64,000 bases of DNA. It comes from Pseudomonas putida. Lineage in GTDB: Bacteria > Pseudomonadota > Gammaproteobacteria > Pseudomonadales > Pseudomonadaceae. Shown one piece after another: positions 1-64,000 of the stretch (the first letter of the stretch is position 1; every line of letters starts with the position of its first letter). The translations under genes were made by a program, and so were the position numbers. The notes beneath the pieces were generated by a model that saw only the letters and a program-made list of their open reading frames with translations, did not search any database and was not told the origin of the DNA. The stretch covers positions 1,674,001 to 1,738,000 of the forward strand of contig NZ_CP039371.1 of NCBI RefSeq assembly GCF_005080685.1, read 5' to 3'.

Positions 1-160
1 GCTGGCGCTGCAGGATGTCCTCCTCCAGGCGCTTCATCTGCATGCTCACCGCCGACTGGGTGCGGTTCACCACTTCTCCGGCACGGGTGAAGCCGCCTTG
101 CTCGGCGATGGCGACGAAGGTACGCAGCACGTCCGCGTCGAGGCTCTGGTACTGGGACAT
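1..160 (-). CDS. LysR-family transcriptional regulator, N-terminal part (cut by window edge)
   Basis: Reading the minus strand from the ATG at 160 gives MSQYQSLDADVLRTFVAIAE followed by GGFTRAGEVVNRTQSAVSMQ and a MKRLEEDI-like helix. This is the winged helix-turn-helix that opens LysR-type regulators: the 'LRTFVAIAEQGGFTRAG' helix and the recognition helix 'RTQSAVSMQMKRLEE'. The gene leaves the window after 53 codons, so the effector-binding domain and the target are unknown. It is transcribed divergently from the DUF1127 gene at 258, with a 97-bp gap that would hold any shared operator. Confidence 0.85.
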   Translation of the reverse strand, partial: MSQYQSLDADVLRTFVAIAEQGGFTRAGEVVNRTQSAVSMQMKRLEEDILQRQ

Positions 161-257
161 TGCATCAATCTCCGAGATGGATCGCATCAGAAACATTCGT
201 TGGATTGATCTTAAGCCCACGCCGAAACTGAAGCCATCAAACACGGAGGGCTTCACG

Positions 258-476
258 ATGAAAGGTCATGTCAGCAGCATCCAGCAACCTGCATTCTCTT
301 TCACCCACCTGTGGCAAGGGGCGTACCGGCGTGTGGCGCGCTGGCACCAGTTGTATCGCCAGCGCCGCGAGTTGGCCAGCCTCAGTGATGCGACACTGCA
401 GGACCTGGGCTTGAGCCGTGCCGACATCATGCAGGAGGCCGATCGGCCGTTCTGGGATGATCCTCTGCGCAAATGA
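258..476 (+). CDS. DUF1127 small protein
   Basis: A 72-aa protein that starts at the ATG at 258, 7 bases after a good GGAGGG ribosome-binding site (245-250). An earlier in-frame start exists but has no such site. The C-terminal half, WHQLYRQRRELASLSDATLQ followed by DLGLSRADIMQEADRPFWDD, is the arginine-rich DUF1127 (YjiS-like) helix-turn-helix: R-x-R-x-L-x-L-x-D-x-x-L-x-D-x-G-[LI]-x-R. In other proteobacteria small DUF1127 proteins have been linked to RNA binding and to phosphate and carbon metabolism; nothing here shows the function of this one. It is followed by a strong REP-type hairpin rather than another gene. Confidence 0.85.
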   Translation: MKGHVSSIQQPAFSFTHLWQGAYRRVARWHQLYRQRRELASLSDATLQDLGLSRADIMQEADRPFWDDPLRK

Positions 477-510
477 AGGGAAGCCCGGGTGCAAGTGCCG
501 GCCCTTTCGT

Positions 511-612
511 GGCGGTTCGGCGCCCCGACAAGCCCGCGCCCACAGGATCAGCGCCGACCTTGGAATCGGCGCTGATCCTGTGGGAGCGGGCTTGTCGGGG
601 CATCGAACCGCC
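511..612. repeat. REP-type inverted pair between convergent genes
   Basis: Two arms of about 38 bp (about 522-559 and 564-601, 'gccccgacaagcccgc...' against '...gcgggcttgtcggggc') form a nearly perfect hairpin. Outer arms ggcggttcgg / cgaaccgcc extend it. It is the common Pseudomonas palindromic unit in inverted orientation (a REPIN-like doublet). It separates the convergent DUF1127 and DAHP synthase genes and probably also blocks transcription in both directions. Confidence 0.7.
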
Positions 613-621
613 GCGAACGAT

Positions 622-2842
<2,221 letters not shown>

Positions 2843-2846
2843 CCTG

Positions 2847-2961
2847 TGTGGGAGCGGGCTCGTGTCGCGAAAGGGCCGCACAGCGGCCCCGGCCATCTCT
2901 GCGGCCATGCTGAAATCGGGGGCTGCGTTGCAGCCCTTTCGCGACACAAGGCCGCTCCCAC
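2847..2961. repeat. REP-type inverted pair downstream of the spermidine-synthase-like gene
   Basis: The arms 'tgtgggagcgggctcgtgtcgcgaaagg' and 'cctttcgcgacacaaggccgctcccac' are complementary apart from a few bases and flank a short palindromic centre (gggccgcacagcggccc). This is the same family of repeat that sits inside the tandem array at 4914-6302. It probably acts as an mRNA end or stabilising hairpin. Confidence 0.7.
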
Positions 2962-3070
2962 CTCGATCGGGTTGGCTTCATGGGATTATCGTTTCAGCTC
3001 CGGGTTCCGGATGGCTCGAAAATGGTCTCCACAGGCAAAAAATTTCCTCACTGTCCCCGGCCAATTCAGG

Positions 3071-3170
3071 TATAGTACGCGCCGGTCTTTTAGCGGACCT
3101 CAAAATCAGGTGGTGCAAATCCTCCGAGTCCAGCTTCGGCTGCACGTCCGCTAGGCGGACTTTCCCAAGT
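3071..3170 (+). promoter_or_regulatory. Promoter and structured leader of deaD, attenuator-like
   Basis: A TATAGT at 3071-3076 is a plausible -10, which would give a leader of about 210 nt before the deaD ATG at 3293. The leader holds a UUCG-tetraloop hairpin CAGC-TTCG-GCTG (3131-3142) and then GTCCGC-TAG-GCGGAC (3146-3160), a perfect 6-bp hairpin followed by a pyrimidine-rich run that ends in TTTTC, like an intrinsic terminator. AGCGGAC at 3092-3098 is the exact complement of GTCCGCT at 3146-3152, so an upstream strand can replace one arm of the terminator-like hairpin. Cold-shock helicase mRNAs are known to have long regulatory leaders; the switching model is inference. Confidence 0.5.
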
Positions 3171-3292
3171 TTTCTTTTTCAATCGTTTTCGCAAATCCCC
3201 GCCGCCAAAGCTGCCTGGGTGACCTTCTGGTCTTTCAAGGCATGTGCAGCTTTGGAGCATGGGTCTTTGCGGATGCACCTAGAGGCAGACCC

Positions 3293-4972
3293 ATGACCCA
3301 GGAAACCGGCGGCTTCGCCGCTCTCGATCTCAATCCGAACATTGTTGCCGCCGTTCTGGCTACCGGCTACGAAGAGCCGTCGGCCATTCAGCAACAATCG
3401 ATCCCGATCATCCTCGCCGGTCACGACATGATCGGCCAGGCGCAGACTGGCACCGGCAAGACCGCTGCCTTCGCCCTGCCGATCCTCAACAAGATCGATG
3501 TGAGCAAGCGCGAACCGCAAGCCCTGATCCTGGCGCCAACCCGTGAGTTGGCGCTGCAAGTAGCCACCGCTTTCGAAACCTACGCCAAGCAGATGCCAGG
3601 CGTGAACGTGGTGGCCGTATACGGTGGTGCCCCGATGGGCCCACAGCTGCGCGCTATCCGTAACGGCGCGCAAATCGTCGTGGCCACCCCGGGCCGTCTC
3701 TGCGACCACCTGCGTCGCGACGAGAAAGTCCTGTCCACCGTGCAGTACCTGGTACTGGACGAAGCCGACGAAATGCTCAAGCTGGGCTTCATGGACGACC
3801 TCGAAGTGATCTTCGATGCCATCCCGGCCAGCCGCCAGACCGTATTGTTCTCCGCAACCCTGCCGTCGTCGATCCGCTCGATCGCCGAACGTCACCTGCG
3901 CGAGCCCAAGCACGTCAAGATCCAGAGCAAGACCCAGACCGTTACCGCGATCGACCAGGCCCACCTGATGGTGCACGCCGACCAGAAGATCCCGGCTGTG
4001 CTGCGTCTGCTGGAAGTCGAGGAGTTCGACGCGCTGATCGCCTTCGTGCGTACCAAGCAAGCCACCCTGGACCTGGCCGCCGCGCTGGAAGCCAAGGGTT
4101 ACAAGGCTGCCGCGCTGAACGGCGACATCGCCCAGAACCAGCGTGAGCGCGTCATCGACTCGCTCAAGGATGGTCGCCTGGACATCGTCGTCGCCACCGA
4201 CGTCGCTGCCCGTGGCCTGGACGTACCGCGTATCACCCACGTGTTCAACGTCGACATGCCGTACGATCCAGAGTCCTACGTGCACCGTATCGGTCGTACC
4301 GGCCGTGCCGGTCGCGAAGGCCGTGCGCTGCTGCTGGTCACCCCGCGTGAGCGCCGCATGCTGCAGGTGATCGAGCGTGTGACCGGGCAGAAGGTCGCCG
4401 AAGCGCGTCTGCCGAACGCTCAAGCCGTGCTCGATGCGCGCATCAAGAAGCTGACCAACAGCCTGGCACCACTGGTTGCCGAAGCCGAAGCGACCCATGG
4501 CGAGCTGTTCGACCGCCTGACCGCCGACCTCGGTTGCAGCGCCCGTGCCCTGGCCTCGGCGCTGCTGCGCAAGGCCACCAATGGCCAGGCCCTGGATCTG
4601 GCCGCAGTCGAGCGCGAGCAGCCGCTGGTACCGAGCTTCGCCCCGCGTGGCGAGCGTACCGAGCGTGGCGAGCGCAGTGACCGTGGCGACCGTGGTGACC
4701 GCGAGCGTCGTGCACCGATGCCGCTGGCCGAAGGCCGCGTGCGTTGCCGTACCGCCCTGGGCGCCCGTGACGGTATCGCCGCCAAGAACCTGCTCGGCGC
4801 GATCCTCAACGAGGGTGGCCTGGCGCGTGACGCCATCGGCCGCATCCAGGTACGTGACAGCTTCAGCCTGATCGAGCTGCCGGAAGATGGCCTGGAGCGT
4901 CTGCTGTCCAAGCTCAAGGACACCCGCGTGGCTGGCAAGCAGCTGAAGCTGCGTCGCTACCGCGAGGATTGA
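3293..4972 (+). CDS. deaD: DEAD-box ATP-dependent RNA helicase
   Basis: A 559-aa helicase of the DeaD/CsdA type that unwinds short RNA duplexes in ribosome assembly and mRNA decay, mainly in the cold. All helicase motifs are visible: Q motif (GYEEPSAIQQQSIP, about 25-38), motif I AQTGTGKT (about 50-57), PTRELALQ, TPGR, DEAD (156-159), SAT (187-189), and in domain 2 VATDVAARGLDVP and HRIGRTGRAGR. A basic/acidic RGERTERGERSDRGDRGDR linker precedes a C-terminal RNA-binding domain. I took the ATG at 3293 (MTQETGGFAALDLNP); an extension upstream would add only 17 residues lying in the leader. Its last about 59 bases start the tandem array that follows, and the stop is followed by a strong terminator. 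Confidence 0.95.
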   Translation: MTQETGGFAALDLNPNIVAAVLATGYEEPSAIQQQSIPIILAGHDMIGQAQTGTGKTAAFALPILNKIDVSKREPQALILAPTRELALQVATAFETYAKQMPGVNVVAVYGGAPMGPQLRAIRNGAQIVVATPGRLCDHLRRDEKVLSTVQYLVLDEADEMLKLGFMDDLEVIFDAIPASRQTVLFSATLPSSIRSIAERHLREPKHVKIQSKTQTVTAIDQAHLMVHADQKIPAVLRLLEVEEFDALIAFVRTKQATLDLAAALEAKGYKAAALNGDIAQNQRERVIDSLKDGRLDIVVATDVAARGLDVPRITHVFNVDMPYDPESYVHRIGRTGRAGREGRALLLVTPRERRMLQVIERVTGQKVAEARLPNAQAVLDARIKKLTNSLAPLVAEAEATHGELFDRLTADLGCSARALASALLRKATNGQALDLAAVEREQPLVPSFAPRGERTERGERSDRGDRGDRERRAPMPLAEGRVRCRTALGARDGIAAKNLLGAILNEGGLARDAIGRIQVRDSFSLIELPEDGLERLLSKLKDTRVAGKQLKLRRYRED

Positions 4973-6302
4973 TCCTGGCGCAATGAAAAAATCCCCGGCC
5001 TAGGTCGGGGATTTTTTTTTGCCTGTGCCATTTTGGGTCTGCTCCGCAGCCCATCGCGACACAAGGCCGCTCCCACAGGTACAGCACAATCCATGAAGTT
5101 TGCGCTGCACTTGTGGGAGCGGCCTTGTGTCGCGAAAGGGGCGCAACGCGCCCCCGGCAATTGTCAGTCGAACCGATAGATATCCATCCCCAGCGCCCCC
5201 AGGGTGAAGCCCTGGTGCACCACCGCGAACGGTGCCTGCTGCCGATAATCGAGCAACGCCGCCTGGTCATTTTCAAGGACACCCGCGTGGCTGGCAAGCA
5301 GCTGAAGCTGCGTCGCTACCGCGAGGATTGATCCTGGCGAAATGAAAAAATCCCCGGCCTAGGTCGGGGATTTTTTTTTGCCTGTGCCATTTTGGGTCTG
5401 CTCCGCAGCCCATCGCGACACAAGGCCGCTCCCACAGGTACAGCACAATCCATGAAGTTTGCGCTGCACTTGTGGGAGCGGCCTTGTGTCGCGAAAGGGC
5501 GCAACGCGCCCCGGCAATCGTCAGTCGAACCGATAGATATCCATCCCCAGCGCCCCCAGGGTGAAGCCCTGGTGCACCACCGCGAACGGTGCCTGCTGCC
5601 TATAATCGAGCAACGCCGCCTGGTCATTTTCAAGGACACCCGCGTGGCTGGCAAGCAGCTGAAGCTGCGTCGCTACCGCGAGGATTGATCCTGGCGCAAT
5701 GAAAAAATCCCCGGCCTAGGTCGGGGATTTTTTTTGCCTGTGCCATTTTGGGTCTGCTCCGCAGCCGATCGCGACACAAGGCCGCTCCCACAGGTACAGC
5801 ACAATCCATGAAGTTTGCGCTGCACTTGTGGGAGCGGCCTTGTGTCGCGAAAGGGGCGCAACGCGCCCCGGCAATCGTCAGTCGAACCGATAGATATCCA
5901 TCCCCAGCGCCCCCAGGGTGAAGCCCTGGTGCACCACCGCGAACGGTGCCTGCTGCCGATAATCGAGCAACGCCGCCTGGTCATTTTCAAGGACACCCGC
6001 GTGGCTGGCAAGCAGCTGAAGCTGCGTCGCTACCGCGAGGATTGATCCTGGCGCAATGAAAAAATCCCCGGCCTAGGTCGGGGATTTTTTTTTGCCTGTG
6101 CCATTTTGGGTCTGCTCCGCAGCCCATCGCGACACAAGGCCGCTCCCACAGGTACAGCACAATCCATGAAGTTTGCGCTGCACTTGTGGGAGCGGCCTTG
6201 TGTCGCGAAAGGGGCGCAACGCGCCCCGGCAATCGTCAGTCGAACCGATAGATATCCATCCCCAGCGCCCCCAGGGTGAAGCCCTGGTGCACCACCGCGA
6301 AC
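4914..6302. repeat. Tandem array, about 3.9 copies of a 357-359 bp deaD-tail / dioxygenase-tail chimeric unit
   Basis: Each unit runs: last 59 bp of deaD including its stop, terminator, REP pair, then (reverse strand) the end of the downstream dioxygenase gene. Units begin at about 4914, 5273, 5630 and 5987; the first three end at an identical novel junction ('gcctggtcatt' of the dioxygenase joined to 'ttcaaggacaccc' of deaD), and the fourth runs into the intact dioxygenase gene. The three dioxygenase fragments all lack the same 72 bp relative to the intact gene (6303-6374), a deletion between two CACCGCGAAC direct repeats (6293-6302 and 6365-6374), and share ggTgcc for ggCgcc. The units differ from each other at a handful of positions. 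No functional gene lies inside the array. Confidence 0.95.
4986..5020. terminator. Bidirectional terminator after deaD, repeated four times
   Basis: AAAAAATCCCCGGCC-TAGG-TCGGGGATTTTTTTTT is a GC hairpin flanked by A and T runs, so it can stop transcription from either side. Copies recur at about 5345-5379, 5702-5735 and 6059-6093 in the tandem array. deaD and the convergent dioxygenase gene are therefore separated by four consecutive terminators instead of one. Confidence 0.9.
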
Positions 6303-7003
6303 CTGTCCCCGGCCCCAAGGGCGAAGAACAGTGGCAGCAAATGCTCGTCACTGGGATGGTTGCGCACCGCGAACGGCGCCTGCTGCCGATAATCGAGCAA
6401 CGCCGCCTGGTCATTGTCATCCAGCCGCTGCACCACCCAGTCCCGAAACGCCAGCGCCCAAGGCTCGATTACATCCGGCCCGGCATGCCAGTCCAGCTCG
6501 CCGAGGTTATGGGTGATGCTGCCCGAGCCGATCAGCAGGATGCCCTGGTCGCGCAAGCCTGCCAGGGCCTGCCCGACCTTCACCTGCAGGGTCGGCCCCA
6601 GGCGGCTTGGCAGCGACACCTGGATCACCGGGATGTCAGCCTGCGGGTACATCAACGACAGCGGCACCCAGGCGCCATGGTCGAAGGGCCGCTGCGCATC
6701 CAGGCGCGCCGGCAAGCCAGCTTCCTTGAGTCGCTCACTCACCTCGGCTGCCAGCCGTGGCTCGCCCGGTGCCGGGTACTGCACCGCGTACAGCGCCGCA
6801 GGGAAGCCGTAGAAGTCATGCCAGGTCTCTGGCTGCGCGGCGGCGGTCACCAGCAGCTCCTGGCTTTCCCAGTGCGCCGACACCACCACGATCGCCTTCG
6901 GTCGCGGCAGGGCATTGGCCAGTGCAGCCAGCGCCGGCCCGCTGGCTCCGGGTTGCAGGGCGAGCATGGGCGAACCATGGGAAATGAACAGGCTGGGGAG
7001 CAT
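6236..7003 (-). CDS. Class III extradiol dioxygenase, DODA/YgiD type
   Basis: A 255-aa protein of the LigB-fold dioxygenase family (4,5-DOPA extradiol dioxygenase-like). Metal-ligand and active-site histidines are visible in LFISHGSPMLAL (about 6-17), VVVSAHWES (about 39-47), RPFDHGAWVPL and RNHPSDEHLLPLFFALGAG near the C-terminus; these match the zinc/iron and acid-base histidines of the family. The physiological substrate is not evident. It is divergent from tpm, with a 103-bp gap. Truncated copies of its 3' end, lacking the codons for the NHPSDEHLLP region, make up part of the array at 4914-6302. Confidence 0.88.
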   Translation of the reverse strand: MLPSLFISHGSPMLALQPGASGPALAALANALPRPKAIVVVSAHWESQELLVTAAAQPETWHDFYGFPAALYAVQYPAPGEPRLAAEVSERLKEAGLPARLDAQRPFDHGAWVPLSLMYPQADIPVIQVSLPSRLGPTLQVKVGQALAGLRDQGILLIGSGSITHNLGELDWHAGPDVIEPWALAFRDWVVQRLDDNDQAALLDYRQQAPFAVRNHPSDEHLLPLFFALGAGDRFAVVHQGFTLGALGMDIYRFD

Positions 7004-7106
7004 GGTAGCGGTCCTGAGGGTTTAAGATGTGATCATCTTCGGTCAGGTATCGATCGAAATCCAAATCAAGTTTTGCCCTTAATCCATCTAAAAATCGGGA
7101 GTGATC

Positions 7107-7757
7107 ATGGAACCTGCGTTCTGGCAGAAGCGCTGGGCCGATAACCAGATCGGTTTTCATCGCGAAGACGTCAACCCATTCCTCGAGGCGCACTGGCACA
7201 AGCTGGCGCTGGCCCCTGGCGCGCGCGTACTGGTGCCGTTGTGTGGCAAGAGCGTGGACATGGCCTGGCTGGCGGGGCAGGGCTACCGGGTGCTGGGTGT
7301 GGAGCTATCGCGGCGGGCCGTTGAGGATTTCTTTCGCGAGCAAGGGCTGCAGGCCGAGGTCTTCGGGCAAGGTGCGTTCGAAGTCTGGCGTAGCGGTGAA
7401 GTGGAAGTCTGGTGCGGCGATTTCTTCGCCTTGCGGGCGCAGGATGCCGGCGATTGCTTAGGGCTATACGACCGGGCCGCGTTGATTGCCCTGCCGGTAG
7501 AAATGCGCGAACGCTACATGGCGCATCTGTCGGCGTTGCTGCCGGCGGGTTGCCAGGGATTGTTGCTGACCATGGATTACGACCAGCAGTTGCTCGATGG
7601 GCCGCCGTTTGCGGTGGCCGATGGCGAGGTGAGGCGGGGGTACGCTGGGGGTAATGTTCAGGTTCTGGATGAGCGGGAAGTGATCGGGGAGAGCCCGAAG
7701 TTCATCCAGGCTGGGGTGCCCAGTGTGGTGGAGCGGGTGTATCGGGTCGGTTTCTGA
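7107..7757 (+). CDS. tpm: Thiopurine S-methyltransferase
   Basis: A 216-aa SAM-dependent methyltransferase. The family signature is clear: [20 protein letters not shown] at the start, [18 protein letters not shown] (SAM-binding loop, about 40-57), [13 protein letters not shown], then [19 protein letters not shown] and LLLTMDYDQ. Bacterial Tpm enzymes methylate thiopurines and also selenium and tellurium oxyanions, giving volatile or less toxic products. I chose the ATG at 7107 over the GTG two codons earlier because it matches the family N-terminus; a GGGAGTG precedes it. It stands alone between the divergent dioxygenase gene and a terminator. Confidence 0.93.
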
Positions 7758-7815
7758 GTTTGTCTGTGCCGGCCCTTTCGCGCCGAACCGCCGCGAAAGG
7801 GCCGGAGCAGACGAA

Positions 7816-7843
7816 ACAAGGGCGACCGAAGTCGCCCTTGTTC
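7816..7843. terminator. Intrinsic terminator between tpm and htpX
   Basis: ACAAGGGCGAC-CGAA-GTCGCCCTTGT is a perfect 11-bp stem with a tetraloop, placed 16 bp beyond the htpX stop and 59 bp beyond the tpm stop. With TTTCG following on the minus strand, it fits best as the htpX terminator and can serve both convergent genes. Confidence 0.8.
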
Positions 7844-7858
7844 GCATCACTCAGCCAA

Positions 7859-8746
7859 TCAACCGCGGCGGCGCAGGGCCTCGATGCGGTCTTCCAGCGG
7901 CGGGTGGCTCATCAGCAGGCCGGCCAGGCCATGCTTGAGGCCGCCATTGATGCCGAACGCCTTGAGGGTGTCGGGCATGTGCACCGGCAGGCCTTGCTCC
8001 ACACGCAGGCGCTGCAGTGCGCCGATCATCGCGGCGGTGCCGGCCAATTGCGCACCGGCTTCGTCGGCGCGGTACTCGCGGCGGCGCGAGAACCACATGA
8101 CGATGATGCTGGCCAGAATACCCAGCACCAGTTCGGCGACGATGGTCGCCACGTAGTAGGCGATGCCCTGGCCTTCTTCGTTCTTGAAGATCACCTTGTC
8201 GACGAAGTTACCGATGATACGGGCGAAGAACATCACGAAGGTGTTCACCACGCCCTGCACCAGTGCCAGGGTGACCATGTCGCCGTTGGCCACGTGGCCG
8301 ATCTCGTGCGCCAGTACCGCACGCACTTCATCGGGCGAGAAGCGCTCGAGCAGGCCCTGGGACACTGCTACCAGGGCGTCGTTGCGGTTCCAGCCGGTAG
8401 CGAAGGCGTTGGCCTCGTAGGCCGGGAAGATACCGACCTCGGGCATGCGGATGCCGGCTTCGCGGGACAGTTCCTCGACGGTTTGCAGCAGCCACTGTTC
8501 GTGGCGGGTGCGCGGCTGGCTGATGATCTGGGTGCCGGTAGTCATCTTCGCCATCCACTTGGAGATGAACAGCGAGACGAGCGAACCGGCGAAGCCGAAC
8601 ACGGCGCAGAAGATCAGCAGGCGGCCAAGGTCGAGGTCGACCCCGTTGGCGGCCATGAACCCGTTGAAGCCGAACAGGCTCAGGGTAATGCTTGCAACCA
8701 GCACCACCGCGAGGTTGGTGGCTACAAACAACAGAATGCGCATCAT
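7859..8746 (-). CDS. htpX: Membrane zinc metalloprotease HtpX
   Basis: A 295-aa M48-family inner-membrane protease involved in quality control of membrane proteins. The N-terminus carries two hydrophobic segments ([20 protein letters not shown] and [19 protein letters not shown]). The zinc site HEIGH is in [13 protein letters not shown] (about 143), with EYRADEAGA as the third ligand region, and two further membrane segments lie between them. Length and the RRRG C-terminus match Pseudomonas HtpX. The tandem ATG ATG at 8746-8741 makes MMRILL the likely start. A heat-shock-like promoter lies upstream. Confidence 0.96.
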
Positions 8747-8795
8747 GGTTGTCACGTTCTCCTGACGGAAGGGTTTGTTGCTTACTGCGGGGTAT

Positions 8796-8821
8796 ATAAG
8801 GGGCCGAAGGCGCGGATTCAA
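8796..8821 (-). promoter_or_regulatory. Possible sigma-32 promoter of htpX
   Basis: On the minus strand TTGAAT (8821-8816), a 12-bp spacer and CCCCTTAT (8803-8796) resemble the heat-shock consensus TTGAAA-N11-16-CCCCATnT. It lies about 50 bp upstream of the htpX start. htpX is a heat-shock gene in E. coli, so the location makes sense, but the match is imperfect. Confidence 0.4.
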
Positions 8822-8934
8822 TGCGCCGACTATTTCAAACTGTGTACGGCGGAGTATGGCAGAGGAAAAGGCGCACGCTGTGGGATAGAGCATTGCAGGA
8901 TGTAAGAAACATCCGAGGAGGGGAAGGGGCTGCT

Positions 8935-9033
8935 TTGCAGCCCATCGCGGGCAAGCCCGATCCCACAGGATCACATCAACCTAGAGGGCACTGAGGTTCC
9001 TGTGGGAGCGGGCTAGCCCGCGAAGAGGCCGGT
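8935..9033. repeat. REP-type inverted pair between htpX and the aminotransferase gene
   Basis: 'cgcgggcaagcccgatcccacagg' and 'cctgtgggagcgggctagcccgcg' are opposed arms around about 35 bp of unique sequence. It is the usual Pseudomonas REP doublet and ends 3 bp from the stop of the aminotransferase gene, so it probably forms the mRNA end of that gene. Confidence 0.65.
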
Positions 9034-9035
9034 AC

Positions 9036-10247
9036 TTACTGCGAATAGGTCCGCAGGAAATTACCGATCCGCCCGATCGCCGCTTCCAAGTCATCCACCC
9101 GCGGCAAGGTCACCACGCGGAAGTGGTCCGGCCATGGCCAGTTGAACGCAGTGCCCTGGACGATCAACAGCTTCTCCGACAGCAGCAGGTCGAGCGCGAA
9201 CTTCTCGTCGTTGAGGATCGGGCACACCTTCGGGTCGATCCGCGGGAACGCATACAACGCCCCCATCGGCTTCACGCAGCTCACGCCAGGGATGTCGTTG
9301 AGCAGCTCGTAGGTGCGGTTGCGTTGCTCCAGCAGGCGACCCGGCGGCAGCACCAGGTCGTTGATGCTCTGGTAGCCGCCCAGTGCGGTCTGGATGGCAT
9401 GCTGGGCCGGCACGTTGGCGCACAGGCGCATGTTGGCCAGCATGTCGATGCCTTCGATGTAGCTCTGGGCGTGGTGCTTGGGCCCGGAGATGATCAGCCA
9501 GCCGGAACGGAAGCCCGCCACCCGGTACGACTTGGACAGGCCGTTGAAGGTCAGGCACAGCAGGTCGGGAGCCAGCGAGGCGGTGCTGATGTGCACGGCT
9601 TCGTCGTAGAGGATCTTGTCGTAGATCTCGTCGGAGAACACCACCAGGTTGTGCTGGCGCGCCAGTTCCAGCATGCCCAGCAGCAGCTCCTTGGAGTACA
9701 CCGCGCCGGTCGGGTTGTTCGGGTTGATGATCACCAGGGCCTTGGTGTTCGGGGTGATCTTGGCCTTGATGTCCTCCAGATCGGGGAACCAGTCAGCCTG
9801 CTCGTCGCACAGGTAGTGCACCGGCTTGCCGCCGGCCAGGCTCACGGCGGCGGTCCACAATGGGTAGTCCGGCGCCGGGATCAGCACTTCGTCACCGTTG
9901 TTGAGCAGCGCCTGCATCGACATGACGATCAGTTCGGACACGCCGTTGCCGAGGTAGATGTCCTCGATGGTGACGCCGGCGATTTCCTTCTGCTGGCAGT
10001 AATGCATCACCGCCTTGCGCGCGCTGAACAGGCCCTTGGAATCGCTGTAGCCCTGGGCGGTGGGCAGGTTGCGGATCACATCCTGGAGGATTTCGTCCGG
10101 CGCCTCGAAGCCAAACGGCGCCGGGTTGCCGATGTTCAGCTTGAGGATGCGATGGCCTTCCTCTTCCAGGCGTTTGGCGTGCTTGAGCACCGGGCCGCGA
10201 ATGTCGTAGCAGACATTGGCGAGCTTGTTCGATTTGCTGAACTGCAT
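9036..10247 (-). CDS. alaA: Pyridoxal-phosphate aminotransferase, AlaA-type (glutamate-pyruvate)
   Basis: A 403-aa class I aminotransferase starting MQFSKSNKLANVCYDIRGPV, the characteristic opening of AlaA, which makes alanine from pyruvate and glutamate. The PLP site is visible: NPNNPTGAVYS for the asparagine, SDEIYDKILYD for the aspartate, and FNGLSKSYRVAGFRSGW with the Schiff-base lysine (SLSKxxR-like). The C-terminal substrate-binding arginine lies in PWPDHFRVVTLPR. The ATG at 10247 is preceded by a GGGA ribosome-binding site; a longer reading to 10337 lacks one. It is divergent from msrB with a 168-bp gap. Confidence 0.88.
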   Translation of the reverse strand: MQFSKSNKLANVCYDIRGPVLKHAKRLEEEGHRILKLNIGNPAPFGFEAPDEILQDVIRNLPTAQGYSDSKGLFSARKAVMHYCQQKEIAGVTIEDIYLGNGVSELIVMSMQALLNNGDEVLIPAPDYPLWTAAVSLAGGKPVHYLCDEQADWFPDLEDIKAKITPNTKALVIINPNNPTGAVYSKELLLGMLELARQHNLVVFSDEIYDKILYDEAVHISTASLAPDLLCLTFNGLSKSYRVAGFRSGWLIISGPKHHAQSYIEGIDMLANMRLCANVPAQHAIQTALGGYQSINDLVLPPGRLLEQRNRTYELLNDIPGVSCVKPMGALYAFPRIDPKVCPILNDEKFALDLLLSEKLLIVQGTAFNWPWPDHFRVVTLPRVDDLEAAIGRIGNFLRTYSQ

Positions 10248-10415
10248 GATGTGATCCCGATTGAGAATACGCGGTGCGCCGTCGTCGAAAGGTTTGAAAG
10301 GGCGAGGCGCGGGTGCCAGACTTGGAGCCTTGCACACGAAGCCAACTAATATACGTGCCGCCCGCGCCAGGGAAAAGACGGCGTGAGGTGAATTTCAGCC
10401 TGCCGAGGTACCCAC

Positions 10416-10817
10416 ATGCAAAAGATCGAAAAAACCCTGGAAGAATGGCGTGCGATGCTCGACCCGGCGCAGTACCAGGTCTGCCGCCTCAAGGGCACCG
10501 AGCGGCCGTTTACCGGCAAGTACAACAGCGAAAAGCGTGCCGGTACCTACACCTGTATCTGCTGTGGCCTGGCGCTGTTCGACAGCCGCACCAAGTTCGA
10601 TTCCGGCTGCGGCTGGCCGAGCTTCTACGCGCCAATCGAGCAGAGCGCAATGATCGAGATCCGCGACACCTCCCACGGCATGATCCGCACCGAGGTCACC
10701 TGCGCCCAGTGCGACGCCCACCTGGGTCACGTGTTCCCTGATGGTCCGCCACCGACCGGCCTGCGCTACTGCATCAACTCGGTATGCCTGGACTTCACCC
10801 CGCGAGCCGAGGCCTGA
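10416..10817 (+). CDS. msrB: Peptide-methionine (R)-S-oxide reductase
   Basis: A 133-aa MsrB that reduces the R-epimer of methionine sulfoxide in proteins, using thioredoxin. Two CxxC pairs, [10 protein letters not shown] and [13 protein letters not shown], bind the structural zinc. [11 protein letters not shown] and the [11 protein letters not shown] motif with the catalytic cysteine are intact. Its stop is 2 bp before the glutathione peroxidase start, so the two form an oxidative-damage repair operon. Confidence 0.97.
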
Positions 10818-10819
10818 TC

Positions 10820-11297
10820 ATGGCCAAGTCGCTGCAGGATATTGCCTGCGTCACCCTGGGCGGCGAGCATAAAAAGCTCGGCGACTTCCCCGGCAAGGCG
10901 TTGCTGGTGGTCAACACTGCCAGCCAGTGCGGCTTCACCCCGCAGTACAAGGGCCTGGAGCAGCTGTGGCAGCAGTACCGCGAACGGGGCCTGGTGGTGC
11001 TGGGTTTTCCCTGCAACCAGTTCGGCAAGCAGGAGCCGGGCGAGGCGCGGGACATCGCGCAGTTCTGCGAGCGCAACTTCGGCGTGAGCTTTCCGCTGTT
11101 TCGCAAGGTCGAGGTCAACGGCCCGGGTGCCCATCCGCTGTTCGTCGAACTCAAGCAACGGGCGCCGGGCCTGTTCGGCACGCAGAAGATCAAGTGGAAC
11201 TTCACCAAGTTCCTGATCGACCCGGCCAGCGGCCAGATCAAGCGTTATGCGCCGAGCACCAAGCCCCAGGCCCTGGAAGCCGATATCCAGCGGTTGC

Positions 11298-11308
<11 letters not shown>
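10820..11308 (+). CDS. Glutathione peroxidase-family thiol peroxidase
   Basis: A 162-aa peroxidase that reduces hydrogen peroxide and organic hydroperoxides; bacterial members often use thioredoxin instead of glutathione. The catalytic tetrad is visible: cysteine of NTASQCGFTPQY (cysteine, not selenocysteine), glutamine of VLGFPCNQFGKQEPG, and tryptophan and asparagine of KWNFTKFLID. FPCNQF is also the site of the usual resolving cysteine. The gene follows msrB directly and overlaps the end of the convergent hybrid kinase gene by 11 bp. In P. aeruginosa, as I recall, the redox regulator gene ospR lies beside this gene; I see no ospR here. Confidence 0.93.
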
Positions 11309-13613
<2,305 letters not shown>

Positions 13614-13721
13614 GGGTCCCGAGCCGGTTTCAACGCCCTTGCGCTGCGCAAGCATAGCCGATCAGCCCCGGCTGCTGGCGGGTCTGTCGCACATTCAGCC
13701 TTGATTGCTCAACCGGCTGTG

Positions 13722-13806
13722 CCGGCCCTTTCGCGGGTGAACCCGCTCCTACAGGACCTGCGCGATACCTGTAGGAGCGGGTTTACCCGCGAAGAGGCCG
13801 GTACAG
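13722..13806. repeat. REP-type inverted pair upstream of the DUF815 ATPase gene
   Basis: 'ccggccctttcgcgggtgaacccgctcctacagg' and 'cctgtaggagcgggtttacccgcgaagaggccgg' oppose one another around a 14-bp centre. It lies only about 30 bp before the ATPase start and so is probably part of that gene's leader. Confidence 0.7.
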
Positions 13807-13837
13807 CCGACTCGAATCTGAATTTACAGGAGTCGTC

Positions 13838-14725
13838 ATGGACGCTCGCTTGAATGCTTTTCTGGAACGCGCCGAATCCGTACTGGCGCGTCTCGAACCC
13901 TTGTTGCCGGCCGTACGCCCGGACATCGACTGGACCACCACCCTGGCCGCGCGCTGGCAGCGCGATGGCCGCACGGGCTACCTGCTGCCGCTGGAAGTGA
14001 GCCTGGACATCCGCCTGAGCGACCTGATCGGCGTCGACAAGCAGCGTGAACAACTGGGCCGCAACACCCACCAGTTCATCAACGGCATGCCTGCCAACCA
14101 CGCCCTCCTGTGGGGCTCGCGCGGCACCGGCAAGTCGTCGCTGGTGCGCGCCTTGCTGGCCGAGCACGCAGGTGCCGGGCTGCGCCTGATCGAAATCGAG
14201 CGCGACCACCTGGCCGACCTGCCGCGTGTCGTCGAACAACTGCAAAAACTGCCGCAACGCTTCATCCTGTTCTGCGACGACCTCTCGTTCGAAGCCGGGG
14301 AGGGCGACTACCGGGTGCTCAAGAGCGTGCTCGATGGCTCGCTGGAGCAGGCCCCGGACAACGTGCTGCTGTACGCCACCTCCAACCGCCGCCACCTGGT
14401 GCCGGAGAAAGAGAGCGACAACGAGAACTGGAAACGCGTCGACGGCGAGCTGCACCCCAGCGAAGCGGTGGAAGACAAGATCGCCTTGTCCGACCGCTTC
14501 GGCCTGTGGCTGTCGTTCTACCCGTTCACCCAGGAGCACTTCCTGAACGTGGTCGAGCACTGGATCGGCCAGCTGGCACGCCCTGCGGGCCTGAGATGGA
14601 GCCGCACTGAAGAACTCGACATCCTCGCCGTGCGCTGGGCCACCGGCCGCGGTAACCGAAATGGCCGTTGTGCCTATCAGTTCGCCCGCTATTGGGTCGG
14701 GCTGCAATTGTTGGAGCAAAAGTAA
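13838..14725 (+). CDS. DUF815-family AAA ATPase
   Basis: A 295-aa ATPase with Walker A GSRGTGKSSLVRAL (about 93-106) and a Walker B-like FILFCDDLSFE (about 143-153). ATSNRRHLVPE matches a sensor-1 region. This is the DUF815 family, compact AAA proteins of unknown substrate with a typical length of about 280-300 aa. An AGGAG ribosome-binding site stands just before the ATG. It abuts the next gene (stop 14723-14725, ATG at 14726), so the two are translationally coupled. Confidence 0.88.
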   Translation: MDARLNAFLERAESVLARLEPLLPAVRPDIDWTTTLAARWQRDGRTGYLLPLEVSLDIRLSDLIGVDKQREQLGRNTHQFINGMPANHALLWGSRGTGKSSLVRALLAEHAGAGLRLIEIERDHLADLPRVVEQLQKLPQRFILFCDDLSFEAGEGDYRVLKSVLDGSLEQAPDNVLLYATSNRRHLVPEKESDNENWKRVDGELHPSEAVEDKIALSDRFGLWLSFYPFTQEHFLNVVEHWIGQLARPAGLRWSRTEELDILAVRWATGRGNRNGRCAYQFARYWVGLQLLEQK

Positions 14726-15208
14726 ATGATCGACCTCAATGCCAGTGGCGCCGGCCTCGATGGCTACAGCCTGCTGGCCGCGCAAGTGCAGGCACTGTTC
14801 GCCGACGAGCGTGATTTCATCGCCAATGCCGCGCAGTTCTCGGCGTTTCTGTATAGCCAGGTCGATGACCTGAACTGGGCGGGGTTCTACCTCAATCGCA
14901 ACGAAGAGCTGGTGCTCGGCCCGTTCCAGGGGCAAGTAGCTTGCGTGCGCATCCCGTTCGGCAAGGGTGTGTGTGGTGCGGCTGCGGCCAGCCGGCAGAC
15001 CCAGCGGGTCGAGGATGTGCATGCCTTCCCGGGGCATATCGCTTGCGACAGCGCCTCGAACAGCGAGCTGGTGATTCCGCTGGTGAAGGCGGGCAGGTTG
15101 GTTGGTGTGCTCGATCTGGACAGCCCGAAGCTTGCGCGTTTCAGTGAGGCCGATCAGGTGGGGTTGGAGCGGTTGGCGGCGATCTTTTTGGAGTTGACCG
15201 ACTGCTGA
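14726..15208 (+). CDS. msrC: GAF-domain free methionine-(R)-sulfoxide reductase
   Basis: A 160-aa single GAF domain. The three cysteines of fRMsr enzymes are present: VACVRIPFGKGVCGAAAA supplies two and HIACDSASNSELVIPL the third, with the ELVIPL and GVLDLDSP motifs of the family. The enzyme reduces free (not protein-bound) R-methionine sulfoxide. With msrB and the peroxidase 4 kb away it forms a local concentration of methionine-oxidation repair genes. Confidence 0.9.
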   Translation: MIDLNASGAGLDGYSLLAAQVQALFADERDFIANAAQFSAFLYSQVDDLNWAGFYLNRNEELVLGPFQGQVACVRIPFGKGVCGAAAASRQTQRVEDVHAFPGHIACDSASNSELVIPLVKAGRLVGVLDLDSPKLARFSEADQVGLERLAAIFLELTDC

Positions 15209-15221
15209 TAGTCGGTTGATG

Positions 15222-15306
15222 TTACCGGCCTCTTCGCGGCTAAAGCCGCTCCTACAGGGGACTGCGCTGCACCTGTAGGAGCGGCTTTAGCCGCGAAGAG
15301 GCCGGT
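15222..15306. repeat. REP-type inverted pair, perfect arms
   Basis: 'accggcctcttcgcggctaaagccgctcctacagg' and 'cctgtaggagcggctttagccgcgaagaggccggt' are exact reverse complements around a 14-bp centre. It separates the convergent msrC and the membrane-anchored coiled-coil gene. Confidence 0.8.
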
Positions 15307-15328
15307 AGCCTCAGCCCAAAACCCGGGA

Positions 15329-16096
15329 TCAGTCGTAGATCACCCGCTTCTTCCAGGTTTCGTCCTCATCGGTCTTGAGCCCATCGGTCAATTCGTTGTG
15401 CTCATCCGCCGCCGGTTCCATTTTGTCCAGCACCTGGGCATTGGCCCGCGCCAGCAATTTTTCCAGATACCGCAGCTGCTCTTCATACTGCTTGGGCTCA
15501 GGCTGCTTGCGCAGGTACTGCACGCCCCGCTCGAACGCCAGCCGCGCCTGGCCGGGTTGTTCCTGTTGCAGGGCCTGCTGGCCAAGGTTGTTGAAGAACT
15601 CGATATGCAGCAGCACCAGGATATGGCGGATCTCCTTGACCCAATGCTTGGCCTCCTGGGTATTCAGAAAACCTTCCTGGTTGGCCCGCACGATCTGGTT
15701 GTGCAGGGCTTCGAGCAAGAAGCGCACATCCTTGGCCTTGGCCTCGGTCTGGATCGGGCTGGGCGGGTTGTTGACCGGGATCTGTTCCCCCTTGGCGATC
15801 AGTCCCTCGATTTCAGCGATGCGCGCCTTGAGGTCGCCGCTGTGCTTGTCCAGCGCCAACTGGCGCTGGTTGAGGTTCAGTTCCAGGCGGGTCAGCAGCA
15901 GCTTCAATGCCGGGGTCATGAACTGGCCGGGGAAGGTTTCGGTGATTTCGCCACAACGGCGCAGGCGGTCGGCCAGCTCGACCTTCAGGCGCGCACGTTC
16001 CAGCTTGCCGTTTTCGACCACGTTGTTGAGGTAGCCGATCACGATCAGCAATGCGATACCCGCCACGATGAGCAGTGTGATCAGAAGTGGTGTCAC
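15329..16096 (-). CDS. Membrane-anchored coiled-coil protein of unknown function
   Basis: A 255-aa protein with one N-terminal membrane segment (TPLLITLLIVAGIALLIVIG, about 2-21) and then a long, charged, helical cytoplasmic part rich in Leu, Glu, Arg and Gln. It contains coiled-coil-like stretches (LLLTRLELNLNQRQLALDKH and DLKARIAEIEGLIAKGE) and a TPR-like tail (QQEQPGQARLAFERGVQYL). I do not recognise a named family. It is a conserved-looking Pseudomonas protein, judged only by its codon use and its place beside the tRNA array. No signal peptidase site is visible, so it should be an N-in or N-out anchor. Confidence 0.7.
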   Translation of the reverse strand: MTPLLITLLIVAGIALLIVIGYLNNVVENGKLERARLKVELADRLRRCGEITETFPGQFMTPALKLLLTRLELNLNQRQLALDKHSGDLKARIAEIEGLIAKGEQIPVNNPPSPIQTEAKAKDVRFLLEALHNQIVRANQEGFLNTQEAKHWVKEIRHILVLLHIEFFNNLGQQALQQEQPGQARLAFERGVQYLRKQPEPKQYEEQLRYLEKLLARANAQVLDKMEPAADEHNELTDGLKTDEDETWKKRVIYD

Positions 16097-16326
16097 CGTT
16101 TACGCCTCGTCAAAAGGTTCTGCATATAGAGTGTAGGAGCCCGCGTGCTCGCCAGAAGCCCGTGCAGGCAAATCTATGCTGGTATCGGCAAGCGGCCCGA
16201 TAACTGGATGGTGGCACATTAATGCCGAGATGCCGTCAGAAAATCAACGCCAATCCTCGGGCGCGATCGATAAGCCCCCGCCACACTGCCCGAAGTCATT
16301 GATTTAAATAAATTTCTACAAAAGGG

Positions 16327-16355
16327 TTGACGACCCGGTAAGGCATCCATAGAAT
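16327..16355 (+). promoter_or_regulatory. Sigma-70 promoter of the tRNA array
   Basis: TTGACG (16327-16332), a 17-bp spacer and TAGAAT (16350-16355), followed by the GC-rich discriminator gcgcgcc that is typical of stringently controlled stable RNA promoters. Transcription would start at about 16362, 68 nt before the first tRNA. The 16097-16326 stretch upstream contains no gene. Confidence 0.8.
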
Positions 16356-16429
16356 GCGCGCCACTTGCAGCGTAAAGCGCACAGCTAAATGCCGCAGGGA
16401 GTGAAAGCAAGCAGTAATGCTTGTAGCGT

Positions 16430-16505
16430 GTCCCCTTCGTCTAGTGGCCTAGGACACCGCCCTTTCACGGCGGTAACAGGGGTTCGAGTCCCCTAGGGGA
16501 CGCCA
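16430..16505 (+). tRNA. tRNA-Glu (anticodon TTC), copy 1
   Basis: 76 nt with CCA encoded. The acceptor stem is GTCCCCT / AGGGGAC, the anticodon loop CTTTCAC gives TTC, and the T arm is ACAGGGGTTCGAGTCCCCT. It is identical to the second copy at 16678. Confidence 0.98.
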
Positions 16506-16509
16506 AATT

Positions 16510-16585
<76 letters not shown>

Positions 16586-16677
16586 GTTTCTCCGGCAACG
16601 CCTAGCGGCGGGGCAGGAAAAGAAAACCCAGTCTGAATCGTGAGGTTCATGTGCTGGTGCACTGAAAAGTGTCGTGT

Positions 16678-16753
16678 GTCCCCTTCGTCTAGTGGCCTAG
16701 GACACCGCCCTTTCACGGCGGTAACAGGGGTTCGAGTCCCCTAGGGGACGCCA
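16678..16753 (+). tRNA. tRNA-Glu (anticodon TTC), copy 2
   Basis: Identical to the copy at 16430 across all 76 nt. The Glu-Gly pair has been duplicated as a unit; the spacer before it (16586-16677) is unique. Confidence 0.98.
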
Positions 16754-16756
16754 TTT

Positions 16757-16832
<76 letters not shown>

Positions 16833-16917
16833 GTTTGAATACTGTGGCGTCTATGCGGTGCAGTGGTGGTGAAGGTCTTAATGGCGCTTCACGCCGAAAG
16901 TGGTAAAGCTTCACAAT

Positions 16918-16993
<76 letters not shown>

Positions 16994-17000
16994 AATATAG

Positions 17001-17043
17001 AACGCACCAAAGAATCTCAAGATTCCTTGGTGCGTTTTTTTTC
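17001..17043 (+). terminator. Intrinsic terminator of the tRNA array
   Basis: AACGCACCAA-(A)GAATC-TCAA-GATTC-(C)TTGGTGCGTT followed by a run of eight T. The long stem with a T run directly after the last tRNA is a typical end for a tRNA operon. Confidence 0.92.
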
Positions 17044-17094
17044 GTCAGTGCGTTAGGGCGCAGGCGCATGGCGATCAAGCCATGGCCAGCCTAC

Positions 17095-18174
17095 TTAGCG
17101 GTATTCGATCGTGAAGTTCAACGCGCCCTTGGCCTCGCCTGGTGTAACCACCGCTTCGGTCTGATAATACCGTGCACGAAGGTCTAGGCGGGTGATGCCG
17201 GGGGTCAGAGGCACCATATCCACGAACGCTTCCAGTTCCAGTGGGGTATTGTCACTGCGCAGCACCTGGATGCCGATCCCGCTGGCGGTCGAGTCCGTGG
17301 TCAGGGTGAACAAACCCAGGTTTCGGTCTATCGACACCGAGCCGTCCACGCCATCCAGGCGCATGAAGGCGCGGGCAATGCTGCTTCCCGGGTCGTCCTC
17401 GCAGTCGTTGAGGGTGATGTAAAAATCAACCGGGTCGGTTGTGGTGCCTGGGCCCTTTAAGTCGGCAACATCATGGTTTTTAAGTTGTACTGGGTTGGCG
17501 CTGACTGCGTCGGCTCTGAGCGTACACTGGGCCTGTTGAACCTGCCCGCTCAGGTTCAGCCTGACAGCATCCCCCACATCGCTGACCACGCCACTGGCGA
17601 TCTCTTGGTTGAATGAACTGATGCCAGCGGGGATAGGGCCGGTCTTGATCAAGGCCATGTACTTGATGGTGAGATTGCGCATCTCCATGAACGTGGGTGT
17701 CATGTTCCGTTGGTTTTCACCGATATAAGGGACGGCGCCGATGCCCCCGTCGTCTGCCTGGAATGTATTGCTCGCCACGCCGTTGAGGAAACCGCCTAAT
17801 TCCAGATACAGGCCTACACCCGGAATATTGGTCTTCAGCACTTTGCCTGTGACAGTCTTGCCGTCGACAGGGGGGAAGTCGCCGGGATCCCTAGCTAATG
17901 GCGTCTTCATGTCGGCTGTCAGTCGCCTTGACCCATCGTTGTCGCACTTCAGGATCAAACCGGGGCCGGCCAATGAAGTGGTACTGACGGAGTAGATCTT
18001 GGTACCCACTGGCGCATCGCGTGCCACCCACCTTGCGCCAAGGTCGTGCTTGAATTGCATAGGGCCTGATGCCCCTGGCCACTCGCAGCCCGCGATGGCA
18101 TGGGCTTGGCTTGACAGTGTCAACATCGCTGCGGCGGTGGCGATGCTGAGGAAAAAGCGTGAAAAAGGGGGCAT
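17095..18174 (-). CDS. Fimbrial tip adhesin, chaperone-usher system
   Basis: A 359-aa secreted protein starting MPPFSRFFLSIATAAAMLTL with a signal peptide cleaved near SQAHA-IAG. An AGGAA ribosome-binding site precedes the ATG at 18174. Architecture fits a two-domain fimbrial adhesin: an N-terminal receptor-type domain (about 25-200), then a pilin domain with a cysteine pair (AQCTLRADAV and LNDCEDD) that ends in a donor-strand-like GALNFTIEYR. It is the last gene of the minus-strand fimbrial run and begins 44 bp after the usher stop. The ligand cannot be predicted from the sequence. Confidence 0.82.
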   Translation of the reverse strand: MPPFSRFFLSIATAAAMLTLSSQAHAIAGCEWPGASGPMQFKHDLGARWVARDAPVGTKIYSVSTTSLAGPGLILKCDNDGSRRLTADMKTPLARDPGDFPPVDGKTVTGKVLKTNIPGVGLYLELGGFLNGVASNTFQADDGGIGAVPYIGENQRNMTPTFMEMRNLTIKYMALIKTGPIPAGISSFNQEIASGVVSDVGDAVRLNLSGQVQQAQCTLRADAVSANPVQLKNHDVADLKGPGTTTDPVDFYITLNDCEDDPGSSIARAFMRLDGVDGSVSIDRNLGLFTLTTDSTASGIGIQVLRSDNTPLELEAFVDMVPLTPGITRLDLRARYYQTEAVVTPGEAKGALNFTIEYR

Positions 18175-18218
18175 GGTCGGTTCCTGATGCAGGCACCCGG
18201 CGTTGGCGCACGGGCGGG

Positions 18219-20735
18219 TCATGGGGTAGGGCAGCGCAAGGTCTGCAGGCGATAGCCTTGTTCTTCTGGCATGCTTGCCGGGTCGATTGGCAACAGGCAG
18301 CGCTGCTCGGCACGGTCGCCCCAGCGTGCTTCCAATGTTTGGGGCTGAGCATCCGTTGCAACCAACGCCTGGCCCGCCTGGCCCACTACCGCCAGGTGTT
18401 CGCCCTGCTGGTCGTTGATCTGGGTGCCGAAGGGCAGCGGGCGGCCGTCGGCATGTTGCAGGGTAAGGATCAGGCGGCTGACCTGGCGTGCCTTGAAAGT
18501 TGCCAGGGCGACTGCGCCGCGGCGGGGTACGACTTGGGTCGCTCCGTTTTCGATTTCCACGTCCGGGCCAAGCTGGTCGGTTTGCAGGGTCACCTGGTTG
18601 ACCCGGTAGGGGCGCATGTGCGATGCCAGGATGTAACCGCTGCCGTCGGTGCTGCCGCCGGGCACGTTGTCTACGCCGACGCCGGGCACATCGGGCACGT
18701 GCACCAGTGCCGTGGTTTCGCCCAGGTATTGCCCCAGCACGATGCCGTCGGCGTGCGCCAGCACCGCGCCACTGGCATTGACCGAAACGCTGCGGTAGTC
18801 GTCCGCTTCGGTGTAGCCGGCACCCACGTTTACCTTCTGCGTCTGGTAACCCATCGATACCGAGGCGGTCTTGTGTTGTCGCTCGTCGTTGGCCAGCGAT
18901 GCCAGGTAGCTCAGCCGGTTGTCCTGTGAGCCGCCGTTCAGGGTGGCGCGTTCGCTGAAGTGGCCGTTGCTTTCCTTGACATCGAAGCCGGCGGTGGTCG
19001 AGGAGCCCCCATCGAGCGGGATGGTGAACCCCAGGCCAACGATACGGTCGCTGCTGCTATCGTTGCTCAACGACTGCGAGGCATACAGGTTGATGCTGAC
19101 CCGGCGGTACTGGGTATTGAATTGGAACTGGTACTGGCGGCGTTGCCTGTTGCTGTGCCAGTAATCGTCCTGGGACAGGGTCAGGCTCAGTGAGTTGCGG
19201 TTGCCGAACGCCTGGTAGATCGAACTCTCCAGACGGCTGCGGCGGCTGCCCTGGTAGCGGCTGGAGGCGTTGCGCTGCTGCACGGCTTCGTCGAATTCGC
19301 GATAGCCTTCGGTGGAGTAGCGGTAGCCGGCGAAGCGTAGGCTGGTGCCGGTCTGGAATGCTTTGCCGTAGCGTACGGAGTAACTCTGCCCCTGTACCTG
19401 GCCGCCTTGTTCACCCAGGTCGGTGCGGGCTTGGGTCATGTCCAGCGACACTGCGCCGAGTGTGCCGAAGTCACGCGCAACGCCGATGTTGGCGGCGTTG
19501 TAGTACTCGCTGCCGAGCAGGCCGCCGTACAGCGTGGTGCCCCACTTGCCGCCACGGGCCAGGGTAGCTTGCCACAGTGCAGGGTCATCGATGCCGTCGG
19601 CGACATCGTAACGCCCGACAACCAGGTTATAGCGCCACACGCCTTCGCGCAGCAGGTTGCTGAGGGTGGAGTAGGGCTGGATGAAGCGGCGAACCTGGCC
19701 ATCGGCCTCGGTGAGGACGATTTCCAGGTCGCCACTGCTGCCGCCGATACCCAGGTCATTGATTTCGTAGGGGCCGGCGGCTACGTAGGTAGAGTAGATG
19801 GGATAGCCGTTCTGCAACACCTCGAGTTTGGCCCGGGTTTGGGCCACGCCACGGATGACCGGCGCATAGCTTTGCATCACATCGGGCAGCATGCCCATGT
19901 CGGTGGCCAGCTGTACCCCCTTGATGGGGAGGCTGCGGAATACATCGCCGTTGCTGAAGGTTTCGCCCAGTGTCAGCGTGCCCCACTGGCCGGGCAGGTC
20001 ATGCTGGGCGTAGGTGTTGAAGTGGGCCCAATCCTGGCCTTTGCCGTCGTCGCGCCAGCTCTGGCTGCTGCGCAGGCGCCAGCCGCCCAGGTTGATACCA
20101 CTGTTCAGGTACAGGTCCTGGCTGCTTCGGGAGTTGCCAGTGGCACCGCTGAAGTGCTGCGCGGAGGCCTGGTAACTGACGAATGCGGCATTGATGCCAG
20201 TGTCCCAGCGTTCTGGCGCGACGCTGCCGGCCACATCGCGGCGCAAGGCGATCTGCGGGATCGACAGTGCCAGCTGGAGCTGGCCAGGGTCCAGGTCGTA
20301 GGTGGCATCTGGTACCAGCGCGGGCAGGTCGACACAGCGCTCATCACTGGGCAACGGCTCGGCCAGGCCCTGTTCGCTCAGGCCCAGTTCGCGCAGCAGG
20401 CTGGCGCTGAGGCAGGGCTCCAGGCCCTTGCCGTCGCTGCGCTCACGGAAGTCGATTTTGTGCCGCCCAGCTGGGGCCAGGTTGACCGACACCTCGACCT
20501 GGTAGCGGCCAGGCGCCAGGGTTGCTTGTGCGGCCAGGGTGTTCAGGGCGGCGGCGCTGGCGTCGCTGGATTGGCCTGGGGCTTGGCGCATGAAGTTGGG
20601 GTTGAACTTGACTGAACGCTCATCGGCAAAGTTCGGGGTAATAAAGAAAAACAGCAGACCACAACTGGCCACGAGTAGTGCTGGAGGCGAGCCGGGACGC
20701 ATCGGTAACTTCCAACGCCGGGTGGGGTTAAGCAT
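18219..20735 (-). CDS. Outer-membrane usher (PapC/FimD family)
   Basis: An 838-aa usher with a signal peptide (hydrophobic stretch PPALLVASCGLLFFFITPNF, about 17-36). It has the usher N-terminal periplasmic domain (VKFNPNFMRQAPGQSSD, then the GRYQVEVSVN strand), a 24-strand barrel region with the GVFSNGDVF/RSLPIKGVQLATD and RGVAQTRAKLEVLQNGYPIY segments around the plug, and two C-terminal domains with a cysteine pair (QRCLLPID and LQTLRC). It exports and assembles pilin-chaperone complexes. Its chaperone and pilins are not upstream as usual: the next minus-strand fimbrial gene is at 38252, 17.5 kb away, beyond the Rhs/P47-like genes. The 236 bp upstream (20736-20971) hold no gene. Confidence 0.94.
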   Translation of the reverse strand: MLNPTRRWKLPMRPGSPPALLVASCGLLFFFITPNFADERSVKFNPNFMRQAPGQSSDASAAALNTLAAQATLAPGRYQVEVSVNLAPAGRHKIDFRERSDGKGLEPCLSASLLRELGLSEQGLAEPLPSDERCVDLPALVPDATYDLDPGQLQLALSIPQIALRRDVAGSVAPERWDTGINAAFVSYQASAQHFSGATGNSRSSQDLYLNSGINLGGWRLRSSQSWRDDGKGQDWAHFNTYAQHDLPGQWGTLTLGETFSNGDVFRSLPIKGVQLATDMGMLPDVMQSYAPVIRGVAQTRAKLEVLQNGYPIYSTYVAAGPYEINDLGIGGSSGDLEIVLTEADGQVRRFIQPYSTLSNLLREGVWRYNLVVGRYDVADGIDDPALWQATLARGGKWGTTLYGGLLGSEYYNAANIGVARDFGTLGAVSLDMTQARTDLGEQGGQVQGQSYSVRYGKAFQTGTSLRFAGYRYSTEGYREFDEAVQQRNASSRYQGSRRSRLESSIYQAFGNRNSLSLTLSQDDYWHSNRQRRQYQFQFNTQYRRVSINLYASQSLSNDSSSDRIVGLGFTIPLDGGSSTTAGFDVKESNGHFSERATLNGGSQDNRLSYLASLANDERQHKTASVSMGYQTQKVNVGAGYTEADDYRSVSVNASGAVLAHADGIVLGQYLGETTALVHVPDVPGVGVDNVPGGSTDGSGYILASHMRPYRVNQVTLQTDQLGPDVEIENGATQVVPRRGAVALATFKARQVSRLILTLQHADGRPLPFGTQINDQQGEHLAVVGQAGQALVATDAQPQTLEARWGDRAEQRCLLPIDPASMPEEQGYRLQTLRCPTP

Positions 20736-20971
20736 AATTAGGCACCTTCGGTATATTTTGCGACCAGGCCTGTTTGTCGCACAGTACTAGCGTTGATCTG
20801 CTAGTTTGGATAAGGAATTTTCGCGAATAATACGGATGCCGTGCCAAGGTTTGTGTAGGACAAATCTGATGGTTGCCACGAATAGTCGACAGTGGTGTGC
20901 GTTAGAAATTTCCGTGAAGACGACCTTTTCAGGGGGCGCCTTCAGGAACGGTTTATTACAGCGCTGTGCAT

Positions 20972-23900
20972 CTATACGAATTTACCTCTAAAAGGGATGT
21001 AGTTATATATGTTTGTAATTTTCCAGTTTCCGTCCGGTGTTTTTTCATTAGCCCCTATAGCGCTCCCCCAAGCCTGTTGGGAGGACGGACTTTTGGGGGT
21101 AAGTGCTGATACTGAGGTTTGTTTAGTTATGCTGCTGCTTGGGCCCTGAATTGCAGGGCTAGGACTGTCATCAATAAAGAGCGGGTTATCATGCACTACA
21201 CCTTTTTTTCCTGGCGGTATGACATCCCAATCTAACTCCGGCGTCACACTTGAAGTCATGTTAGATGGGGGGGGCAATGTAGCTTCTTTTACTGGGCTTA
21301 CTGTTACTGGCCCGCGGGTTGGTTTGATGGCTCGGGCAATCGGACGAATAGAGGTACCTACTCCTACACTGGCTGTATCGGTCGCCGTTTGTGTGCCGAT
21401 GCTCATGCCCTTACCTGCCCCCTTCGCCCCAAACCTGCTATATCCGACGATCCCCAAGGTACTCAACGCACTGGCAATCCCAAGCCAGAACGCCCAATCT
21501 GCTGCCGCTTCGCTACCGCTCACCAGTGCGCCCGCGGAAACCGCCGTGGCGGCCACGTCGATGGCGAGGCTGCCGGCCCCGAGCGCGAAGGCCGCAGTCA
21601 GGCCCACCGGGGGTAGCAGGAGGAAGCTGACCACCGCAAATACCGCGCCCAGGGCAACGCCAAACCAGGCGCGCCAGTCCGCCTTGGGCTTGGGTTGTGG
21701 TTTGGGTGGGATGTACGGGGCTTCGGTGCTGTGCCGCACACCGTAGTGGCCGCTGGGGTCGTACCAGTTGACCGGGTTACCGCGACAGTAGGTATAGGGG
21801 TTGATCCCGGCAGCTTCCGGCGCCGCCGCATCGGGGCTGTGGAAGCGCATCAGCCCGGGGTTGTAGGCACGGTAGCCACGTCCCAGCAGCGACCAGCCCA
21901 AGGCCCGTTCGCGGGCTTCGCCGTTGAAGCCGAGCAGGCCCACCAGTTGGTCATTGTCCGGCGAGTCGCCATAGGCGGTGTATGACACCTCGTGCAGGTC
22001 GTCGCGGCTGCATTCAGCCAGCACGCTGTTGGCCGCATCGGTCACGAACAGCCGGTTGTCTTCGGTTTGCGCCGGGCGTTGCAACCCCAGTGGGCGGTCG
22101 CCAGCGTACAAGTACTCTGTCAGCAAATCCGCTTCGCGTGTGCTGCTCACCCGATAGCCCTGGTAACGTCGCAGCACTTCCGCTGCGTCTTCATGGCGTA
22201 CGCCGATCAGGTCGTTGTGGCCGTCATAACGGTAGCGGTAGAGGGTTTTTGCGTCGCTGGCACGTTGTACTTCGCTCAAGCGGCCGTGATCGTCATACGT
22301 CAGCTGATTCCCCCACTCATCGTTCAGCAGGTTGCCGTCGGCGTCATGTTCGAAAGCCTGGCTGGCCAGGTAATCGGGCTGCAGCGTGTGCTCCGCCTTT
22401 TCCAGGATGAAGCCGTCGTAGGTATAGAACGCGTCGTCCGTTTCGCCGTCAGCGAAATCGGTGTAGCACTCAGTGAGGTTGTTCAGTGCGTCATAGACGA
22501 AAAACTGGTTGCGGATAGCCCGCCCAGCGGCATTGCGTGGCAGGGTAGTGCCTTCGCATGCATGGTTCTCCAGGCGGTCGAGGGTGTCGTAATCGAATGT
22601 TTCCAGCAGCACCTGTTGGCCATCACAAGTGAGCGTGCGGGTATGCAGTTGGTCATCCTCTCGCCAGGTCAGCGAGAGGCTTTGGGTGAGCGTTGAGCCA
22701 TCCTGTCTGGTCAGGGTTTGCTCGCGTTTTTCCTCCCGGCCGAGGCTGTCGTAAGTCTGCACGCACAACACCATCTGCTGGTTGACCCGGTCTTCGGTAG
22801 TGGTCTTCCACGGTCGGCCGGCGCTGTCGTACTCGAAAGTGGCGACGAGATTGCCACTGGTGATGCCTTCTACTTGGCCCAAGGCATTGTAGTGGTGGCT
22901 GACTTGTGTACCGTCACTGTCGGTATAACCTAATGGCAGGCCCTGCAGCGAGTTGCGGTATGTGCAGCGGTAACTGGCGGCGTTGTTGTCCTGCCATTGC
23001 GTTTCCTGCAAGTAACCTTGGTCAGTGTACGAATAGCTGCGTGTGCCCTGTTCGTCGGTGGCGGTACTGATGGCTGAGGTTTTGGGGTCGTAACCAAAGG
23101 TTGTGCTGAGTGACTTCACCTCGATGCGTTCAGGTTGTGCCGAGCGGGTGGGGCGATAGTGGTAGGTGAAGGTGCGGTTTGCCGCCGTGCTGCGTGTTTC
23201 TACCAGTGAGGTGTTGTCCTTGTACTCGTAGGTTTCCTGCTGCGGGCCAGCCGCCATGGATTTGAGGCGTTCGAGGCCATCGTATTCACGGTGCCAGGCG
23301 AGGGTGGGTTCGGTATCTTTACGCGGCTCGATCAGCAATTGCTCGGCCAGCGCGGCAGGGCTGTGCAGCGCGAACTCGCTGAGTACTGCCGATCGGTCTG
23401 GGCGTTCGCAGCGGGTCACCCGCCCTTCGGTATCGTACGCGTACTGGGTCACGCGCTCGGCAAACGACGTGAACACGTGGGCCGAGCCTTTCTTGAGGCG
23501 TTGTGGCGGCTTTGCGCGTTCACCCGTCAGGTTCACCTGGCGTTTCTCGCTGGTGCAGCGGCCAAGGCCATCGTAAAAGAAGTCGTGGCGGCCAACGACC
23601 TTGCCTTTCTCGTCGAGGCGGTACTGGTAATTCAACTTGTCGAAGCGGTTGCTTGCGCTGACCTGCTGCAGTTGGCGAACGCCTGGTTTGTCGGGCGTTT
23701 CGATCCAGCGGGTGACCATGTCGCCCTCTTCGCCGAAGGGCGAGTGTTCACTGTGCTGGGTAACGCCCGTCGGCAACGTGGTCTTGCACAACCGCCCCCA
23801 ACCGTCGTATTCAAAGCTGGACGTCAGCGTCAGGGTTTTATCGTCGTAGTAGTCGAATGTGGTTTCTTCGCTCAACTGCCCCAGTTCATCGTAGGTATGC

Positions 23901-25252
23901 TGGGCAACGCGTTTGCATTGGCGTTTCTTTTGCGCACTTTGCGCGGCATCCGGCAGCTCCGTTTCGCGTTCTTCGATCACCACCCGGTTACAGCCATCGA
24001 ATGTAAAAATGCTGACTACCCCGGTACTGCTCGTAACCCACTGCCTGGCTTGGCCCGCAACCCCCTGCTCGGGGTGGGTGGCCAACGCGTAGGCATGGGT
24101 GATGGTGACTTCATCCTCCCCCATGCCGGGAGCGACGATCTCTTCCACCAACCGGGCCAGCGAGTCGTAGCGGTAGCGGATGTCGTTACCGAAGTCGTCC
24201 TGTTCGAACACGCTCTGCCCATGCAAGGCAGACGTCGCCTGGCGCGTGGTCTTCTGCACCAGGTCGAAACCGGTCAGGGTCTGCTGTGTCCAGTATTCGA
24301 GGCCATGTTTCGGGTCGGTGATCTTCTCGTAGTACCAGTCGATGCGGGCGGTGCGGCTATCAATGGCTCTGCGCAGCGGGTTTTCGGTTTCTGCGCCATA
24401 ACGCGTGGTGGTCTGATAGCTTGGGCGGCCGTGCAGGTAGGCGTTTTCGGGTTTGTTCAGGTATGCCCGCTCCACCCGTATAAGCAGCTGTTCGGCTTCT
24501 GATGGCAGGTTGGGGTCGCGAAGCTCTACCACTTGCTCTTCGGTTGGTGCCAGCCAGTCGGCCGCATCGTCAGGGTGGCCCAGCGCCGGCATGGCCTTGT
24601 AACTCAACCGGGTACGTTGGACGGGTGCGCTGTCGGGCTGGTCTGGGGCGGGATAAACGGTCTTGCTCTTGAGGTTGCGTACAAACCCCTGCGGGTCGGC
24701 CGGGCAGCTCAAGGAGGCGCCGCTCTCACCGTCCTTGCCGTAGTACTCATAGGTGGTACGCACACCATTAGGGTTCACTTCCTCGATGATATTGCCGTAA
24801 TCGTCATACCGGGTGGTTGCGGTTTCCAGTCGCAGTTTGCTGGCATCATCAGCCATCTTCCAGCGTTTGGTGATGATGTGGGGCAGTTGGAAATAGGCGG
24901 GCTGGCGTTCGAAATCGGCGCCGAGGTTTTCATGGAAGCATGTTTCGGTTTCTTCGATGTGGCCATCCTGCTCGAGCGTTTGCAGCGTCATCAGGTGGTA
25001 GCGGTTGAACGTCTGGGTCTGCTTGCGCACCACCTTGTCGCCTTTCCAGTAGTGGGCGGTGACGCTGTAGCGGTAGCTACTGTCGGCCCGATACAAGTTG
25101 TCCAGGCCATCGTCGCGCCAACTGATGCCGCTATTGTTGCCGACAAAATTGTTTGCCTTGTAGATGCCTTCACCCTGGTCGAAATGGGTATAGGTGTAAG
25201 TTGTCTTCAGTGGCGGCTGATCGGCGCGAGGTTTGACCACATGGCTGGTCAC
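20972..25252 (-). CDS. Rhs/YD-repeat (TccC-like) protein, main part after a frameshift
   Basis: A 1426-residue reading frame with many YD repeats (for example FEYDGWGRLCKTTLP, YDTEGRVTRCERPDRS, YNALGQVEGITSG, YDDHGRLSEVQRA), then the Rhs core (LLGFNGEARERALGWSLLGR with YRAYNPGLMRFHSPD and CRGNPVNWYDPSGHYG, about residues 1120-1190). After PSGH the variable tip has two or three hydrophobic helices (AWFGVALGAVFAVVSFLLLP, AAFALGAGSLAIDVAATAVS) and a Ser/Thr/Pro-rich tail without a recognisable toxin fold. Rhs shells encapsulate and release a C-terminal effector. The first 280 or so residues are encoded in the adjacent frame (25249-26085); the GTG at 25252 is only formal. See the frameshift finding. 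Confidence 0.85.
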   Translation of the reverse strand: MTSHVVKPRADQPPLKTTYTYTHFDQGEGIYKANNFVGNNSGISWRDDGLDNLYRADSSYRYSVTAHYWKGDKVVRKQTQTFNRYHLMTLQTLEQDGHIEETETCFHENLGADFERQPAYFQLPHIITKRWKMADDASKLRLETATTRYDDYGNIIEEVNPNGVRTTYEYYGKDGESGASLSCPADPQGFVRNLKSKTVYPAPDQPDSAPVQRTRLSYKAMPALGHPDDAADWLAPTEEQVVELRDPNLPSEAEQLLIRVERAYLNKPENAYLHGRPSYQTTTRYGAETENPLRRAIDSRTARIDWYYEKITDPKHGLEYWTQQTLTGFDLVQKTTRQATSALHGQSVFEQDDFGNDIRYRYDSLARLVEEIVAPGMGEDEVTITHAYALATHPEQGVAGQARQWVTSSTGVVSIFTFDGCNRVVIEERETELPDAAQSAQKKRQCKRVAQHTYDELGQLSEETTFDYYDDKTLTLTSSFEYDGWGRLCKTTLPTGVTQHSEHSPFGEEGDMVTRWIETPDKPGVRQLQQVSASNRFDKLNYQYRLDEKGKVVGRHDFFYDGLGRCTSEKRQVNLTGERAKPPQRLKKGSAHVFTSFAERVTQYAYDTEGRVTRCERPDRSAVLSEFALHSPAALAEQLLIEPRKDTEPTLAWHREYDGLERLKSMAAGPQQETYEYKDNTSLVETRSTAANRTFTYHYRPTRSAQPERIEVKSLSTTFGYDPKTSAISTATDEQGTRSYSYTDQGYLQETQWQDNNAASYRCTYRNSLQGLPLGYTDSDGTQVSHHYNALGQVEGITSGNLVATFEYDSAGRPWKTTTEDRVNQQMVLCVQTYDSLGREEKREQTLTRQDGSTLTQSLSLTWREDDQLHTRTLTCDGQQVLLETFDYDTLDRLENHACEGTTLPRNAAGRAIRNQFFVYDALNNLTECYTDFADGETDDAFYTYDGFILEKAEHTLQPDYLASQAFEHDADGNLLNDEWGNQLTYDDHGRLSEVQRASDAKTLYRYRYDGHNDLIGVRHEDAAEVLRRYQGYRVSSTREADLLTEYLYAGDRPLGLQRPAQTEDNRLFVTDAANSVLAECSRDDLHEVSYTAYGDSPDNDQLVGLLGFNGEARERALGWSLLGRGYRAYNPGLMRFHSPDAAAPEAAGINPYTYCRGNPVNWYDPSGHYGVRHSTEAPYIPPKPQPKPKADWRAWFGVALGAVFAVVSFLLLPPVGLTAAFALGAGSLAIDVAATAVSAGALVSGSEAAADWAFWLGIASALSTLGIVGYSRFGAKGAGKGMSIGTQTATDTASVGVGTSIRPIARAIKPTRGPVTVSPVKEATLPPPSNMTSSVTPELDWDVIPPGKKGVVHDNPLFIDDSPSPAIQGPSSSITKQTSVSALTPKSPSSQQAWGSAIGANEKTPDGNWKITNIYNYIPFRGKFV

Positions 25253-26085
25253 CCGTGGCAGCGCCCTGGCGGGTTGAGTGCCGGGCAGGATATGGCCCTG
25301 GTCGCCATTTTCACCGTAGTTGATCTCTCCACGCTGCCCTGTGGGGTCATGACTTTCTTCAGGCTGGTCTGGCCGTTTGCCGTGGTGTATTCGAAGCGCC
25401 AGTTGCCCCCTAGCTCCGGCGGCAGCGCTACCTCCACCAGCGACCTGTTTTTCAGCTCCAGCCTGTAGCGCAAGAACGGTTGGCCATCGTCGCCGGCACG
25501 CGGATGCACATCGACCGTCACAAGGCCTTCGGTGTAGTCCAGCTCGATCAGCGGCACGCCGCTGCCATCGACGATGCGGGTGAGTCGCCGGGTATCCGGG
25601 GTGTAGCTGAGCGTGAGGGTATGGCCGGAGGGTGATTGCACTTGGGAAGGTAGCGCGATGGGACGGGTATCACCGTAAACACTCAGAATTTCCACCAGGC
25701 CGGACTTGTGCACCACGCGATACTGTTGCTTGTCGCCCTCGCTGTCATCGTGGAAGTGAAAACTGTCGATTTTCTTTTCCTGGATGGCAGGTTGTGGGCC
25801 GCTACCCGTCACTTTGTAGCTTTCGCCGGTATGCAGGGTGAGCATTCTCGAGCCCGGCACATATTGAGTCAGTGCCAAGTCCCAGCCTTTGCCAAAACCC
25901 GAATCCTCGTCGTTGAACGGGCTAAATGCCAGGCGCAGCGGCAGATTGGGGCCGGTCAGGTCATTGCCGGTGGGGGCATTGAGGTCGATGCTCAGGGTGT
26001 ACTGACCGGTTCGTTGGTCGACATGGTTCTGCACGAAACTTTGAAAGTTGGTGGCGTTACTGTGTACCGCGCTTGAGCTGGCCAT
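25249..26085 (-). CDS. Rhs/YD-repeat protein, N-terminal part (frameshifted)
   Basis: Starting at the ATG at 26085, MASSSAVHSNATNFQSFVQN aligns with the start of the paralogue at 34249 (MAIETVIHSNAFNASSFVEG). Both continue with DxRTGQYTLxI, GFGKGWxxALTQYxPGSRML, LHTGESYKVTG and KKxDSFHFHDDS. Similarity runs to GNWRFEYTTANG / TPQGSVER and then stops, because this frame turns into unrelated residues for the last 20 codons while the paralogue-like continuation appears one frame over. One base is missing near 25325. The Rhs N-terminal plug and shell start should therefore be joined to the frame at 20972-25252 for a protein of about 1715 aa. Confidence 0.85.
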   Translation of the reverse strand: MASSSAVHSNATNFQSFVQNHVDQRTGQYTLSIDLNAPTGNDLTGPNLPLRLAFSPFNDEDSGFGKGWDLALTQYVPGSRMLTLHTGESYKVTGSGPQPAIQEKKIDSFHFHDDSEGDKQQYRVVHKSGLVEILSVYGDTRPIALPSQVQSPSGHTLTLSYTPDTRRLTRIVDGSGVPLIELDYTEGLVTVDVHPRAGDDGQPFLRYRLELKNRSLVEVALPPELGGNWRFEYTTANGQTSLKKVMTPQGSVERSTTVKMATRAISCPALNPPGRCHG

Positions 26086-26087
26086 GT

Positions 26088-26645
26088 TTATCGGCTCCCC
26101 GCAGAGGTGGTGACCTTGATGCATGCGAGCTTGCCCTGCTGGATCGGGTCCCCTTTAGCGCGAACCTTGAAGCCGCGACTGAGTGCGGAGCTATCAAGGC
26201 CGCTATTTGTCAGGTAACTCGAGTAGGTCCAGATTTTGTCAATGCCGAGTTTTTCCAGCGAAGCGTTGGCCCGGGTCGTTTCGAGTTCGATCCACGCGCT
26301 GCCTTCTTTTTCGCAGCGGTCATTGTCAGTGAGCAGGAATGTGGTCGCGATAGGCACGTTGCGAATGCGGATCGAATGCGGCTCGATGGGGGCGCCTTCG
26401 ACTTCGGGGCAGGTTTGTTCGGGCTTCAGGGTCTGTGTCGCGCCGCTACCCAGTACGGGCAGGTCGAACGAGCAGGCTGGCTCTGTGGAGTTATCCACGG
26501 TTTGGTACAGGGCGAGGGTGGGCTTAGGGTCGGCGCTGGTGAGCTCACTGTTTGCAATGGCAAAGGGTGCCACCAGGCCTAGCAGCAGTGGTGCGCTCAG
26601 CATTAATTGTTTGACAGTGTAGGTGCGGTAATGGAGTCGTTTCAT
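26088..26645 (-). CDS. Small secreted protein of unknown function, upstream of the Rhs gene
   Basis: A 185-aa protein with a signal peptide (MKRLHYRTYTVKQLMLSAPL then LLGLVAPFAIANS, cleavage near AIA-NS). The mature part has four cysteines (PACSFDLP, EQTCPEVEG, NDRCEKEG, KLACIKV), compatible with two disulfides, so it is probably periplasmic or extracellular. I recognise no family. Its stop lies 2 bp before the Rhs start at 26085, so the two form one operon. Upstream is the intergenic region with three lux-box-like sites. Confidence 0.7.
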   Translation of the reverse strand: MKRLHYRTYTVKQLMLSAPLLLGLVAPFAIANSELTSADPKPTLALYQTVDNSTEPACSFDLPVLGSGATQTLKPEQTCPEVEGAPIEPHSIRIRNVPIATTFLLTDNDRCEKEGSAWIELETTRANASLEKLGIDKIWTYSSYLTNSGLDSSALSRGFKVRAKGDPIQQGKLACIKVTTSAGSR

Positions 26646-26754
26646 TTCAAGAGATCCGTGCCATGGATGCTGGAACAGGCGAATACTTGCGTTTTCCGCC
26701 TAGTTGAAGTGCATGTTCACTGATCGCAGGTTATTTAAGTTTCATCGTTGCCGC

Positions 26755-26774
26755 ACCTGTCAAAAATACCAGGT
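26755..26774. promoter_or_regulatory. Lux-box-like operator 1
   Basis: ACCTG-TCAAAAATAC-CAGGT, 20 bp with perfect outer half-sites in the LuxR-family arrangement ACCTG-N10-CAGGT. On the minus strand a TTAAAT (26738-26733) lies where a -10 would be if the box sat near -40, which fits control of the 26645 gene and the Rhs gene. Confidence 0.65.
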
Positions 26775-26830
26775 GGTGTTCAGGGGCATGGGGTAAATTT
26801 CAAGCATGTACGTTTCAATGCGGTATTGTC

Positions 26831-26850
26831 ACCTGGCAAATTTGTCAGGT
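26831..26850. promoter_or_regulatory. Lux-box-like operator 2
   Basis: ACCTG-GCAAATTTGT-CAGGT, 20 bp, an almost complete palindrome: only two central positions break symmetry. Centred 76 bp from operator 1 and 46 bp from operator 3. Confidence 0.65.
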
Positions 26851-26876
26851 ATGGCAGAGCATGCCAAATGTACGCT

Positions 26877-26896
26877 ACCTGGTATTTCTGTCAGTA
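26877..26896. promoter_or_regulatory. Lux-box-like operator 3
   Basis: ACCTG-GTATTTCTGT-CAGTA, 20 bp, keeps the CTG-N10-CAG core. It ends 60 bp before the ATG at 26957, and a TAAAACT-type -10 (about 26918-26924) follows at the distance expected for a box centred near -42. Confidence 0.55.
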
Positions 26897-26956
26897 GTCA
26901 GCTTCAAGAGGGTGACGTAAAACTGTGAGCATCTTTAGCCCATCGGGACTTTGCTC

Positions 26957-28783
26957 ATGGCCTCCAAATTACGAGACACCACAAGGCCCAATCAGCAGGC
27001 AGCTGCCTATCCCGCTCCTGACATTCCGCTGCGCAACGAGTATGGCGAAATCGATGTCGAGGCGTTGAAAGACGCGCCTTTGGAGATGGTCATCAAAGGT
27101 GATCATATAAAGTTTGGCAACGAGGTATACCCTGTTTGGCGCGGCGCGGCTGTAGATGGCGAGCCTTTCGACGAACTCAATGCGGTGGTCGAAGTTCCGG
27201 TTGATTATGATCCTGACGTGGGCATTACCGCCTACGTCTCCAATCGGTACGTTAAACCTTATCAGGGAGGCTCGGCATTTTTATCTTATAAAGTGGACGG
27301 CATGGACGAGAATACACCGGACTCTGAACGGGTCTTTTGTTACTTGGGCTTGCGCGAGCGCGGCGGCTTTGAAACGTTAGCGGTGGCGCAGGCCCGTGAG
27401 TCCCATGATCGTGTGATTGTCACTACGGATCTGGCGACCGAAGGCGTCAGCCTCCTGGCACCGCGTTACCAGGCGATCCAGATTGGCGACAGTGTCGAAC
27501 TGCTGATGAAGGGGTTCAACGCTTCAGGCGATCCAGTACCCGAGCATAGCGAGGTTCATGCAGTGACTGCGGCCAACCTTGCCGAGCCATTGCAATGGCA
27601 GGTGGCCAAGTCGCATTTCATGCGTGTGCGAGGTGGGCGGGCAGAATTTCATTACGAGGTCACGCTGGCCGGCGTTGGCGGCACGCTGACCTCTCCTGTG
27701 CAAACGTTCGCAGTCGACAGCGCGTCGGCCCCTGCCGACCGGCTTGCTGTGGCTGAGATCGATGGTTCTACAGGTGCGCCCCTGGACCCAGGCATGTTCC
27801 CTGACGGGGTTACGGTGCGTGTGCCTGTATACCCAGGTATTCAGCCAGGTGACTTCTTGCTGTTGTACTGGCACAGCCCTGGGCAGCCCCAACCGGTGGC
27901 GCAGTTCGCACGCATGGATGTGAGCTGCCTAGAGACGAATGAAATCGTCTTGCATGTCAGCGCCGACCTGCTGGTGCAGGGCGAGCACAACGTGATTTAT
28001 CAGTTTGCGCGCACAGGCGATGCATTGACGTCAGAACCGCTGCGGGTCGAGTTCGAGGCACCGCGCGCACTTGCAGCGCCCGCCATTGAGCGAGCGACTG
28101 AGGATGGACCGGGCAGGCAGCAGCTTGCCGCTGGCGATGCGCTGCTAGGTGCGTACGTGACCGTGCCCGATGTCGAGCTGCGCCCGGGTGAAAACTTCGA
28201 GGTCCATTGGTGGGGGTATGAGAAAGGCGGGCGGCAAGTCACCGACACCCCGGAGACGGCCGGGGGCCGCCGTTTCAAGATAGACCCTGGCGTGGTGGCG
28301 GCGAATATGCACCAACCACTGGATACCGAGGGCAGGCGGTTCGAGGTGTTCTACCACATCGTCGACGAGCACGGTGTGCGTTCGCAGCCGTCTGCGGCTG
28401 TGAATCTGCGTGTCGTTCCAGTGAGCCTCGGCAGTACTATCAACTGCCGGGAAGCCGATGCCGTTGGCGATCTTCCCCAATCGAGGTTAGGTCCCAACGG
28501 TGCTTTGCTCGCCGTCACGGGAGGAACCGGCCTGTGGGCATTCGCCGCGCAAGGCCAACCTTTCACCATCGCCGTCGAAAATATTGCTGTCCTGCGTGAT
28601 GCAACACCCATTACAGCGATGGAGCTGAGAGCCGTAAGAGTCGAACAGTGGCTGAGCCGCGCAGTTTACGACCAGATGGAAGACAACAAGCAGCATACCG
28701 TCTCTGGAACAGTCAGTTTCGATCAAGGCGATAGTTGGCACGCCCTGACGCCCCTTCGACTGACGCCGAAGAAATCGACTTGA
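26957..28783 (+). CDS. Large protein of unknown function, first gene of the P47-like/Rhs operon
   Basis: A 608-aa protein (MASKLRDTTRPNQQAAAYPA...). The ATG at 26957 is preferred over the TTG two codons earlier. There is no signal peptide and no membrane segment. The sequence is built of beta-rich segments that repeat a pattern 'DxxxG.xV.VPVYPGIQPGD', 'LRPGENFEVHWWGYE' and 'GRRFEVFYHIVDEHGVRSQPS', resembling repeated Ig-like or lectin-like modules of about 100-130 residues. I do not recognise a named family. It opens the plus-strand operon with the two P47-like genes and an Rhs body (26957-38166) and lies directly behind the lux-box-like sites. Confidence 0.75.
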   Translation: MASKLRDTTRPNQQAAAYPAPDIPLRNEYGEIDVEALKDAPLEMVIKGDHIKFGNEVYPVWRGAAVDGEPFDELNAVVEVPVDYDPDVGITAYVSNRYVKPYQGGSAFLSYKVDGMDENTPDSERVFCYLGLRERGGFETLAVAQARESHDRVIVTTDLATEGVSLLAPRYQAIQIGDSVELLMKGFNASGDPVPEHSEVHAVTAANLAEPLQWQVAKSHFMRVRGGRAEFHYEVTLAGVGGTLTSPVQTFAVDSASAPADRLAVAEIDGSTGAPLDPGMFPDGVTVRVPVYPGIQPGDFLLLYWHSPGQPQPVAQFARMDVSCLETNEIVLHVSADLLVQGEHNVIYQFARTGDALTSEPLRVEFEAPRALAAPAIERATEDGPGRQQLAAGDALLGAYVTVPDVELRPGENFEVHWWGYEKGGRQVTDTPETAGGRRFKIDPGVVAANMHQPLDTEGRRFEVFYHIVDEHGVRSQPSAAVNLRVVPVSLGSTINCREADAVGDLPQSRLGPNGALLAVTGGTGLWAFAAQGQPFTIAVENIAVLRDATPITAMELRAVRVEQWLSRAVYDQMEDNKQHTVSGTVSFDQGDSWHALTPLRLTPKKST

Positions 28784-28869
28784 GCCACGACGCATTCTGT
28801 TATGGCGGCGTTACACACGGGCCGAGTGGCATCGCTCTCTCGGTCGCTTAACACTCGGAGAAACTTTCA

Positions 28870-31326
28870 ATGAACAGCAAATCTCTTATACAGCCTCAAA
28901 TAGCAGGTACCCAATCGCTTGAGGATTTTCTCGAAAACATGCGCAAAGGGGTGCAAACGTTCGGCTGGGATGCACTGCTGGTGTTCGACAAAGCCGCTAC
29001 CAACACCCTGTTGATGCAAGAGTACATTGACCGGTTCGACACGGACAGTTATTTCCCGCCTTTTCCTAATGACGTGATCGATACCGAGGAAGGTTACCAG
29101 CATGTCTTGATCGGTTTGGTGATGGATAAGCCGCGGTTGTCGTTCGAGAATGCCACCATTGTGGACTCAAGAGGGAAACTTGTGCTGCGCATGGTAGGGG
29201 GTAAGCAGGTTCAGCTTCACAAATCATTCAAGGGAGGGAACGAGGTCCGCAGCATAAAGCGTCTTTCAGTGCTCAATGCGGCTGCCGGCCCCGCACTGCT
29301 CATGAATATAAAGCTGAGTCAGGTGCCGGGTAGCGTCGATACGAGTGGCAAGGTGATGTTGAACTTGAGCGAGGGCACTGATCATGTTTTTACCGGGCTG
29401 GAGACCCAATATGAGAAGATAAAACTGGGTTTGCATCTTGAATCCATCATAAAAAAATGGGGTTCAGAATTGACTCAGTTCCAGCTCAGCGAGTTGGCCC
29501 AGGATGAGGGGGCTGATTTGCAGCCAGGGGAGTTCGGTATTCGTACCCATCCGGCACCGGGTGCAAGTGTTCTCGGTAGCGGCACCTATGGTGAAGGGGC
29601 AGTGGTGGTATTCATTGCCATGAGGGGGAGTAAAAATGGCAGTTATCCGCATGCCGATGGAGACCTGTTGTACATGCTGCCCACGGCGACAACGCCTTAT
29701 ACCAGTAACTTGCTGCTTGGAAATAGATTTATTTTGGAAGAAATGATTCTTCCCCGAATCGAGCGTGCGCAATGGGTGCGAGACGGTAAGTTTGTCGTGA
29801 GGGATCTGGGCGGGGATGCTGGATTTGGGTTGTACCCAACTGCAGGGTCTATGGCATTTGGCGGCCTAGATACTATCTGGCAAAACGGTTTGTTAGAAAC
29901 CTACACGCTGAAAGGTCCGGGGGGACGGTTATATTTTGGTGAAGGTGATCCGCCCATGCAGTTCAGAGTGGTGGGCAATATATTGAAATTCAGTTGGGTG
30001 AGCCTAGTCACGGACGTCTCATATCATTGGACCTGGGTAAACGTGCCTTTTGGTGGCGATGAAGGAGACATACCCTACTCGTTGCAGATTGAAGCGCAGG
30101 CTGATTTCAGGTTTTACTTGAAGCAGGAAGAGGGGAGGAATGTCATTGCTTTTGAAATGATCAGGACATCGGAAGTGGTGAATTTCGATTACGCTGGGGG
30201 GGCGTCAGTGCAGGCGGGCCACAAGGAAATAGTAAAGAAAAAAGCAGACGAATATATTAGCGCGCTAAAGGGCGGCCTGCGTTTAGGTGAGCAGCTAGTG
30301 ACCGCGCTGGCCGGGATTGACTTTTCACTCGATGCATTCCGTCTGAACAGCCTGTTGTTCCGTAGTCAAAATGTGGTTTCGCCACGCGATCTTAACTGGC
30401 CGCTGGACTTGACTGTTTTGGGCGATTTGGCCCCTGAGCGTACCACCCTGGTGGTCAGCCCGGCGGAGGTGATCGTAGCGGCCGGTAAAACCACACAATT
30501 CACGATCGAGCCTGACAGTAGCGATGTCGCTTGGGCCGTGGAAAACCTCCCTGGTGAGACGGGCGCTAAAGGCAATATCGATGATAACGGCCTATACACA
30601 GCGCCCTCCGCTGATTCCCTGCGTGAAGCTGGTCACCGTCGGGTGATCGTGACGGCCGCCCGCGAAGGCATGGTCAGCAAGGCCTTGGTCAGCCTGGTCG
30701 AAAACGAAGTGTCGGTGTACCCCTTGGTGGCGGCGGTCAGCTTGGGTGCCAACTACCCGATGAGCGCAGGTAGCCCTGATTCCGCCGCGCTGGAATGGCA
30801 AGACCCGCCCGAGGAGCTGGGAACGATCGCCCCGGACACCGACCCAGACAATCCGGGCGGTTACGTCTTTACCGCGACGACGATGCTGCCCCCTTGGCAA
30901 AGTGGGGACCCCCTGCACTATTTTGGACTGCGTTTGGTACCCATCACCGTGCAGCCAAAGGTGGGCGGTGAGCCAGCCACCATCGACATGCTGGTTGTCG
31001 GTGCTCAGACCGGGAATTACTGGCTGGAACCCAACTCCAACGCTGATGGCAGTGTGACCGTCAAGTTCAAGCGGCTTAACCGCAACGGTGAGGTGACAGA
31101 CGTTCCGGACGACGACACCGAATGGACATTACTCAAGGGCGATGGAGCTTTCGAGAATGGCGTCTACACGCCGAAAGAGGGTTCGGCGGAGCAATACGCA
31201 ATTATCGTTGCCTTCTACGACGACGGTGATAGTGCTGACCGGTTCGACTACATCATCCTCCCTGTGCCGTTCGTTTCGGTCAAACGCTACGCCGATATGC
31301 TCAACCCAGCGATCAAGGAAGTGTGA
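28870..31326 (+). CDS. P-47/TULIP-like protein with C-terminal beta module
   Basis: An 818-aa protein without signal peptide. The N-terminus (FLENMRKGVQTFGWDALLVF, then an NTLLMQEYIDRF helix and LSFENATIV) resembles the GWD...N..L..EYI start of clostridial P-47/OrfX proteins, lipid-binding TULIP-fold proteins encoded beside botulinum-type and mosquitocidal toxins. That link is from memory of the family and needs a profile search. From about residue 520 come Ig-like blocks ('VVSPAEVIVAAGKTTQFTIE', 'NIDDNGLYTAPS') and a final module (WTLLKGDGAFENGVYTPKEG to YIILPVPFVSV) that is shared with the 40557 gene. GC and codon bias are lower than in neighbouring core genes, especially at 29100-30300. 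Confidence 0.7.
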   Translation: MNSKSLIQPQIAGTQSLEDFLENMRKGVQTFGWDALLVFDKAATNTLLMQEYIDRFDTDSYFPPFPNDVIDTEEGYQHVLIGLVMDKPRLSFENATIVDSRGKLVLRMVGGKQVQLHKSFKGGNEVRSIKRLSVLNAAAGPALLMNIKLSQVPGSVDTSGKVMLNLSEGTDHVFTGLETQYEKIKLGLHLESIIKKWGSELTQFQLSELAQDEGADLQPGEFGIRTHPAPGASVLGSGTYGEGAVVVFIAMRGSKNGSYPHADGDLLYMLPTATTPYTSNLLLGNRFILEEMILPRIERAQWVRDGKFVVRDLGGDAGFGLYPTAGSMAFGGLDTIWQNGLLETYTLKGPGGRLYFGEGDPPMQFRVVGNILKFSWVSLVTDVSYHWTWVNVPFGGDEGDIPYSLQIEAQADFRFYLKQEEGRNVIAFEMIRTSEVVNFDYAGGASVQAGHKEIVKKKADEYISALKGGLRLGEQLVTALAGIDFSLDAFRLNSLLFRSQNVVSPRDLNWPLDLTVLGDLAPERTTLVVSPAEVIVAAGKTTQFTIEPDSSDVAWAVENLPGETGAKGNIDDNGLYTAPSADSLREAGHRRVIVTAAREGMVSKALVSLVENEVSVYPLVAAVSLGANYPMSAGSPDSAALEWQDPPEELGTIAPDTDPDNPGGYVFTATTMLPPWQSGDPLHYFGLRLVPITVQPKVGGEPATIDMLVVGAQTGNYWLEPNSNADGSVTVKFKRLNRNGEVTDVPDDDTEWTLLKGDGAFENGVYTPKEGSAEQYAIIVAFYDDGDSADRFDYIILPVPFVSVKRYADMLNPAIKEV

Positions 31327-31327
31327 G

Positions 31328-33277
31328 ATGCACAGTCATTCCAAACACGTCATTCTGGAACGGATGAAAGAGGCCTCGGTGCGTTTTGGCTGGGGCGGTG
31401 TACTGGCCCTGGACCGCAGGCTCCTCGACCTGGTGTTGCGTGAGCAGTTTCTTGAAGCGATCGGTAATTTCAGGGCCCTGGAACCTATCAGCCTGGATGC
31501 CGAACTAGATGAGGGTGGGGTATCGAACGTCTCGTTCCAGGGGCTGGTACTGGGTGCACCGCAGGTAAGCTTCGAGAACACGACGGTTTCGAGTTCAGAG
31601 CTGACGGTACGGTTGAATATCATCGCGGGGGAGTACTTGCGCACCCAGCGTGTGCCCGGTAGACCCAAGCGCGTCATGGAAAGCTTTACCATCAGTGAAG
31701 CGATGGGCTATCGGGTCGAGGCCCAATTGCCCTTGCGTGTCGAGCAGCTCGAGACCAGCCGATATGCATCGGTGGTACTGGATTTGGCGAGTGCCGCCGA
31801 ATTCACCACCAATCTGGGGCCCACCGATTATGTCAACATCATGATCGGCAGAAAGTTGCAAGAGTCTATCGGCTATATGCAGGCGTACCGGCGCACGTAT
31901 GCGTTGGCTCACATGCGCATGGACGACTATTACCCGTTGAGCCCGAAGCAGCTCTTGGTCCGGACCATGGCAGCGCCATGGGGGCAACAGGAGCATGACC
32001 CTCGTCATGGCGACGGCGCTGTGCTGGTATTCATGCAACTGGGTACCGACCTGCGTGCGGGGGGGCAACCGGACCCTTCTTTCGATTTCCCCTACCCGAT
32101 TCCCGAGGAAGCGAACGGCCTACCTGGCACCTTGATCCTCGACCCCGATATTCCGGACCTGGGCGCAGGCGATGCGAAGGATGTGCTGAGGACCTTGCAG
32201 CTGTCCAACGACTATGCGTTTACCGCCAATGACACGCAAACACCTCATGACCTGGTGCTTTTCGGTAGTTGGCGGGCCAGTGCACAGAGCGTCGTGGTAG
32301 AGCCAGGCATCATCAGCGTCGTGGCCGGGCGAAGCACGACGTTCGCCGCAGAAGGCGCGACAGGCGCGGTGCAGTGGTCTGCCCGCAACCTGAGGCGCCC
32401 TGGGGTTACCGGGGCTTTCGAGAACGGCACCTACAGCCCGCGTGGCGTAGCCGATTTCGCCCAGGACCAGCAAATGGTGCTGGTTACTGCAACCTTCCCC
32501 GAAGCGGGGGGCGAGGGGCGCCGCCATGCATTGGTCATGGAAACTGCCCGAGCGATGCAGGTTGCGCCGCGTGTGGCCAGTTGGGTTGAAGGTAACGCGC
32601 CGATCGAGCTACGTGCCGCGGACAGTGACGGTGGCACGCTGGAGTGGAGACTCACGGGGGCAGTGCGCTTGTCAGCGGGTAAACAACGAGGCTTGCCGCT
32701 CGATGAGGCGCTTGGCAAGCTTGAAGATCTGGGCAACGGGCGGGCACGGTTCACGCCGGATCCGCCCGCAGGGGGGGGGCCAGACCTGCGCGTGCAGCGG
32801 ATCAGGGTGAGCAACCGGCAAAGCGGTGAACATGCCGAGTGTGCGGTGGTGGTCATCAAATGGGAGGCAAGCTTGAATCTTGTGCCCTTTCACCTGCGGC
32901 AGGCGGAGTCGGTTCAACCGACGCAGTTCGTGGTCGAAACGGAAAGGGCAGTGACATGGTCTGTCTATGGTGAAGGCGGTATTGATGCCAATGGCGTTTA
33001 CACCGCCCCCGAGGCGCCAGAAATGCCCATTTCGGTTGTTGCTGCGGAGGATGATGATCGCGCCGGCTATGCCGTCGTTGAGTTCAGCGAGGGCAGAAGG
33101 GTATCGGCGGCGATGGTGCCTTGGACCGCTCTTAGCACCTTCACGATCAGGGCTATCAGCGCGCCACGCTGTTTCGCCAACGGCTGGCAGCAGATAGAAG
33201 TCGAGGTAGCGGTCGCCGCCGCAGGCGGCCCACCGGGGAAGAGTTGCAGATTTCCGACGATGACCTCGCTACCTTGA
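31328..33277 (+). CDS. Second P-47/TULIP-like protein, main part before a frameshift
   Basis: It starts at the ATG at 31328, 1 bp after the previous stop, and encodes 649 residues before the frame ends. MHSHSKHVILERMKEASVRF followed by GWGGVLALDRRLLDLVLREQFL matches the FGWDALLVFDKAATNTLLMQ start of the upstream protein, so the two are paralogues. Ig-like blocks follow (VVVEPGIISVVAGRSTTFAA, GGIDANGVYTAPEAPEMPIS). The last good residues, GWQQIEVEVAVAAAG, are cut by a frame change near 33222-33234; the natural continuation is in the frame of 33244-34170. The full protein would be about 946 aa. Confidence 0.7.
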   Translation: MHSHSKHVILERMKEASVRFGWGGVLALDRRLLDLVLREQFLEAIGNFRALEPISLDAELDEGGVSNVSFQGLVLGAPQVSFENTTVSSSELTVRLNIIAGEYLRTQRVPGRPKRVMESFTISEAMGYRVEAQLPLRVEQLETSRYASVVLDLASAAEFTTNLGPTDYVNIMIGRKLQESIGYMQAYRRTYALAHMRMDDYYPLSPKQLLVRTMAAPWGQQEHDPRHGDGAVLVFMQLGTDLRAGGQPDPSFDFPYPIPEEANGLPGTLILDPDIPDLGAGDAKDVLRTLQLSNDYAFTANDTQTPHDLVLFGSWRASAQSVVVEPGIISVVAGRSTTFAAEGATGAVQWSARNLRRPGVTGAFENGTYSPRGVADFAQDQQMVLVTATFPEAGGEGRRHALVMETARAMQVAPRVASWVEGNAPIELRAADSDGGTLEWRLTGAVRLSAGKQRGLPLDEALGKLEDLGNGRARFTPDPPAGGGPDLRVQRIRVSNRQSGEHAECAVVVIKWEASLNLVPFHLRQAESVQPTQFVVETERAVTWSVYGEGGIDANGVYTAPEAPEMPISVVAAEDDDRAGYAVVEFSEGRRVSAAMVPWTALSTFTIRAISAPRCFANGWQQIEVEVAVAAAGGPPGKSCRFPTMTSLP

Positions 33278-34170
33278 AGTTCGTGAATGTGGTGAGCAAT
33301 CAACAGCTGCCTTTCCTTGAAAAGGATGAAGACGCACTGGACGCTGCAAGTGGAGATGGTTGGGCAGTCAATAACAATGGTAATGAGATAGATCGGCAGC
33401 CGGCGGTCGCTCACGCAGACGATGGCATCCTAGGGCCTATCAGAAGGCGCCGCTTCTTCATGCACTCTCGTGAACCCGGGATGATCAAGGTGCGTGCGGA
33501 GATCCAGAATGCTGAAACGTACCTGTGGTTCAAATCTGAGGGTATGGGGGCGGACGATACCCTCGAGATGACCGGTTTGCCGTTACCGTCCTTTACCAGG
33601 CAGTCTTATTCCTTTGTGCGCACACGTGTTGCTGGGGACGATTCACCTTCCGACGGTGATGAGTTCGCTTACGTGGATAACAGTACGGATTATTGGCTGC
33701 TTGAATATGTGGGGCGCGATACCCAGATAATCAAGTTCGCGCGTTTACGCATTGCGAGTGCCGCTAATAAATCCAGCGTGCTCTGGGCCTCGCATTTGGT
33801 TGATGACCGATTCGTCAGTTACACGGGCTTTTCTTTCCAGTCTGATGACAGCAACATCAACGATCCCTTGCTGTTCGACGGTCTGCTCTATCGCATGGCA
33901 AAACAACGGTCGCATCGCTTGCCCAAGCTATTGGATGAAAAGGGACCTGGTGCGGGGCAGTTGATGCTCAGCTTGCACCGGTCGGATAACTTCCTCTTCG
34001 GCGACGCTGCGGGGTCGGGTTATACCCAGGCACTGGAAAAATCACTGTTGTTCGACTTGATCGATAAGGAAGGCAACGAGCACCCACTCCGTTTTGAATA
34101 CGGTGTGGAAGAGGACGATGCGAGGAACGGGCTTGCTGCTCGCGACAAACTTCGATTGTTCCGTCGTTGA
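33244..34170 (+). pseudogene. C-terminal part of the second P47-like protein, out of frame
   Basis: A 308-codon open frame with no credible start: its first possible codon is a TTG at 33244 without a ribosome-binding site. The residues just upstream in the same frame (RPTGEELQISDDDLATLKFV) continue smoothly from GWQQIEVEVAVAAAG of the preceding gene, which makes this its detached C-terminal domain. It contains an LWFKSEGMGADDTLEMTGLP block and a beta-rich 'YWLLEYVGRDTQIIKFARLR' region and ends 79 bp before the Rhs body gene. I do not recognise the domain. Confidence 0.65.
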
Positions 34171-34248
34171 TTGAGGTGACCTGGTCTTGGGGCGTGCAGC
34201 TCGCCCTGGGACCAGATGCCAACCTGAAAAACAAGAGGACGATAGGCC

Positions 34249-37200
34249 ATGGCGATCGAAACAGTCATTCATTCCAATGCATTCAACGCCAGCAGTTTTG
34301 TCGAGGGGGGGGTCGATCCCCGTACAGGGCAATACACTTTGGGGATCAACGTGCTGCCCATTGTCGGTAATGACCAGATCGGACCCGACCTGCCGATTCG
34401 CTTGATGTTCAACCCGTTCAGCGACGACAACGTCGGCTTCGGCAAGGGCTGGTATATCGCGCTCACACAGTATTTACCCGGTAGCCGTATGTTGAGGTTG
34501 CACACGGGAGAAAGCTACAAAGTCACCGGGACGGGGGAACAACCGCCGATCCGAGAGAAAAAGTTGGACAGTTTTCACTTCCATGACGACAGCGGGCGGG
34601 GCAAACGACAATATCGGGTCGTGTACAAGTCCTATATGGAGGAAATACTTGAAGTCTATGGGGATGGGGTGAACGAAGTCGCTTTGCCTGCCGAGGTCAG
34701 GGCGGCGTCGGGCCATCGCATCCAGCTTGGCTACACGAAAGACACGCAAAGGCTGGAGAGCATTGTCGATGGCAATGGCTTGCCCCTACTCAAGATAGGG
34801 TATAGCAGCGGCAGTGTAACGTTGGACCTGCACCCTGGCGCCAAGGGCGGCATCGAGCCATTGGCGCGTTATACGCTCACGTTGGAGAACCAGCAGCTAA
34901 TTAAAGTGAGCCTACCTGCGGAAGTGGGTGGCAACTGGCGATTCGAGTACAGCACCGTGCATGGGCTGACCTGCGTGGCCAAGGTCTCGACACCCTACGG
35001 TGCCATAGAGCGGATCGGTTATGGGGAAAACCAGGATCCTGGCCATCTGCTGCCCGGTGGTGGCAAGCGCGCAGCGATACCCCGGGTAACCTCCCATGCA
35101 ATCGAGCCGGGGGGCCAACAGCCATCAATGAACACCACCTATACCTACACCATTTTGGTAGAGGGCGTAGAGACCGCGCGCAACTTCGTCGGCTTTGGCA
35201 GTGGTATTACCTGGGGTGACAATGGCGAAGACAACCTCTACCGCGCACCGTCTAGCTACTTGTACCGCAGCACTGCCCACCAATGGGGCAAGGGGCCGGA
35301 CGGGCAAGACAGGGTACTGCGCACTGTTCAGCGCACCTACAACCGTTTTCATTTACTGGTGCGTGAGGTCACCGAGCAGGAGGGGCATGTGCTGACCAGC
35401 GAAACGACGTATCACGGTAAGGTCACCGATGCTTTCGAAACCCAGCCGGCCAATTTCCAGCTTCCTCGCGAAACCCAGCGCAAATGGGCGCTGGCAAATG
35501 ATGCCTCGCGGGTTCGTGAGGAACCTCCTACGCAGACGCTGTATGACTTGCATGGCAACTTGACCGAGGTGGTGCTGCCCGTCGGTAAGCGCACCGTTAC
35601 GGAGTATTATTCTGCTCTGGGCGGGGAGGGGTGCCCTGCCGACCCGGATGGCTTCGTGCGCAGCCCCATGAGGCAGACGGTGTACCCCGCAGTCGGAGGG
35701 GACGCGCCAGCGCCGATACTGCGTACGCACTACCGATACGTGGCGCTGGGCAGGGTCAATCACCCGGATGCCATCGCCGCGCAGGTAGCGGATACCTGGT
35801 TGGTACAGCAGCAGGAAACCTTGTGTGAAGTGCTGGATGACGTCGAGCAGGCTCCATTGCAGGTCACCACTACGTGCCCTGTGGACAAGCCCGATGATCT
35901 GTTGCGCCATGGGCGCCCTTTGCTGCAGACCTTGTGCATGGGCAGCCTGAATACCAGGACCTGTTTCACCTACAGCAAGGAAGTGCGCAATCAGCACCCC
36001 GTGCTGGTTACCCAGCAGCGGCTTACCGGTTTCGACCACGGGCAATCCATGTTGGCTACCCTTCGGCGCCACGGCGCCCTGGATCCCGCACAGTTGCACG
36101 CAGCATGTGACGAACCGCGGGATGTCAGCAAGGTCATCACCCTCGAGACCTCGCTGCTGATCGGTGAGCCGCTGCTCAATCGCGACGACAACGATGTTGA
36201 AATTGCCTATGAGTACGATGCGATCCGTCGGGTTACCCGCGAGACAGTGTCACCCAACGACGACCGTTATAAGGCATCGCGCACTTACCAATACGGGCTG
36301 GTAGGCGCGCCAGGCGAGCAGGCCTCGCAAACGAGGGTGGACGTCAAGGGCGTGGCGATTCTTACCCGGATCGATGGTTTGGGCCGGGTGGCCAGCGAAG
36401 CACGTCATGATGCCGACGCTGAAGAGGAGGACCGCCATCAGCTGTTTCGCGAGTGCAACAAGTTCGTCTACGATGAGCTTGGCCAGTTGACCGAGGCAAT
36501 CGAATACGACTGGCTCACCGATACGCAAATGCCGCTTGCCACGCAGTACGTGTATGACGATTGGGGCCAACAGTCCTGTGAGATTGGGCCTGATGGTGTC
36601 AAACGCTTCGAGGTGCATGACCCGATCGGTTCCAATCCGACGGGAAATGACCCAACCTGCAACATGCCAACCCAGACCCACTGGAGCGAGTCCGCCGATG
36701 GCAGTTTGAGCCAGGGCAAGACCATCACCTGGTTCAACCTCTTCGAGGCACCAGCGCAGGTCCAGCGCTTCGACCTTTCGGGCAAGCTCTATGGCAAGCA
36801 TCAGTACTTCTATGATGGGCTGGGGCGTAACGTGCGAGAAGTCGACGCGCGCAACGCGGTCGTCCGCAACACCTATGACGCCTTCGACCGCCTGGTCGAC
36901 CAGACCCTGGCGGATCGCTCCGTGGTTCACCGGGACTACGCCGTGCACAGCAGCGAAGACCTGCCGATCCAGATTTCCGTTGCAGGTAACACCCTGGGTG
37001 AGCAGGTATTCGATGGCCTGAACCGCATGATCGCTTCCATTACCGGGGGGCGTCCACGGCTCATGTGCTATGCGCCCGGCCAAAACAACCCGTACAAGGT
37101 GACAACGGCCGCGGGCAATGGCATCCAGTACGAGTACGTTCCGCAACTGGGTGAAGATCCCCAACTGCGGCGCCTACCCGGGAAACAAGCGGATTACACC

Positions 37201-38166
37201 TATGACCCCGCCAACGCTCGGCTTACCTGGTGCAAAGAGGAAGGTGAAGAACTGTCTCGGGTGTATTTCAGTACCGGTCAGATCAAATCGGAAACCCGCA
37301 TGATCGGTGCTGAGCACTGGTCCATGGAATATGGCACCTCCTTGCTGGGGCGTCAGCTGTACTACGTGGATGTCCTCGGGCAGACACAGACCTACGCCTA
37401 TGATGAGGCTGGCCGGTTGAAGGAAACGGCATTGGGTACCACCCAGAGCCATTTCTTCTACGAGGGGCTGGGCTATACGCAATGCATACTGACCCTGGAC
37501 GGTGCACAGGGGCTTGCCACCGAACTGGAGTACGACCACCAGGGTCGGGAAGTCTTGCGTCGTTTCATCTTCTTGAAGACGGTTGTCGAGGCGCCGATCG
37601 AGGGCTTCAGCTTTACCAATGAGTGCGTTCAAGCGCTTGTCGACGAGGCAGGGTTACTCGTGCAGGGAGTGCAGGAACTGGGGCAGGCCTATAGCGTCCT
37701 GGACCAGATAACACGCAAGTCGCTGAGCGAGAATGGCGACGTCTTGCGCGAGGAAACCTTCGACTACGACGCGCGCGGCCGCCTGGAGGCCTACACTTGC
37801 GCTGGGCCGATCGCCTACTGCCCGAAAGATCCCGCTGGCAAAAACATTCGTGAGCAGTATTTCCAATTCGATGCCCTCGACAACATCATTTGGCTATATA
37901 CCGGGTTCGAAGAAGAAGACGGTACCACGGGTGATAACGAGGCTACCTATCTCTTCGACTATAAGGACCCTGCACAACTCAGCGGTGTAATGAATACACA
38001 TGCTGACTACGCTGACTTCACGTTGCGCTATGATTTGGATGGCAATATGGTACAGGATGATAAAGGTAAGACGCTGAGCTACGACGCGCTGGGCCGCTTG
38101 AGCAGCTATGACGGCAGTGGCTATGGCTACGACGCATTGGACAGGTTGTCGAGCCAGGATGCATGA
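34249..38166 (+). CDS. Rhs/YD-repeat body protein without core and tip
   Basis: A 1305-aa paralogue of the frameshifted Rhs protein at 20972-26085, starting MAIETVIHSNAFNASSFVEG. It has the Rhs N-terminal region (PRTGQYTLGIN, GFGKGWYIALTQYLPGSRML) and YD repeats to the end (YDDWGQQSCEIGPDG, YDAFDRLVDQTLADRS, LSYDALGRLSSYDGSGYG). It stops after YDALDRLSSQDA, just before the Rhs core begins in complete proteins, so the core and C-terminal effector are absent. A terminator follows 16 bp after the stop, which suggests a natural end. The missing part corresponds to the orphan tip genes at 43455 and 42687. A clear ribosome-binding site (AAGAGGACGAT) precedes the ATG. Confidence 0.88.
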   Translation: MAIETVIHSNAFNASSFVEGGVDPRTGQYTLGINVLPIVGNDQIGPDLPIRLMFNPFSDDNVGFGKGWYIALTQYLPGSRMLRLHTGESYKVTGTGEQPPIREKKLDSFHFHDDSGRGKRQYRVVYKSYMEEILEVYGDGVNEVALPAEVRAASGHRIQLGYTKDTQRLESIVDGNGLPLLKIGYSSGSVTLDLHPGAKGGIEPLARYTLTLENQQLIKVSLPAEVGGNWRFEYSTVHGLTCVAKVSTPYGAIERIGYGENQDPGHLLPGGGKRAAIPRVTSHAIEPGGQQPSMNTTYTYTILVEGVETARNFVGFGSGITWGDNGEDNLYRAPSSYLYRSTAHQWGKGPDGQDRVLRTVQRTYNRFHLLVREVTEQEGHVLTSETTYHGKVTDAFETQPANFQLPRETQRKWALANDASRVREEPPTQTLYDLHGNLTEVVLPVGKRTVTEYYSALGGEGCPADPDGFVRSPMRQTVYPAVGGDAPAPILRTHYRYVALGRVNHPDAIAAQVADTWLVQQQETLCEVLDDVEQAPLQVTTTCPVDKPDDLLRHGRPLLQTLCMGSLNTRTCFTYSKEVRNQHPVLVTQQRLTGFDHGQSMLATLRRHGALDPAQLHAACDEPRDVSKVITLETSLLIGEPLLNRDDNDVEIAYEYDAIRRVTRETVSPNDDRYKASRTYQYGLVGAPGEQASQTRVDVKGVAILTRIDGLGRVASEARHDADAEEEDRHQLFRECNKFVYDELGQLTEAIEYDWLTDTQMPLATQYVYDDWGQQSCEIGPDGVKRFEVHDPIGSNPTGNDPTCNMPTQTHWSESADGSLSQGKTITWFNLFEAPAQVQRFDLSGKLYGKHQYFYDGLGRNVREVDARNAVVRNTYDAFDRLVDQTLADRSVVHRDYAVHSSEDLPIQISVAGNTLGEQVFDGLNRMIASITGGRPRLMCYAPGQNNPYKVTTAAGNGIQYEYVPQLGEDPQLRRLPGKQADYTYDPANARLTWCKEEGEELSRVYFSTGQIKSETRMIGAEHWSMEYGTSLLGRQLYYVDVLGQTQTYAYDEAGRLKETALGTTQSHFFYEGLGYTQCILTLDGAQGLATELEYDHQGREVLRRFIFLKTVVEAPIEGFSFTNECVQALVDEAGLLVQGVQELGQAYSVLDQITRKSLSENGDVLREETFDYDARGRLEAYTCAGPIAYCPKDPAGKNIREQYFQFDALDNIIWLYTGFEEEDGTTGDNEATYLFDYKDPAQLSGVMNTHADYADFTLRYDLDGNMVQDDKGKTLSYDALGRLSSYDGSGYGYDALDRLSSQDA

Positions 38167-38181
38167 ATACTCTGAAATGAA

Positions 38182-38208
38182 CATCGGGCCGTAAGGCCCG
38201 ATGCTTTT
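38182..38208. terminator. Terminator between the Rhs body gene and the convergent pilin gene
   Basis: CATCGGGCC-GTAA-GGCCCGATG followed by CTTTT. A 9-bp perfect stem with a tetraloop lies 16 bp past the Rhs body stop and about 44 bp from the pilin stop. Confidence 0.85.
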
Positions 38209-38251
38209 GGATACTCTCAACGTGCCTGCGCTTACACGCCAACTTCGCTGC

Positions 38252-38794
38252 TCATGGAATATCTACTCTGAACTGCACGTCGCTATTGGCGAGACCGGCG
38301 GTAACGCTGGCATCGATCGCTTTGTAAGCAGCAGTAAAGATCATATCGGTCGGCAGGCTGTCATGCAGAGGGTATGGCCTGGAGGCTACACCATTGTCGA
38401 TCGGTGCGCCGAGGTTGTCCTTGATGACGAGGGCCAGGCCGCTGGCGCCGCCTGGCTCCAAGGCATACAGCGTTCCGCTGGCACCTGCGCCGCCATAGCT
38501 GCCTGTGAAGGTCACGCTGGCGTTGGCGCCCGGTAGCAGAATGCAGCCAGCCGACCCTGGAGTGAGGCGCAAGCCGAATGATCGTGAAGCTGCCTCGTCA
38601 TCGGCTTTCTTGAACTCGCTGGCGTTGACGTTACCCATACGGATTCTGCTGGCGGGTAGGCCAGTAGAAGGGTCGATGATTTCGATCGCACAGGTGCCTG
38701 ACTGTACCTGGCCGAAAAAGTTGATGGCGCCGGTATTGGCCAGTGCTTGGTGGCTGGCCATGCCAAGCCCCAAGGCAACGAGGATTTTTTTCAT
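38252..38794 (-). CDS. Fimbrial major-type subunit (pilin), second copy
   Basis: A 180-aa pilin starting MKKILVALGLGMASHQALAN with signal cleavage near ALA-NTG. The mature N-terminus TGAINFFGQVQSGTCAIEII carries the donor-strand extension and first cysteine, with the partner cysteine in SAGCILLPGANASVTFTG. It is a paralogue of the pilin at 39700 (same TGxINFxGQV, GTCxIEIIDP, GSYGGAGA and ALEPGGA blocks). It lies downstream of the chaperone and should be followed by the usher, but the Rhs/P47-like block stands there. Confidence 0.92.
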   Translation of the reverse strand: MKKILVALGLGMASHQALANTGAINFFGQVQSGTCAIEIIDPSTGLPASRIRMGNVNASEFKKADDEAASRSFGLRLTPGSAGCILLPGANASVTFTGSYGGAGASGTLYALEPGGASGLALVIKDNLGAPIDNGVASRPYPLHDSLPTDMIFTAAYKAIDASVTAGLANSDVQFRVDIP

Positions 38795-38910
38795 GAACTG
38801 CTCCTTGACGGCGTGAGCGCGTTGGGAAGACCACTCCAGTCCAATGCGATGCCCCATACAAGGCCATTGGCTTGGCAGGGGGTGAACAGGGCCGGAGGAC
38901 GGGTGGGTTC

Positions 38911-39636
38911 TCATGGACCGATCGACAGTGCCTTTTGCACCACCGGCGTGGCTACGCCGTAGTCATTGATGGTGGTGAAGGTCAGTTGCAATCCGTTGAC
39001 AGATTCGATGCGGGTGAGGTCATAAGCTTGCTGGCCGAAGGGCGGCGCCATGGCCATGGCCTGGATTGCTTCGGTCTGGCCGGCAGCGCTGACTTCCAGG
39101 CGGCCGAAGGTGTAGTAGAACGGCGTCGGGTTATCCACGATCAGCTGCATACGCCCGGCGCTATGGCGCACGGACCATTTCAGATCGGCGGCGCGGTCGG
39201 CCGGCCGGTCTTTCAGTTGGCTAGGGCGGTAGAAAAGCTTGATGCGGGTACGCAATGCGACATTGAGTACGTTCTCATCCTCAGGGCTGGTTTCGGGAAT
39301 TTCCTGCACATTGAAATAGAACAGCGTCTCCCTGTCTTCGGGCAGATGGTTGGGCAAGCGGCTGATCTGCACCATCTGCTCCTTGTCAGGGTCCAGCCGA
39401 AACAGCCCCGGTGACGTGGCCAGGGGCACAGGAGTGTCCGTGTCGTCCTTTGCAGTGTTGCTCCAGGTCTGCACTGCATAGGGGCGCGGGCTAGGGTTGG
39501 CGATGACGACTGACGTGCTGCGTTTGTCACTGTCGAACACGACCCGTGTGGTATTGACGGTCAAGGCTGCCTGTACGGGTGACAGGGTGCATGCAAGGCA
39601 GGCACCCAAGGCAAGGCGGCGCAAATGGGTAGTCAT
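38911..39636 (-). CDS. Periplasmic fimbrial chaperone (PapD family)
   Basis: A 241-aa protein with a signal peptide (MTTHLRRLALGACLACTLSP, cleavage near VQA-AL). The two Ig-like domains of PapD proteins are visible: strand A1/B1 ALTVNTTRVVFDSDKRSTSV with the basic residue that anchors the subunit C-terminus, the family motif LFYFNVQEIPETSP, and LRTRIKLFYRPSQL with the second anchoring basic residue. It carries subunits from the inner membrane to the usher. It lies between the two pilin genes, 63 bp downstream of the first and 116 bp upstream of the second. Confidence 0.95.
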   Translation of the reverse strand: MTTHLRRLALGACLACTLSPVQAALTVNTTRVVFDSDKRSTSVVIANPSPRPYAVQTWSNTAKDDTDTPVPLATSPGLFRLDPDKEQMVQISRLPNHLPEDRETLFYFNVQEIPETSPEDENVLNVALRTRIKLFYRPSQLKDRPADRAADLKWSVRHSAGRMQLIVDNPTPFYYTFGRLEVSAAGQTEAIQAMAMAPPFGQQAYDLTRIESVNGLQLTFTTINDYGVATPVVQKALSIGP

Positions 39637-39666
39637 CTGGCGTTACCTTCAGAAAAGGATGGGCAA

Positions 39667-39692
39667 CTCCAGGCCCGGTAGTGTGCCTGGAG
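39667..39692 (-). promoter_or_regulatory. Intercistronic hairpin between pilin and chaperone genes
   Basis: CTCCAGGC-N10-GCCTGGAG, an 8-bp perfect stem without a T run, directly after the first pilin stop. In fimbrial operons such hairpins often protect or partly terminate the pilin mRNA so that pilin is made in excess over the chaperone. That role is inferred here. Confidence 0.5.
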
Positions 39693-39699
39693 AAAATTG

Positions 39700-40239
39700 T
39701 CATGGAATATCGACAAAGAACTGCACATCGGTATTGGCGCGGCCTGCCGTTACGCCTGCTCCAGTGGATACATAGGCGGCGGAGAAGATCATGGTGGTAG
39801 GGTTGGTAGCGTCCAGCGGGTAGTCCTTGGAAGCCGTACCATTGGTTATTGGCGTACCAGCATTGTCCTTGATGATCAAGGCCAGGTCAGCGGCGCCACC
39901 TGGCTCTAACGCGTAGAGTGCATTGCCTGCGCCTGCTCCACCGTAGGCACCGGTGAAGGTTACGTTGGCATTGCTGCCAGGGGCCACGACACAGCCGGCA
40001 CCTGGGGTAACCCGCATGCCGAAGGCACGGGAAGCAGCTTCGTCGCCAACGTTTACGAACTGCGAAGCACTGACGTTGCCCATGTTGATGCGCGCCACCG
40101 GCAGCCCGCTTGCAGGGTCGATGATCTCGATCGGGCAGGTGCCGGCGTGCACCTGGCCGTAGAAGTTGATCGAGCCGGTGTTGGCGAAGGCTGTAGTGCT
40201 GGCGAGGCCGAGACCGAGTGCGATGAGGATCTTTTTCAT
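39700..40239 (-). CDS. Fimbrial major subunit (pilin), first copy
   Basis: A 179-aa pilin, MKKILIALGLGLASTTAFAN with cleavage near AFA-NTG. The mature chain has TGSINFYGQVHAGTCPIEII, the disulfide partner in GAGCVVAPGSNANVTFTG, and ends DVQFFVDIP. As first gene of the minus-strand operon it is the probable shaft subunit. The start is fixed by the typical MKK signal start and an AGTTCTC-ATG context. Upstream (40240-40556) is a non-coding region of about 320 bp shared with the divergent gene at 40557 that contains lux-box-like site 4. Confidence 0.94.
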   Translation of the reverse strand: MKKILIALGLGLASTTAFANTGSINFYGQVHAGTCPIEIIDPASGLPVARINMGNVSASQFVNVGDEAASRAFGMRVTPGAGCVVAPGSNANVTFTGAYGGAGAGNALYALEPGGAADLALIIKDNAGTPITNGTASKDYPLDATNPTTMIFSAAYVSTGAGVTAGRANTDVQFFVDIP

Positions 40240-40474
40240 GAGAACTCCAAGCTGAAGTGGTTGCGGGCACTGTGTATGTCCGCCAATGCCTGCAGCAAGC
40301 GTTGTAGCGGGGGGCGGCAGGAGGTGGCTAAGTTAGTCATCGGATGTAATTCAGTCTGTAGGATTAATCTGAAGGGGCGCCAAGGAAGTACTGCGGCTTG
40401 GCGCTCCTCATGCTTAGTCAGTGCGTTCATGAGAACGGCGATTCTCGGGAAGATTGGAGGTGCTCAGTGCGGCG

Positions 40475-40500
40475 GTCAACTGGTAGTTTTATCAGTTGAC
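40475..40500. promoter_or_regulatory. Lux-box-like operator 4, with overlapping -35
   Basis: GTCAACTG-N10-CAGTTGAC, a 26-bp element with perfect 8-bp half-sites and the CTG-N10-CAG core. It ends 56 bp before the ATG at 40557, nearly the same distance as site 3 has to its gene. TTGACC (40496-40501) inside the right half can act as -35, with CTAATT about 18 bp further as -10. The rest of the 40240-40556 gap shows no gene. Confidence 0.6.
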
Positions 40501-40556
40501 CTCATTGATTATCCTGTCCCTAATTGGATCTCGATGCTTAATACCGGGAGCAGACT

Positions 40557-42050
40557 ATGAGCGCGGGGAAATTTGATAGACCAGATTCTGACGATGATGA
40601 TGCTGTGATGGTATCGCTATGGGGCAAGGCTGCGTTCATTAACTCCCTCTGGGCATTGCGATCCCCTTCGCCTCACACCATACACGACACTAGGGAACTG
40701 ATCCACGGCGTATGGGAGACGACATTGACTCGCTTTGGCGAAGTCGAGTTGACCAGGGGGCAGAATGTTCTTCAGGTATCGCTATACCGTCGTGATGAGA
40801 CGGTAATACGTGTATCGCAGCGTAGCGGTATCGACGCGAAGCAGATCATCAAGGTCGATGGTATCAATCCACTCACAGGTCAACTCTGTATCCTCATGAG
40901 CGCCGAAAAAAGTTGGATCACTTATGACAAATCGAGTGCTGGAGCGCTCAGCGTGGAGTGGAAGGACCAGGCCGCATACATTCTCTGGAATCCTTTCCCC
41001 TTAGAACCTCCGGAGAGGTATCAAACTTACTTCGAAGGGTTGAAGAAGATCACTGTAGGCTCTGTTGATAGTGAGGCAAATCCCTCTCTAGAAAAACTCT
41101 ACATCGTTGAACGATTCTCCGGGGGGCAGCTGGTTTTTATGATAAGCGAGCGACCTCTGGCATCCGCTACCGTTGCCCTCTGTTCGCAAGAAAACAGTGA
41201 CGATCAGCCGCTTGCCAACAATGCCTTGGTGGCTTTATTCCGTTCGAGCAAATTTCCTGAAGCGGCCGCTGGGAGAGAACCGGCGGAGGCCAGATGGCTT
41301 TATCAACTAGTCGCGCCCCGTGGGTCGATGAAGGTGGTCGGAGGGGAAAAAGATGCAGGGGGGTGGCTTACCGAATACGGCAAGGATTCTAAGAGGCGTG
41401 CAGGCGTTTCGCCGCGCACCGCGAACCAAAACATCCAGACACTTTCTCCTCATGCTCGAATTGTTCAGGCCGGTGATGAGCCACAGCGCCTGGAGTTCGT
41501 AGCCACACCGCTAAGCAGTGCGAATTGGACCCTGACAGGCGCAAAGCGGGGGAAGCTGGAAAGTGATAGCGACGGGTACTTCTATGTCCCTCCTATAAGC
41601 CTCTCTCCGGCAGCGGTATTCGATGAGTCAGTAGAGTCGTTGATCCCCGCTGCCTATCGATCCAGTTTCAGCGGCCTGCCTGTAGTCACTGATGTCGTGC
41701 AGGTTGCCAACGCTACACAAACCGCCATGTCGACCTTCGTTACCACTGTCATACCGCCCACACACTTCTTCAGGTTTGGCATCCACCCGGATGGATTGGA
41801 GCTGAAGCTGTGGTGGGTGACCAGAACAGGTGAGCGTCAGGTCCCGGCTGAGCGGGTGAAGTGGCATGTGCTGTCGGGTAACGGCATGGTCTCTGCGCAG
41901 GGCCTGTTCGTACCCGCTACGCAGGCCCCGAGTTCCGTCACGATTGTGATGGCAGAAGATTTGTCAGATGACTCCGTGTGGCTCTACGGGATTGTCATCG
42001 TTCCTTTACCGTTGATTGCGGTGGATGACGTGATGCGCCTGCTGGAGTGA
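40557..42050 (+). CDS. Protein of unknown function sharing the C-terminal module of the P47-like protein
   Basis: A 497-aa protein without signal peptide. The C-terminal 100 residues (LWWVTRTGERQVPAERVKWH, then VLSGNGMVSAQGLFVPATQA and WLYGIVIVPLPLIAVDDVMR) match the end of the 28870 protein (RLNRNGEVTDV...WTLLKGDGAFENGVYTPKEG...FDYIILPVPFVSVKRYADML). They thus share a beta-sandwich module. The N-terminal 250 residues are not recognisable and lack the GWD start. It is likely part of the same system, encoded separately and driven from lux-box-like site 4. Confidence 0.72.
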   Translation: MSAGKFDRPDSDDDDAVMVSLWGKAAFINSLWALRSPSPHTIHDTRELIHGVWETTLTRFGEVELTRGQNVLQVSLYRRDETVIRVSQRSGIDAKQIIKVDGINPLTGQLCILMSAEKSWITYDKSSAGALSVEWKDQAAYILWNPFPLEPPERYQTYFEGLKKITVGSVDSEANPSLEKLYIVERFSGGQLVFMISERPLASATVALCSQENSDDQPLANNALVALFRSSKFPEAAAGREPAEARWLYQLVAPRGSMKVVGGEKDAGGWLTEYGKDSKRRAGVSPRTANQNIQTLSPHARIVQAGDEPQRLEFVATPLSSANWTLTGAKRGKLESDSDGYFYVPPISLSPAAVFDESVESLIPAAYRSSFSGLPVVTDVVQVANATQTAMSTFVTTVIPPTHFFRFGIHPDGLELKLWWVTRTGERQVPAERVKWHVLSGNGMVSAQGLFVPATQAPSSVTIVMAEDLSDDSVWLYGIVIVPLPLIAVDDVMRLLE

Positions 42051-42092
42051 GCGAGCACCGACTCGGCCTGCATGCCGAGGGCGAGGCAGGTA

Positions 42093-42503
42093 TCAGTGCT
42101 GGTTACGTTGTTGCGCGCTAGTCAACAGTTGCTTCTCCTGGTTCCAGTCGAAGGGGGCGTCGTTCTGCTCAGCCGCAAAACGGCGCTCCTCCAGCTCCTG
42201 GTACAGGTCCAACTCGTCATCAGGCATGAAGTGCAGGCAATCGCCGCCGAAGAACCACAACAGATCGCGGGGCACCAGGTGGGCGATCTGCGGATAGCGC
42301 TGGATCACCTGGCAGATCAGGTCCTGGCCCAGGTACTGGCTCTCCAGCGGGTCCTGAGGCAGCAAGGTCAGCAGTTCGTCGAAGCGCTCGAGGAACAGGG
42401 CATGGCTTTCTTCCGGCACTTGCTCCGCGTCTGCGAGTGCCGCGAGTATGCTCCGCAGGTGGTGGAGAAGTTGCAGGTGATAGTCCAGGTTGGGGGTAGC
42501 CAT
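42093..42503 (-). CDS. PA2817-family protein of unknown function
   Basis: A 136-aa acidic, helical, cytoplasmic protein (MATPNLDYHLQLLHHLRSIL ... LVPRDLLWFFGGDCLHFMPDDELDLYQELEERR). I place it by recall of the small conserved Pseudomonas protein encoded close to fadE. The ATG at 42503 gives that protein's length; a longer reading to 42590 adds proline-rich residues without a start signal. In the ancestral order it would sit near fadE; here the two orphan Rhs tips lie between them. Function unknown. Confidence 0.7.
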   Translation of the reverse strand: MATPNLDYHLQLLHHLRSILAALADAEQVPEESHALFLERFDELLTLLPQDPLESQYLGQDLICQVIQRYPQIAHLVPRDLLWFFGGDCLHFMPDDELDLYQELEERRFAAEQNDAPFDWNQEKQLLTSAQQRNQH

Positions 42504-42686
42504 GGTAATCCTCGAGGTCTTTGAAGCAGGCGGAGTATACGCCGGTCGCACGAAATCAGGGAGTGGTGGCTGGGAAGGCGTGTCTGGCAAGTCGATGGTG
42601 GGGCATCAAGCCCTTGCTGCAGTGCTGCTAGCCAACCGCTCTATGCGGCCCTCTAGCCTCAATGTGAGTACGCTGAATGTGGCAGG

Positions 42687-43439
42687 TCAAAAATGGAACC
42701 AGCTAAGGCGATCGACGTCTAGCCTGGCGCGGATCGCAGCGACATCGGCACGGATGCGTATCATGGCGGCGTGGTATTGCTGAAATAGTTCGGTGCCAGG
42801 TGCGACGTAGCGAATATTCTCTATGAATCTTTGTTCATGTCGATAAGCGGTTTCAAGCCGCTCGTACAATTGTGACGCTTGCACGGGCGTGACGGGTGCT
42901 TGCGCTGGCTGCTCTTGCGGGGAGTTTGCATTGATCGGGTTGGCCAACGGATTCCGGTTGCCAGATTGATGAATGGCCTCGCGAGGAGGGGGAGCCAAGG
43001 CCTCTTGCTGTCGGGCGAGGGGAGGGCCAAACCTCTGGGGGACGGTTTGCGGTTGATTACGCTGAGCCAGTCGGGCGCGCAATGCATCTACTCGCTGTTG
43101 AGCGGGCTGCCGTCGACGTGCCTGTTCACGTAATCTATTCGCTGTTACACGGTTATGGCTGAAGTCTAGATGGCCGGTGGGATCAGCCCGATTGACCGGA
43201 TCGCCCGCACAATAGCAATAGCTATTCAACCCGCCCTCGCCAAATGGAGACCAACTATCTGGCGCACCGAACCGCTGAAGTGCAGGGAGGTAAAGCCGAT
43301 AACCATTGCCAAGGTGATAACAACCTGAAAATAAATCTTCCTGTTCGCCATTGAAGCCAAGTAGCGTTCTTTGGTTGTGACTGCCTTGGCTGTAACCGTA
43401 GGGTGTATAGGCCTGATCCATTATCCTTGAGGCCTGCAT
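42687..43439 (-). CDS. Orphan Rhs core-plus-tip protein 2
   Basis: A 250-aa protein that begins inside the Rhs core: YTPYGYSQGSHNQRTLLGFN, GEQEDLFSGCYHLGNGYRLY, LQRFGAPDSWSPFGEGGLNS and YCYCAGDPVNRADPTGHLDF. It thus has the core and the (D/T)PxGH end but none of the YD-repeat shell. The 150-residue C-terminus is Gln/Arg/Pro-rich and ends in a helical segment (LYERLETAYRHEQRFIENIR, AAMIRIRADVAAIRARLDVD). No toxin family is recognisable. It lies 15 bp after tip 1 in the same transcript. Confidence 0.8.
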   Translation of the reverse strand: MQASRIMDQAYTPYGYSQGSHNQRTLLGFNGEQEDLFSGCYHLGNGYRLYLPALQRFGAPDSWSPFGEGGLNSYCYCAGDPVNRADPTGHLDFSHNRVTANRLREQARRRQPAQQRVDALRARLAQRNQPQTVPQRFGPPLARQQEALAPPPREAIHQSGNRNPLANPINANSPQEQPAQAPVTPVQASQLYERLETAYRHEQRFIENIRYVAPGTELFQQYHAAMIRIRADVAAIRARLDVDRLSWFHF

Positions 43440-43454
43440 GTCGTTTCGCCTTCT

Positions 43455-44384
43455 TCAGTTATTTTTAAGGTAATTATTTAATGCTGCAAGACCAGCTGCG
43501 TAACGTTGCGCCAGGTTAACCAACTCAGCCTCTCGGATTGCCTTGATACCTTTAGAGAAATCCATGCCTTTGTGATCCAAGTGCGCGGCAGCGCGATAGA
43601 AATTTTGTTGCTGTGTACGTACCGCTTCCACAAGTTGAGCGTGCTGGTGATAGAACTGTTTTCTTTGAAGATAGACACTTTTCCCGAAATGCTCGGCGCT
43701 TGGCTTTGCAGCAGGCTCGGCGCTTGACTTTAAAATCGGCTGCCCGGGCACATAGGGCTGGCGATTGGTCCGTCTTGTCAATTGCAGTGTTTCTTGCGGT
43801 GACTCATAGGCGTGTACTACGGCGGCTAGGCTTCGTTTAACGAGAGGTTGTTCTTTCTTGGCCAGGCGGCTTCGCGGGGACGCAACGGAAGGTCTGGAGG
43901 CATTGCGCGATGGAGGCGTGAACGCGTTCCGAGCGGCCTGAAGCTGGATTGCGCTGATATGGCCTGAGGGGTCAGCGTTATTGATCGGGTCGCCTAGGCA
44001 GTAAGCGTAACTATTTATTCCAGCCTCACCGAACGGGCTGAGACTGTCGGGCGCTTGAAAACGCATCAGGGCTGGGTTGTAGGCGCGATAGCCTTGGCCT
44101 AGCAAATAGTATTCTGTGCTTGGTTCACGCCGCTCCCCGTTGAAGCCAAGTTTGGTTAGGCTGCGCTGTCTGATGTCATATCCGTAAGCGGTATACCCAT
44201 GAGGGCCCCCTCCTGGGTATTGCTGGACTGAGCCTTGGCCGTCGGCAATATAGAGACGTGTCTCGGCGGTATTTTGCAGTTCTGCAAGGGGCTGGGTAAT
44301 TGCGCGAAACAATACCCAGCTTCTTGACCCTTCAACCTCGAGCTTTACCGCGTTTTGGTGATAAAAAAGCATGCGCCTGTTCAT
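43455..44384 (-). CDS. Orphan Rhs core-plus-tip protein 1
   Basis: A 309-aa protein, MNRRMLFYHQNAVKLEVEGS, whose first 150 residues are the Rhs segment that normally follows the last YD repeat: LYIADGQGSVQQYPGGG, YTAYGYDIRQRSLTKLGFNG, YYLLGQGYRAYNPALMRFQA and CLGDPINNADPSGHISA. The start matches exactly the point where the body protein at 34249-38166 stops. The C-terminal 165 residues are basic and helical (YLQRKQFYHQHAQLVEAVRT and KAIREAELVNLAQRYAAGLA) without a known fold. A lux-box-like site lies 77 bp upstream of the start. Confidence 0.85.
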   Translation of the reverse strand: MNRRMLFYHQNAVKLEVEGSRSWVLFRAITQPLAELQNTAETRLYIADGQGSVQQYPGGGPHGYTAYGYDIRQRSLTKLGFNGERREPSTEYYLLGQGYRAYNPALMRFQAPDSLSPFGEAGINSYAYCLGDPINNADPSGHISAIQLQAARNAFTPPSRNASRPSVASPRSRLAKKEQPLVKRSLAAVVHAYESPQETLQLTRRTNRQPYVPGQPILKSSAEPAAKPSAEHFGKSVYLQRKQFYHQHAQLVEAVRTQQQNFYRAAAHLDHKGMDFSKGIKAIREAELVNLAQRYAAGLAALNNYLKNN

Positions 44385-44460
44385 AGTCTATGGCCTCGCT
44401 ACGAGCCTGGGACGGTCTTTGCATTCCTCTTTCAGCTTGGTGGTTTGCGCAGCGGCGCTC

Positions 44461-44480
44461 AACTGGCAAAAATGACAGTT
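44461..44480. promoter_or_regulatory. Lux-box-like operator 5
   Basis: AACTG-GCAAAAATGA-CAGTT, 20 bp with perfect half-sites, the same half-site as in operator 4. It lies 77 bp upstream of the orphan tip operon and 77 bp beyond the end of fadE. Confidence 0.55.
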
Positions 44481-44556
44481 TCCTCGTGCTGTACAGGGTG
44501 GGATGGATGGGCAACGGCGTCTCAAGCTCGCCAGCGTTGGCCATATCCCTTGCGGT

Positions 44557-47004
44557 TCAGCGGACCATGTCCGGCAAGCCTAACAATTGCGCCTTGTCGA
44601 AGGCATCCACGTCTATCACCTGCCTGCGCGCCCGCTCCGCCTCATGCAGCCGCTGCCCTTCACCTGGTTGAAGCACGCCACCCTCAACCGCCGCATCGAT
44701 GGCCGATTGCCCCGGCACTGGCTGCACCTTGCCGCCCTTGATAGCTTGGCGCAACGCTTCGTACAACGGCGCGGTTTCCTCCAGCAGGTTGCAGGCCCGC
44801 TGCAGTGCCGCCACCGGATCGCCTTCGGCCTGGGGCCTGAAACAGCCGGCCAACAACTCCTCCAGCGCAGGGTCGCCCTTGTGACGGCCGATCAGCTCGG
44901 CGACCTCTGCATCCAATTCGTCGCTCGGCCCGGTATGGCGCCGGCCAAAGGGGAACACAAGCAGGCGTAGAGCGCAGCCGACGAAGCGGTTGGGGAAGTT
45001 GTCGAGCAAGCGATCCAGTGCTTTTTCCGCCTGGCCCAGGCTTTCTTCCATCGCCCAGCGCAGCAAGGGCCGCATGTGCTCGGGCGAGCCCAGGTCGTGA
45101 TAACGCTTGAGCGCGGCGCTGGAGAGATACAGGTAGCTGAGCACGTCCCCCAGACGAGCACTGAGCCGTTCACGACGCTTGAGGGCACCGCCGAGCAGCA
45201 TCATCGACAGGTCCGCCAGCAGTGCGAAGGCCGCTGCCTGACGATTGAGGGCGCGGAAGTAGCCTTGGCTCAGGGCATCGCCGGGCACCTTCTCCAGCAG
45301 GCCCAGGCCGAGGTTGTAGACCAAGGTGCTGGACGCGTTGCCGGCGGCGAACATGATGTGCTTCATCAGTAGGTCATCGAACTCGCGCAGCGCCTGGTCG
45401 TGGTCCTGGCGCCCGGCCAGGGCCATCTCCTTGAGCACGAACGGGTGGCAGCGGATGGCGCCTTGGCCGAAGATCATCAGGTTGCGCGAAAGGATGTTGG
45501 CGCCTTCGACCGTGATGAAGATCGGCGCCCCTTGCCAGTTGCGCCCCAGATAGTTATTGGGGCCCATGATGATGCCCTTGCCGCCGTGCACGTCCATGGC
45601 GTGCTGGATGCATTCACGGCCGCGTTCGGTGAGGTGGTACTTGAGGATCGCCGACAGCACCGAGGGCTTTTCGCCCAGGTCCACGGCCTTGGCGGTCAGC
45701 AGGCGCGCGCTGTCCATCAGCCAGGCATTGCCGCCGATGCGCGCCAACGATTCCTGGATGCCCTCGAACGCCGCCAGCGGCACGTTGAACTGCTCGCGGA
45801 TGTTGGCGTACTGTCCGGTGACCAGGCTGGTGTACTTGGCAGCGCCCGTGCCGACTGCAGGCAGCGAGATGGAGCGGCCTACCGACAGGCAGTTCATCAA
45901 CATCATCCAGCCCTTGCCGAGCATGTCCTGGCCGCCGATCAGGTAGTCCAGCGGCACGAACACGTCCTTGCCGCTGTTGGGGCCGTTCATGAAGGCGGCG
46001 CCCAGGGGCAGGTGGCGCTTGCCGATGTCGACGCCGGGGGTGTCGGTGGGGATCAGCGCCAGGCTGATGCCCAGTTCTTCCTGCTCGCCCAGCAGGTGAT
46101 CGGGGTCGTAGGCCTTGAACGCGAGGCCCAGCAAGGTAGCCACCGGGCCTAGCGTGATGTAGCGCTTTTCCCAGTTCAGGCGCAGGCCGATGACTTCCTC
46201 GCCGTTCCACTGGCCTTTGCAGATGACCCCGGTATCGGGCATGGCGCCCGCGTCGGAGCCCGCCAGGGGGCCGGTGAGGGCGAAGCAGGGGATGTCCTCG
46301 CCACGGGCCAGGCGTGGCAGGTAGTGGTTGCGTTGCTCATCGGTGCCGTAATGCAGAAGCAACTCGGCGGGGCCCAGGGAGTTGGGCACCATCACCGTGG
46401 AGGCGAGATCGCCGCTGCGGGTGGCGAGTTTCATCGCGACCTGGGAGTGGGCATAGGCACTGAAGCCCTTGCCGCCATATTCCTTGGGAATGATCAGGGC
46501 GAAGAAACCGTTGGATTTGATATGCGCCCAGGCCTCTGGCGGCAGGTCGAGGTCCTGGCCGATCTGCCAGTCGCTGACCATGGCGCACAGTTCCTCGGTG
46601 GGGCCGTCGATGAAGGCCTGTTCTTCTTCGGTGAGTTTCGGTGCCGGGTAGTCGAGCAGTACGCGCCAGTCGGGGCGGCCGCTGAACAGCTCGCCGTCCC
46701 ACCACACGGTGCCGGCATCGATGGCCTCGCGCTCGGTCTGCGACATTGGCGGCAGGGTGCGCTGGAACCATTTGAACACCGGGGCGGTGAATACCTTTTG
46801 CCGCCATTGCGGCAGGGCCACCAGGGCGATTTTCAAGGCCAGCACGATCCACAGCACGGCCAGCAGCCAGCCGGGGGCGCTGCTGAAGATGCCCATCAGC
46901 AGCACATAGGCCGCGAGGATGCCCAGTATCTGCAGGGGCGCCAGGCGCCGGTGCGTGAGGTACGCAGCTCCGATCACCAGTACCACCAACCACAACAGCA
47001 ACAT
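44557..47004 (-). CDS. fadE: Acyl-CoA dehydrogenase, FadE type
   Basis: An 815-aa enzyme, the length of E. coli FadE, for the first step of fatty-acid beta-oxidation. Two or three N-terminal membrane segments (LLLWLVVLVIGAAYL, LGILAAYVLLMGIF, GWLLAVLWIVLALKIALVAL) precede the acyl-CoA dehydrogenase domains: ALIIPKEYGGKGFSAYAHSQ, CFALTGPLAGSDAGAMPDTG with the FAD-binding segment, RSISLPAVGTGAAKY, and DVHGGKGIIMGPNNYLGRNW, then a C-terminal DUF1974-type helical domain. The ATG at 47004 follows a strong GGAGGATCG site. Confidence 0.94.
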   Translation of the reverse strand: MLLLWLVVLVIGAAYLTHRRLAPLQILGILAAYVLLMGIFSSAPGWLLAVLWIVLALKIALVALPQWRQKVFTAPVFKWFQRTLPPMSQTEREAIDAGTVWWDGELFSGRPDWRVLLDYPAPKLTEEEQAFIDGPTEELCAMVSDWQIGQDLDLPPEAWAHIKSNGFFALIIPKEYGGKGFSAYAHSQVAMKLATRSGDLASTVMVPNSLGPAELLLHYGTDEQRNHYLPRLARGEDIPCFALTGPLAGSDAGAMPDTGVICKGQWNGEEVIGLRLNWEKRYITLGPVATLLGLAFKAYDPDHLLGEQEELGISLALIPTDTPGVDIGKRHLPLGAAFMNGPNSGKDVFVPLDYLIGGQDMLGKGWMMLMNCLSVGRSISLPAVGTGAAKYTSLVTGQYANIREQFNVPLAAFEGIQESLARIGGNAWLMDSARLLTAKAVDLGEKPSVLSAILKYHLTERGRECIQHAMDVHGGKGIIMGPNNYLGRNWQGAPIFITVEGANILSRNLMIFGQGAIRCHPFVLKEMALAGRQDHDQALREFDDLLMKHIMFAAGNASSTLVYNLGLGLLEKVPGDALSQGYFRALNRQAAAFALLADLSMMLLGGALKRRERLSARLGDVLSYLYLSSAALKRYHDLGSPEHMRPLLRWAMEESLGQAEKALDRLLDNFPNRFVGCALRLLVFPFGRRHTGPSDELDAEVAELIGRHKGDPALEELLAGCFRPQAEGDPVAALQRACNLLEETAPLYEALRQAIKGGKVQPVPGQSAIDAAVEGGVLQPGEGQRLHEAERARRQVIDVDAFDKAQLLGLPDMVR

Positions 47005-47127
47005 ATTCGATCCTCCTTGGAGCCAGGGGCTTTGGCCGTCGTACAGAGCTTAGACGCAACGCTGTAAACGGCAGGGTCTGAACAGTGACAGGGTGTGGCG
47101 GTGGGAGTTTCAGTCCATTGTTTGTCT

Positions 47128-47232
47128 GGACCGGCCTCTTCGCGGGGCAAGCCCGCTCCCACAGGATCTCTACAGTTCTCAGGTACGGCGCCGTACTTGT
47201 AGGAGCGGGCTTGCCCCGCGAAGAGGCCAGTA
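47128..47232. repeat. REP-type inverted pair upstream of the GST gene
   Basis: 'gaccggcctcttcgcggggcaagcccgctcccacagg' and 'gtaggagcgggcttgccccgcgaagaggccagtac' are opposed arms around about 30 bp. It lies between the divergent fadE and GST genes, which is unusual for a REP pair because it is in a promoter region for both. Confidence 0.7.
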
Positions 47233-47287
47233 CAGACACCAAAGGTCTGGAGTAGACTCACGCTTCCTCACCTATAAGGACGTTGCC

Positions 47288-47911
47288 ATGCTGAAGATCT
47301 GGGGCCGTAAGAATTCGAGCAATGTGCGCAAGGCATTGTGGATTGCCCACGAATTGGGCCTGGACTTCGAGTCGATCGACGCCGGTGGCGCCTTCGGCGT
47401 GGTCGACGAACCGCACTACCGGGCCCGCAACCCCAACGGCCTGGTGCCGATGCTCGAGGACGGCGACCTGACCCTGTGGGAGTCCAATACGATCGTCCGC
47501 TACCTGTGCGCCGAATATGGCGCGGAGCAGGGCTGGTACCTCGACGACCCGCGCCAGCGCGCCCTGGCCGACAAATGGATGGACTGGACCACCTCGTCCT
47601 TCGCCGCGCCGTTCCGCCCGCTGTTCTGGGGCCTGCTGCGCACCCCCGAAGACCAGCGCGACTGGGTGGCGATCAACGCCGCGCAAAAGCAGTGCGCCCA
47701 GTTGCTGGCCATCGCCGATGAAACCCTGGCCAAGCAGCCGTACCTTTCGGGTGACCAGATCGGCATGGGCGACATCCCATTGGGCAGCTTCGTCTACGCC
47801 TGGTTTGAGATGCCCATCGAGCGCCCAGCCATGTACCACCTGCAAGCCTGGTACGAGCGCCTCAAGGCGCGCCCGGCCTATCAGGCGGCGGTGATGACAT
47901 CGTTGACCTGA
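47288..47911 (+). CDS. Glutathione S-transferase
   Basis: A 207-aa soluble GST. The N-terminal thioredoxin-fold domain has the catalytic-type serine/asparagine region WGRKNSSNVRKALWIAHELG, the cis-proline NPNGLVPMLED and the glutathione-contacting WESNTIVRYL. The C-terminal all-helical domain contains YLSGDQIGMGDIPLGSFVYA with the N-capping box. Substrate unknown. The 144 bp before the next gene contain a short perfect palindrome (47932-47944) but no gene. Confidence 0.9.
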   Translation: MLKIWGRKNSSNVRKALWIAHELGLDFESIDAGGAFGVVDEPHYRARNPNGLVPMLEDGDLTLWESNTIVRYLCAEYGAEQGWYLDDPRQRALADKWMDWTTSSFAAPFRPLFWGLLRTPEDQRDWVAINAAQKQCAQLLAIADETLAKQPYLSGDQIGMGDIPLGSFVYAWFEMPIERPAMYHLQAWYERLKARPAYQAAVMTSLT

Positions 47912-48055
47912 TCGAACACCCCGGCTATTTCGATAGTCACTATCAATAGACGTGACTGTACTTGTGCGGCCAGGGCTTGCACCATGGCCGTACTCACTGC
48001 GCCAGTGACCTGATCTGGCGTGTCCTGCACCTTTATCCTCGGTAAGTGACCCGCT

Positions 48056-48988
48056 ATGAGTTCCGCACTGTCCATTCGACAGCTGACCAAGACCTACGGC
48101 AACGGCTTCCAAGCCCTCAAGGGCATCGACCTGGACGTCGCCGAAGGTGACTTCTTCGCCTTGCTCGGCCCCAACGGCGCCGGCAAGTCCACCACCATCG
48201 GCATCCTCTCGACCCTGGTCAACAAGACCAGCGGCACGGTCAACGTGTTCGGCCATGACCTCGATCGCGAGCCGGCGGCGCTCAAGCGCTGCCTGGGCGT
48301 GGTGCCGCAGGAATTCAACTTCAACCAGTTCGAGAAGTGCTTCGACATCGTCGTGACCCAGGCCGGCTACTACGGCATCCCGCCGAAAGTCGCCAAGGCC
48401 CGCGCCGAGCAGTACCTGACCCAGCTCGGCCTGTGGGACAAGCGCGACGTGCCGTCGCGCTCGTTGTCCGGTGGCATGAAGCGGCGCCTGATGATCGCCC
48501 GCGCACTGATCCACGAGCCGCGCCTGCTGATCCTCGACGAGCCGACCGCCGGGGTCGACATCGAGCTGCGCCGTTCGATGTGGAGCTTCCTCACCGAGCT
48601 CAACCAGAAAGGCATCACCATCATTCTCACCACCCACTACCTCGAGGAAGCCGAGCAGCTGTGCCGCAACATCGGCATCATCGACCACGGCACCATCGTC
48701 GAGAACACCAGCATGCGCCAGTTGCTGGGCAAGCTGCACGTCGAGACCTTCGTCCTCGACCTCAAGCGTGACCTGCCTGCCGCACCTGTGCTGCAGGGCT
48801 ACCCGTGCCGGTTGATCAACCCGCACAGCCTGGAGGTGCAGGTGGACAAGGACATCGGCATCACCGCGCTGTTCGGCCAACTGGCGCTGCAGAACATCGA
48901 GGTGCAGAGCCTGCGCAACAAGACCAACCGACTCGAGGAGCTGTTCGTGTCCCTGGTGGAAAAAAACCTGTCGAAGGTGGCGGTATGA
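48056..48988 (+). CDS. ABC transporter ATP-binding protein (YadG-like exporter)
   Basis: A 310-aa ATPase of the drug/antibiotic-exporter type. Walker A is GPNGAGKSTT (about 39-48), the Q-loop is in GVVPQEFNFNQF, the ABC signature is SLSGGMKRRLMIARAL, Walker B LLILDEPTAGVDIELR, and the switch histidine is in ILTTHYLEEAE. The C-terminal 80 residues form the regulatory extension. Its stop overlaps the permease start (ATGA at 48985-48988), so the two are coupled. It sits beside the GST, as I recall for the P. aeruginosa equivalents. Confidence 0.93.
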   Translation: MSSALSIRQLTKTYGNGFQALKGIDLDVAEGDFFALLGPNGAGKSTTIGILSTLVNKTSGTVNVFGHDLDREPAALKRCLGVVPQEFNFNQFEKCFDIVVTQAGYYGIPPKVAKARAEQYLTQLGLWDKRDVPSRSLSGGMKRRLMIARALIHEPRLLILDEPTAGVDIELRRSMWSFLTELNQKGITIILTTHYLEEAEQLCRNIGIIDHGTIVENTSMRQLLGKLHVETFVLDLKRDLPAAPVLQGYPCRLINPHSLEVQVDKDIGITALFGQLALQNIEVQSLRNKTNRLEELFVSLVEKNLSKVAV

Positions 48989-49764
48989 GTGTGGAGCTGC
49001 GCACCAACTGGGTCGCCCTGAACACCATCGTCTACCGCGAAGTGCGGCGCTTCCTGCGCATCTGGCCGCAGACCTTGCTGCCCCCGGCGATCACCATGGT
49101 TTTGTACTTCGTCATCTTCGGTAACCTGATCGGCCGGCAGATCGGCGACATGGGGGGCTTCACCTACATGGAGTACATCGTGCCGGGGCTGATCATGATG
49201 TCGGTGATCACCAACTCCTACGGCAACGTGGTGTCGAGCTTCTTCGGCAGCAAGTTCCAGCGCTCGATCGAAGAGTTGATGGTCTCGCCGGTATCGCCGC
49301 ACACCATTCTCGTCGGCTATGTGCTGGGCGGCGTGCTGCGTGGGTTGGCGGTGGGCGTGATCGTGACGATCCTGTCGCTGTTCTTCACCCACCTGCAGGT
49401 CCATCACCTGGGCATCACCGTGATCGTGGTCCTGCTGACGGCGACCATCTTCTCGCTGCTGGGCTTCGTCAACGCCGTGTTCGCGCGCAATTTCGACGAC
49501 ATCTCGATCATCCCGACCTTCGTCCTCACGCCGCTGACCTACCTGGGCGGGGTGTTCTACTCGATCAACCTGCTGCCGCCGTTCTGGCAGGCGGTATCGT
49601 TGGCCAACCCGGTGTTGCACATGGTCAACTCGTTCCGCTACGGGATCCTAGGGGTGTCGGATATCAGCATCGGCACGGCGATCACCTTCATGCTGGTGGC
49701 CACCGCGGTGCTCTACCTGCTGTGCGTTCGCCTGCTGGTCAGTGGCCGCGGCATGCGTGCCTGA
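48985..49764 (+). CDS. ABC-2 type transporter permease (YadH-like)
   Basis: A 259-aa inner-membrane protein with six predicted membrane segments, among them LLPPAITMVLYFVIFGNLIG, VIVTILSLFF, LGITVIVVLLTATIFSLLGF and AITFMLVATAVLYLLCV. The ABC-2 signature region is FDDISIIPTFVLTPLTYLGG with VFYSINLLPPFWQ. I use the ATG at 48985, which overlaps the ATPase stop; an extension further upstream lies wholly inside the ATPase gene. The substrate is not indicated. Its last 117 bp overlap the convergent DUF2062 frame. Confidence 0.92.
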   Translation: MSVELRTNWVALNTIVYREVRRFLRIWPQTLLPPAITMVLYFVIFGNLIGRQIGDMGGFTYMEYIVPGLIMMSVITNSYGNVVSSFFGSKFQRSIEELMVSPVSPHTILVGYVLGGVLRGLAVGVIVTILSLFFTHLQVHHLGITVIVVLLTATIFSLLGFVNAVFARNFDDISIIPTFVLTPLTYLGGVFYSINLLPPFWQAVSLANPVLHMVNSFRYGILGVSDISIGTAITFMLVATAVLYLLCVRLLVSGRGMRA

Positions 49765-50280
49765 GGCCTTGCACCGGCATTGGCGCCGACGCCACTGCCG
49801 GCCCACCCACCAGCGCCAGTAGAGCATGGTGGTGAAGTAGCCGAGGATGCCCAGCAGCACGCCGCACACCACCGAGCCGAGCAGGAAGGGTTGCCACAGG
49901 GTCGACAGCTGGTCGGTGATCCACTGGAAGGTCAGTTCGTCGGGCAGGGTGCGCGGCGGCACCTGCATCAGCCAGGCGCCGGTCATGTAGGTGACGAAGA
50001 ACACCGGCGGCATGGTCAGCGGGTTGGTCAGCCACACCAGGCTCACCGCGATCGGCAGGTTGCCGCGTACTGGAATGGCCAGCGCGGCGGCCAGCAGCAT
50101 CTGCGCCGGCATCGGGATCAACGCGGCGAACAGGCCCACACCCATGGCCCGCGCCACCGAATGGCGGTTCAGGTGCCAGAGGTTCGGGTCATGCAGCAGC
50201 CGGCCGAAGAAGCGCAGGGACTTGTGTTCCCGAATGCTGGTCGGGTCCGGCATGTAGCGTTTGAAAAGTCGGCGCGGCAT
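49648..50280 (-). CDS. DUF2062 membrane protein
   Basis: A 210-aa reading frame from the ATG at 50280, MPRRLFKRYMPDPTSIREHK. The DUF2062 core is clear: LNRHSVARAMGVGLFAALIP, MPAQMLLAAALAIPVRGNLP, VSLVWLTNPLTMPPVFFVTY, and a second membrane region LLGSVVCGVLLGILGYFTTM. After WRRRQCRC at about residue 170 the frame runs on for about 40 more residues that are opposite the permease coding sequence and look like antisense translation (THAAATDQQANAQQVEHRGG). The real end may be near 49770, lost by a small change. Confidence 0.8.
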   Translation of the reverse strand: MPRRLFKRYMPDPTSIREHKSLRFFGRLLHDPNLWHLNRHSVARAMGVGLFAALIPMPAQMLLAAALAIPVRGNLPIAVSLVWLTNPLTMPPVFFVTYMTGAWLMQVPPRTLPDELTFQWITDQLSTLWQPFLLGSVVCGVLLGILGYFTTMLYWRWWVGRQWRRRQCRCKASGTHAAATDQQANAQQVEHRGGHQHEGDRRADADIRHP

Positions 50281-50423
50281 GTAGGCTCCCGGAGCGTTGA
50301 TCCCGGCAGTATGCCCTGATTCCGAATCGCCCTCGTTTAGAGTTTGTGACAATTGTTGAAAGAGCCCAGCGCCGTTCTGCGCTATGCCTGAACAGGTGAA
50401 TTCGCTTCTGGAGCTCTACCTCT

Positions 50424-52640
50424 ATGCGCACAGGGATGTTTGCGCTCGCCCTCGGGCTGCTTGCCCTGGGTTTTCTTCCGGCATTGCCATCGGTCGGCTG
50501 GCTGTGGCTGATGCTGCTGGGCGGTATCGTCTGCGCCTGCACCCGGTTGTGGCCGTTGGGCTGCTTCCTGCTCGGGCTGTGCTGGGCCTGCTGGTCGGCG
50601 CAGCAGGCATTGGACGATCGCCTGGCACCGGTGCTCGACGGCCGCACGGTGTGGCTGGAGGGCAAGGTCGTCGGCTTGCCCAACCGTTCCGCGCAAGGCG
50701 TGCGCTTCGAGCTGGAGCAGCCGCGCTCGCGCCGTGCTCGATTGCCCGAGCGTATACAAGTGAGTTGGTTTGAGGGCCCAGCCGTGCAGGCAGGGGAGCG
50801 TTGGCGGCTGGCCGTCACCCTGCAGCGCCCGGCAGGGTTGTCCAATCCGCATGGCCCGGATCGCCAGGCGCAATTGCTGGCGCGAGGGATCGGCGCTACC
50901 GGCACGGTCAAGGCCGGCGAGGTGGTGGATGCCGCTGCGCCAGGTTGGCGGCATGCCTTGCGCGAGCGCCTGCTGGCTGTCGACGCCCATGGCCGGGAAG
51001 CCGTATTGGTGGCACTGGTGCTGGGCGATGGCTCGGGGTTGGCCCGCCAGGACTGGCAGGTGTTGCAGGCCACCGGCACGGTGCATCTGCTGGTTATTTC
51101 CGGGCAGCACATTGGCCTGGTTGCCGGCTTGGTGTATGCCCTGGTCGTGGGGCTGGTGCGCTGCGGTTTGTGGCCTCGGCGTTGGCCGTGGTTGCCTTGG
51201 GCTTGTGGCCTGGCCATGTCAGCCGCGCTGGCTTATGGCTGGCTTGCCGGCGCGGGCGTACCGGTGCAGCGCGCTTGCCTGATGCTGGCCGTGGTACTGG
51301 TCTGGCGCTTGCGCTTTCGCCATCTGGGGGCTTTCTTCCCCTGGCTGCTTGCCTTGGTCCTGGTCCTGCTGGTCGAGCCTTTGGCGGCTTTGCTGCCGGG
51401 CTTCTGGCTGTCGTTCGCCGCGGTCGCGGTGCTGATCTACTGCTTCAGCGCCCGCCTGGGTGGTTGGCGTCCCTGGCAGGCCTGGACGCGGGCGCAATGG
51501 GTGATCGCCATCGGCCTGCTGCCGGTGTTGCTGGCCACCGGGTTGCCGGTCAGTCTCAGCGCGCCGTTGGCCAACCTGCTGGCGGTACCGTGGATCAGCC
51601 TGGCGGTATTGCCCCTGGCGTTATTGGGCACTGCGCTGCTCCCGCTTGCAGGTATCGGCGAGGCGCTGTTGTGGCTGGCGGGCGGCTCGCTGGACCTCTT
51701 GTTGCGTGGGCTGACCCTGCTGGCGCAATGGCGGCCGGCGTGGGAGCCGCCGGCATTGCCACTCTGGGCTTGGGCGTTGGTTTGCCTGGGCGCGCTGCTG
51801 CTGTTGCTGCCGCGTGGCGTGCCGCTGCGGGGCTTGGGCGGGGTCATGCTGCTGGCCCTTTGGGTGCCCAGGGACGAGGTACCGCCAGGGCATGTGGAAG
51901 TCTGGCAGCTGGATGTCGGCCAGGGGCTGGCGGTACTGCTGCGTACCCGCAACCACACCTTGCTCTACGACGCAGGCCCGGCGTTCGGCGACAACGACCT
52001 GGGCGAGCGGGTGGTGCTACCGACTTTGCGCAAGCTGGGGATACGGCATCTGGATGTGATGCTGATCAGCCATGCCCATGCCGACCATTCGGGCGGTGCG
52101 CCCGCCATCCATCGGGGCTTGCCGGTCGCACGGGTGCTGGCGGGCGAGCCCGAGGCGCTGGCGCAGGCGTTGCGGGCACAGGCATGCAGCAATGACGACA
52201 GCTGGGAGTGGGATGGGGTGCGCTTTTCGTCCTGGCGCTGGGCGGATGGGCAAAGCAGCAACGATCGTTCCTGCGTGCTGCTGGTCGAGGCGCAGGGCGA
52301 GCGCTTGCTGTTGGCCGGCGACATGGAGGCGGGCGCCGAACGGGCCTGGCTGGCGGCCACCGACGAGCCGCGCATCGATTGGCTGCAATCGCCACATCAT
52401 GGCAGTCGCAGTTCTTCGACCGAAGCGTTCGTTCGCGCCACGGCGCCGCGTGGGGTGCTGATTTCACGGGGGCGTCATAACGGATTTGGGCATCCGCATG
52501 CGCAGGTCATCGAGCGTTATCGGCGCCATGGGGTGGCGGTGCACGACACGGCAGTGGATGGGGCATTGCGGCTGATGCTGGGGCGGGAGGGGGAGGTTGA
52601 GGGTGTGCGTGGGCAGCGGCGGTGGTGGCGGGTTGAATGA
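50424..52640 (+). CDS. comEC: DNA internalisation-related competence protein ComEC/Rec2
   Basis: A 738-aa inner-membrane protein that moves single-stranded DNA into the cytoplasm in natural transformation. Order: two or three N-terminal membrane segments, a DUF4131/OB-like part (VWLEGKVVGLPNRSAQGVRF), the competence domain with about eight membrane segments (LLVISGQHIGLVAGLVYALV is the most conserved), then a metallo-beta-lactamase domain with DVGQGLAVLLRTRNHTLLYD, SHAHADHSGGAPAIHRGLPV and LQSPHHGSRSSST. All metal-binding motifs are intact, so the gene looks functional. Confidence 0.93.
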   Translation: MRTGMFALALGLLALGFLPALPSVGWLWLMLLGGIVCACTRLWPLGCFLLGLCWACWSAQQALDDRLAPVLDGRTVWLEGKVVGLPNRSAQGVRFELEQPRSRRARLPERIQVSWFEGPAVQAGERWRLAVTLQRPAGLSNPHGPDRQAQLLARGIGATGTVKAGEVVDAAAPGWRHALRERLLAVDAHGREAVLVALVLGDGSGLARQDWQVLQATGTVHLLVISGQHIGLVAGLVYALVVGLVRCGLWPRRWPWLPWACGLAMSAALAYGWLAGAGVPVQRACLMLAVVLVWRLRFRHLGAFFPWLLALVLVLLVEPLAALLPGFWLSFAAVAVLIYCFSARLGGWRPWQAWTRAQWVIAIGLLPVLLATGLPVSLSAPLANLLAVPWISLAVLPLALLGTALLPLAGIGEALLWLAGGSLDLLLRGLTLLAQWRPAWEPPALPLWAWALVCLGALLLLLPRGVPLRGLGGVMLLALWVPRDEVPPGHVEVWQLDVGQGLAVLLRTRNHTLLYDAGPAFGDNDLGERVVLPTLRKLGIRHLDVMLISHAHADHSGGAPAIHRGLPVARVLAGEPEALAQALRAQACSNDDSWEWDGVRFSSWRWADGQSSNDRSCVLLVEAQGERLLLAGDMEAGAERAWLAATDEPRIDWLQSPHHGSRSSSTEAFVRATAPRGVLISRGRHNGFGHPHAQVIERYRRHGVAVHDTAVDGALRLMLGREGEVEGVRGQRRWWRVE

Positions 52641-52690
52641 CGGTGGGGTGTCGACGGGGTGCTTGGCGGGGGATTATTAGCGTCCAGGAG

Positions 52691-52940
52691 ATCGAGCGCC
52701 GCCCGCGCGGCGCATCGCGGCACAAGGCCGCTCCTACATTTGTTTCGGGCCAATTATGTCTGGTAGGCCATAGTTGTCAGCCTTGTTGGCCCGGCGCGAT
52801 ATTTGTGTTGGCGCAGGGCGCACCACGATATTCCGTGGTGCCACCAAAAGCGAGCAACCATGGCCTGACAGACATAGGCACGTTGCAACAAATGTAGGAG
52901 CGGCCTTGTGCCGCGATGCGCCGCGCGGGCGGCGCTCGAT
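52691..52940. repeat. 250-bp foldback element with perfect 53-bp terminal inverted repeats
   Basis: Arms 52691-52743 and 52888-52940 are exact reverse complements over 53 bp and include the REP core 'cggcacaaggccgctcctac'. The 144 bp between them contain a second inverted pair, 52755-52771 against 52860-52876 (15 of 17 match), and a central perfect hairpin GCACCACG-ATATTC-CGTGGTGC. The whole element is a nested palindrome. It lies between comEC and exbB, 126 bp before the exbB start, and encodes nothing. Confidence 0.85.
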
Positions 52941-53065
52941 ATATGCGGCACAACAATTCTCCAGTGCACGCTTCGCAATGCCCCACCCATTTCCCTGACC
53001 TCCGGCAGATGAGCCCCCGCCCTGCGTATGTTAGAGTGGCGGCCTTTTTCAGAGGGGCATCTACT

Positions 53066-53701
53066 GTGTGGGAATTGGTCAAGTCCGGTGGTTGGATGAT
53101 GCTGCCGATCATTCTGAGTTCCATCGCTGCCATGGCTATCGTCGCCGAGCGCCTGTGGACCCTGCGCGCCAGTCGCGTCTCGCCGCCGCACCTGCTGGGC
53201 CAGGTGTGGATGTGGATCAAGGACAAGCAACTCACCAGTGACAAGCTCAAGGCTCTGCGCGCCGACTCGCCGCTGGGCGAGATCCTCGCGGCGGGCCTGG
53301 CCAACTCGCGCCATGGCCGAGAGATCATGAAGGAATGCATCGAGGAAGCCGCCTCGCGCGTCATCCACGAACTCGAACGCTACATCAGCACCCTCGGCAC
53401 CATCGCCGCCATGGCCCCACTGCTGGGCTTGCTGGGCACCGTGCTGGGCATGATCGACATTTTCAGTGCCTTCATGGGCTCGCAGATGACCGCCAACGCC
53501 GCCGTGCTCGCCGGTGGTATCTCCAAGGCCCTGGTCACCACTGCGGCCGGCCTGATGGTCGGTATTCCGGCGGTGTTCTTCCACCGCTTCCTGCTGCGTC
53601 GCATCGATGAGCTGGTGGTGGGTATGGAACAGGAGGCGATCAAGCTGGTCGAGGTGCTGCAGGGCGACCGTGAAGTCGAAGTGGCCGGAGGCAAGGCGTG
53701 A
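53066..53701 (+). CDS. exbB: MotA/TolQ/ExbB-family proton channel protein
   Basis: A 211-aa inner-membrane protein that starts at GTG 53066 (V/M-WELVKSGGWMMLP) after a GAGGGG ribosome-binding site. Three membrane segments: MMLPIILSSIAAMAIVAERL, TLGTIAAMAPLLGLLGTVLG and the last GISKALVTTAAGLMVGIPAV, which is the conserved ExbB/TolQ pore helix. With ExbD it uses the proton gradient to energise an outer-membrane or envelope process. The pair here belongs to the lpxK-linked type; no tonB is nearby. GTGA overlap couples it to exbD. Confidence 0.9.
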   Translation: MWELVKSGGWMMLPIILSSIAAMAIVAERLWTLRASRVSPPHLLGQVWMWIKDKQLTSDKLKALRADSPLGEILAAGLANSRHGREIMKECIEEAASRVIHELERYISTLGTIAAMAPLLGLLGTVLGMIDIFSAFMGSQMTANAAVLAGGISKALVTTAAGLMVGIPAVFFHRFLLRRIDELVVGMEQEAIKLVEVLQGDREVEVAGGKA

Positions 53702-54132
53702 AGTTCCGGCGCAATCGCCAGCGGGAGAACGTCGACATCAACCTGGCGTCGCTGATCGATGTGGTGTTTGTCCTGCTGCTGTTCTTCGTGGTCACCACCA
53801 CCTTCACCCGCGAGACCCAACTGCGCGTCGAGCTGCCCGAGGCAGCCAGCGCCGAGCAGCCGCCAGCCGACCAGGACAAACTGGTGGAAGTCACTATCAG
53901 CGCCGACGGCGTGTATTCGGTGAACAACCACCTGCTGCCCAAGAGCGACCTGGCCACCCTGACCGAGGCCATCGAGCGCGAGTCCGGTGGTGACAACAAG
54001 CTGCCGTTCGCCATCAGCGCCGACGGCAAGACGCCGCACCAGGCCGTGATCACTGCAATGGATGCCGCCGGCAAGCTCGGTTTCAGCCACCTGCGCATGA
54101 CCACCGTCGAGGCTGCCCAGGGGACTCCTTGA
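53698..54132 (+). CDS. exbD: ExbD/TolR-family protein
   Basis: A 144-aa protein with one N-terminal membrane segment carrying the essential aspartate: [20 protein letters not shown] (about 16-35), then a periplasmic ExbD domain. It begins with GTG at 53698, overlapping the exbB stop, and its stop overlaps the lpxK ATG (TGATG at 54130). It works with the preceding channel protein. Confidence 0.92.
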
Positions 54133-55154
54133 TGGCGTTCGCCGATCGCCTGCTCGCCGCCTGGTACGCCGGGCACCCGGCCCTGGCCGTGCTGCGCCCG
54201 CTCGAGGCGTTGTACCGACGTGTGGTAATGCGCAAGCGCGCGCGTTTTCTCAGCGGCGAAAGCGCGAGCTACCGCGCGCCGGTGCCGGTCGTCGTGGTCG
54301 GCAACATCACCGTCGGTGGTACCGGCAAGACGCCGATGATCCTCTGGTTGATCGAACATTGCCGCCAGCAGGGTATCAAGGTTGGCGTGGTAAGCCGTGG
54401 CTATGGCGCCAGGCCGCCGCAACTGCCCTGGCGCGTGCGGCCTGAACACAGCGCCGAACAGGCCGGCGACGAACCCTTGCTGATCGTCCAGCGCACCGGC
54501 GTGCCGCTGATGATCGACCCAGACCGCTCGCGCGCCGTGCAGGCGCTGCTGGCCAGCGAACCGCTGGACCTGATCCTGTGCGATGACGGCATGCAGCATT
54601 ACCGCCTGGCCCGCGACCTCGAACTGGTGCTGATCGATGCCGCCCGTGGCCTGGGCAACGGCCGTTGCCTGCCTGCCGGGCCGCTGCGCGAGCCGGCCGA
54701 ACGCCTGCAGGACGCTGATGCGGTGCTGTTCAACGGTGCCAGTGAAGACCGCGCCGATGGCTTCGGTTTCCGTCTGCAGCCTTCGGCGCTGGTCAATCTG
54801 CGCAGCGGCGAACGCCGCGGCCTTGACCTGTTTCCTGGCGGCCAGCGCCTGCATGCGGTGGCCGGTATCGGCAACCCGCAACGTTTCTTCAACACCCTGC
54901 TGGCGCTAAACTGGCAGCCAGTGCCGCATCCTTTTGCCGACCACGCACAGTTTTCCGCTCAAAGCCTGGCCTTCAGCCCGTCATTGCCGTTGGTCATGAC
55001 CGAGAAGGATGCGGTGAAATGCCGGGCCTTCGCCGCCGATGACTGGTGGTACCTGGCGGTCGAGGCGCAGCCGACGCCGGCCTTCGCTGCCTGGTTCGAC
55101 GACCAGCTGCAGCGCCTGCTGCGCGATCGACAGCCGCAGCGGCCGCAGCCCTGA
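54132..55154 (+). CDS. lpxK: Tetraacyldisaccharide 4'-kinase
   Basis: A 340-aa peripheral inner-membrane kinase that phosphorylates the lipid A precursor at the 4' position. P-loop [17 protein letters not shown] (about 57-73), then [54 protein letters not shown] with the catalytic Asp-His region, [14 protein letters not shown] and the final [11 protein letters not shown] are all typical. The stop/start overlap with exbD makes the run translationally coupled. Confidence 0.95.
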
Positions 55155-55197
55155 GCCCTCATTCAATTTCCGGCCACCTGGCCTCAAGGAAGCTTCC

Positions 55198-55383
55198 ATG
55201 GACACCAAACTGCTCGATATCCTGGCCTGCCCGATCACCAAGGGCCCGCTCAAGCTCAGCGCCGACAAGACCGAGCTGATCAGCAAGGGGGCAGGCCTGG
55301 CCTACCCGATCCGCGACGGCATCCCGGTGATGCTGGAAAGCGAGGCGCGCACCCTGACCGACGACGAGCGTCTGGACAAATGA
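55198..55383 (+). CDS. Trm112/YcaR-family small protein
   Basis: A 61-aa protein, [20 protein letters not shown] ... [20 protein letters not shown]. This is the UPF0434/YcaR family that regularly sits between lpxK and kdsB. The zinc-ribbon ancestor is reduced here: only one cysteine (LACPITKG) remains. Its role is unknown, though Trm112 relatives activate methyltransferases. An AAGGAAGC site precedes the ATG. Confidence 0.93.
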
Positions 55384-56144
55384 GCGTGAATTTCACCGTG
55401 GTGATTCCCGCTCGCCTGCGCTCCACGCGCCTGCCGGGCAAGCCTTTGCTGGCGATCGCCGGCAAGCCGATGGTCCAGCATGTCTGGGAGCAGGCACGCA
55501 AGAGTGGCGCCAGCCGCGTGGTCATCGCCACCGACGATGCCAGCATCGTCGAGGCCTGCCAGGCATTCGGCGCCGAGGTGCTGCTGACCCGCGCCGACCA
55601 TGAGTCCGGCACCGACCGCCTGGCCGAAGTCGCCGCCCACCTGGGCCTGCCTGCCGACGCCATCGTGGTCAACGTGCAGGGTGACGAGCCGTTGATCCCG
55701 CCGGTGATCATCGACCAGGTGGCCGCCAACCTGGCCGCTCACCCTGAAGCCGGTATCGCCACCCTGGCCGAGCCGATCGCCGAGCCGGAAACCGTGTTCA
55801 ACCCCAATGCGGTGAAGGTGGTCAGCGACAAGAACGGCCTGGCCCTGACGTTCAGCCGTGCACCGCTGCCCTGGGCGCGCGATGCCTTCGCCAAGGATCG
55901 CACCGCGCTGCCTGAAGGCGTTCCATACCGCCGTCACATCGGCATGTACGCGTACCGCGTGGGCTTCCTACAGGACTTCGTCGGCTGGGGGCCTTGCTGG
56001 CTCGAGCAGACTGAGGCGCTGGAGCAACTGCGCGCCCTGTGGCACGGTGTGCGCATCCATGTCGAGGACGCCCTCGAGGCACCGGCGGTGGGCGTCGACA
56101 CCCCTGAAGACCTGGAGCGCGTGCGGCGCTTGCTGGAGGCCTGA
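55380..56144 (+). CDS. kdsB: 3-deoxy-manno-octulosonate cytidylyltransferase
   Basis: A 254-aa enzyme that activates Kdo as CMP-Kdo for the lipopolysaccharide inner core. Signature motifs: [19 protein letters not shown] at the start (nucleotide binding), [25 protein letters not shown] and [13 protein letters not shown] with [21 protein letters not shown] overlaps with both neighbours place it in the lpxK-murB run. Confidence 0.96.
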
Positions 56145-56608
56145 TGCGCGTCCTGTTCGTCTGCCTGGGCAATATCTGCCGCTCGCCCACCGCCGAAGGC
56201 GTGCTGCGCCACCAATTGCAGGCCGCAGGCCTGGCCGGGCAGGTTCACGTGGCCTCGGCGGGTACCGGCGATTGGCATGTCGGCAAGGCGCCTGACAGCC
56301 GTACCTGCAAGGCGGCTCTGGCGCGTGGCTATGACCTCTCGGCGCAGCGCGCCCAGCAGGTCAAGGCCGCCCATTTTGCCGAGTACGACCTGATCCTGGC
56401 CATGGACGAAAGCAACCTCGGCCATTTGCGCGCCTTGCGTCCGCATACCGCCGTGGGCGAACTCGACCTGTTCCTGCGCCGCTATGGCGCGGCGCTCGAT
56501 GAAGTGCCTGACCCTTACTATGGCGGCGCGGACGGGTTCGAGCAGGTGCTCGACCTGATCGAGGCGGCGTGCCGCGAGCTGGTCGTCGAAATCAAGGGGC
56601 GGCTATGA
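56144..56608 (+). CDS. Low-molecular-weight protein-tyrosine phosphatase
   Basis: A 154-aa phosphatase with the P-loop VCLGNICRSPTAEG at residues 6-19 (CX5R, catalytic Cys and Arg intact) and the general-acid motif VPDPYYGG near 121-128. In bacteria such enzymes often act on tyrosine kinases for exopolysaccharide synthesis, but no kinase is nearby. It overlaps both kdsB (1 bp) and murB (4 bp). Confidence 0.93.
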   Translation: MRVLFVCLGNICRSPTAEGVLRHQLQAAGLAGQVHVASAGTGDWHVGKAPDSRTCKAALARGYDLSAQRAQQVKAAHFAEYDLILAMDESNLGHLRALRPHTAVGELDLFLRRYGAALDEVPDPYYGGADGFEQVLDLIEAACRELVVEIKGRL

Positions 56609-57624
56609 CGGTGCAGTGGCAGGAACAGGTTTCGCTCAAGCCCTACAATACCTTCGGCATCGATGTGAAGGCCCGGTTTTTCACCCAGGCCCACAACGAT
56701 GAAGAAGCGCGTGAAGCGCTGGCCGAGGCGCGTCGCCGGGGCCTGGCGGTATTCGTCATCGGCGGCGGTAGCAACCTGCTGCTGACCCGTGACATCGATG
56801 CGCTGGTGCTGCACATGGCCAGCCGAGGTCGTCGCCTGCTCACCGACGATGGCGAGCGCGTGGTGGTCGAGGCCGAGGCGGGCGAGCCCTGGCATCCGTT
56901 CGTGCAGTGGTCGCTGGGGCAGGGCTTGTGTGGCCTGGAGAATCTCAGCCTGATCCCGGGCACCGTGGGTGCGGCGCCGATGCAGAACGTCGGCGCCTAT
57001 GGGGTGGAGATCAAGGATGTGTTCGTGGGGCTGACCGCGCTGGATCGGGAAACCGGCGAGCTGCGTGATTTCGACCTGCAGGCCTGCGCCTTCGGTTACC
57101 GCGACAGCCTGTTCAAGCGCACCCCGGGCCGTTGGTTGATCCTGCGTGTACGCTTTGCCTTGAGCCATGCCTTGCAGGCCCACCTGGACTACGGCCCGGT
57201 GCGCCAGCGGCTGGCGGAGCAGGGCGTGCAGCACCCTAGCGCACAAGCGATCAGCGACGCCATTTGCAGCATTCGTCGCGAAAAACTGCCGGACCCTGCC
57301 GAGCTGGGCAATGCTGGGAGCTTCTTCAAGAACCCGGTGGTTCCTGCCGAGCAGGTGGTGCGGATTCGAACCGAGCATCCCGGTGTAGTGGCTTATCCCC
57401 AGGACGATGGCCAGATGAAGCTGGCGGCGGGCTGGTTGATCGAGCAAGCCGGATGGAAGGGGTATCGCCAGGGCGATGCTGGCGTGCATCGGTTGCAGTC
57501 TCTGGTGCTGGTCAACCATGGCCAGGCGAGCGGGGCACAGTTGCATGACCTGGCGCAGCGCATTCAGGCAGACATCCTTGAGCGATTTGGGGTGGCGTTG
57601 GAGATGGAGCCCAACCTCTACTGA
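56605..57624 (+). CDS. murB: UDP-N-acetylenolpyruvoylglucosamine reductase
   Basis: A 339-aa FAD enzyme that makes UDP-MurNAc, the second committed step of peptidoglycan synthesis. FAD-binding FVIGGGSNLLLT (about 49-60), SLIPGTVGAAPMQNVGAYGV, GYRDSLFK with the catalytic region, LGNAGSFFKNP (catalytic serine) and QSLVLVNHGQASG are all in place. It is the E. coli-like type I enzyme. It is the last gene of the exbB-murB run; a single REP unit (about 57630-57655) follows. Confidence 0.95.
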   Translation: MTVQWQEQVSLKPYNTFGIDVKARFFTQAHNDEEAREALAEARRRGLAVFVIGGGSNLLLTRDIDALVLHMASRGRRLLTDDGERVVVEAEAGEPWHPFVQWSLGQGLCGLENLSLIPGTVGAAPMQNVGAYGVEIKDVFVGLTALDRETGELRDFDLQACAFGYRDSLFKRTPGRWLILRVRFALSHALQAHLDYGPVRQRLAEQGVQHPSAQAISDAICSIRREKLPDPAELGNAGSFFKNPVVPAEQVVRIRTEHPGVVAYPQDDGQMKLAAGWLIEQAGWKGYRQGDAGVHRLQSLVLVNHGQASGAQLHDLAQRIQADILERFGVALEMEPNLY

Positions 57625-57701
57625 TCGTGGGCGCGACACAAGGCCGCTCCCACAAAGAGGGTGGTCAGGGAGCTGGCTGGTTTGGCATTGGGGCTGGGAA
57701 C

Positions 57702-58373
57702 GATCCATTTTGTGTAGCGGCGCTACTGGCCCCTTCCGCCTTTACGGCGGGTCCCTTTTTTCTTGGAAAAAGGGACGCAAAACCGCTTGCTCCCACATAC
57801 GGCCCCTACGCTGCGCTTCGGGGTTCCCTCGCTCCGGCGGCTTGCGGCCCGCGCGGCCTACGACTTGCTGCGCAAGTCTACATCTCGCGCCTCCGGCTCC
57901 GCCGGAGGGTGCTTCGCACCTGGCCCTCCAGCCGCCTACGCTCGGCCTCCTGAGGTCGCGGGTAGATCAAGATCAAGATCAAAAGCAAGATCAACAGCCA
58001 GAGCAACGGCAGGCGAATCGCTGCGCTCTCGCGGTTTACCTATTGCTTCGTGCTGGAGCGGCTAGCGCGGTCTGTCTTTCGAAGATAACGCCAGTGCAGG
58101 CGCCGCCGCTAACTTCGCGACGTCAGGAGGCCGAGCGTAGGTGCCTGTAGGGCCAGGTGCGCAGCACCCTTCGGCGTAGCCGAAGGCGCGAGATGTAGAC
58201 TTGCGGAGCAAGTCGTAGGCCGCGCGGGCCCGGAAGGCGCCGTAGCGAGGGGACCCGTAGCGCAGCGGAGGGCCGGATGCAGGAGCGAGCGGTTTTGCGC
58301 TCCTTTGTCCAAGAACAAAGGAGCCCGCCGTAAAGGCGGAAGGGGCCAGTAGCGCCGCTACACACAATGGATC
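57702..58373. repeat. Two 258-bp structured repeat units in inverted orientation
   Basis: Arms 57702-57960 and 58116-58373 are inverted copies with roughly 85% identity, separated by 155 bp (57961-58115) with no gene. Each arm is a chain of small hairpins, and where the arms differ both strands of a hairpin change together: GTCCCTTTTT-TCTTGG-AAAAAGGGAC (57751-57776) against GCTCCTTTGT-TCTTGG-ACAAAGGAGC (58299-58324 read on the minus strand), and CCTCCGGC-TCC-GCCGGAGG (57890-57908) against CCTTCGGC-TAC-GCCGAAGG (58168-58186, minus). GACTTGC-NNN-GCAAGTC and GGTGC-TNC-GCACC vary only in the loop. Open frames across it are not credible genes. Confidence 0.85.
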
Positions 58374-58389
58374 CGCTCACGATCTAAAT

Positions 58390-58420
58390 GCCAAGCCAAG
58401 CCAAGCCAAGCCAAGCCAAG
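58390..58420. repeat. Pentanucleotide microsatellite GCCAA x6
   Basis: Six uninterrupted copies of GCCAA (58390-58419). It lies between the structured inverted repeat and the rne terminator, and outside any gene. Confidence 0.9.
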
Positions 58421-58447
58421 CTCTCCGACAATCCGTGAAGAACCAAG

Positions 58448-58483
58448 AAAAAGCCCCGCCAGTTCGCACTGGCGGGGCTTTTT
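58448..58483 (-). terminator. Intrinsic terminator of rne
   Basis: AAAAAGCCCCGCCAG-TTCG-CACTGGCGGGGCTTTTT, an 11-bp-class GC stem with T runs on either side, 17 bp after the rne stop codon. It can act from both directions. Confidence 0.92.
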
Positions 58484-58499
58484 CATTCAGCCGTGGCTA

Positions 58500-61400
58500 T
58501 CAACCGTGATGAGGCTTGTGCTCATCGGCGGTTTCCAGCGCTGGCTCTTCGGCTGGCGCGGTAGCAGCAGCTTCCTGGGCGGCCTTGGCGGCAGCCTCGG
58601 CCTCACGCTTGCGACGACGCACTTCACGTGGGTCGTTCGGCGCACGGCCATTGGGCAGCATCACGGTAGAGGCTTCGACCGCTGCCGGTGCTTCGACCGG
58701 GGCAGGCTCGGCGGCGACTGGAGTCGCTTCCTCGACTGCTGGGACCGCTTCGGCGACGACTTCCGGCTGTGCTTCGACAACGACAGGTTGCTCTGCAACC
58801 GGGGCCGCTTCGACGACGACCGGTGCCTGCTCGGCTTCACCTGCTTCTACCGCTGGTGCTTGCACAGGCGCTTCGGCGGCAGCGTCCACCGGGGCCTGGG
58901 CGACCACTACCGGCTCGGCGGCAGGGGCTGCTTCCACCACTGGCTGTGGCACTACTTCAACCACTGGCTCGGCGCTGGCTTCGACCACGGCGACCGGCTC
59001 GCTGACCGGCTGCTCGACCACTGGCGCGATGGCCACTTCCTCGACCTTGGCAGCGGTTTCGCCAGCCACTTCGGTCTGCTCGACCGGCTGGGTGGCTTCG
59101 CTGTTGTCGGTGACCACGGCCTCGGCACTGGCGCGCTCGGCCTGCTGGTTGGCTTGCGCTTCGGCGTCGGCGCTGATGTTGCTGGTGGCGACGGCGGCGG
59201 TGACGGCCAGACCTGCGGCCAGTTCGGCGCCAAGCTCGGTGGCCTGGTGCTGTTGTGGCTGCTCTTCGCTGCCTTCTTCCTCGTTGCCCTCGATCAGCTC
59301 GCCGTTGGCATTGCGCTGGCGCTCACGACGGTTGCTGCGACGACGCTGGCCACGGGAGCGGCGACGTGGACGCTCGCCATCCGCGCCTTCCTGCTCGTCC
59401 TGCAGCGCCTCTTCGTTCGGCAGTTGCTCTTCGGCAAGTTCAGCAGCCTGCTCGGCCGCTTGTTCGGTCGGACGTGGCTGGCGCTCTTCGCGTGGAGGAC
59501 GTGGAGCACGTTCTTCACGAGGTGCGCGTTCTTCGCGTGGGGCGCGCTCTTCGCGAGGTGCACGCTCTTCACGCGGGGCACGCTCTTCACGTGGTGCGCG
59601 TTCTTCGCGTGGGGCACGCTCTTCGCGTGGTGCGCGTTCTTCACGAGGGGCACGCTCTTCGCGTGGTGCGCGTTCTTCACGAGGGGCACGCTCTTCGCGA
59701 GGTGCGCGTTCTTCACGTGGGGCACGCTCTTCACGCGGCGCACGCTCTTCACGCGGCTGGCGCTCTTCGCGGGCAACCGGTGCGGCATCCAGCGGCTCGC
59801 GCAGTTCGCGCACGCGCTCTTCGCGGTTGCTGCGACGGTCTTCGCGAGGCTGGCGCGGGGCGCGTTCTTCGCGAGGAGCACGTTCTTCGCGAGGCTGACG
59901 CTCTTCACGAGGCTGACGCTCTTCGCGAGGGGCACGCTCGGCACGTTCTTCACGCGGTTTGCGCTCATCGTCGCGACGGCCGTTGCGGTTGCGGCTCTGC
60001 TGGCGACCGTTGCGGCGCTCCTCGTTGCGCTGTGGGCGCTCGGCGGCTGGCTTCTCGGTGCTCACGGCAGGCGCGGCGGCGGCAGGTTCGTCCTTGCCGG
60101 CGAACAGGCTCACCAGCGACTTGACCAGGCCCTTGAACAGGCTTGGTTCCGGCGCGACCGGGGCTGGGGCAGGGGCCGCTGCAGGCTGCTGCGTCTCTTC
60201 GGCGGCTGGGACCGGTGCGTTGCCACGGGCTGGGGCGGTCTTCACGGCCGCTTCCTGGCGCACCAGGGTGCGGGTAGCGGTCGGCAGCGGCGCTTCCTCG
60301 GCCTCGGCGGCAGCGATTTCGTAGCTGGACTGGTTGGTCAGCACTTCCGGGTTGTCGTCGCGCAGGCGCTGGACTTCGAAGTGCGGGGTTTCCAGGTGGT
60401 CGTTCGGCAGGATGATGATCCGCGCACGGGTACGCAGTTCGATCTTGGTGATCGAGTTGCGCTTCTCGTTGAGCAGGAAGGCTGCCACCGGGATCGGCAC
60501 CTGGGCGCGAACTTCGGCGGTGCGGTCCTTGAGGGCTTCTTCCTCGATCAGGCGCAGGATCGCCAGCGACAGCGACTCGACGTCACGGATGATGCCGGTG
60601 CCCGAGCAGCGCGGGCAGACGATGCCGCTGCTCTCGCCGAGCGACGGGCGCAGGCGCTGACGGGACATTTCCAGCAGGCCGAAGCGCGAGATGCGGCCGA
60701 CCTGTACGCGGGCGCGGTCGGCTTCGAGGCATTCGCGCACGCGCTCCTCGACGGCGCGCTGGTTCTTCGCCGGCGTCATGTCGATAAAGTCGATGACGAT
60801 CAGGCCGCCGATGTCACGCAGACGCAGTTGGCGGGCGATTTCCTCGGCCGCTTCCAGGTTGGTCTGCAGGGCGGTTTCCTCGATGTCGCTGCCTTTGGTG
60901 GCGCGCGCCGAGTTGATGTCGATGGAGACCAGGGCCTCGGTCGGGTCGATCACGATCGAGCCGCCGGAGGGTAGGTCGACCACGCGCTGGAAGGCGGTTT
61001 CGATCTGGCTTTCGATCTGGAAGCGGTTGAACAGCGGGACGCTGTCTTCGTACAGCTTGACCTTGCTGGCGTACTGCGGCATCACCTGGCGGATGAAGGT
61101 CAGGGCTTCTTCCTGGGCATCGATGCTGTCGATCAGCACTTCGCCGATGTCCTGGCGCAGGTAGTCGCGGATGGCGCGGATGATGACGTTGCTTTCCTGG
61201 TAGATCAGGAACGGTGCGGCGCGGTCTTCGGAAGCTTCCTTGATGGCGCTCCACAGTTGCAGCAGGTAGTCCAGGTCCCACTGCATCTCTTCGCTGCTGC
61301 GGCCAAGGCCGGCAGTGCGCACGATCAGGCCCATGTCGCCAGGCACGGTGAGGCCGTTGAGCGCTTCGCGCAGCTCGTTGCGCTCTTCGCCCTCGATGCG

Positions 61401-61817
61401 GCGGGAGATGCCGCCGGCGCGTGGGTTGTTGGGCATCAGCACCAGGTAGCGGCCGGCCAGGCTGATGAAGGTGGTCAGGGCGGCGCCTTTGTTGCCGCGC
61501 TCTTCCTTCTCGACCTGGACGATGACTTCCTGGCCTTCGCTGAGCACGTCCTTGATGTTGACGCGGCCTTCCGGCGTCTTCTTGAAGTATTCGCGGGAGA
61601 TTTCTTTCAGCGGCAGGAAGCCGTGACGTTCGGAACCGAAGTCGACGAAGGCGGCTTCGAGGCTGGGTTCGATGCGGGTGATCTTGCCTTTGTAGATGTT
61701 GGCCTTTTTCTGCTCACGGGCGCCGGACTCGATGTCCAGGTCGTAGAGACGTTGGCCGTCCACCAGGGCTACACGCAACTCTTCGGGTTGAGTTGCGTTA
61801 ATCAGCATTCTTTTCAT
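58500..61817 (-). CDS. rne: Ribonuclease E
   Basis: A 1105-aa endonuclease, scaffold of the RNA degradosome. The ATG at 61817 gives the standard [20 protein letters not shown] start. Catalytic half: S1 domain ([20 protein letters not shown]), DNase-I-like region with the two metal-binding aspartates ([12 protein letters not shown] and [12 protein letters not shown]) and the zinc link CPRCSGTG. A membrane-targeting amphipathic helix follows ([16 protein letters not shown], about 575-590). The C-terminal scaffold is disordered: an Arg/Glu-rich RNA-binding part with REERAP hexapeptides, then an Ala/Val/Pro/Glu-rich tail. The gene is divergent from rluC, with a leader of about 745 nt. Confidence 0.97.
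59503..59754 (-). repeat. 18-bp coding tandem repeat in rne (14 units of REERAP)
   Basis: Fourteen contiguous 18-bp units encode a repeated Arg-Glu-Glu-Arg-Ala-Pro hexapeptide in the RNA-binding scaffold of RNase E. Neighbouring units alternate between two DNA variants (plus strand 'ggtgcgcgttcttc...' and 'ggggcacgctcttc...'), which gives a 36-bp higher-order period in the middle of the array. Degenerate units ([16 protein letters not shown]) flank it on both sides. Confidence 0.95.
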
Positions 61818-62569
61818 GTTGTACCGTCGGTTTCCGGGCTGCCGGAAACGGCGTTCGGCACACACGACTTCTCAATGGTCGGTGCCAAGGTGCGCAAAGG
61901 GTAGCCGGGCCACCCCCGTGTCTGGCGACGTTCGGCACCAGCCGGTTGCCCAGCCTGCCGTTGTCGCGACGACGCGTCCTGTTTGCTGCGGTGCCAACGA
62001 GGCGTTGCGCCAACTGATGCGATATCCGAACGATATCCGCATCAACCTGCCGGCCTCGTGCACTCAGTCAGGAGGAGGAATCAACCGTCAGCCGTGGACG
62101 CCCGGAGGCATCTGTTCAGGACCTTATCCGCTCGCCGGCAATGTCTGTGGGCCGGTGGCCGGACGCGGTGCTACACGGTCCGAGGGCTGTGCATCTCCAC
62201 CCTGCACGTATCCCTGATAATTCGGGTGCTGCCGCGCGCTGAATCCGCAACGGGTTGCATTTTTCGCCAGCGCGCTACCGCGCTGACGCCATTCATGTCC
62301 AAGGCAGGTATTTCCGAAGCATTCGCCCGGCGTTGCGTGGAAGCATCGAGGCGGGCAGAGGAACGGCGAAAAGAAGCGGGTAAGCAGGTGAAACACCGCA
62401 CTTGTCGTTTTTTTTCGGTCTTCTCTACACGGCGCTGGTGGTGATTCCAGGCAATTCGGTAAACTGGCGAAAACCCCGTAGGACGGCCTCGCGTCCTGGA
62501 GAATTGCGTTGGTCAGGGGCCGGCCGAGGGCCTGGTTCCGCTGGCCTGCCGCTTTTGGCGGCGTTCGCG

Positions 62570-62598
62570 ACTATAGCAGTAATGATTAAGTGCTTCAA
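62570..62598 (-). promoter_or_regulatory. Sigma-70 promoter of rne with a very long leader
   Basis: On the minus strand TTGAAG (62598-62593), a 17-bp spacer and TATAGT (62575-62570). Transcription would start near 62563, so the mRNA leader to the ATG at 61817 is about 745 nt. I see no gene in 61818-62562. rne mRNAs are known for long leaders through which RNase E regulates its own decay; several GC-rich inverted segments here would serve. The -35 overlaps the region where an rluC -35 would lie. Confidence 0.65.
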
Positions 62599-62626
62599 TT
62601 CCATAAAAAATTGTTATGATCCCGCC

Positions 62627-63583
62627 ATGACGACCAATACCCCCCCGACTTCCGGCGTTCAGCTGATCGAAGTCGCGCCGGAGCTTGCCGGCCAACGCAT
62701 CGACAATTTCCTCATCACGGCCCTCAAGGGCGTGCCCAAGACGCTGGTCTACCGCATCCTGCGCAAAGGCGAAGTACGGGTCAACAAGGGCCGTATCAAG
62801 CCAGAGTACAAGCTGCAGGCTGGCGACATCGTGCGGGTACCGCCCGTCCGCCTGCCCGAGCGCGACGAGCCGGCGCCGGTCGCCCAGGGGCTGCTGCAGC
62901 GCCTGGAGGCCGCGATCGTCTATGAAGACAAGGCGCTGATCGTGATGAACAAGCCGGCTGGCATTGCCGTCCACGGCGGCAGCGGCCTGAGCTTCGGCGT
63001 GATCGAGGCGCTGCGCCAGCTGCGTCCCGATGCCAAGGAGCTCGAGCTGGTGCATCGTCTGGATCGCGACACCTCCGGCCTGCTGATGATCGCCAAGAAG
63101 CGCAGCATGTTGCGCCACCTGCACGCCGCGCTGCGTGGCGATGGTGTCGACAAGCGCTACATGGCCCTGGTGCGTGGGCACTGGCCGACGTCCAAGAAGC
63201 AGGTCAATGCGCCGCTGCTCAAGAGCAATCTGCGCTCGGGCGAGCGCATGGTCGAGGTCAACGACGAAGGCAAGGAGGCGCTGACGATGTTCCGCGTGCT
63301 GCGCCGCTTCGGCGAGTTCGCCACCATCGTCGAGGCGCGCCCGATCACCGGGCGTACCCACCAGATCCGCGTGCACACCTTGCATGCCGGGCACATGATC
63401 GCCGGTGACAGCAAGTACGGCGATGAAGACTTCAGTCGGGAGATCCGCGAGCTGGGCGGCAAGCGGCTGTTCCTGCATGCCTACGCCCTGACCGTGCCCC
63501 TGCCAGATGGTGGCGAGCTGAAGCTCGAAGCGCCGGTTGACGAGGTCTGGGCCAAGACCGTGGAGCGTTTGAGTGCGTCCTGA
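62627..63583 (+). CDS. rluC: 23S rRNA pseudouridine synthase RluC
   Basis: A 318-aa enzyme that makes pseudouridines 955, 2504 and 2580 (E. coli numbering) of 23S rRNA. N-terminal S4 domain ([20 protein letters not shown] then [20 protein letters not shown]), catalytic motif [20 protein letters not shown] with the essential aspartate, and [14 protein letters not shown]. The ATG at 62627 is preceded by TATGAT (62615-62620), a good -10, so the mRNA may start at or next to the initiation codon. It overlaps the next gene by 11 bp. Confidence 0.95.
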
Positions 63584-64000
63584 TTATCAACTGCTGATCT
63601 TCGATTGGGACGGCACCCTGGCTGATTCCATCGGCCGTATCGTCGAGGCGATGAGTGTCGCCGCCGAGCGTGCCGGCGAGGCGCCAAGCCAGGAAAACGC
63701 CATCAAGGGCATCATCGGCCTGGCGCTGGATGACGCCATCTCGGTCCTGTATCCGCACCTCGATGCGCACCAGGTCGCGGTGTTCCGTCAGCACTACGCC
63801 GATGTCTACGTGGCCCTCGATCAGCAGCCGTCGCCGCTGTTCGATGGCGTGGCCGAGACGCTCGAGGCTTTTCGCGTCGAGGGCTACCGCATGGCGGTCG
63901 CCACCGGCAAGGCGCGCCGTGGCCTGGATCGGGTGCTCAAGGCGCATGGCTGGGAGCGCTACTTCGACATCACCCGTGCCGCCGACGAGACCCGTGGCAA
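63573..64000 (+). CDS. HAD-family phosphatase (Gph-like), cut by window end
   Basis: It starts with GTG at 63573 inside the end of rluC: (M)[23 protein letters not shown] motif I DWDGT (nucleophile Asp and acid/base Asp) is at residues 11-15, the cap domain follows ([20 protein letters not shown]), and motif II is [15 protein letters not shown]. 142 codons are in the window; motifs III and IV lie beyond the edge. Similarity is to phosphoglycolate phosphatase-like enzymes, but the substrate is open. Its position after rluC is the usual one in Pseudomonas. Confidence 0.9.

Follow-up and report, generated by a model that had tools for sequence, protein, structure and literature searches.

A proposed operator and target set for the PpoR-type LuxR solo of Pseudomonas putida, with an island of Rhs genes among its candidate targets

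Introduction

PpoR of Pseudomonas putida has reportedly been known since 2009, and related proteins are said to be widespread. The lux and las-rhl boxes bound by LuxR, LasR and RhlR are 20-bp inverted repeats of CTG-N10-CAG layout near -42, where the activator replaces the -35 element; this is the geometry of LuxR-type activators in general, whose box is centred near -42 and overlaps the -35 region.

In the accessible parts of the publications, PpoR and PplR of P. plecoglossicida are LuxR solos of subgroup A with a PF03472 plus PF00196 domain pair (PMC2703642, PMC8546723, PMC11543582), the subgroup being defined by flanking ferredoxin-NADP reductase and 23S rRNA methyltransferase genes (PMC8546723). 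Binding of acyl-homoserine lactones (AHLs) is reported for PpoR and PplR (PMC2703642, PMC11543582), while in the accessible text of PMC8546723 the authors obtained no sign that their subgroup A protein binds AHLs, call the molecular mechanism of the subgroup unknown and saw no change in adjacent genes. For neither PpoR nor PplR do the accessible parts of these studies name a DNA site or a direct regulon. Rhs genes are not named in the accessible PpoR overexpression results (PMC2703642) or in the pplR mutant results (PMC11543582), whose printed table covers part of 84 genes. Among articles readable without subscription, a literature search found no publication linking PpoR or a LuxR solo to Rhs genes and no published PpoR binding site. 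Here we propose an operator and a target set, starting from an Rhs-containing island of P. putida.

Results

The window, the whole 64,000-nucleotide stretch of P. putida DNA that was analysed, contains four units preceded by five boxes (Table 1). Re-reading the sequence confirmed all five sites listed by the first-pass annotation and their distances of 110, 60, 56 and 77 bp to the units starting at 26645(-), 26957(+), 40557(+) and 44384(-). Akin to lux boxes, they are inverted repeats of about 20 bp with CTG/CAG half-sites 10 bp apart. A weight matrix trained on 70 promoters, all outside the window, ranked these five sites first in the window, with 27.0-35.0 bits in the best orientation (training median 32.7, minimum 12.9); the next-best match reached 11.8 bits, and the top score over 20 Markov-resampled windows was 17.0. 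Four boxes scored higher toward their own gene, those at 26877 and 40478 toward the + strand and those at 26755 (27.0 versus 12.4 on the + strand) and 44461 (27.6 versus 21.7) toward the - strand, and the box at 26831 scored 28.0 (-) and 26.4 (+).

Table 1. Boxes, predicted -10 elements and genes of the island (window coordinates).
Feature	Position	Strand	Remark
Leftward unit	20972..26645	-	Putative operon, from overlapping frames
1426-aa RHS-repeat protein, leftward unit	20972-25252	-	Reading frame and family search
291-aa protein, leftward unit	25249-26124	-	Reading frame
185-aa protein, leftward unit	26088-26645	-	Reading frame
Predicted -10 TAACCT, leftward unit	26728..26733	-	First T 32 bp from box centre
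Lux-type box, candidate operator of leftward unit from 26645	26755..26774	-	Reads ACCTGGTATTTTTGACAGGT toward gene
Second box between divergent units	26831..26850	.	Nearly symmetric; distal box of rightward unit, or shared
Candidate operator of rightward unit from 26957	26877..26896	+	Top-scoring site of window, 35.0
Predicted -10 TAAAAC, rightward unit	26918..26923	+	First T at +32 from box centre
608-aa protein, first gene of rightward unit	26957..28783	+	Predicted string of Ig-like beta-sandwich domains
Rest of rightward unit: 818, 711, 308 aa and 1305-aa RHS-repeat protein	28870..38166	+	Putative operon
Candidate operator of unit from 40557	40478..40497	+	Outer GTC/GAC extends to 40475-40500; score 30.9
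497-aa protein, then 150-aa protein	40557..42524	+	Probably transcribed jointly
Second tip-like gene, 250 aa	42687-43439	-	Probably transcribed jointly with 309-aa tip
Stand-alone Rhs tip, 309 aa	43455-44384	-	Unit 42687..44384
Candidate operator of leftward orphan Rhs tip from 44384	44461..44480	-	Reads AACTGTCATTTTTGCCAGTT toward gene

The first-pass annotation had called two perfect half-site matches 76 bp apart very unlikely by chance. The loose skeleton was not rare, but it led to a refined motif that was. With up to one mismatch, RMCTG-N10-CAGKY was no commoner in the window than in shuffled sequence (37 matches versus 32.0 +/- 5.8, with at least 37 in 16 of 100 shuffles), which speaks for a reading of the boxes as chance matches, or as scattered copies of a palindromic repeat, with no regulatory role. 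The exact skeleton AMCTG-N10-CAGKT occurred 43 times genome-wide versus 15 for a reversed control, and the refined motif MCTGRYANWWNTRYCAGK had 26 sites in the 6.61-Mb genome versus 1 reversed-control match; the corresponding counts were 29 versus 2 in genome G009 and 26 versus 0 in G099. Within the island, the boxes at 26831, 26877 and 40478 match the refined motif, and those at 26755 and 44461 each deviate from it at one position. The signal of the motif resides in its inner bases and not in the loose skeleton.

These inner bases also bear on a reading of the boxes as LexA/SOS boxes. LexA boxes of E. coli have the same CTG-N10-CAG skeleton, with a TA-alternating core directly after CTG; in the enriched pattern, however, CTG is followed by G or A, a pyrimidine and A. 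Moreover, a scan of 30 proteins (downstream or other) matched no DNA-repair family, and we rejected LexA on the inner bases and these targets. At most 3 sites of the refined motif were found in 98 of the 119 genomes surveyed over the genus, a restriction that likewise makes LexA highly improbable.

Placement of the sites pointed to promoters. Using a simple in-house gene prediction, on which the -10 counts also depend, 123 of 125 sites fetched from eight genomes lay outside predicted genes, where 85.6% of the DNA is predicted to be coding. Of the promoters with a single unambiguous gene, 73 in number, 21 had TANNNT beginning at +32 or +33 relative to the box centre, and no other position from +12 to +59 had it in more than 2; A stood at +33 in 60% of the promoters. 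No conserved -35 element was found in these 73 promoters, and conservation dropped beyond about 24 bp except for the -10. While layout, placement near -42 and substitution of an activator for the -35 element would be shared with lux and las-rhl promoters, the boxes differ from theirs in the inner R-Y-A...T-R-Y and in an asymmetric gene-proximal half, TGYCAGT (73 promoters). Given this recurrent -10 at 32-33 bp, the centre of the box would lie some 43 bp upstream of where transcription is predicted to begin, which agrees with the centre near -42 given earlier and corresponds to class II activation, and which favours the earlier view that the regulator switches its targets on. Motif counts, site placement, -10 spacing and the co-occurrence with LuxR described below contradict chance matches, and with conservation ending so close to the box we regard a chance or repeat origin as next to negligible.

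For single promoters of the island, the general -10 position would make TAACCT the -10 of the leftward unit and TAAAAC that of the rightward unit, whose operator at 26877-26896 is centred 70 bp from the ATG. The box at 40478-40497 is also centred 70 bp from its ATG, and here TAATTG begins at +34, with no clear -10 position; the box at 44461-44480 has a weak -10, CAAGCT at +32. A clean -10 at +32/33 is missing in two of the four island units.

Some LuxR-type proteins act as repressors, which counts for a reading in which a LuxR solo binds the boxes and represses. Gene changes in both directions, as given in the accessible parts of the PpoR-family studies (PMC2703642, PMC11543582), would fit this reading too. 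As repression needs no fixed spacing, however, the constant distance of 32-33 bp from box centre to -10 and the lack of a conserved -35 in the 73 promoters, an activator's geometry, make repression quite improbable.

The first-pass annotation had also supposed a single LuxR-type regulator encoded outside the window. Searches for luxR and luxI homologues (PF03472, PF00765) returned one AHL-type LuxR and no LuxI: the sole protein with an autoinducer-binding domain in this genome is encoded at C1:5739617-5740333, on the same contig some 4.0 Mb away, and no LuxI-type synthase was found in this genome by a PF00765 search that finds the family in 21 of 119 genomes. The autoinducer-binding (PF03472) and GerE (PF00196) domains of the protein both lie above their cut-offs, and it contains the W-Y-DP-W residues, which we take to be the AHL-contact pattern. 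Its gene stands between ferredoxin-NADP reductase and methyltransferase genes, named by reading translations of the adjacent reading frames, and LuxR adjoined homologues of the same two genes at all 27 loci checked. Judged by its domains, its flanking genes and the fact that no LuxI was found, the protein is a PpoR-type (subgroup A) solo; as far as the accessible texts on PpoR and PplR go, it resembles them in these neighbours, in the lack of a detected LuxI and in being the single such protein of its genome. Autoregulation of luxR was considered and rejected, as the matrix scan gave no site of at least 5 bits in 10.5 kb around the gene.

The number of motifs tracked this LuxR among 398 genomes. 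Of 59 genomes encoding a close relative of this LuxR, 54 had at least 6 sites, versus 2 of the 339 others; each of the 59 had 3 to 42 strict sites. Split by set, with the line for a LuxR match drawn at 220 bits or more, the counts were 17 of 18 versus 2 of 101 in a first set of 119, and 37 of 41 versus 0 of 238 in a further 279. This line falls into a gap between 212 and 224 bits in the first set, but the second set was already known when it was chosen; raising it to 224 bits removes G343 and leaves 37 of 40 in the second set. Four genomes combined a good LuxR with few sites (G072 and G266 with 3 each, G353 with 4, G326 with 5), six had 4-5 sites without a LuxR match of 220 bits (G066, G077, G142, G321, G332 and G355), and in G065, with 11 sites, the LuxR match was split over two overlapping frames.

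The count also followed the recognition helix, read in 46 LuxRs (from 28 of the 59 genomes above the 220-bit line and 18 of the 339 others). All 29 genomes with the helix STVNFH had 3-42 sites, whereas the 17 LuxRs without it went with 0-5 sites, among them G343 (STINFH) with 4 and G386 (RTVGFH) with 5. Both low-match genomes with at least 6 sites carry STVNFH. At the same syntenic locus outside the motif-rich clade, LuxRs have other helices, RTVGFH, RTVNFH and others among them, and subgroup A therefore appears to comprise at least two DNA-binding types.

As the motif-rich genomes form one clade in a 27-genome tree (support 0.76, midpoint root), the co-occurrence amounts to few independent events, namely one gain, one loss in G015 and the kept helix of G101 and G107. 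Any clade-specific regulator would correlate with such a clade, and another transcription factor restricted to it might bind the boxes, with the LuxR solo present by shared ancestry only. Against this stand G015, a nested species with STVHFH and 0 sites beside its sister G086 with 10, and G101 and G107, which have 7 and 16 sites and retain STVNFH in LuxRs of only 34 and 40% overall identity. Since box layout and position also match the geometry of LuxR-type activators, we consider a different clade-restricted factor improbable, and the LuxR solo the probable regulator of the boxes.

Concentration of sites upstream of the expected gene families was seen between species and less so in this genome. 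A relative of the Rhs tip lay at most 700 bp downstream of 32 of 127 sites, in seven of eight genomes (15 of the 32 in G099, one in the P. putida genome studied here), where the 700-bp rule had no random-site control and the target classes were seeded with proteins from the sites themselves, so that every class includes the query it was built from. The largest target class common to several species is that of Rhs tips, and the family of the 608-aa protein recurs as well, with relatives downstream of boxes in G003, G009 and G078, and in G107 by protein clustering only. In this genome, 20 of 27 sites have unclassified downstream genes. Its candidate regulon comprises the 26 strict sites and the two looser island sites, which correspond to the four island units and about twenty scattered places; the earlier idea that one regulator governs the whole toxin-like set has strong comparative support, within a regulon far wider than the island. 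Rhs/YD-repeat polymorphic toxin loci likewise combine full-length RHS-repeat proteins with short core-end/variable C-terminus genes; unlike in known orphan Rhs tip loci, stand-alone tips and full-length genes are preceded by the same operator here.

The label 'P47-like', given to the 608-aa protein by the first-pass annotation, was dropped. No Pfam family was matched at 0.001 by the nine window proteins searched, P47 was not among the matches of the family search, and no PDB-sequence relative of the 608-aa protein was found below 0.07. Its structure model (mean pLDDT 87.4) matched strings of Ig-like and fibronectin-type domains from adhesins, receptors and complement proteins, with P47 and OrfX absent among the 50 structural matches listed; the protein thus looks Ig-like rather than P47-like in the model. 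A protein search gave 39 relatives, the named ones all from Pseudomonas and several from P. putida, and the gene had one weak match among genome contigs, in a metagenome-assembled genome. Four relatives of the 497-aa protein were found in the protein database.

Discussion

We consider it highly likely that the one AHL-type LuxR solo of this genome, a member of the PpoR family that would act as a class II activator, uses the five sites as its operators. In this mechanism, suggested by the motif, its promoter position and its co-occurrence with LuxR and helix, a dimer of the solo would physically bind the 20-bp box [AC]CTG[AG][CT]A-N4-T[AG][CT]CAG[GT] via the helix STVNFH, and would activate rather than repress from about 43 bp upstream of the start, replacing the -35 element as lux-type activators do. 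A ligand may control this step. The response to cell density or a host signal supposed by the first-pass annotation gained no support, as no LuxI-type synthase was found; the solo may respond to an AHL from other bacteria or to another small molecule, or may act independently of a ligand. Unlike lux and las-rhl systems, this one would have targets scattered over the genome, Rhs and large or secreted-looking proteins among them, with no synthase gene found. Such a scattered regulon would fit the lack of effects on the luxR flanking genes in the accessible text of PMC8546723.

What is new is very probably an operator and a target set for a LuxR solo of the PpoR kind, common to many related bacteria. 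A precise operator and promoter rule predicts direct targets genome by genome and points at Rhs and interaction genes, and it suggests that stand-alone Rhs tips may be expressed genes under coordinated control, not silent cassettes. More tentatively, and with somewhat more doubt than belief, we entertain the idea that the PpoR-type solo serves the P. putida clade as master switch of an arsenal for competition, listening for foreign acyl-homoserine lactones. If so, full-length Rhs proteins, stand-alone mini-Rhs tips with their own promoters, and DUF2599, DUF5122 and Tc-A-like proteins would be fired together, and the families of this arsenal would retain the box as they spread and diversify.

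Boxes and the refined motif

All five boxes of the window, and their distances to the gene starts, were found exactly at the coordinates given by the first-pass annotation. The accompanying argument that such repeats are very unlikely to arise by chance held in part: the loose skeleton with one mismatch allowed was not enriched in the window (37 matches compared to 32.0 ± 5.8 in shuffled sequences), but the exact skeleton was enriched about threefold genome-wide (43 versus 15), and a refined pattern, MCTGRYANWWNTRYCAGK, whose inner consensus was taken from the genome-wide list of skeleton matches, occurs at 26 sites in the 6.61-Mb genome (G000) versus one for the pattern read backwards. Three of the five boxes match it strictly, and boxes 26755 and 44461 each deviate at one position. 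When the window was scanned with a weight matrix trained on 70 promoters, all outside the window, the five boxes took the top ranks (27.0 to 35.0 bits in the best orientation), with the next match at 11.8 bits and the top score across 20 resampled windows at 17.0 bits.

Boxes, transcription units and fimbrial genes of the window
Feature	Position	Strand	Remarks
Box 26755	26755-26774
Box 26831	26831-26850
Box 26877	26877-26896
Box 40478	40478-40497
Box 44461	44461-44480
Leftward unit	starts 26645	-	last gene, 1426-aa RHS protein; putative operon
Rightward unit	starts 26957	+	last gene, 1305-aa RHS protein; putative operon
Unit	starts 40557	+
Unit	starts 44384	-
Usher, adhesin	17095-20735	-
Pilin, chaperone, minor pilin	38252-40239	-

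Promoter anatomy

We collected 125 strict sites with their surrounding stretches from eight genomes (G000, 25 of 26; G009, 29 of 29; G099, 26 of 26; G107, 14 of 16; G078, 12 of 12; G003, 9 of 12; G057, 6 of 8; G075, 4 of 14) and called genes around them with a simple gene predictor. In DNA called 85.6% coding, 123 of the 125 lie outside predicted genes; one of the two exceptions (locus L031) has its box 77 bp ahead of a 165-aa frame, relatives of which likewise stand behind boxes in G078 and G099. A predicted gene start lies within 300 bp of 95 sites, in many cases 62-95 bp away from the centre of the box. After exclusion of 52 sites, 73 remained that have one unambiguous direction at 55-135 bp; among these, a TANNNT hexamer starts at +32 relative to the box centre in 12 promoters and at +33 in 9, compared to at most 2 promoters per position elsewhere between +12 and +59, and no conserved -35 element was found in these 73. 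A predicted -10 at +32 is present for window units 26645(-) and 26957(+), and a clean -10 is absent at 40557(+) and 44384(-). Judged by the spacing, transcription would start ~43 bp from the box centre, which is where class II LuxR-type activators have their box.

A LuxR solo as candidate regulator

G000 encodes a single protein with an autoinducer-binding domain, a 237-aa LuxR solo (PF03472 and PF00196) whose closest solved-structure sequences are RhlR variants and QscR; no LuxI-type synthase was matched in G000 by a search that was positive in 21 of 119 genus genomes. Its gene adjoins ferredoxin-NADP reductase and methyltransferase genes, the same setting by which the accessible part of PMC8546723 defines subgroup A, the PpoR group.

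Sites and solo co-occur. Of the 119 genomes in a first set, 18 match this LuxR at 220 bits or more and hold 3-29 sites (median 10), whereas the median among the remaining 101 is 1, with six or more only in G107 (16) and G101 (7), and 5 and 4 in G077 and G066. Of 279 further genomes, 41 exceed the line (minimum 3, median 13, maximum 42 sites), 37 of them with at least six sites, as opposed to none of the 238 below it, five of which have 4-5. Pooled, at least six sites occur in 54/59 genomes over the line versus 2/339 others. The six-site limit was in use on the first set before the second-set search, while the 220-bit line, although it falls inside a first-set gap (212 to 224), was chosen when the second set was already in view. 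Fisher values (1.9e-17 and 5.5e-42, respectively) make the evidence look stronger than it is, because they count genomes as independent although motif-rich ones share ancestry.

The recognition helix was read at 46 loci, 28 from the 59 genomes over the line and 18 from the 339 others, picked so that genomes rich in the motif, poor in it and borderline were all represented. STVNFH is present in 29 of these LuxRs, every one from a genome with at least 3 sites, and absent from 17, whose genomes have 0-5; these 17 carry RTVGFH, RTVNFH, RTTNFH, STINFH (G343, 4 sites) or STVHFH (G015, 0 sites). In the first-set exceptions G101 and G107, LuxR shares 34 and 40% identity with the G000 protein, respectively, and retains STVNFH, suggesting replacement or fast divergence of the sensor with DNA specificity conserved. 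At these syntenic loci (L164 and L127, respectively) the neighbouring genes are 86-99% identical despite the divergent LuxR. A tree of two luxR-flanking genes from 27 genomes places the motif-rich genomes in one clade (support 0.76), with G015 nested inside as sister to G086 (10 sites; support 0.93); in G015 motif and STVNFH are missing together. Motif-poor genomes (e.g. loci L166-L173) have the same syntenic solo with RTVGFH or RTVNFH, forms that should recognise a different operator. In G065 (locus L174) the solo match is split over two overlapping frames, yet 11 boxes are present, perhaps because the regulator was disabled recently or because of an error in sequencing.

The single autoinducer-binding protein, the co-occurrence and the helix match strongly favour the earlier proposal of one LuxR-type regulator encoded outside the window, and the sites are very probably the operators of a LuxR-solo regulon that spans the genome and the clade. 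What the computation established is the motif itself, its position, the -10 spacing, the co-occurrence, the match of the helix and the sharing of targets. On sequence grounds, the solo would bind the boxes and activate the genes behind them in response to a signal.

Published data on related solos

PpoR binds 3-oxo-C6-HSL (PMC2703642) and PplR several AHLs (PMC11543582). In the accessible parts of these papers, Rhs genes are not named among the changed genes; the PMC2703642 microarray used one biological sample per strain and an array built for a different strain, KT2440, and PMC11543582 prints only some of its 84 genes, whose changes, the deleted gene apart, are roughly two- to threefold. The missing Rhs genes are either a result against this reading or the mark of a regulator inactive in those conditions. 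For a subgroup A solo, the accessible part of PMC8546723 reports unaffected neighbours and nothing to indicate that it binds AHLs, and describes its mechanism as unknown; the unaffected neighbours fit our matrix scan, which found no box around luxR in G000. Among the papers listed by our literature searches, none gives a PpoR site or connects PpoR with Rhs genes.

The island

The divergent units 26645(-) and 26957(+) have a common 311-bp intergenic stretch with three boxes. The 608-aa first gene product of the rightward unit has 39 database relatives (48-66% identical), and its model (mean pLDDT 87.4, nearly all beta) matches Ig-like and fibronectin-type domains arranged in strings, so that the P47-like label previously attached to it is unsupported and an Ig-like/fibronectin-type fold is predicted instead. 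The chaperone-usher fimbrial set is split into two leftward parts with the Rhs block in between, as if Rhs genes had been inserted into a fimbrial operon; in G009, G006 and G002 the homologues of pilin, chaperone and usher stand next to one another, and Rhs-tip matches lie ~1.1 kb upstream of the usher in G024 and G003.

Shared targets

Clustering of the proteins downstream of sites gave families common to several species. These are Rhs-type tips, relatives of the 608-aa product of window gene 26957, DUF2599 proteins, DUF5122 beta-propellers, a 113-137-aa family, RNase T2, a 165-aa family and two proteins with a VRP1 domain, which is linked to Tc-A toxins. Proteins with VRP1 and bacterial Ig-like domains, directly downstream of boxes at L078:3952-8499 (G009) and L113:2-3973 (G075), are presumably Tc-A-like. 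In runs of sites spaced 0.4-2 kb from one another (L076, L083, L087 and L090 in G009; L091, L094 and L101 in G099), adjacent genes, many of them related (DUF5122 propellers, DUF2599 proteins, Rhs tips), each have their own box.

A translated search of up to 700 bp downstream of 127 sites (the 125 strict sites plus 26755 and 44461), with queries drawn from the sites' own genes so that each family includes its query, assigned 71 sites to ten families, nine of which occur in at least two genomes. The supposed concentration upstream of Rhs, P47-like and orphan-tip genes is supported by Rhs tips, at 32 sites in seven of the eight genomes (G099, 15; G009, 5; G107, 4; G057, 3; G078, 3; G003, 1; G000, 1), and by the 608-aa family (7 sites), but not by the 20 sites of G000 among the 56 unclassified ones; DUF2599 accounts for 8, DUF5122 for 6, the small family for 5 and the rest for fewer. 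The remaining G000 targets are a varied group (phosphodiesterase-like, RNase T2, GCS2, MscS, glyoxalase-like, a GTPase domain, a glycosyltransferase-like protein and several unknowns), so that it is the shared targets, and not every target, that can be read as a competition or host-interaction regulon.
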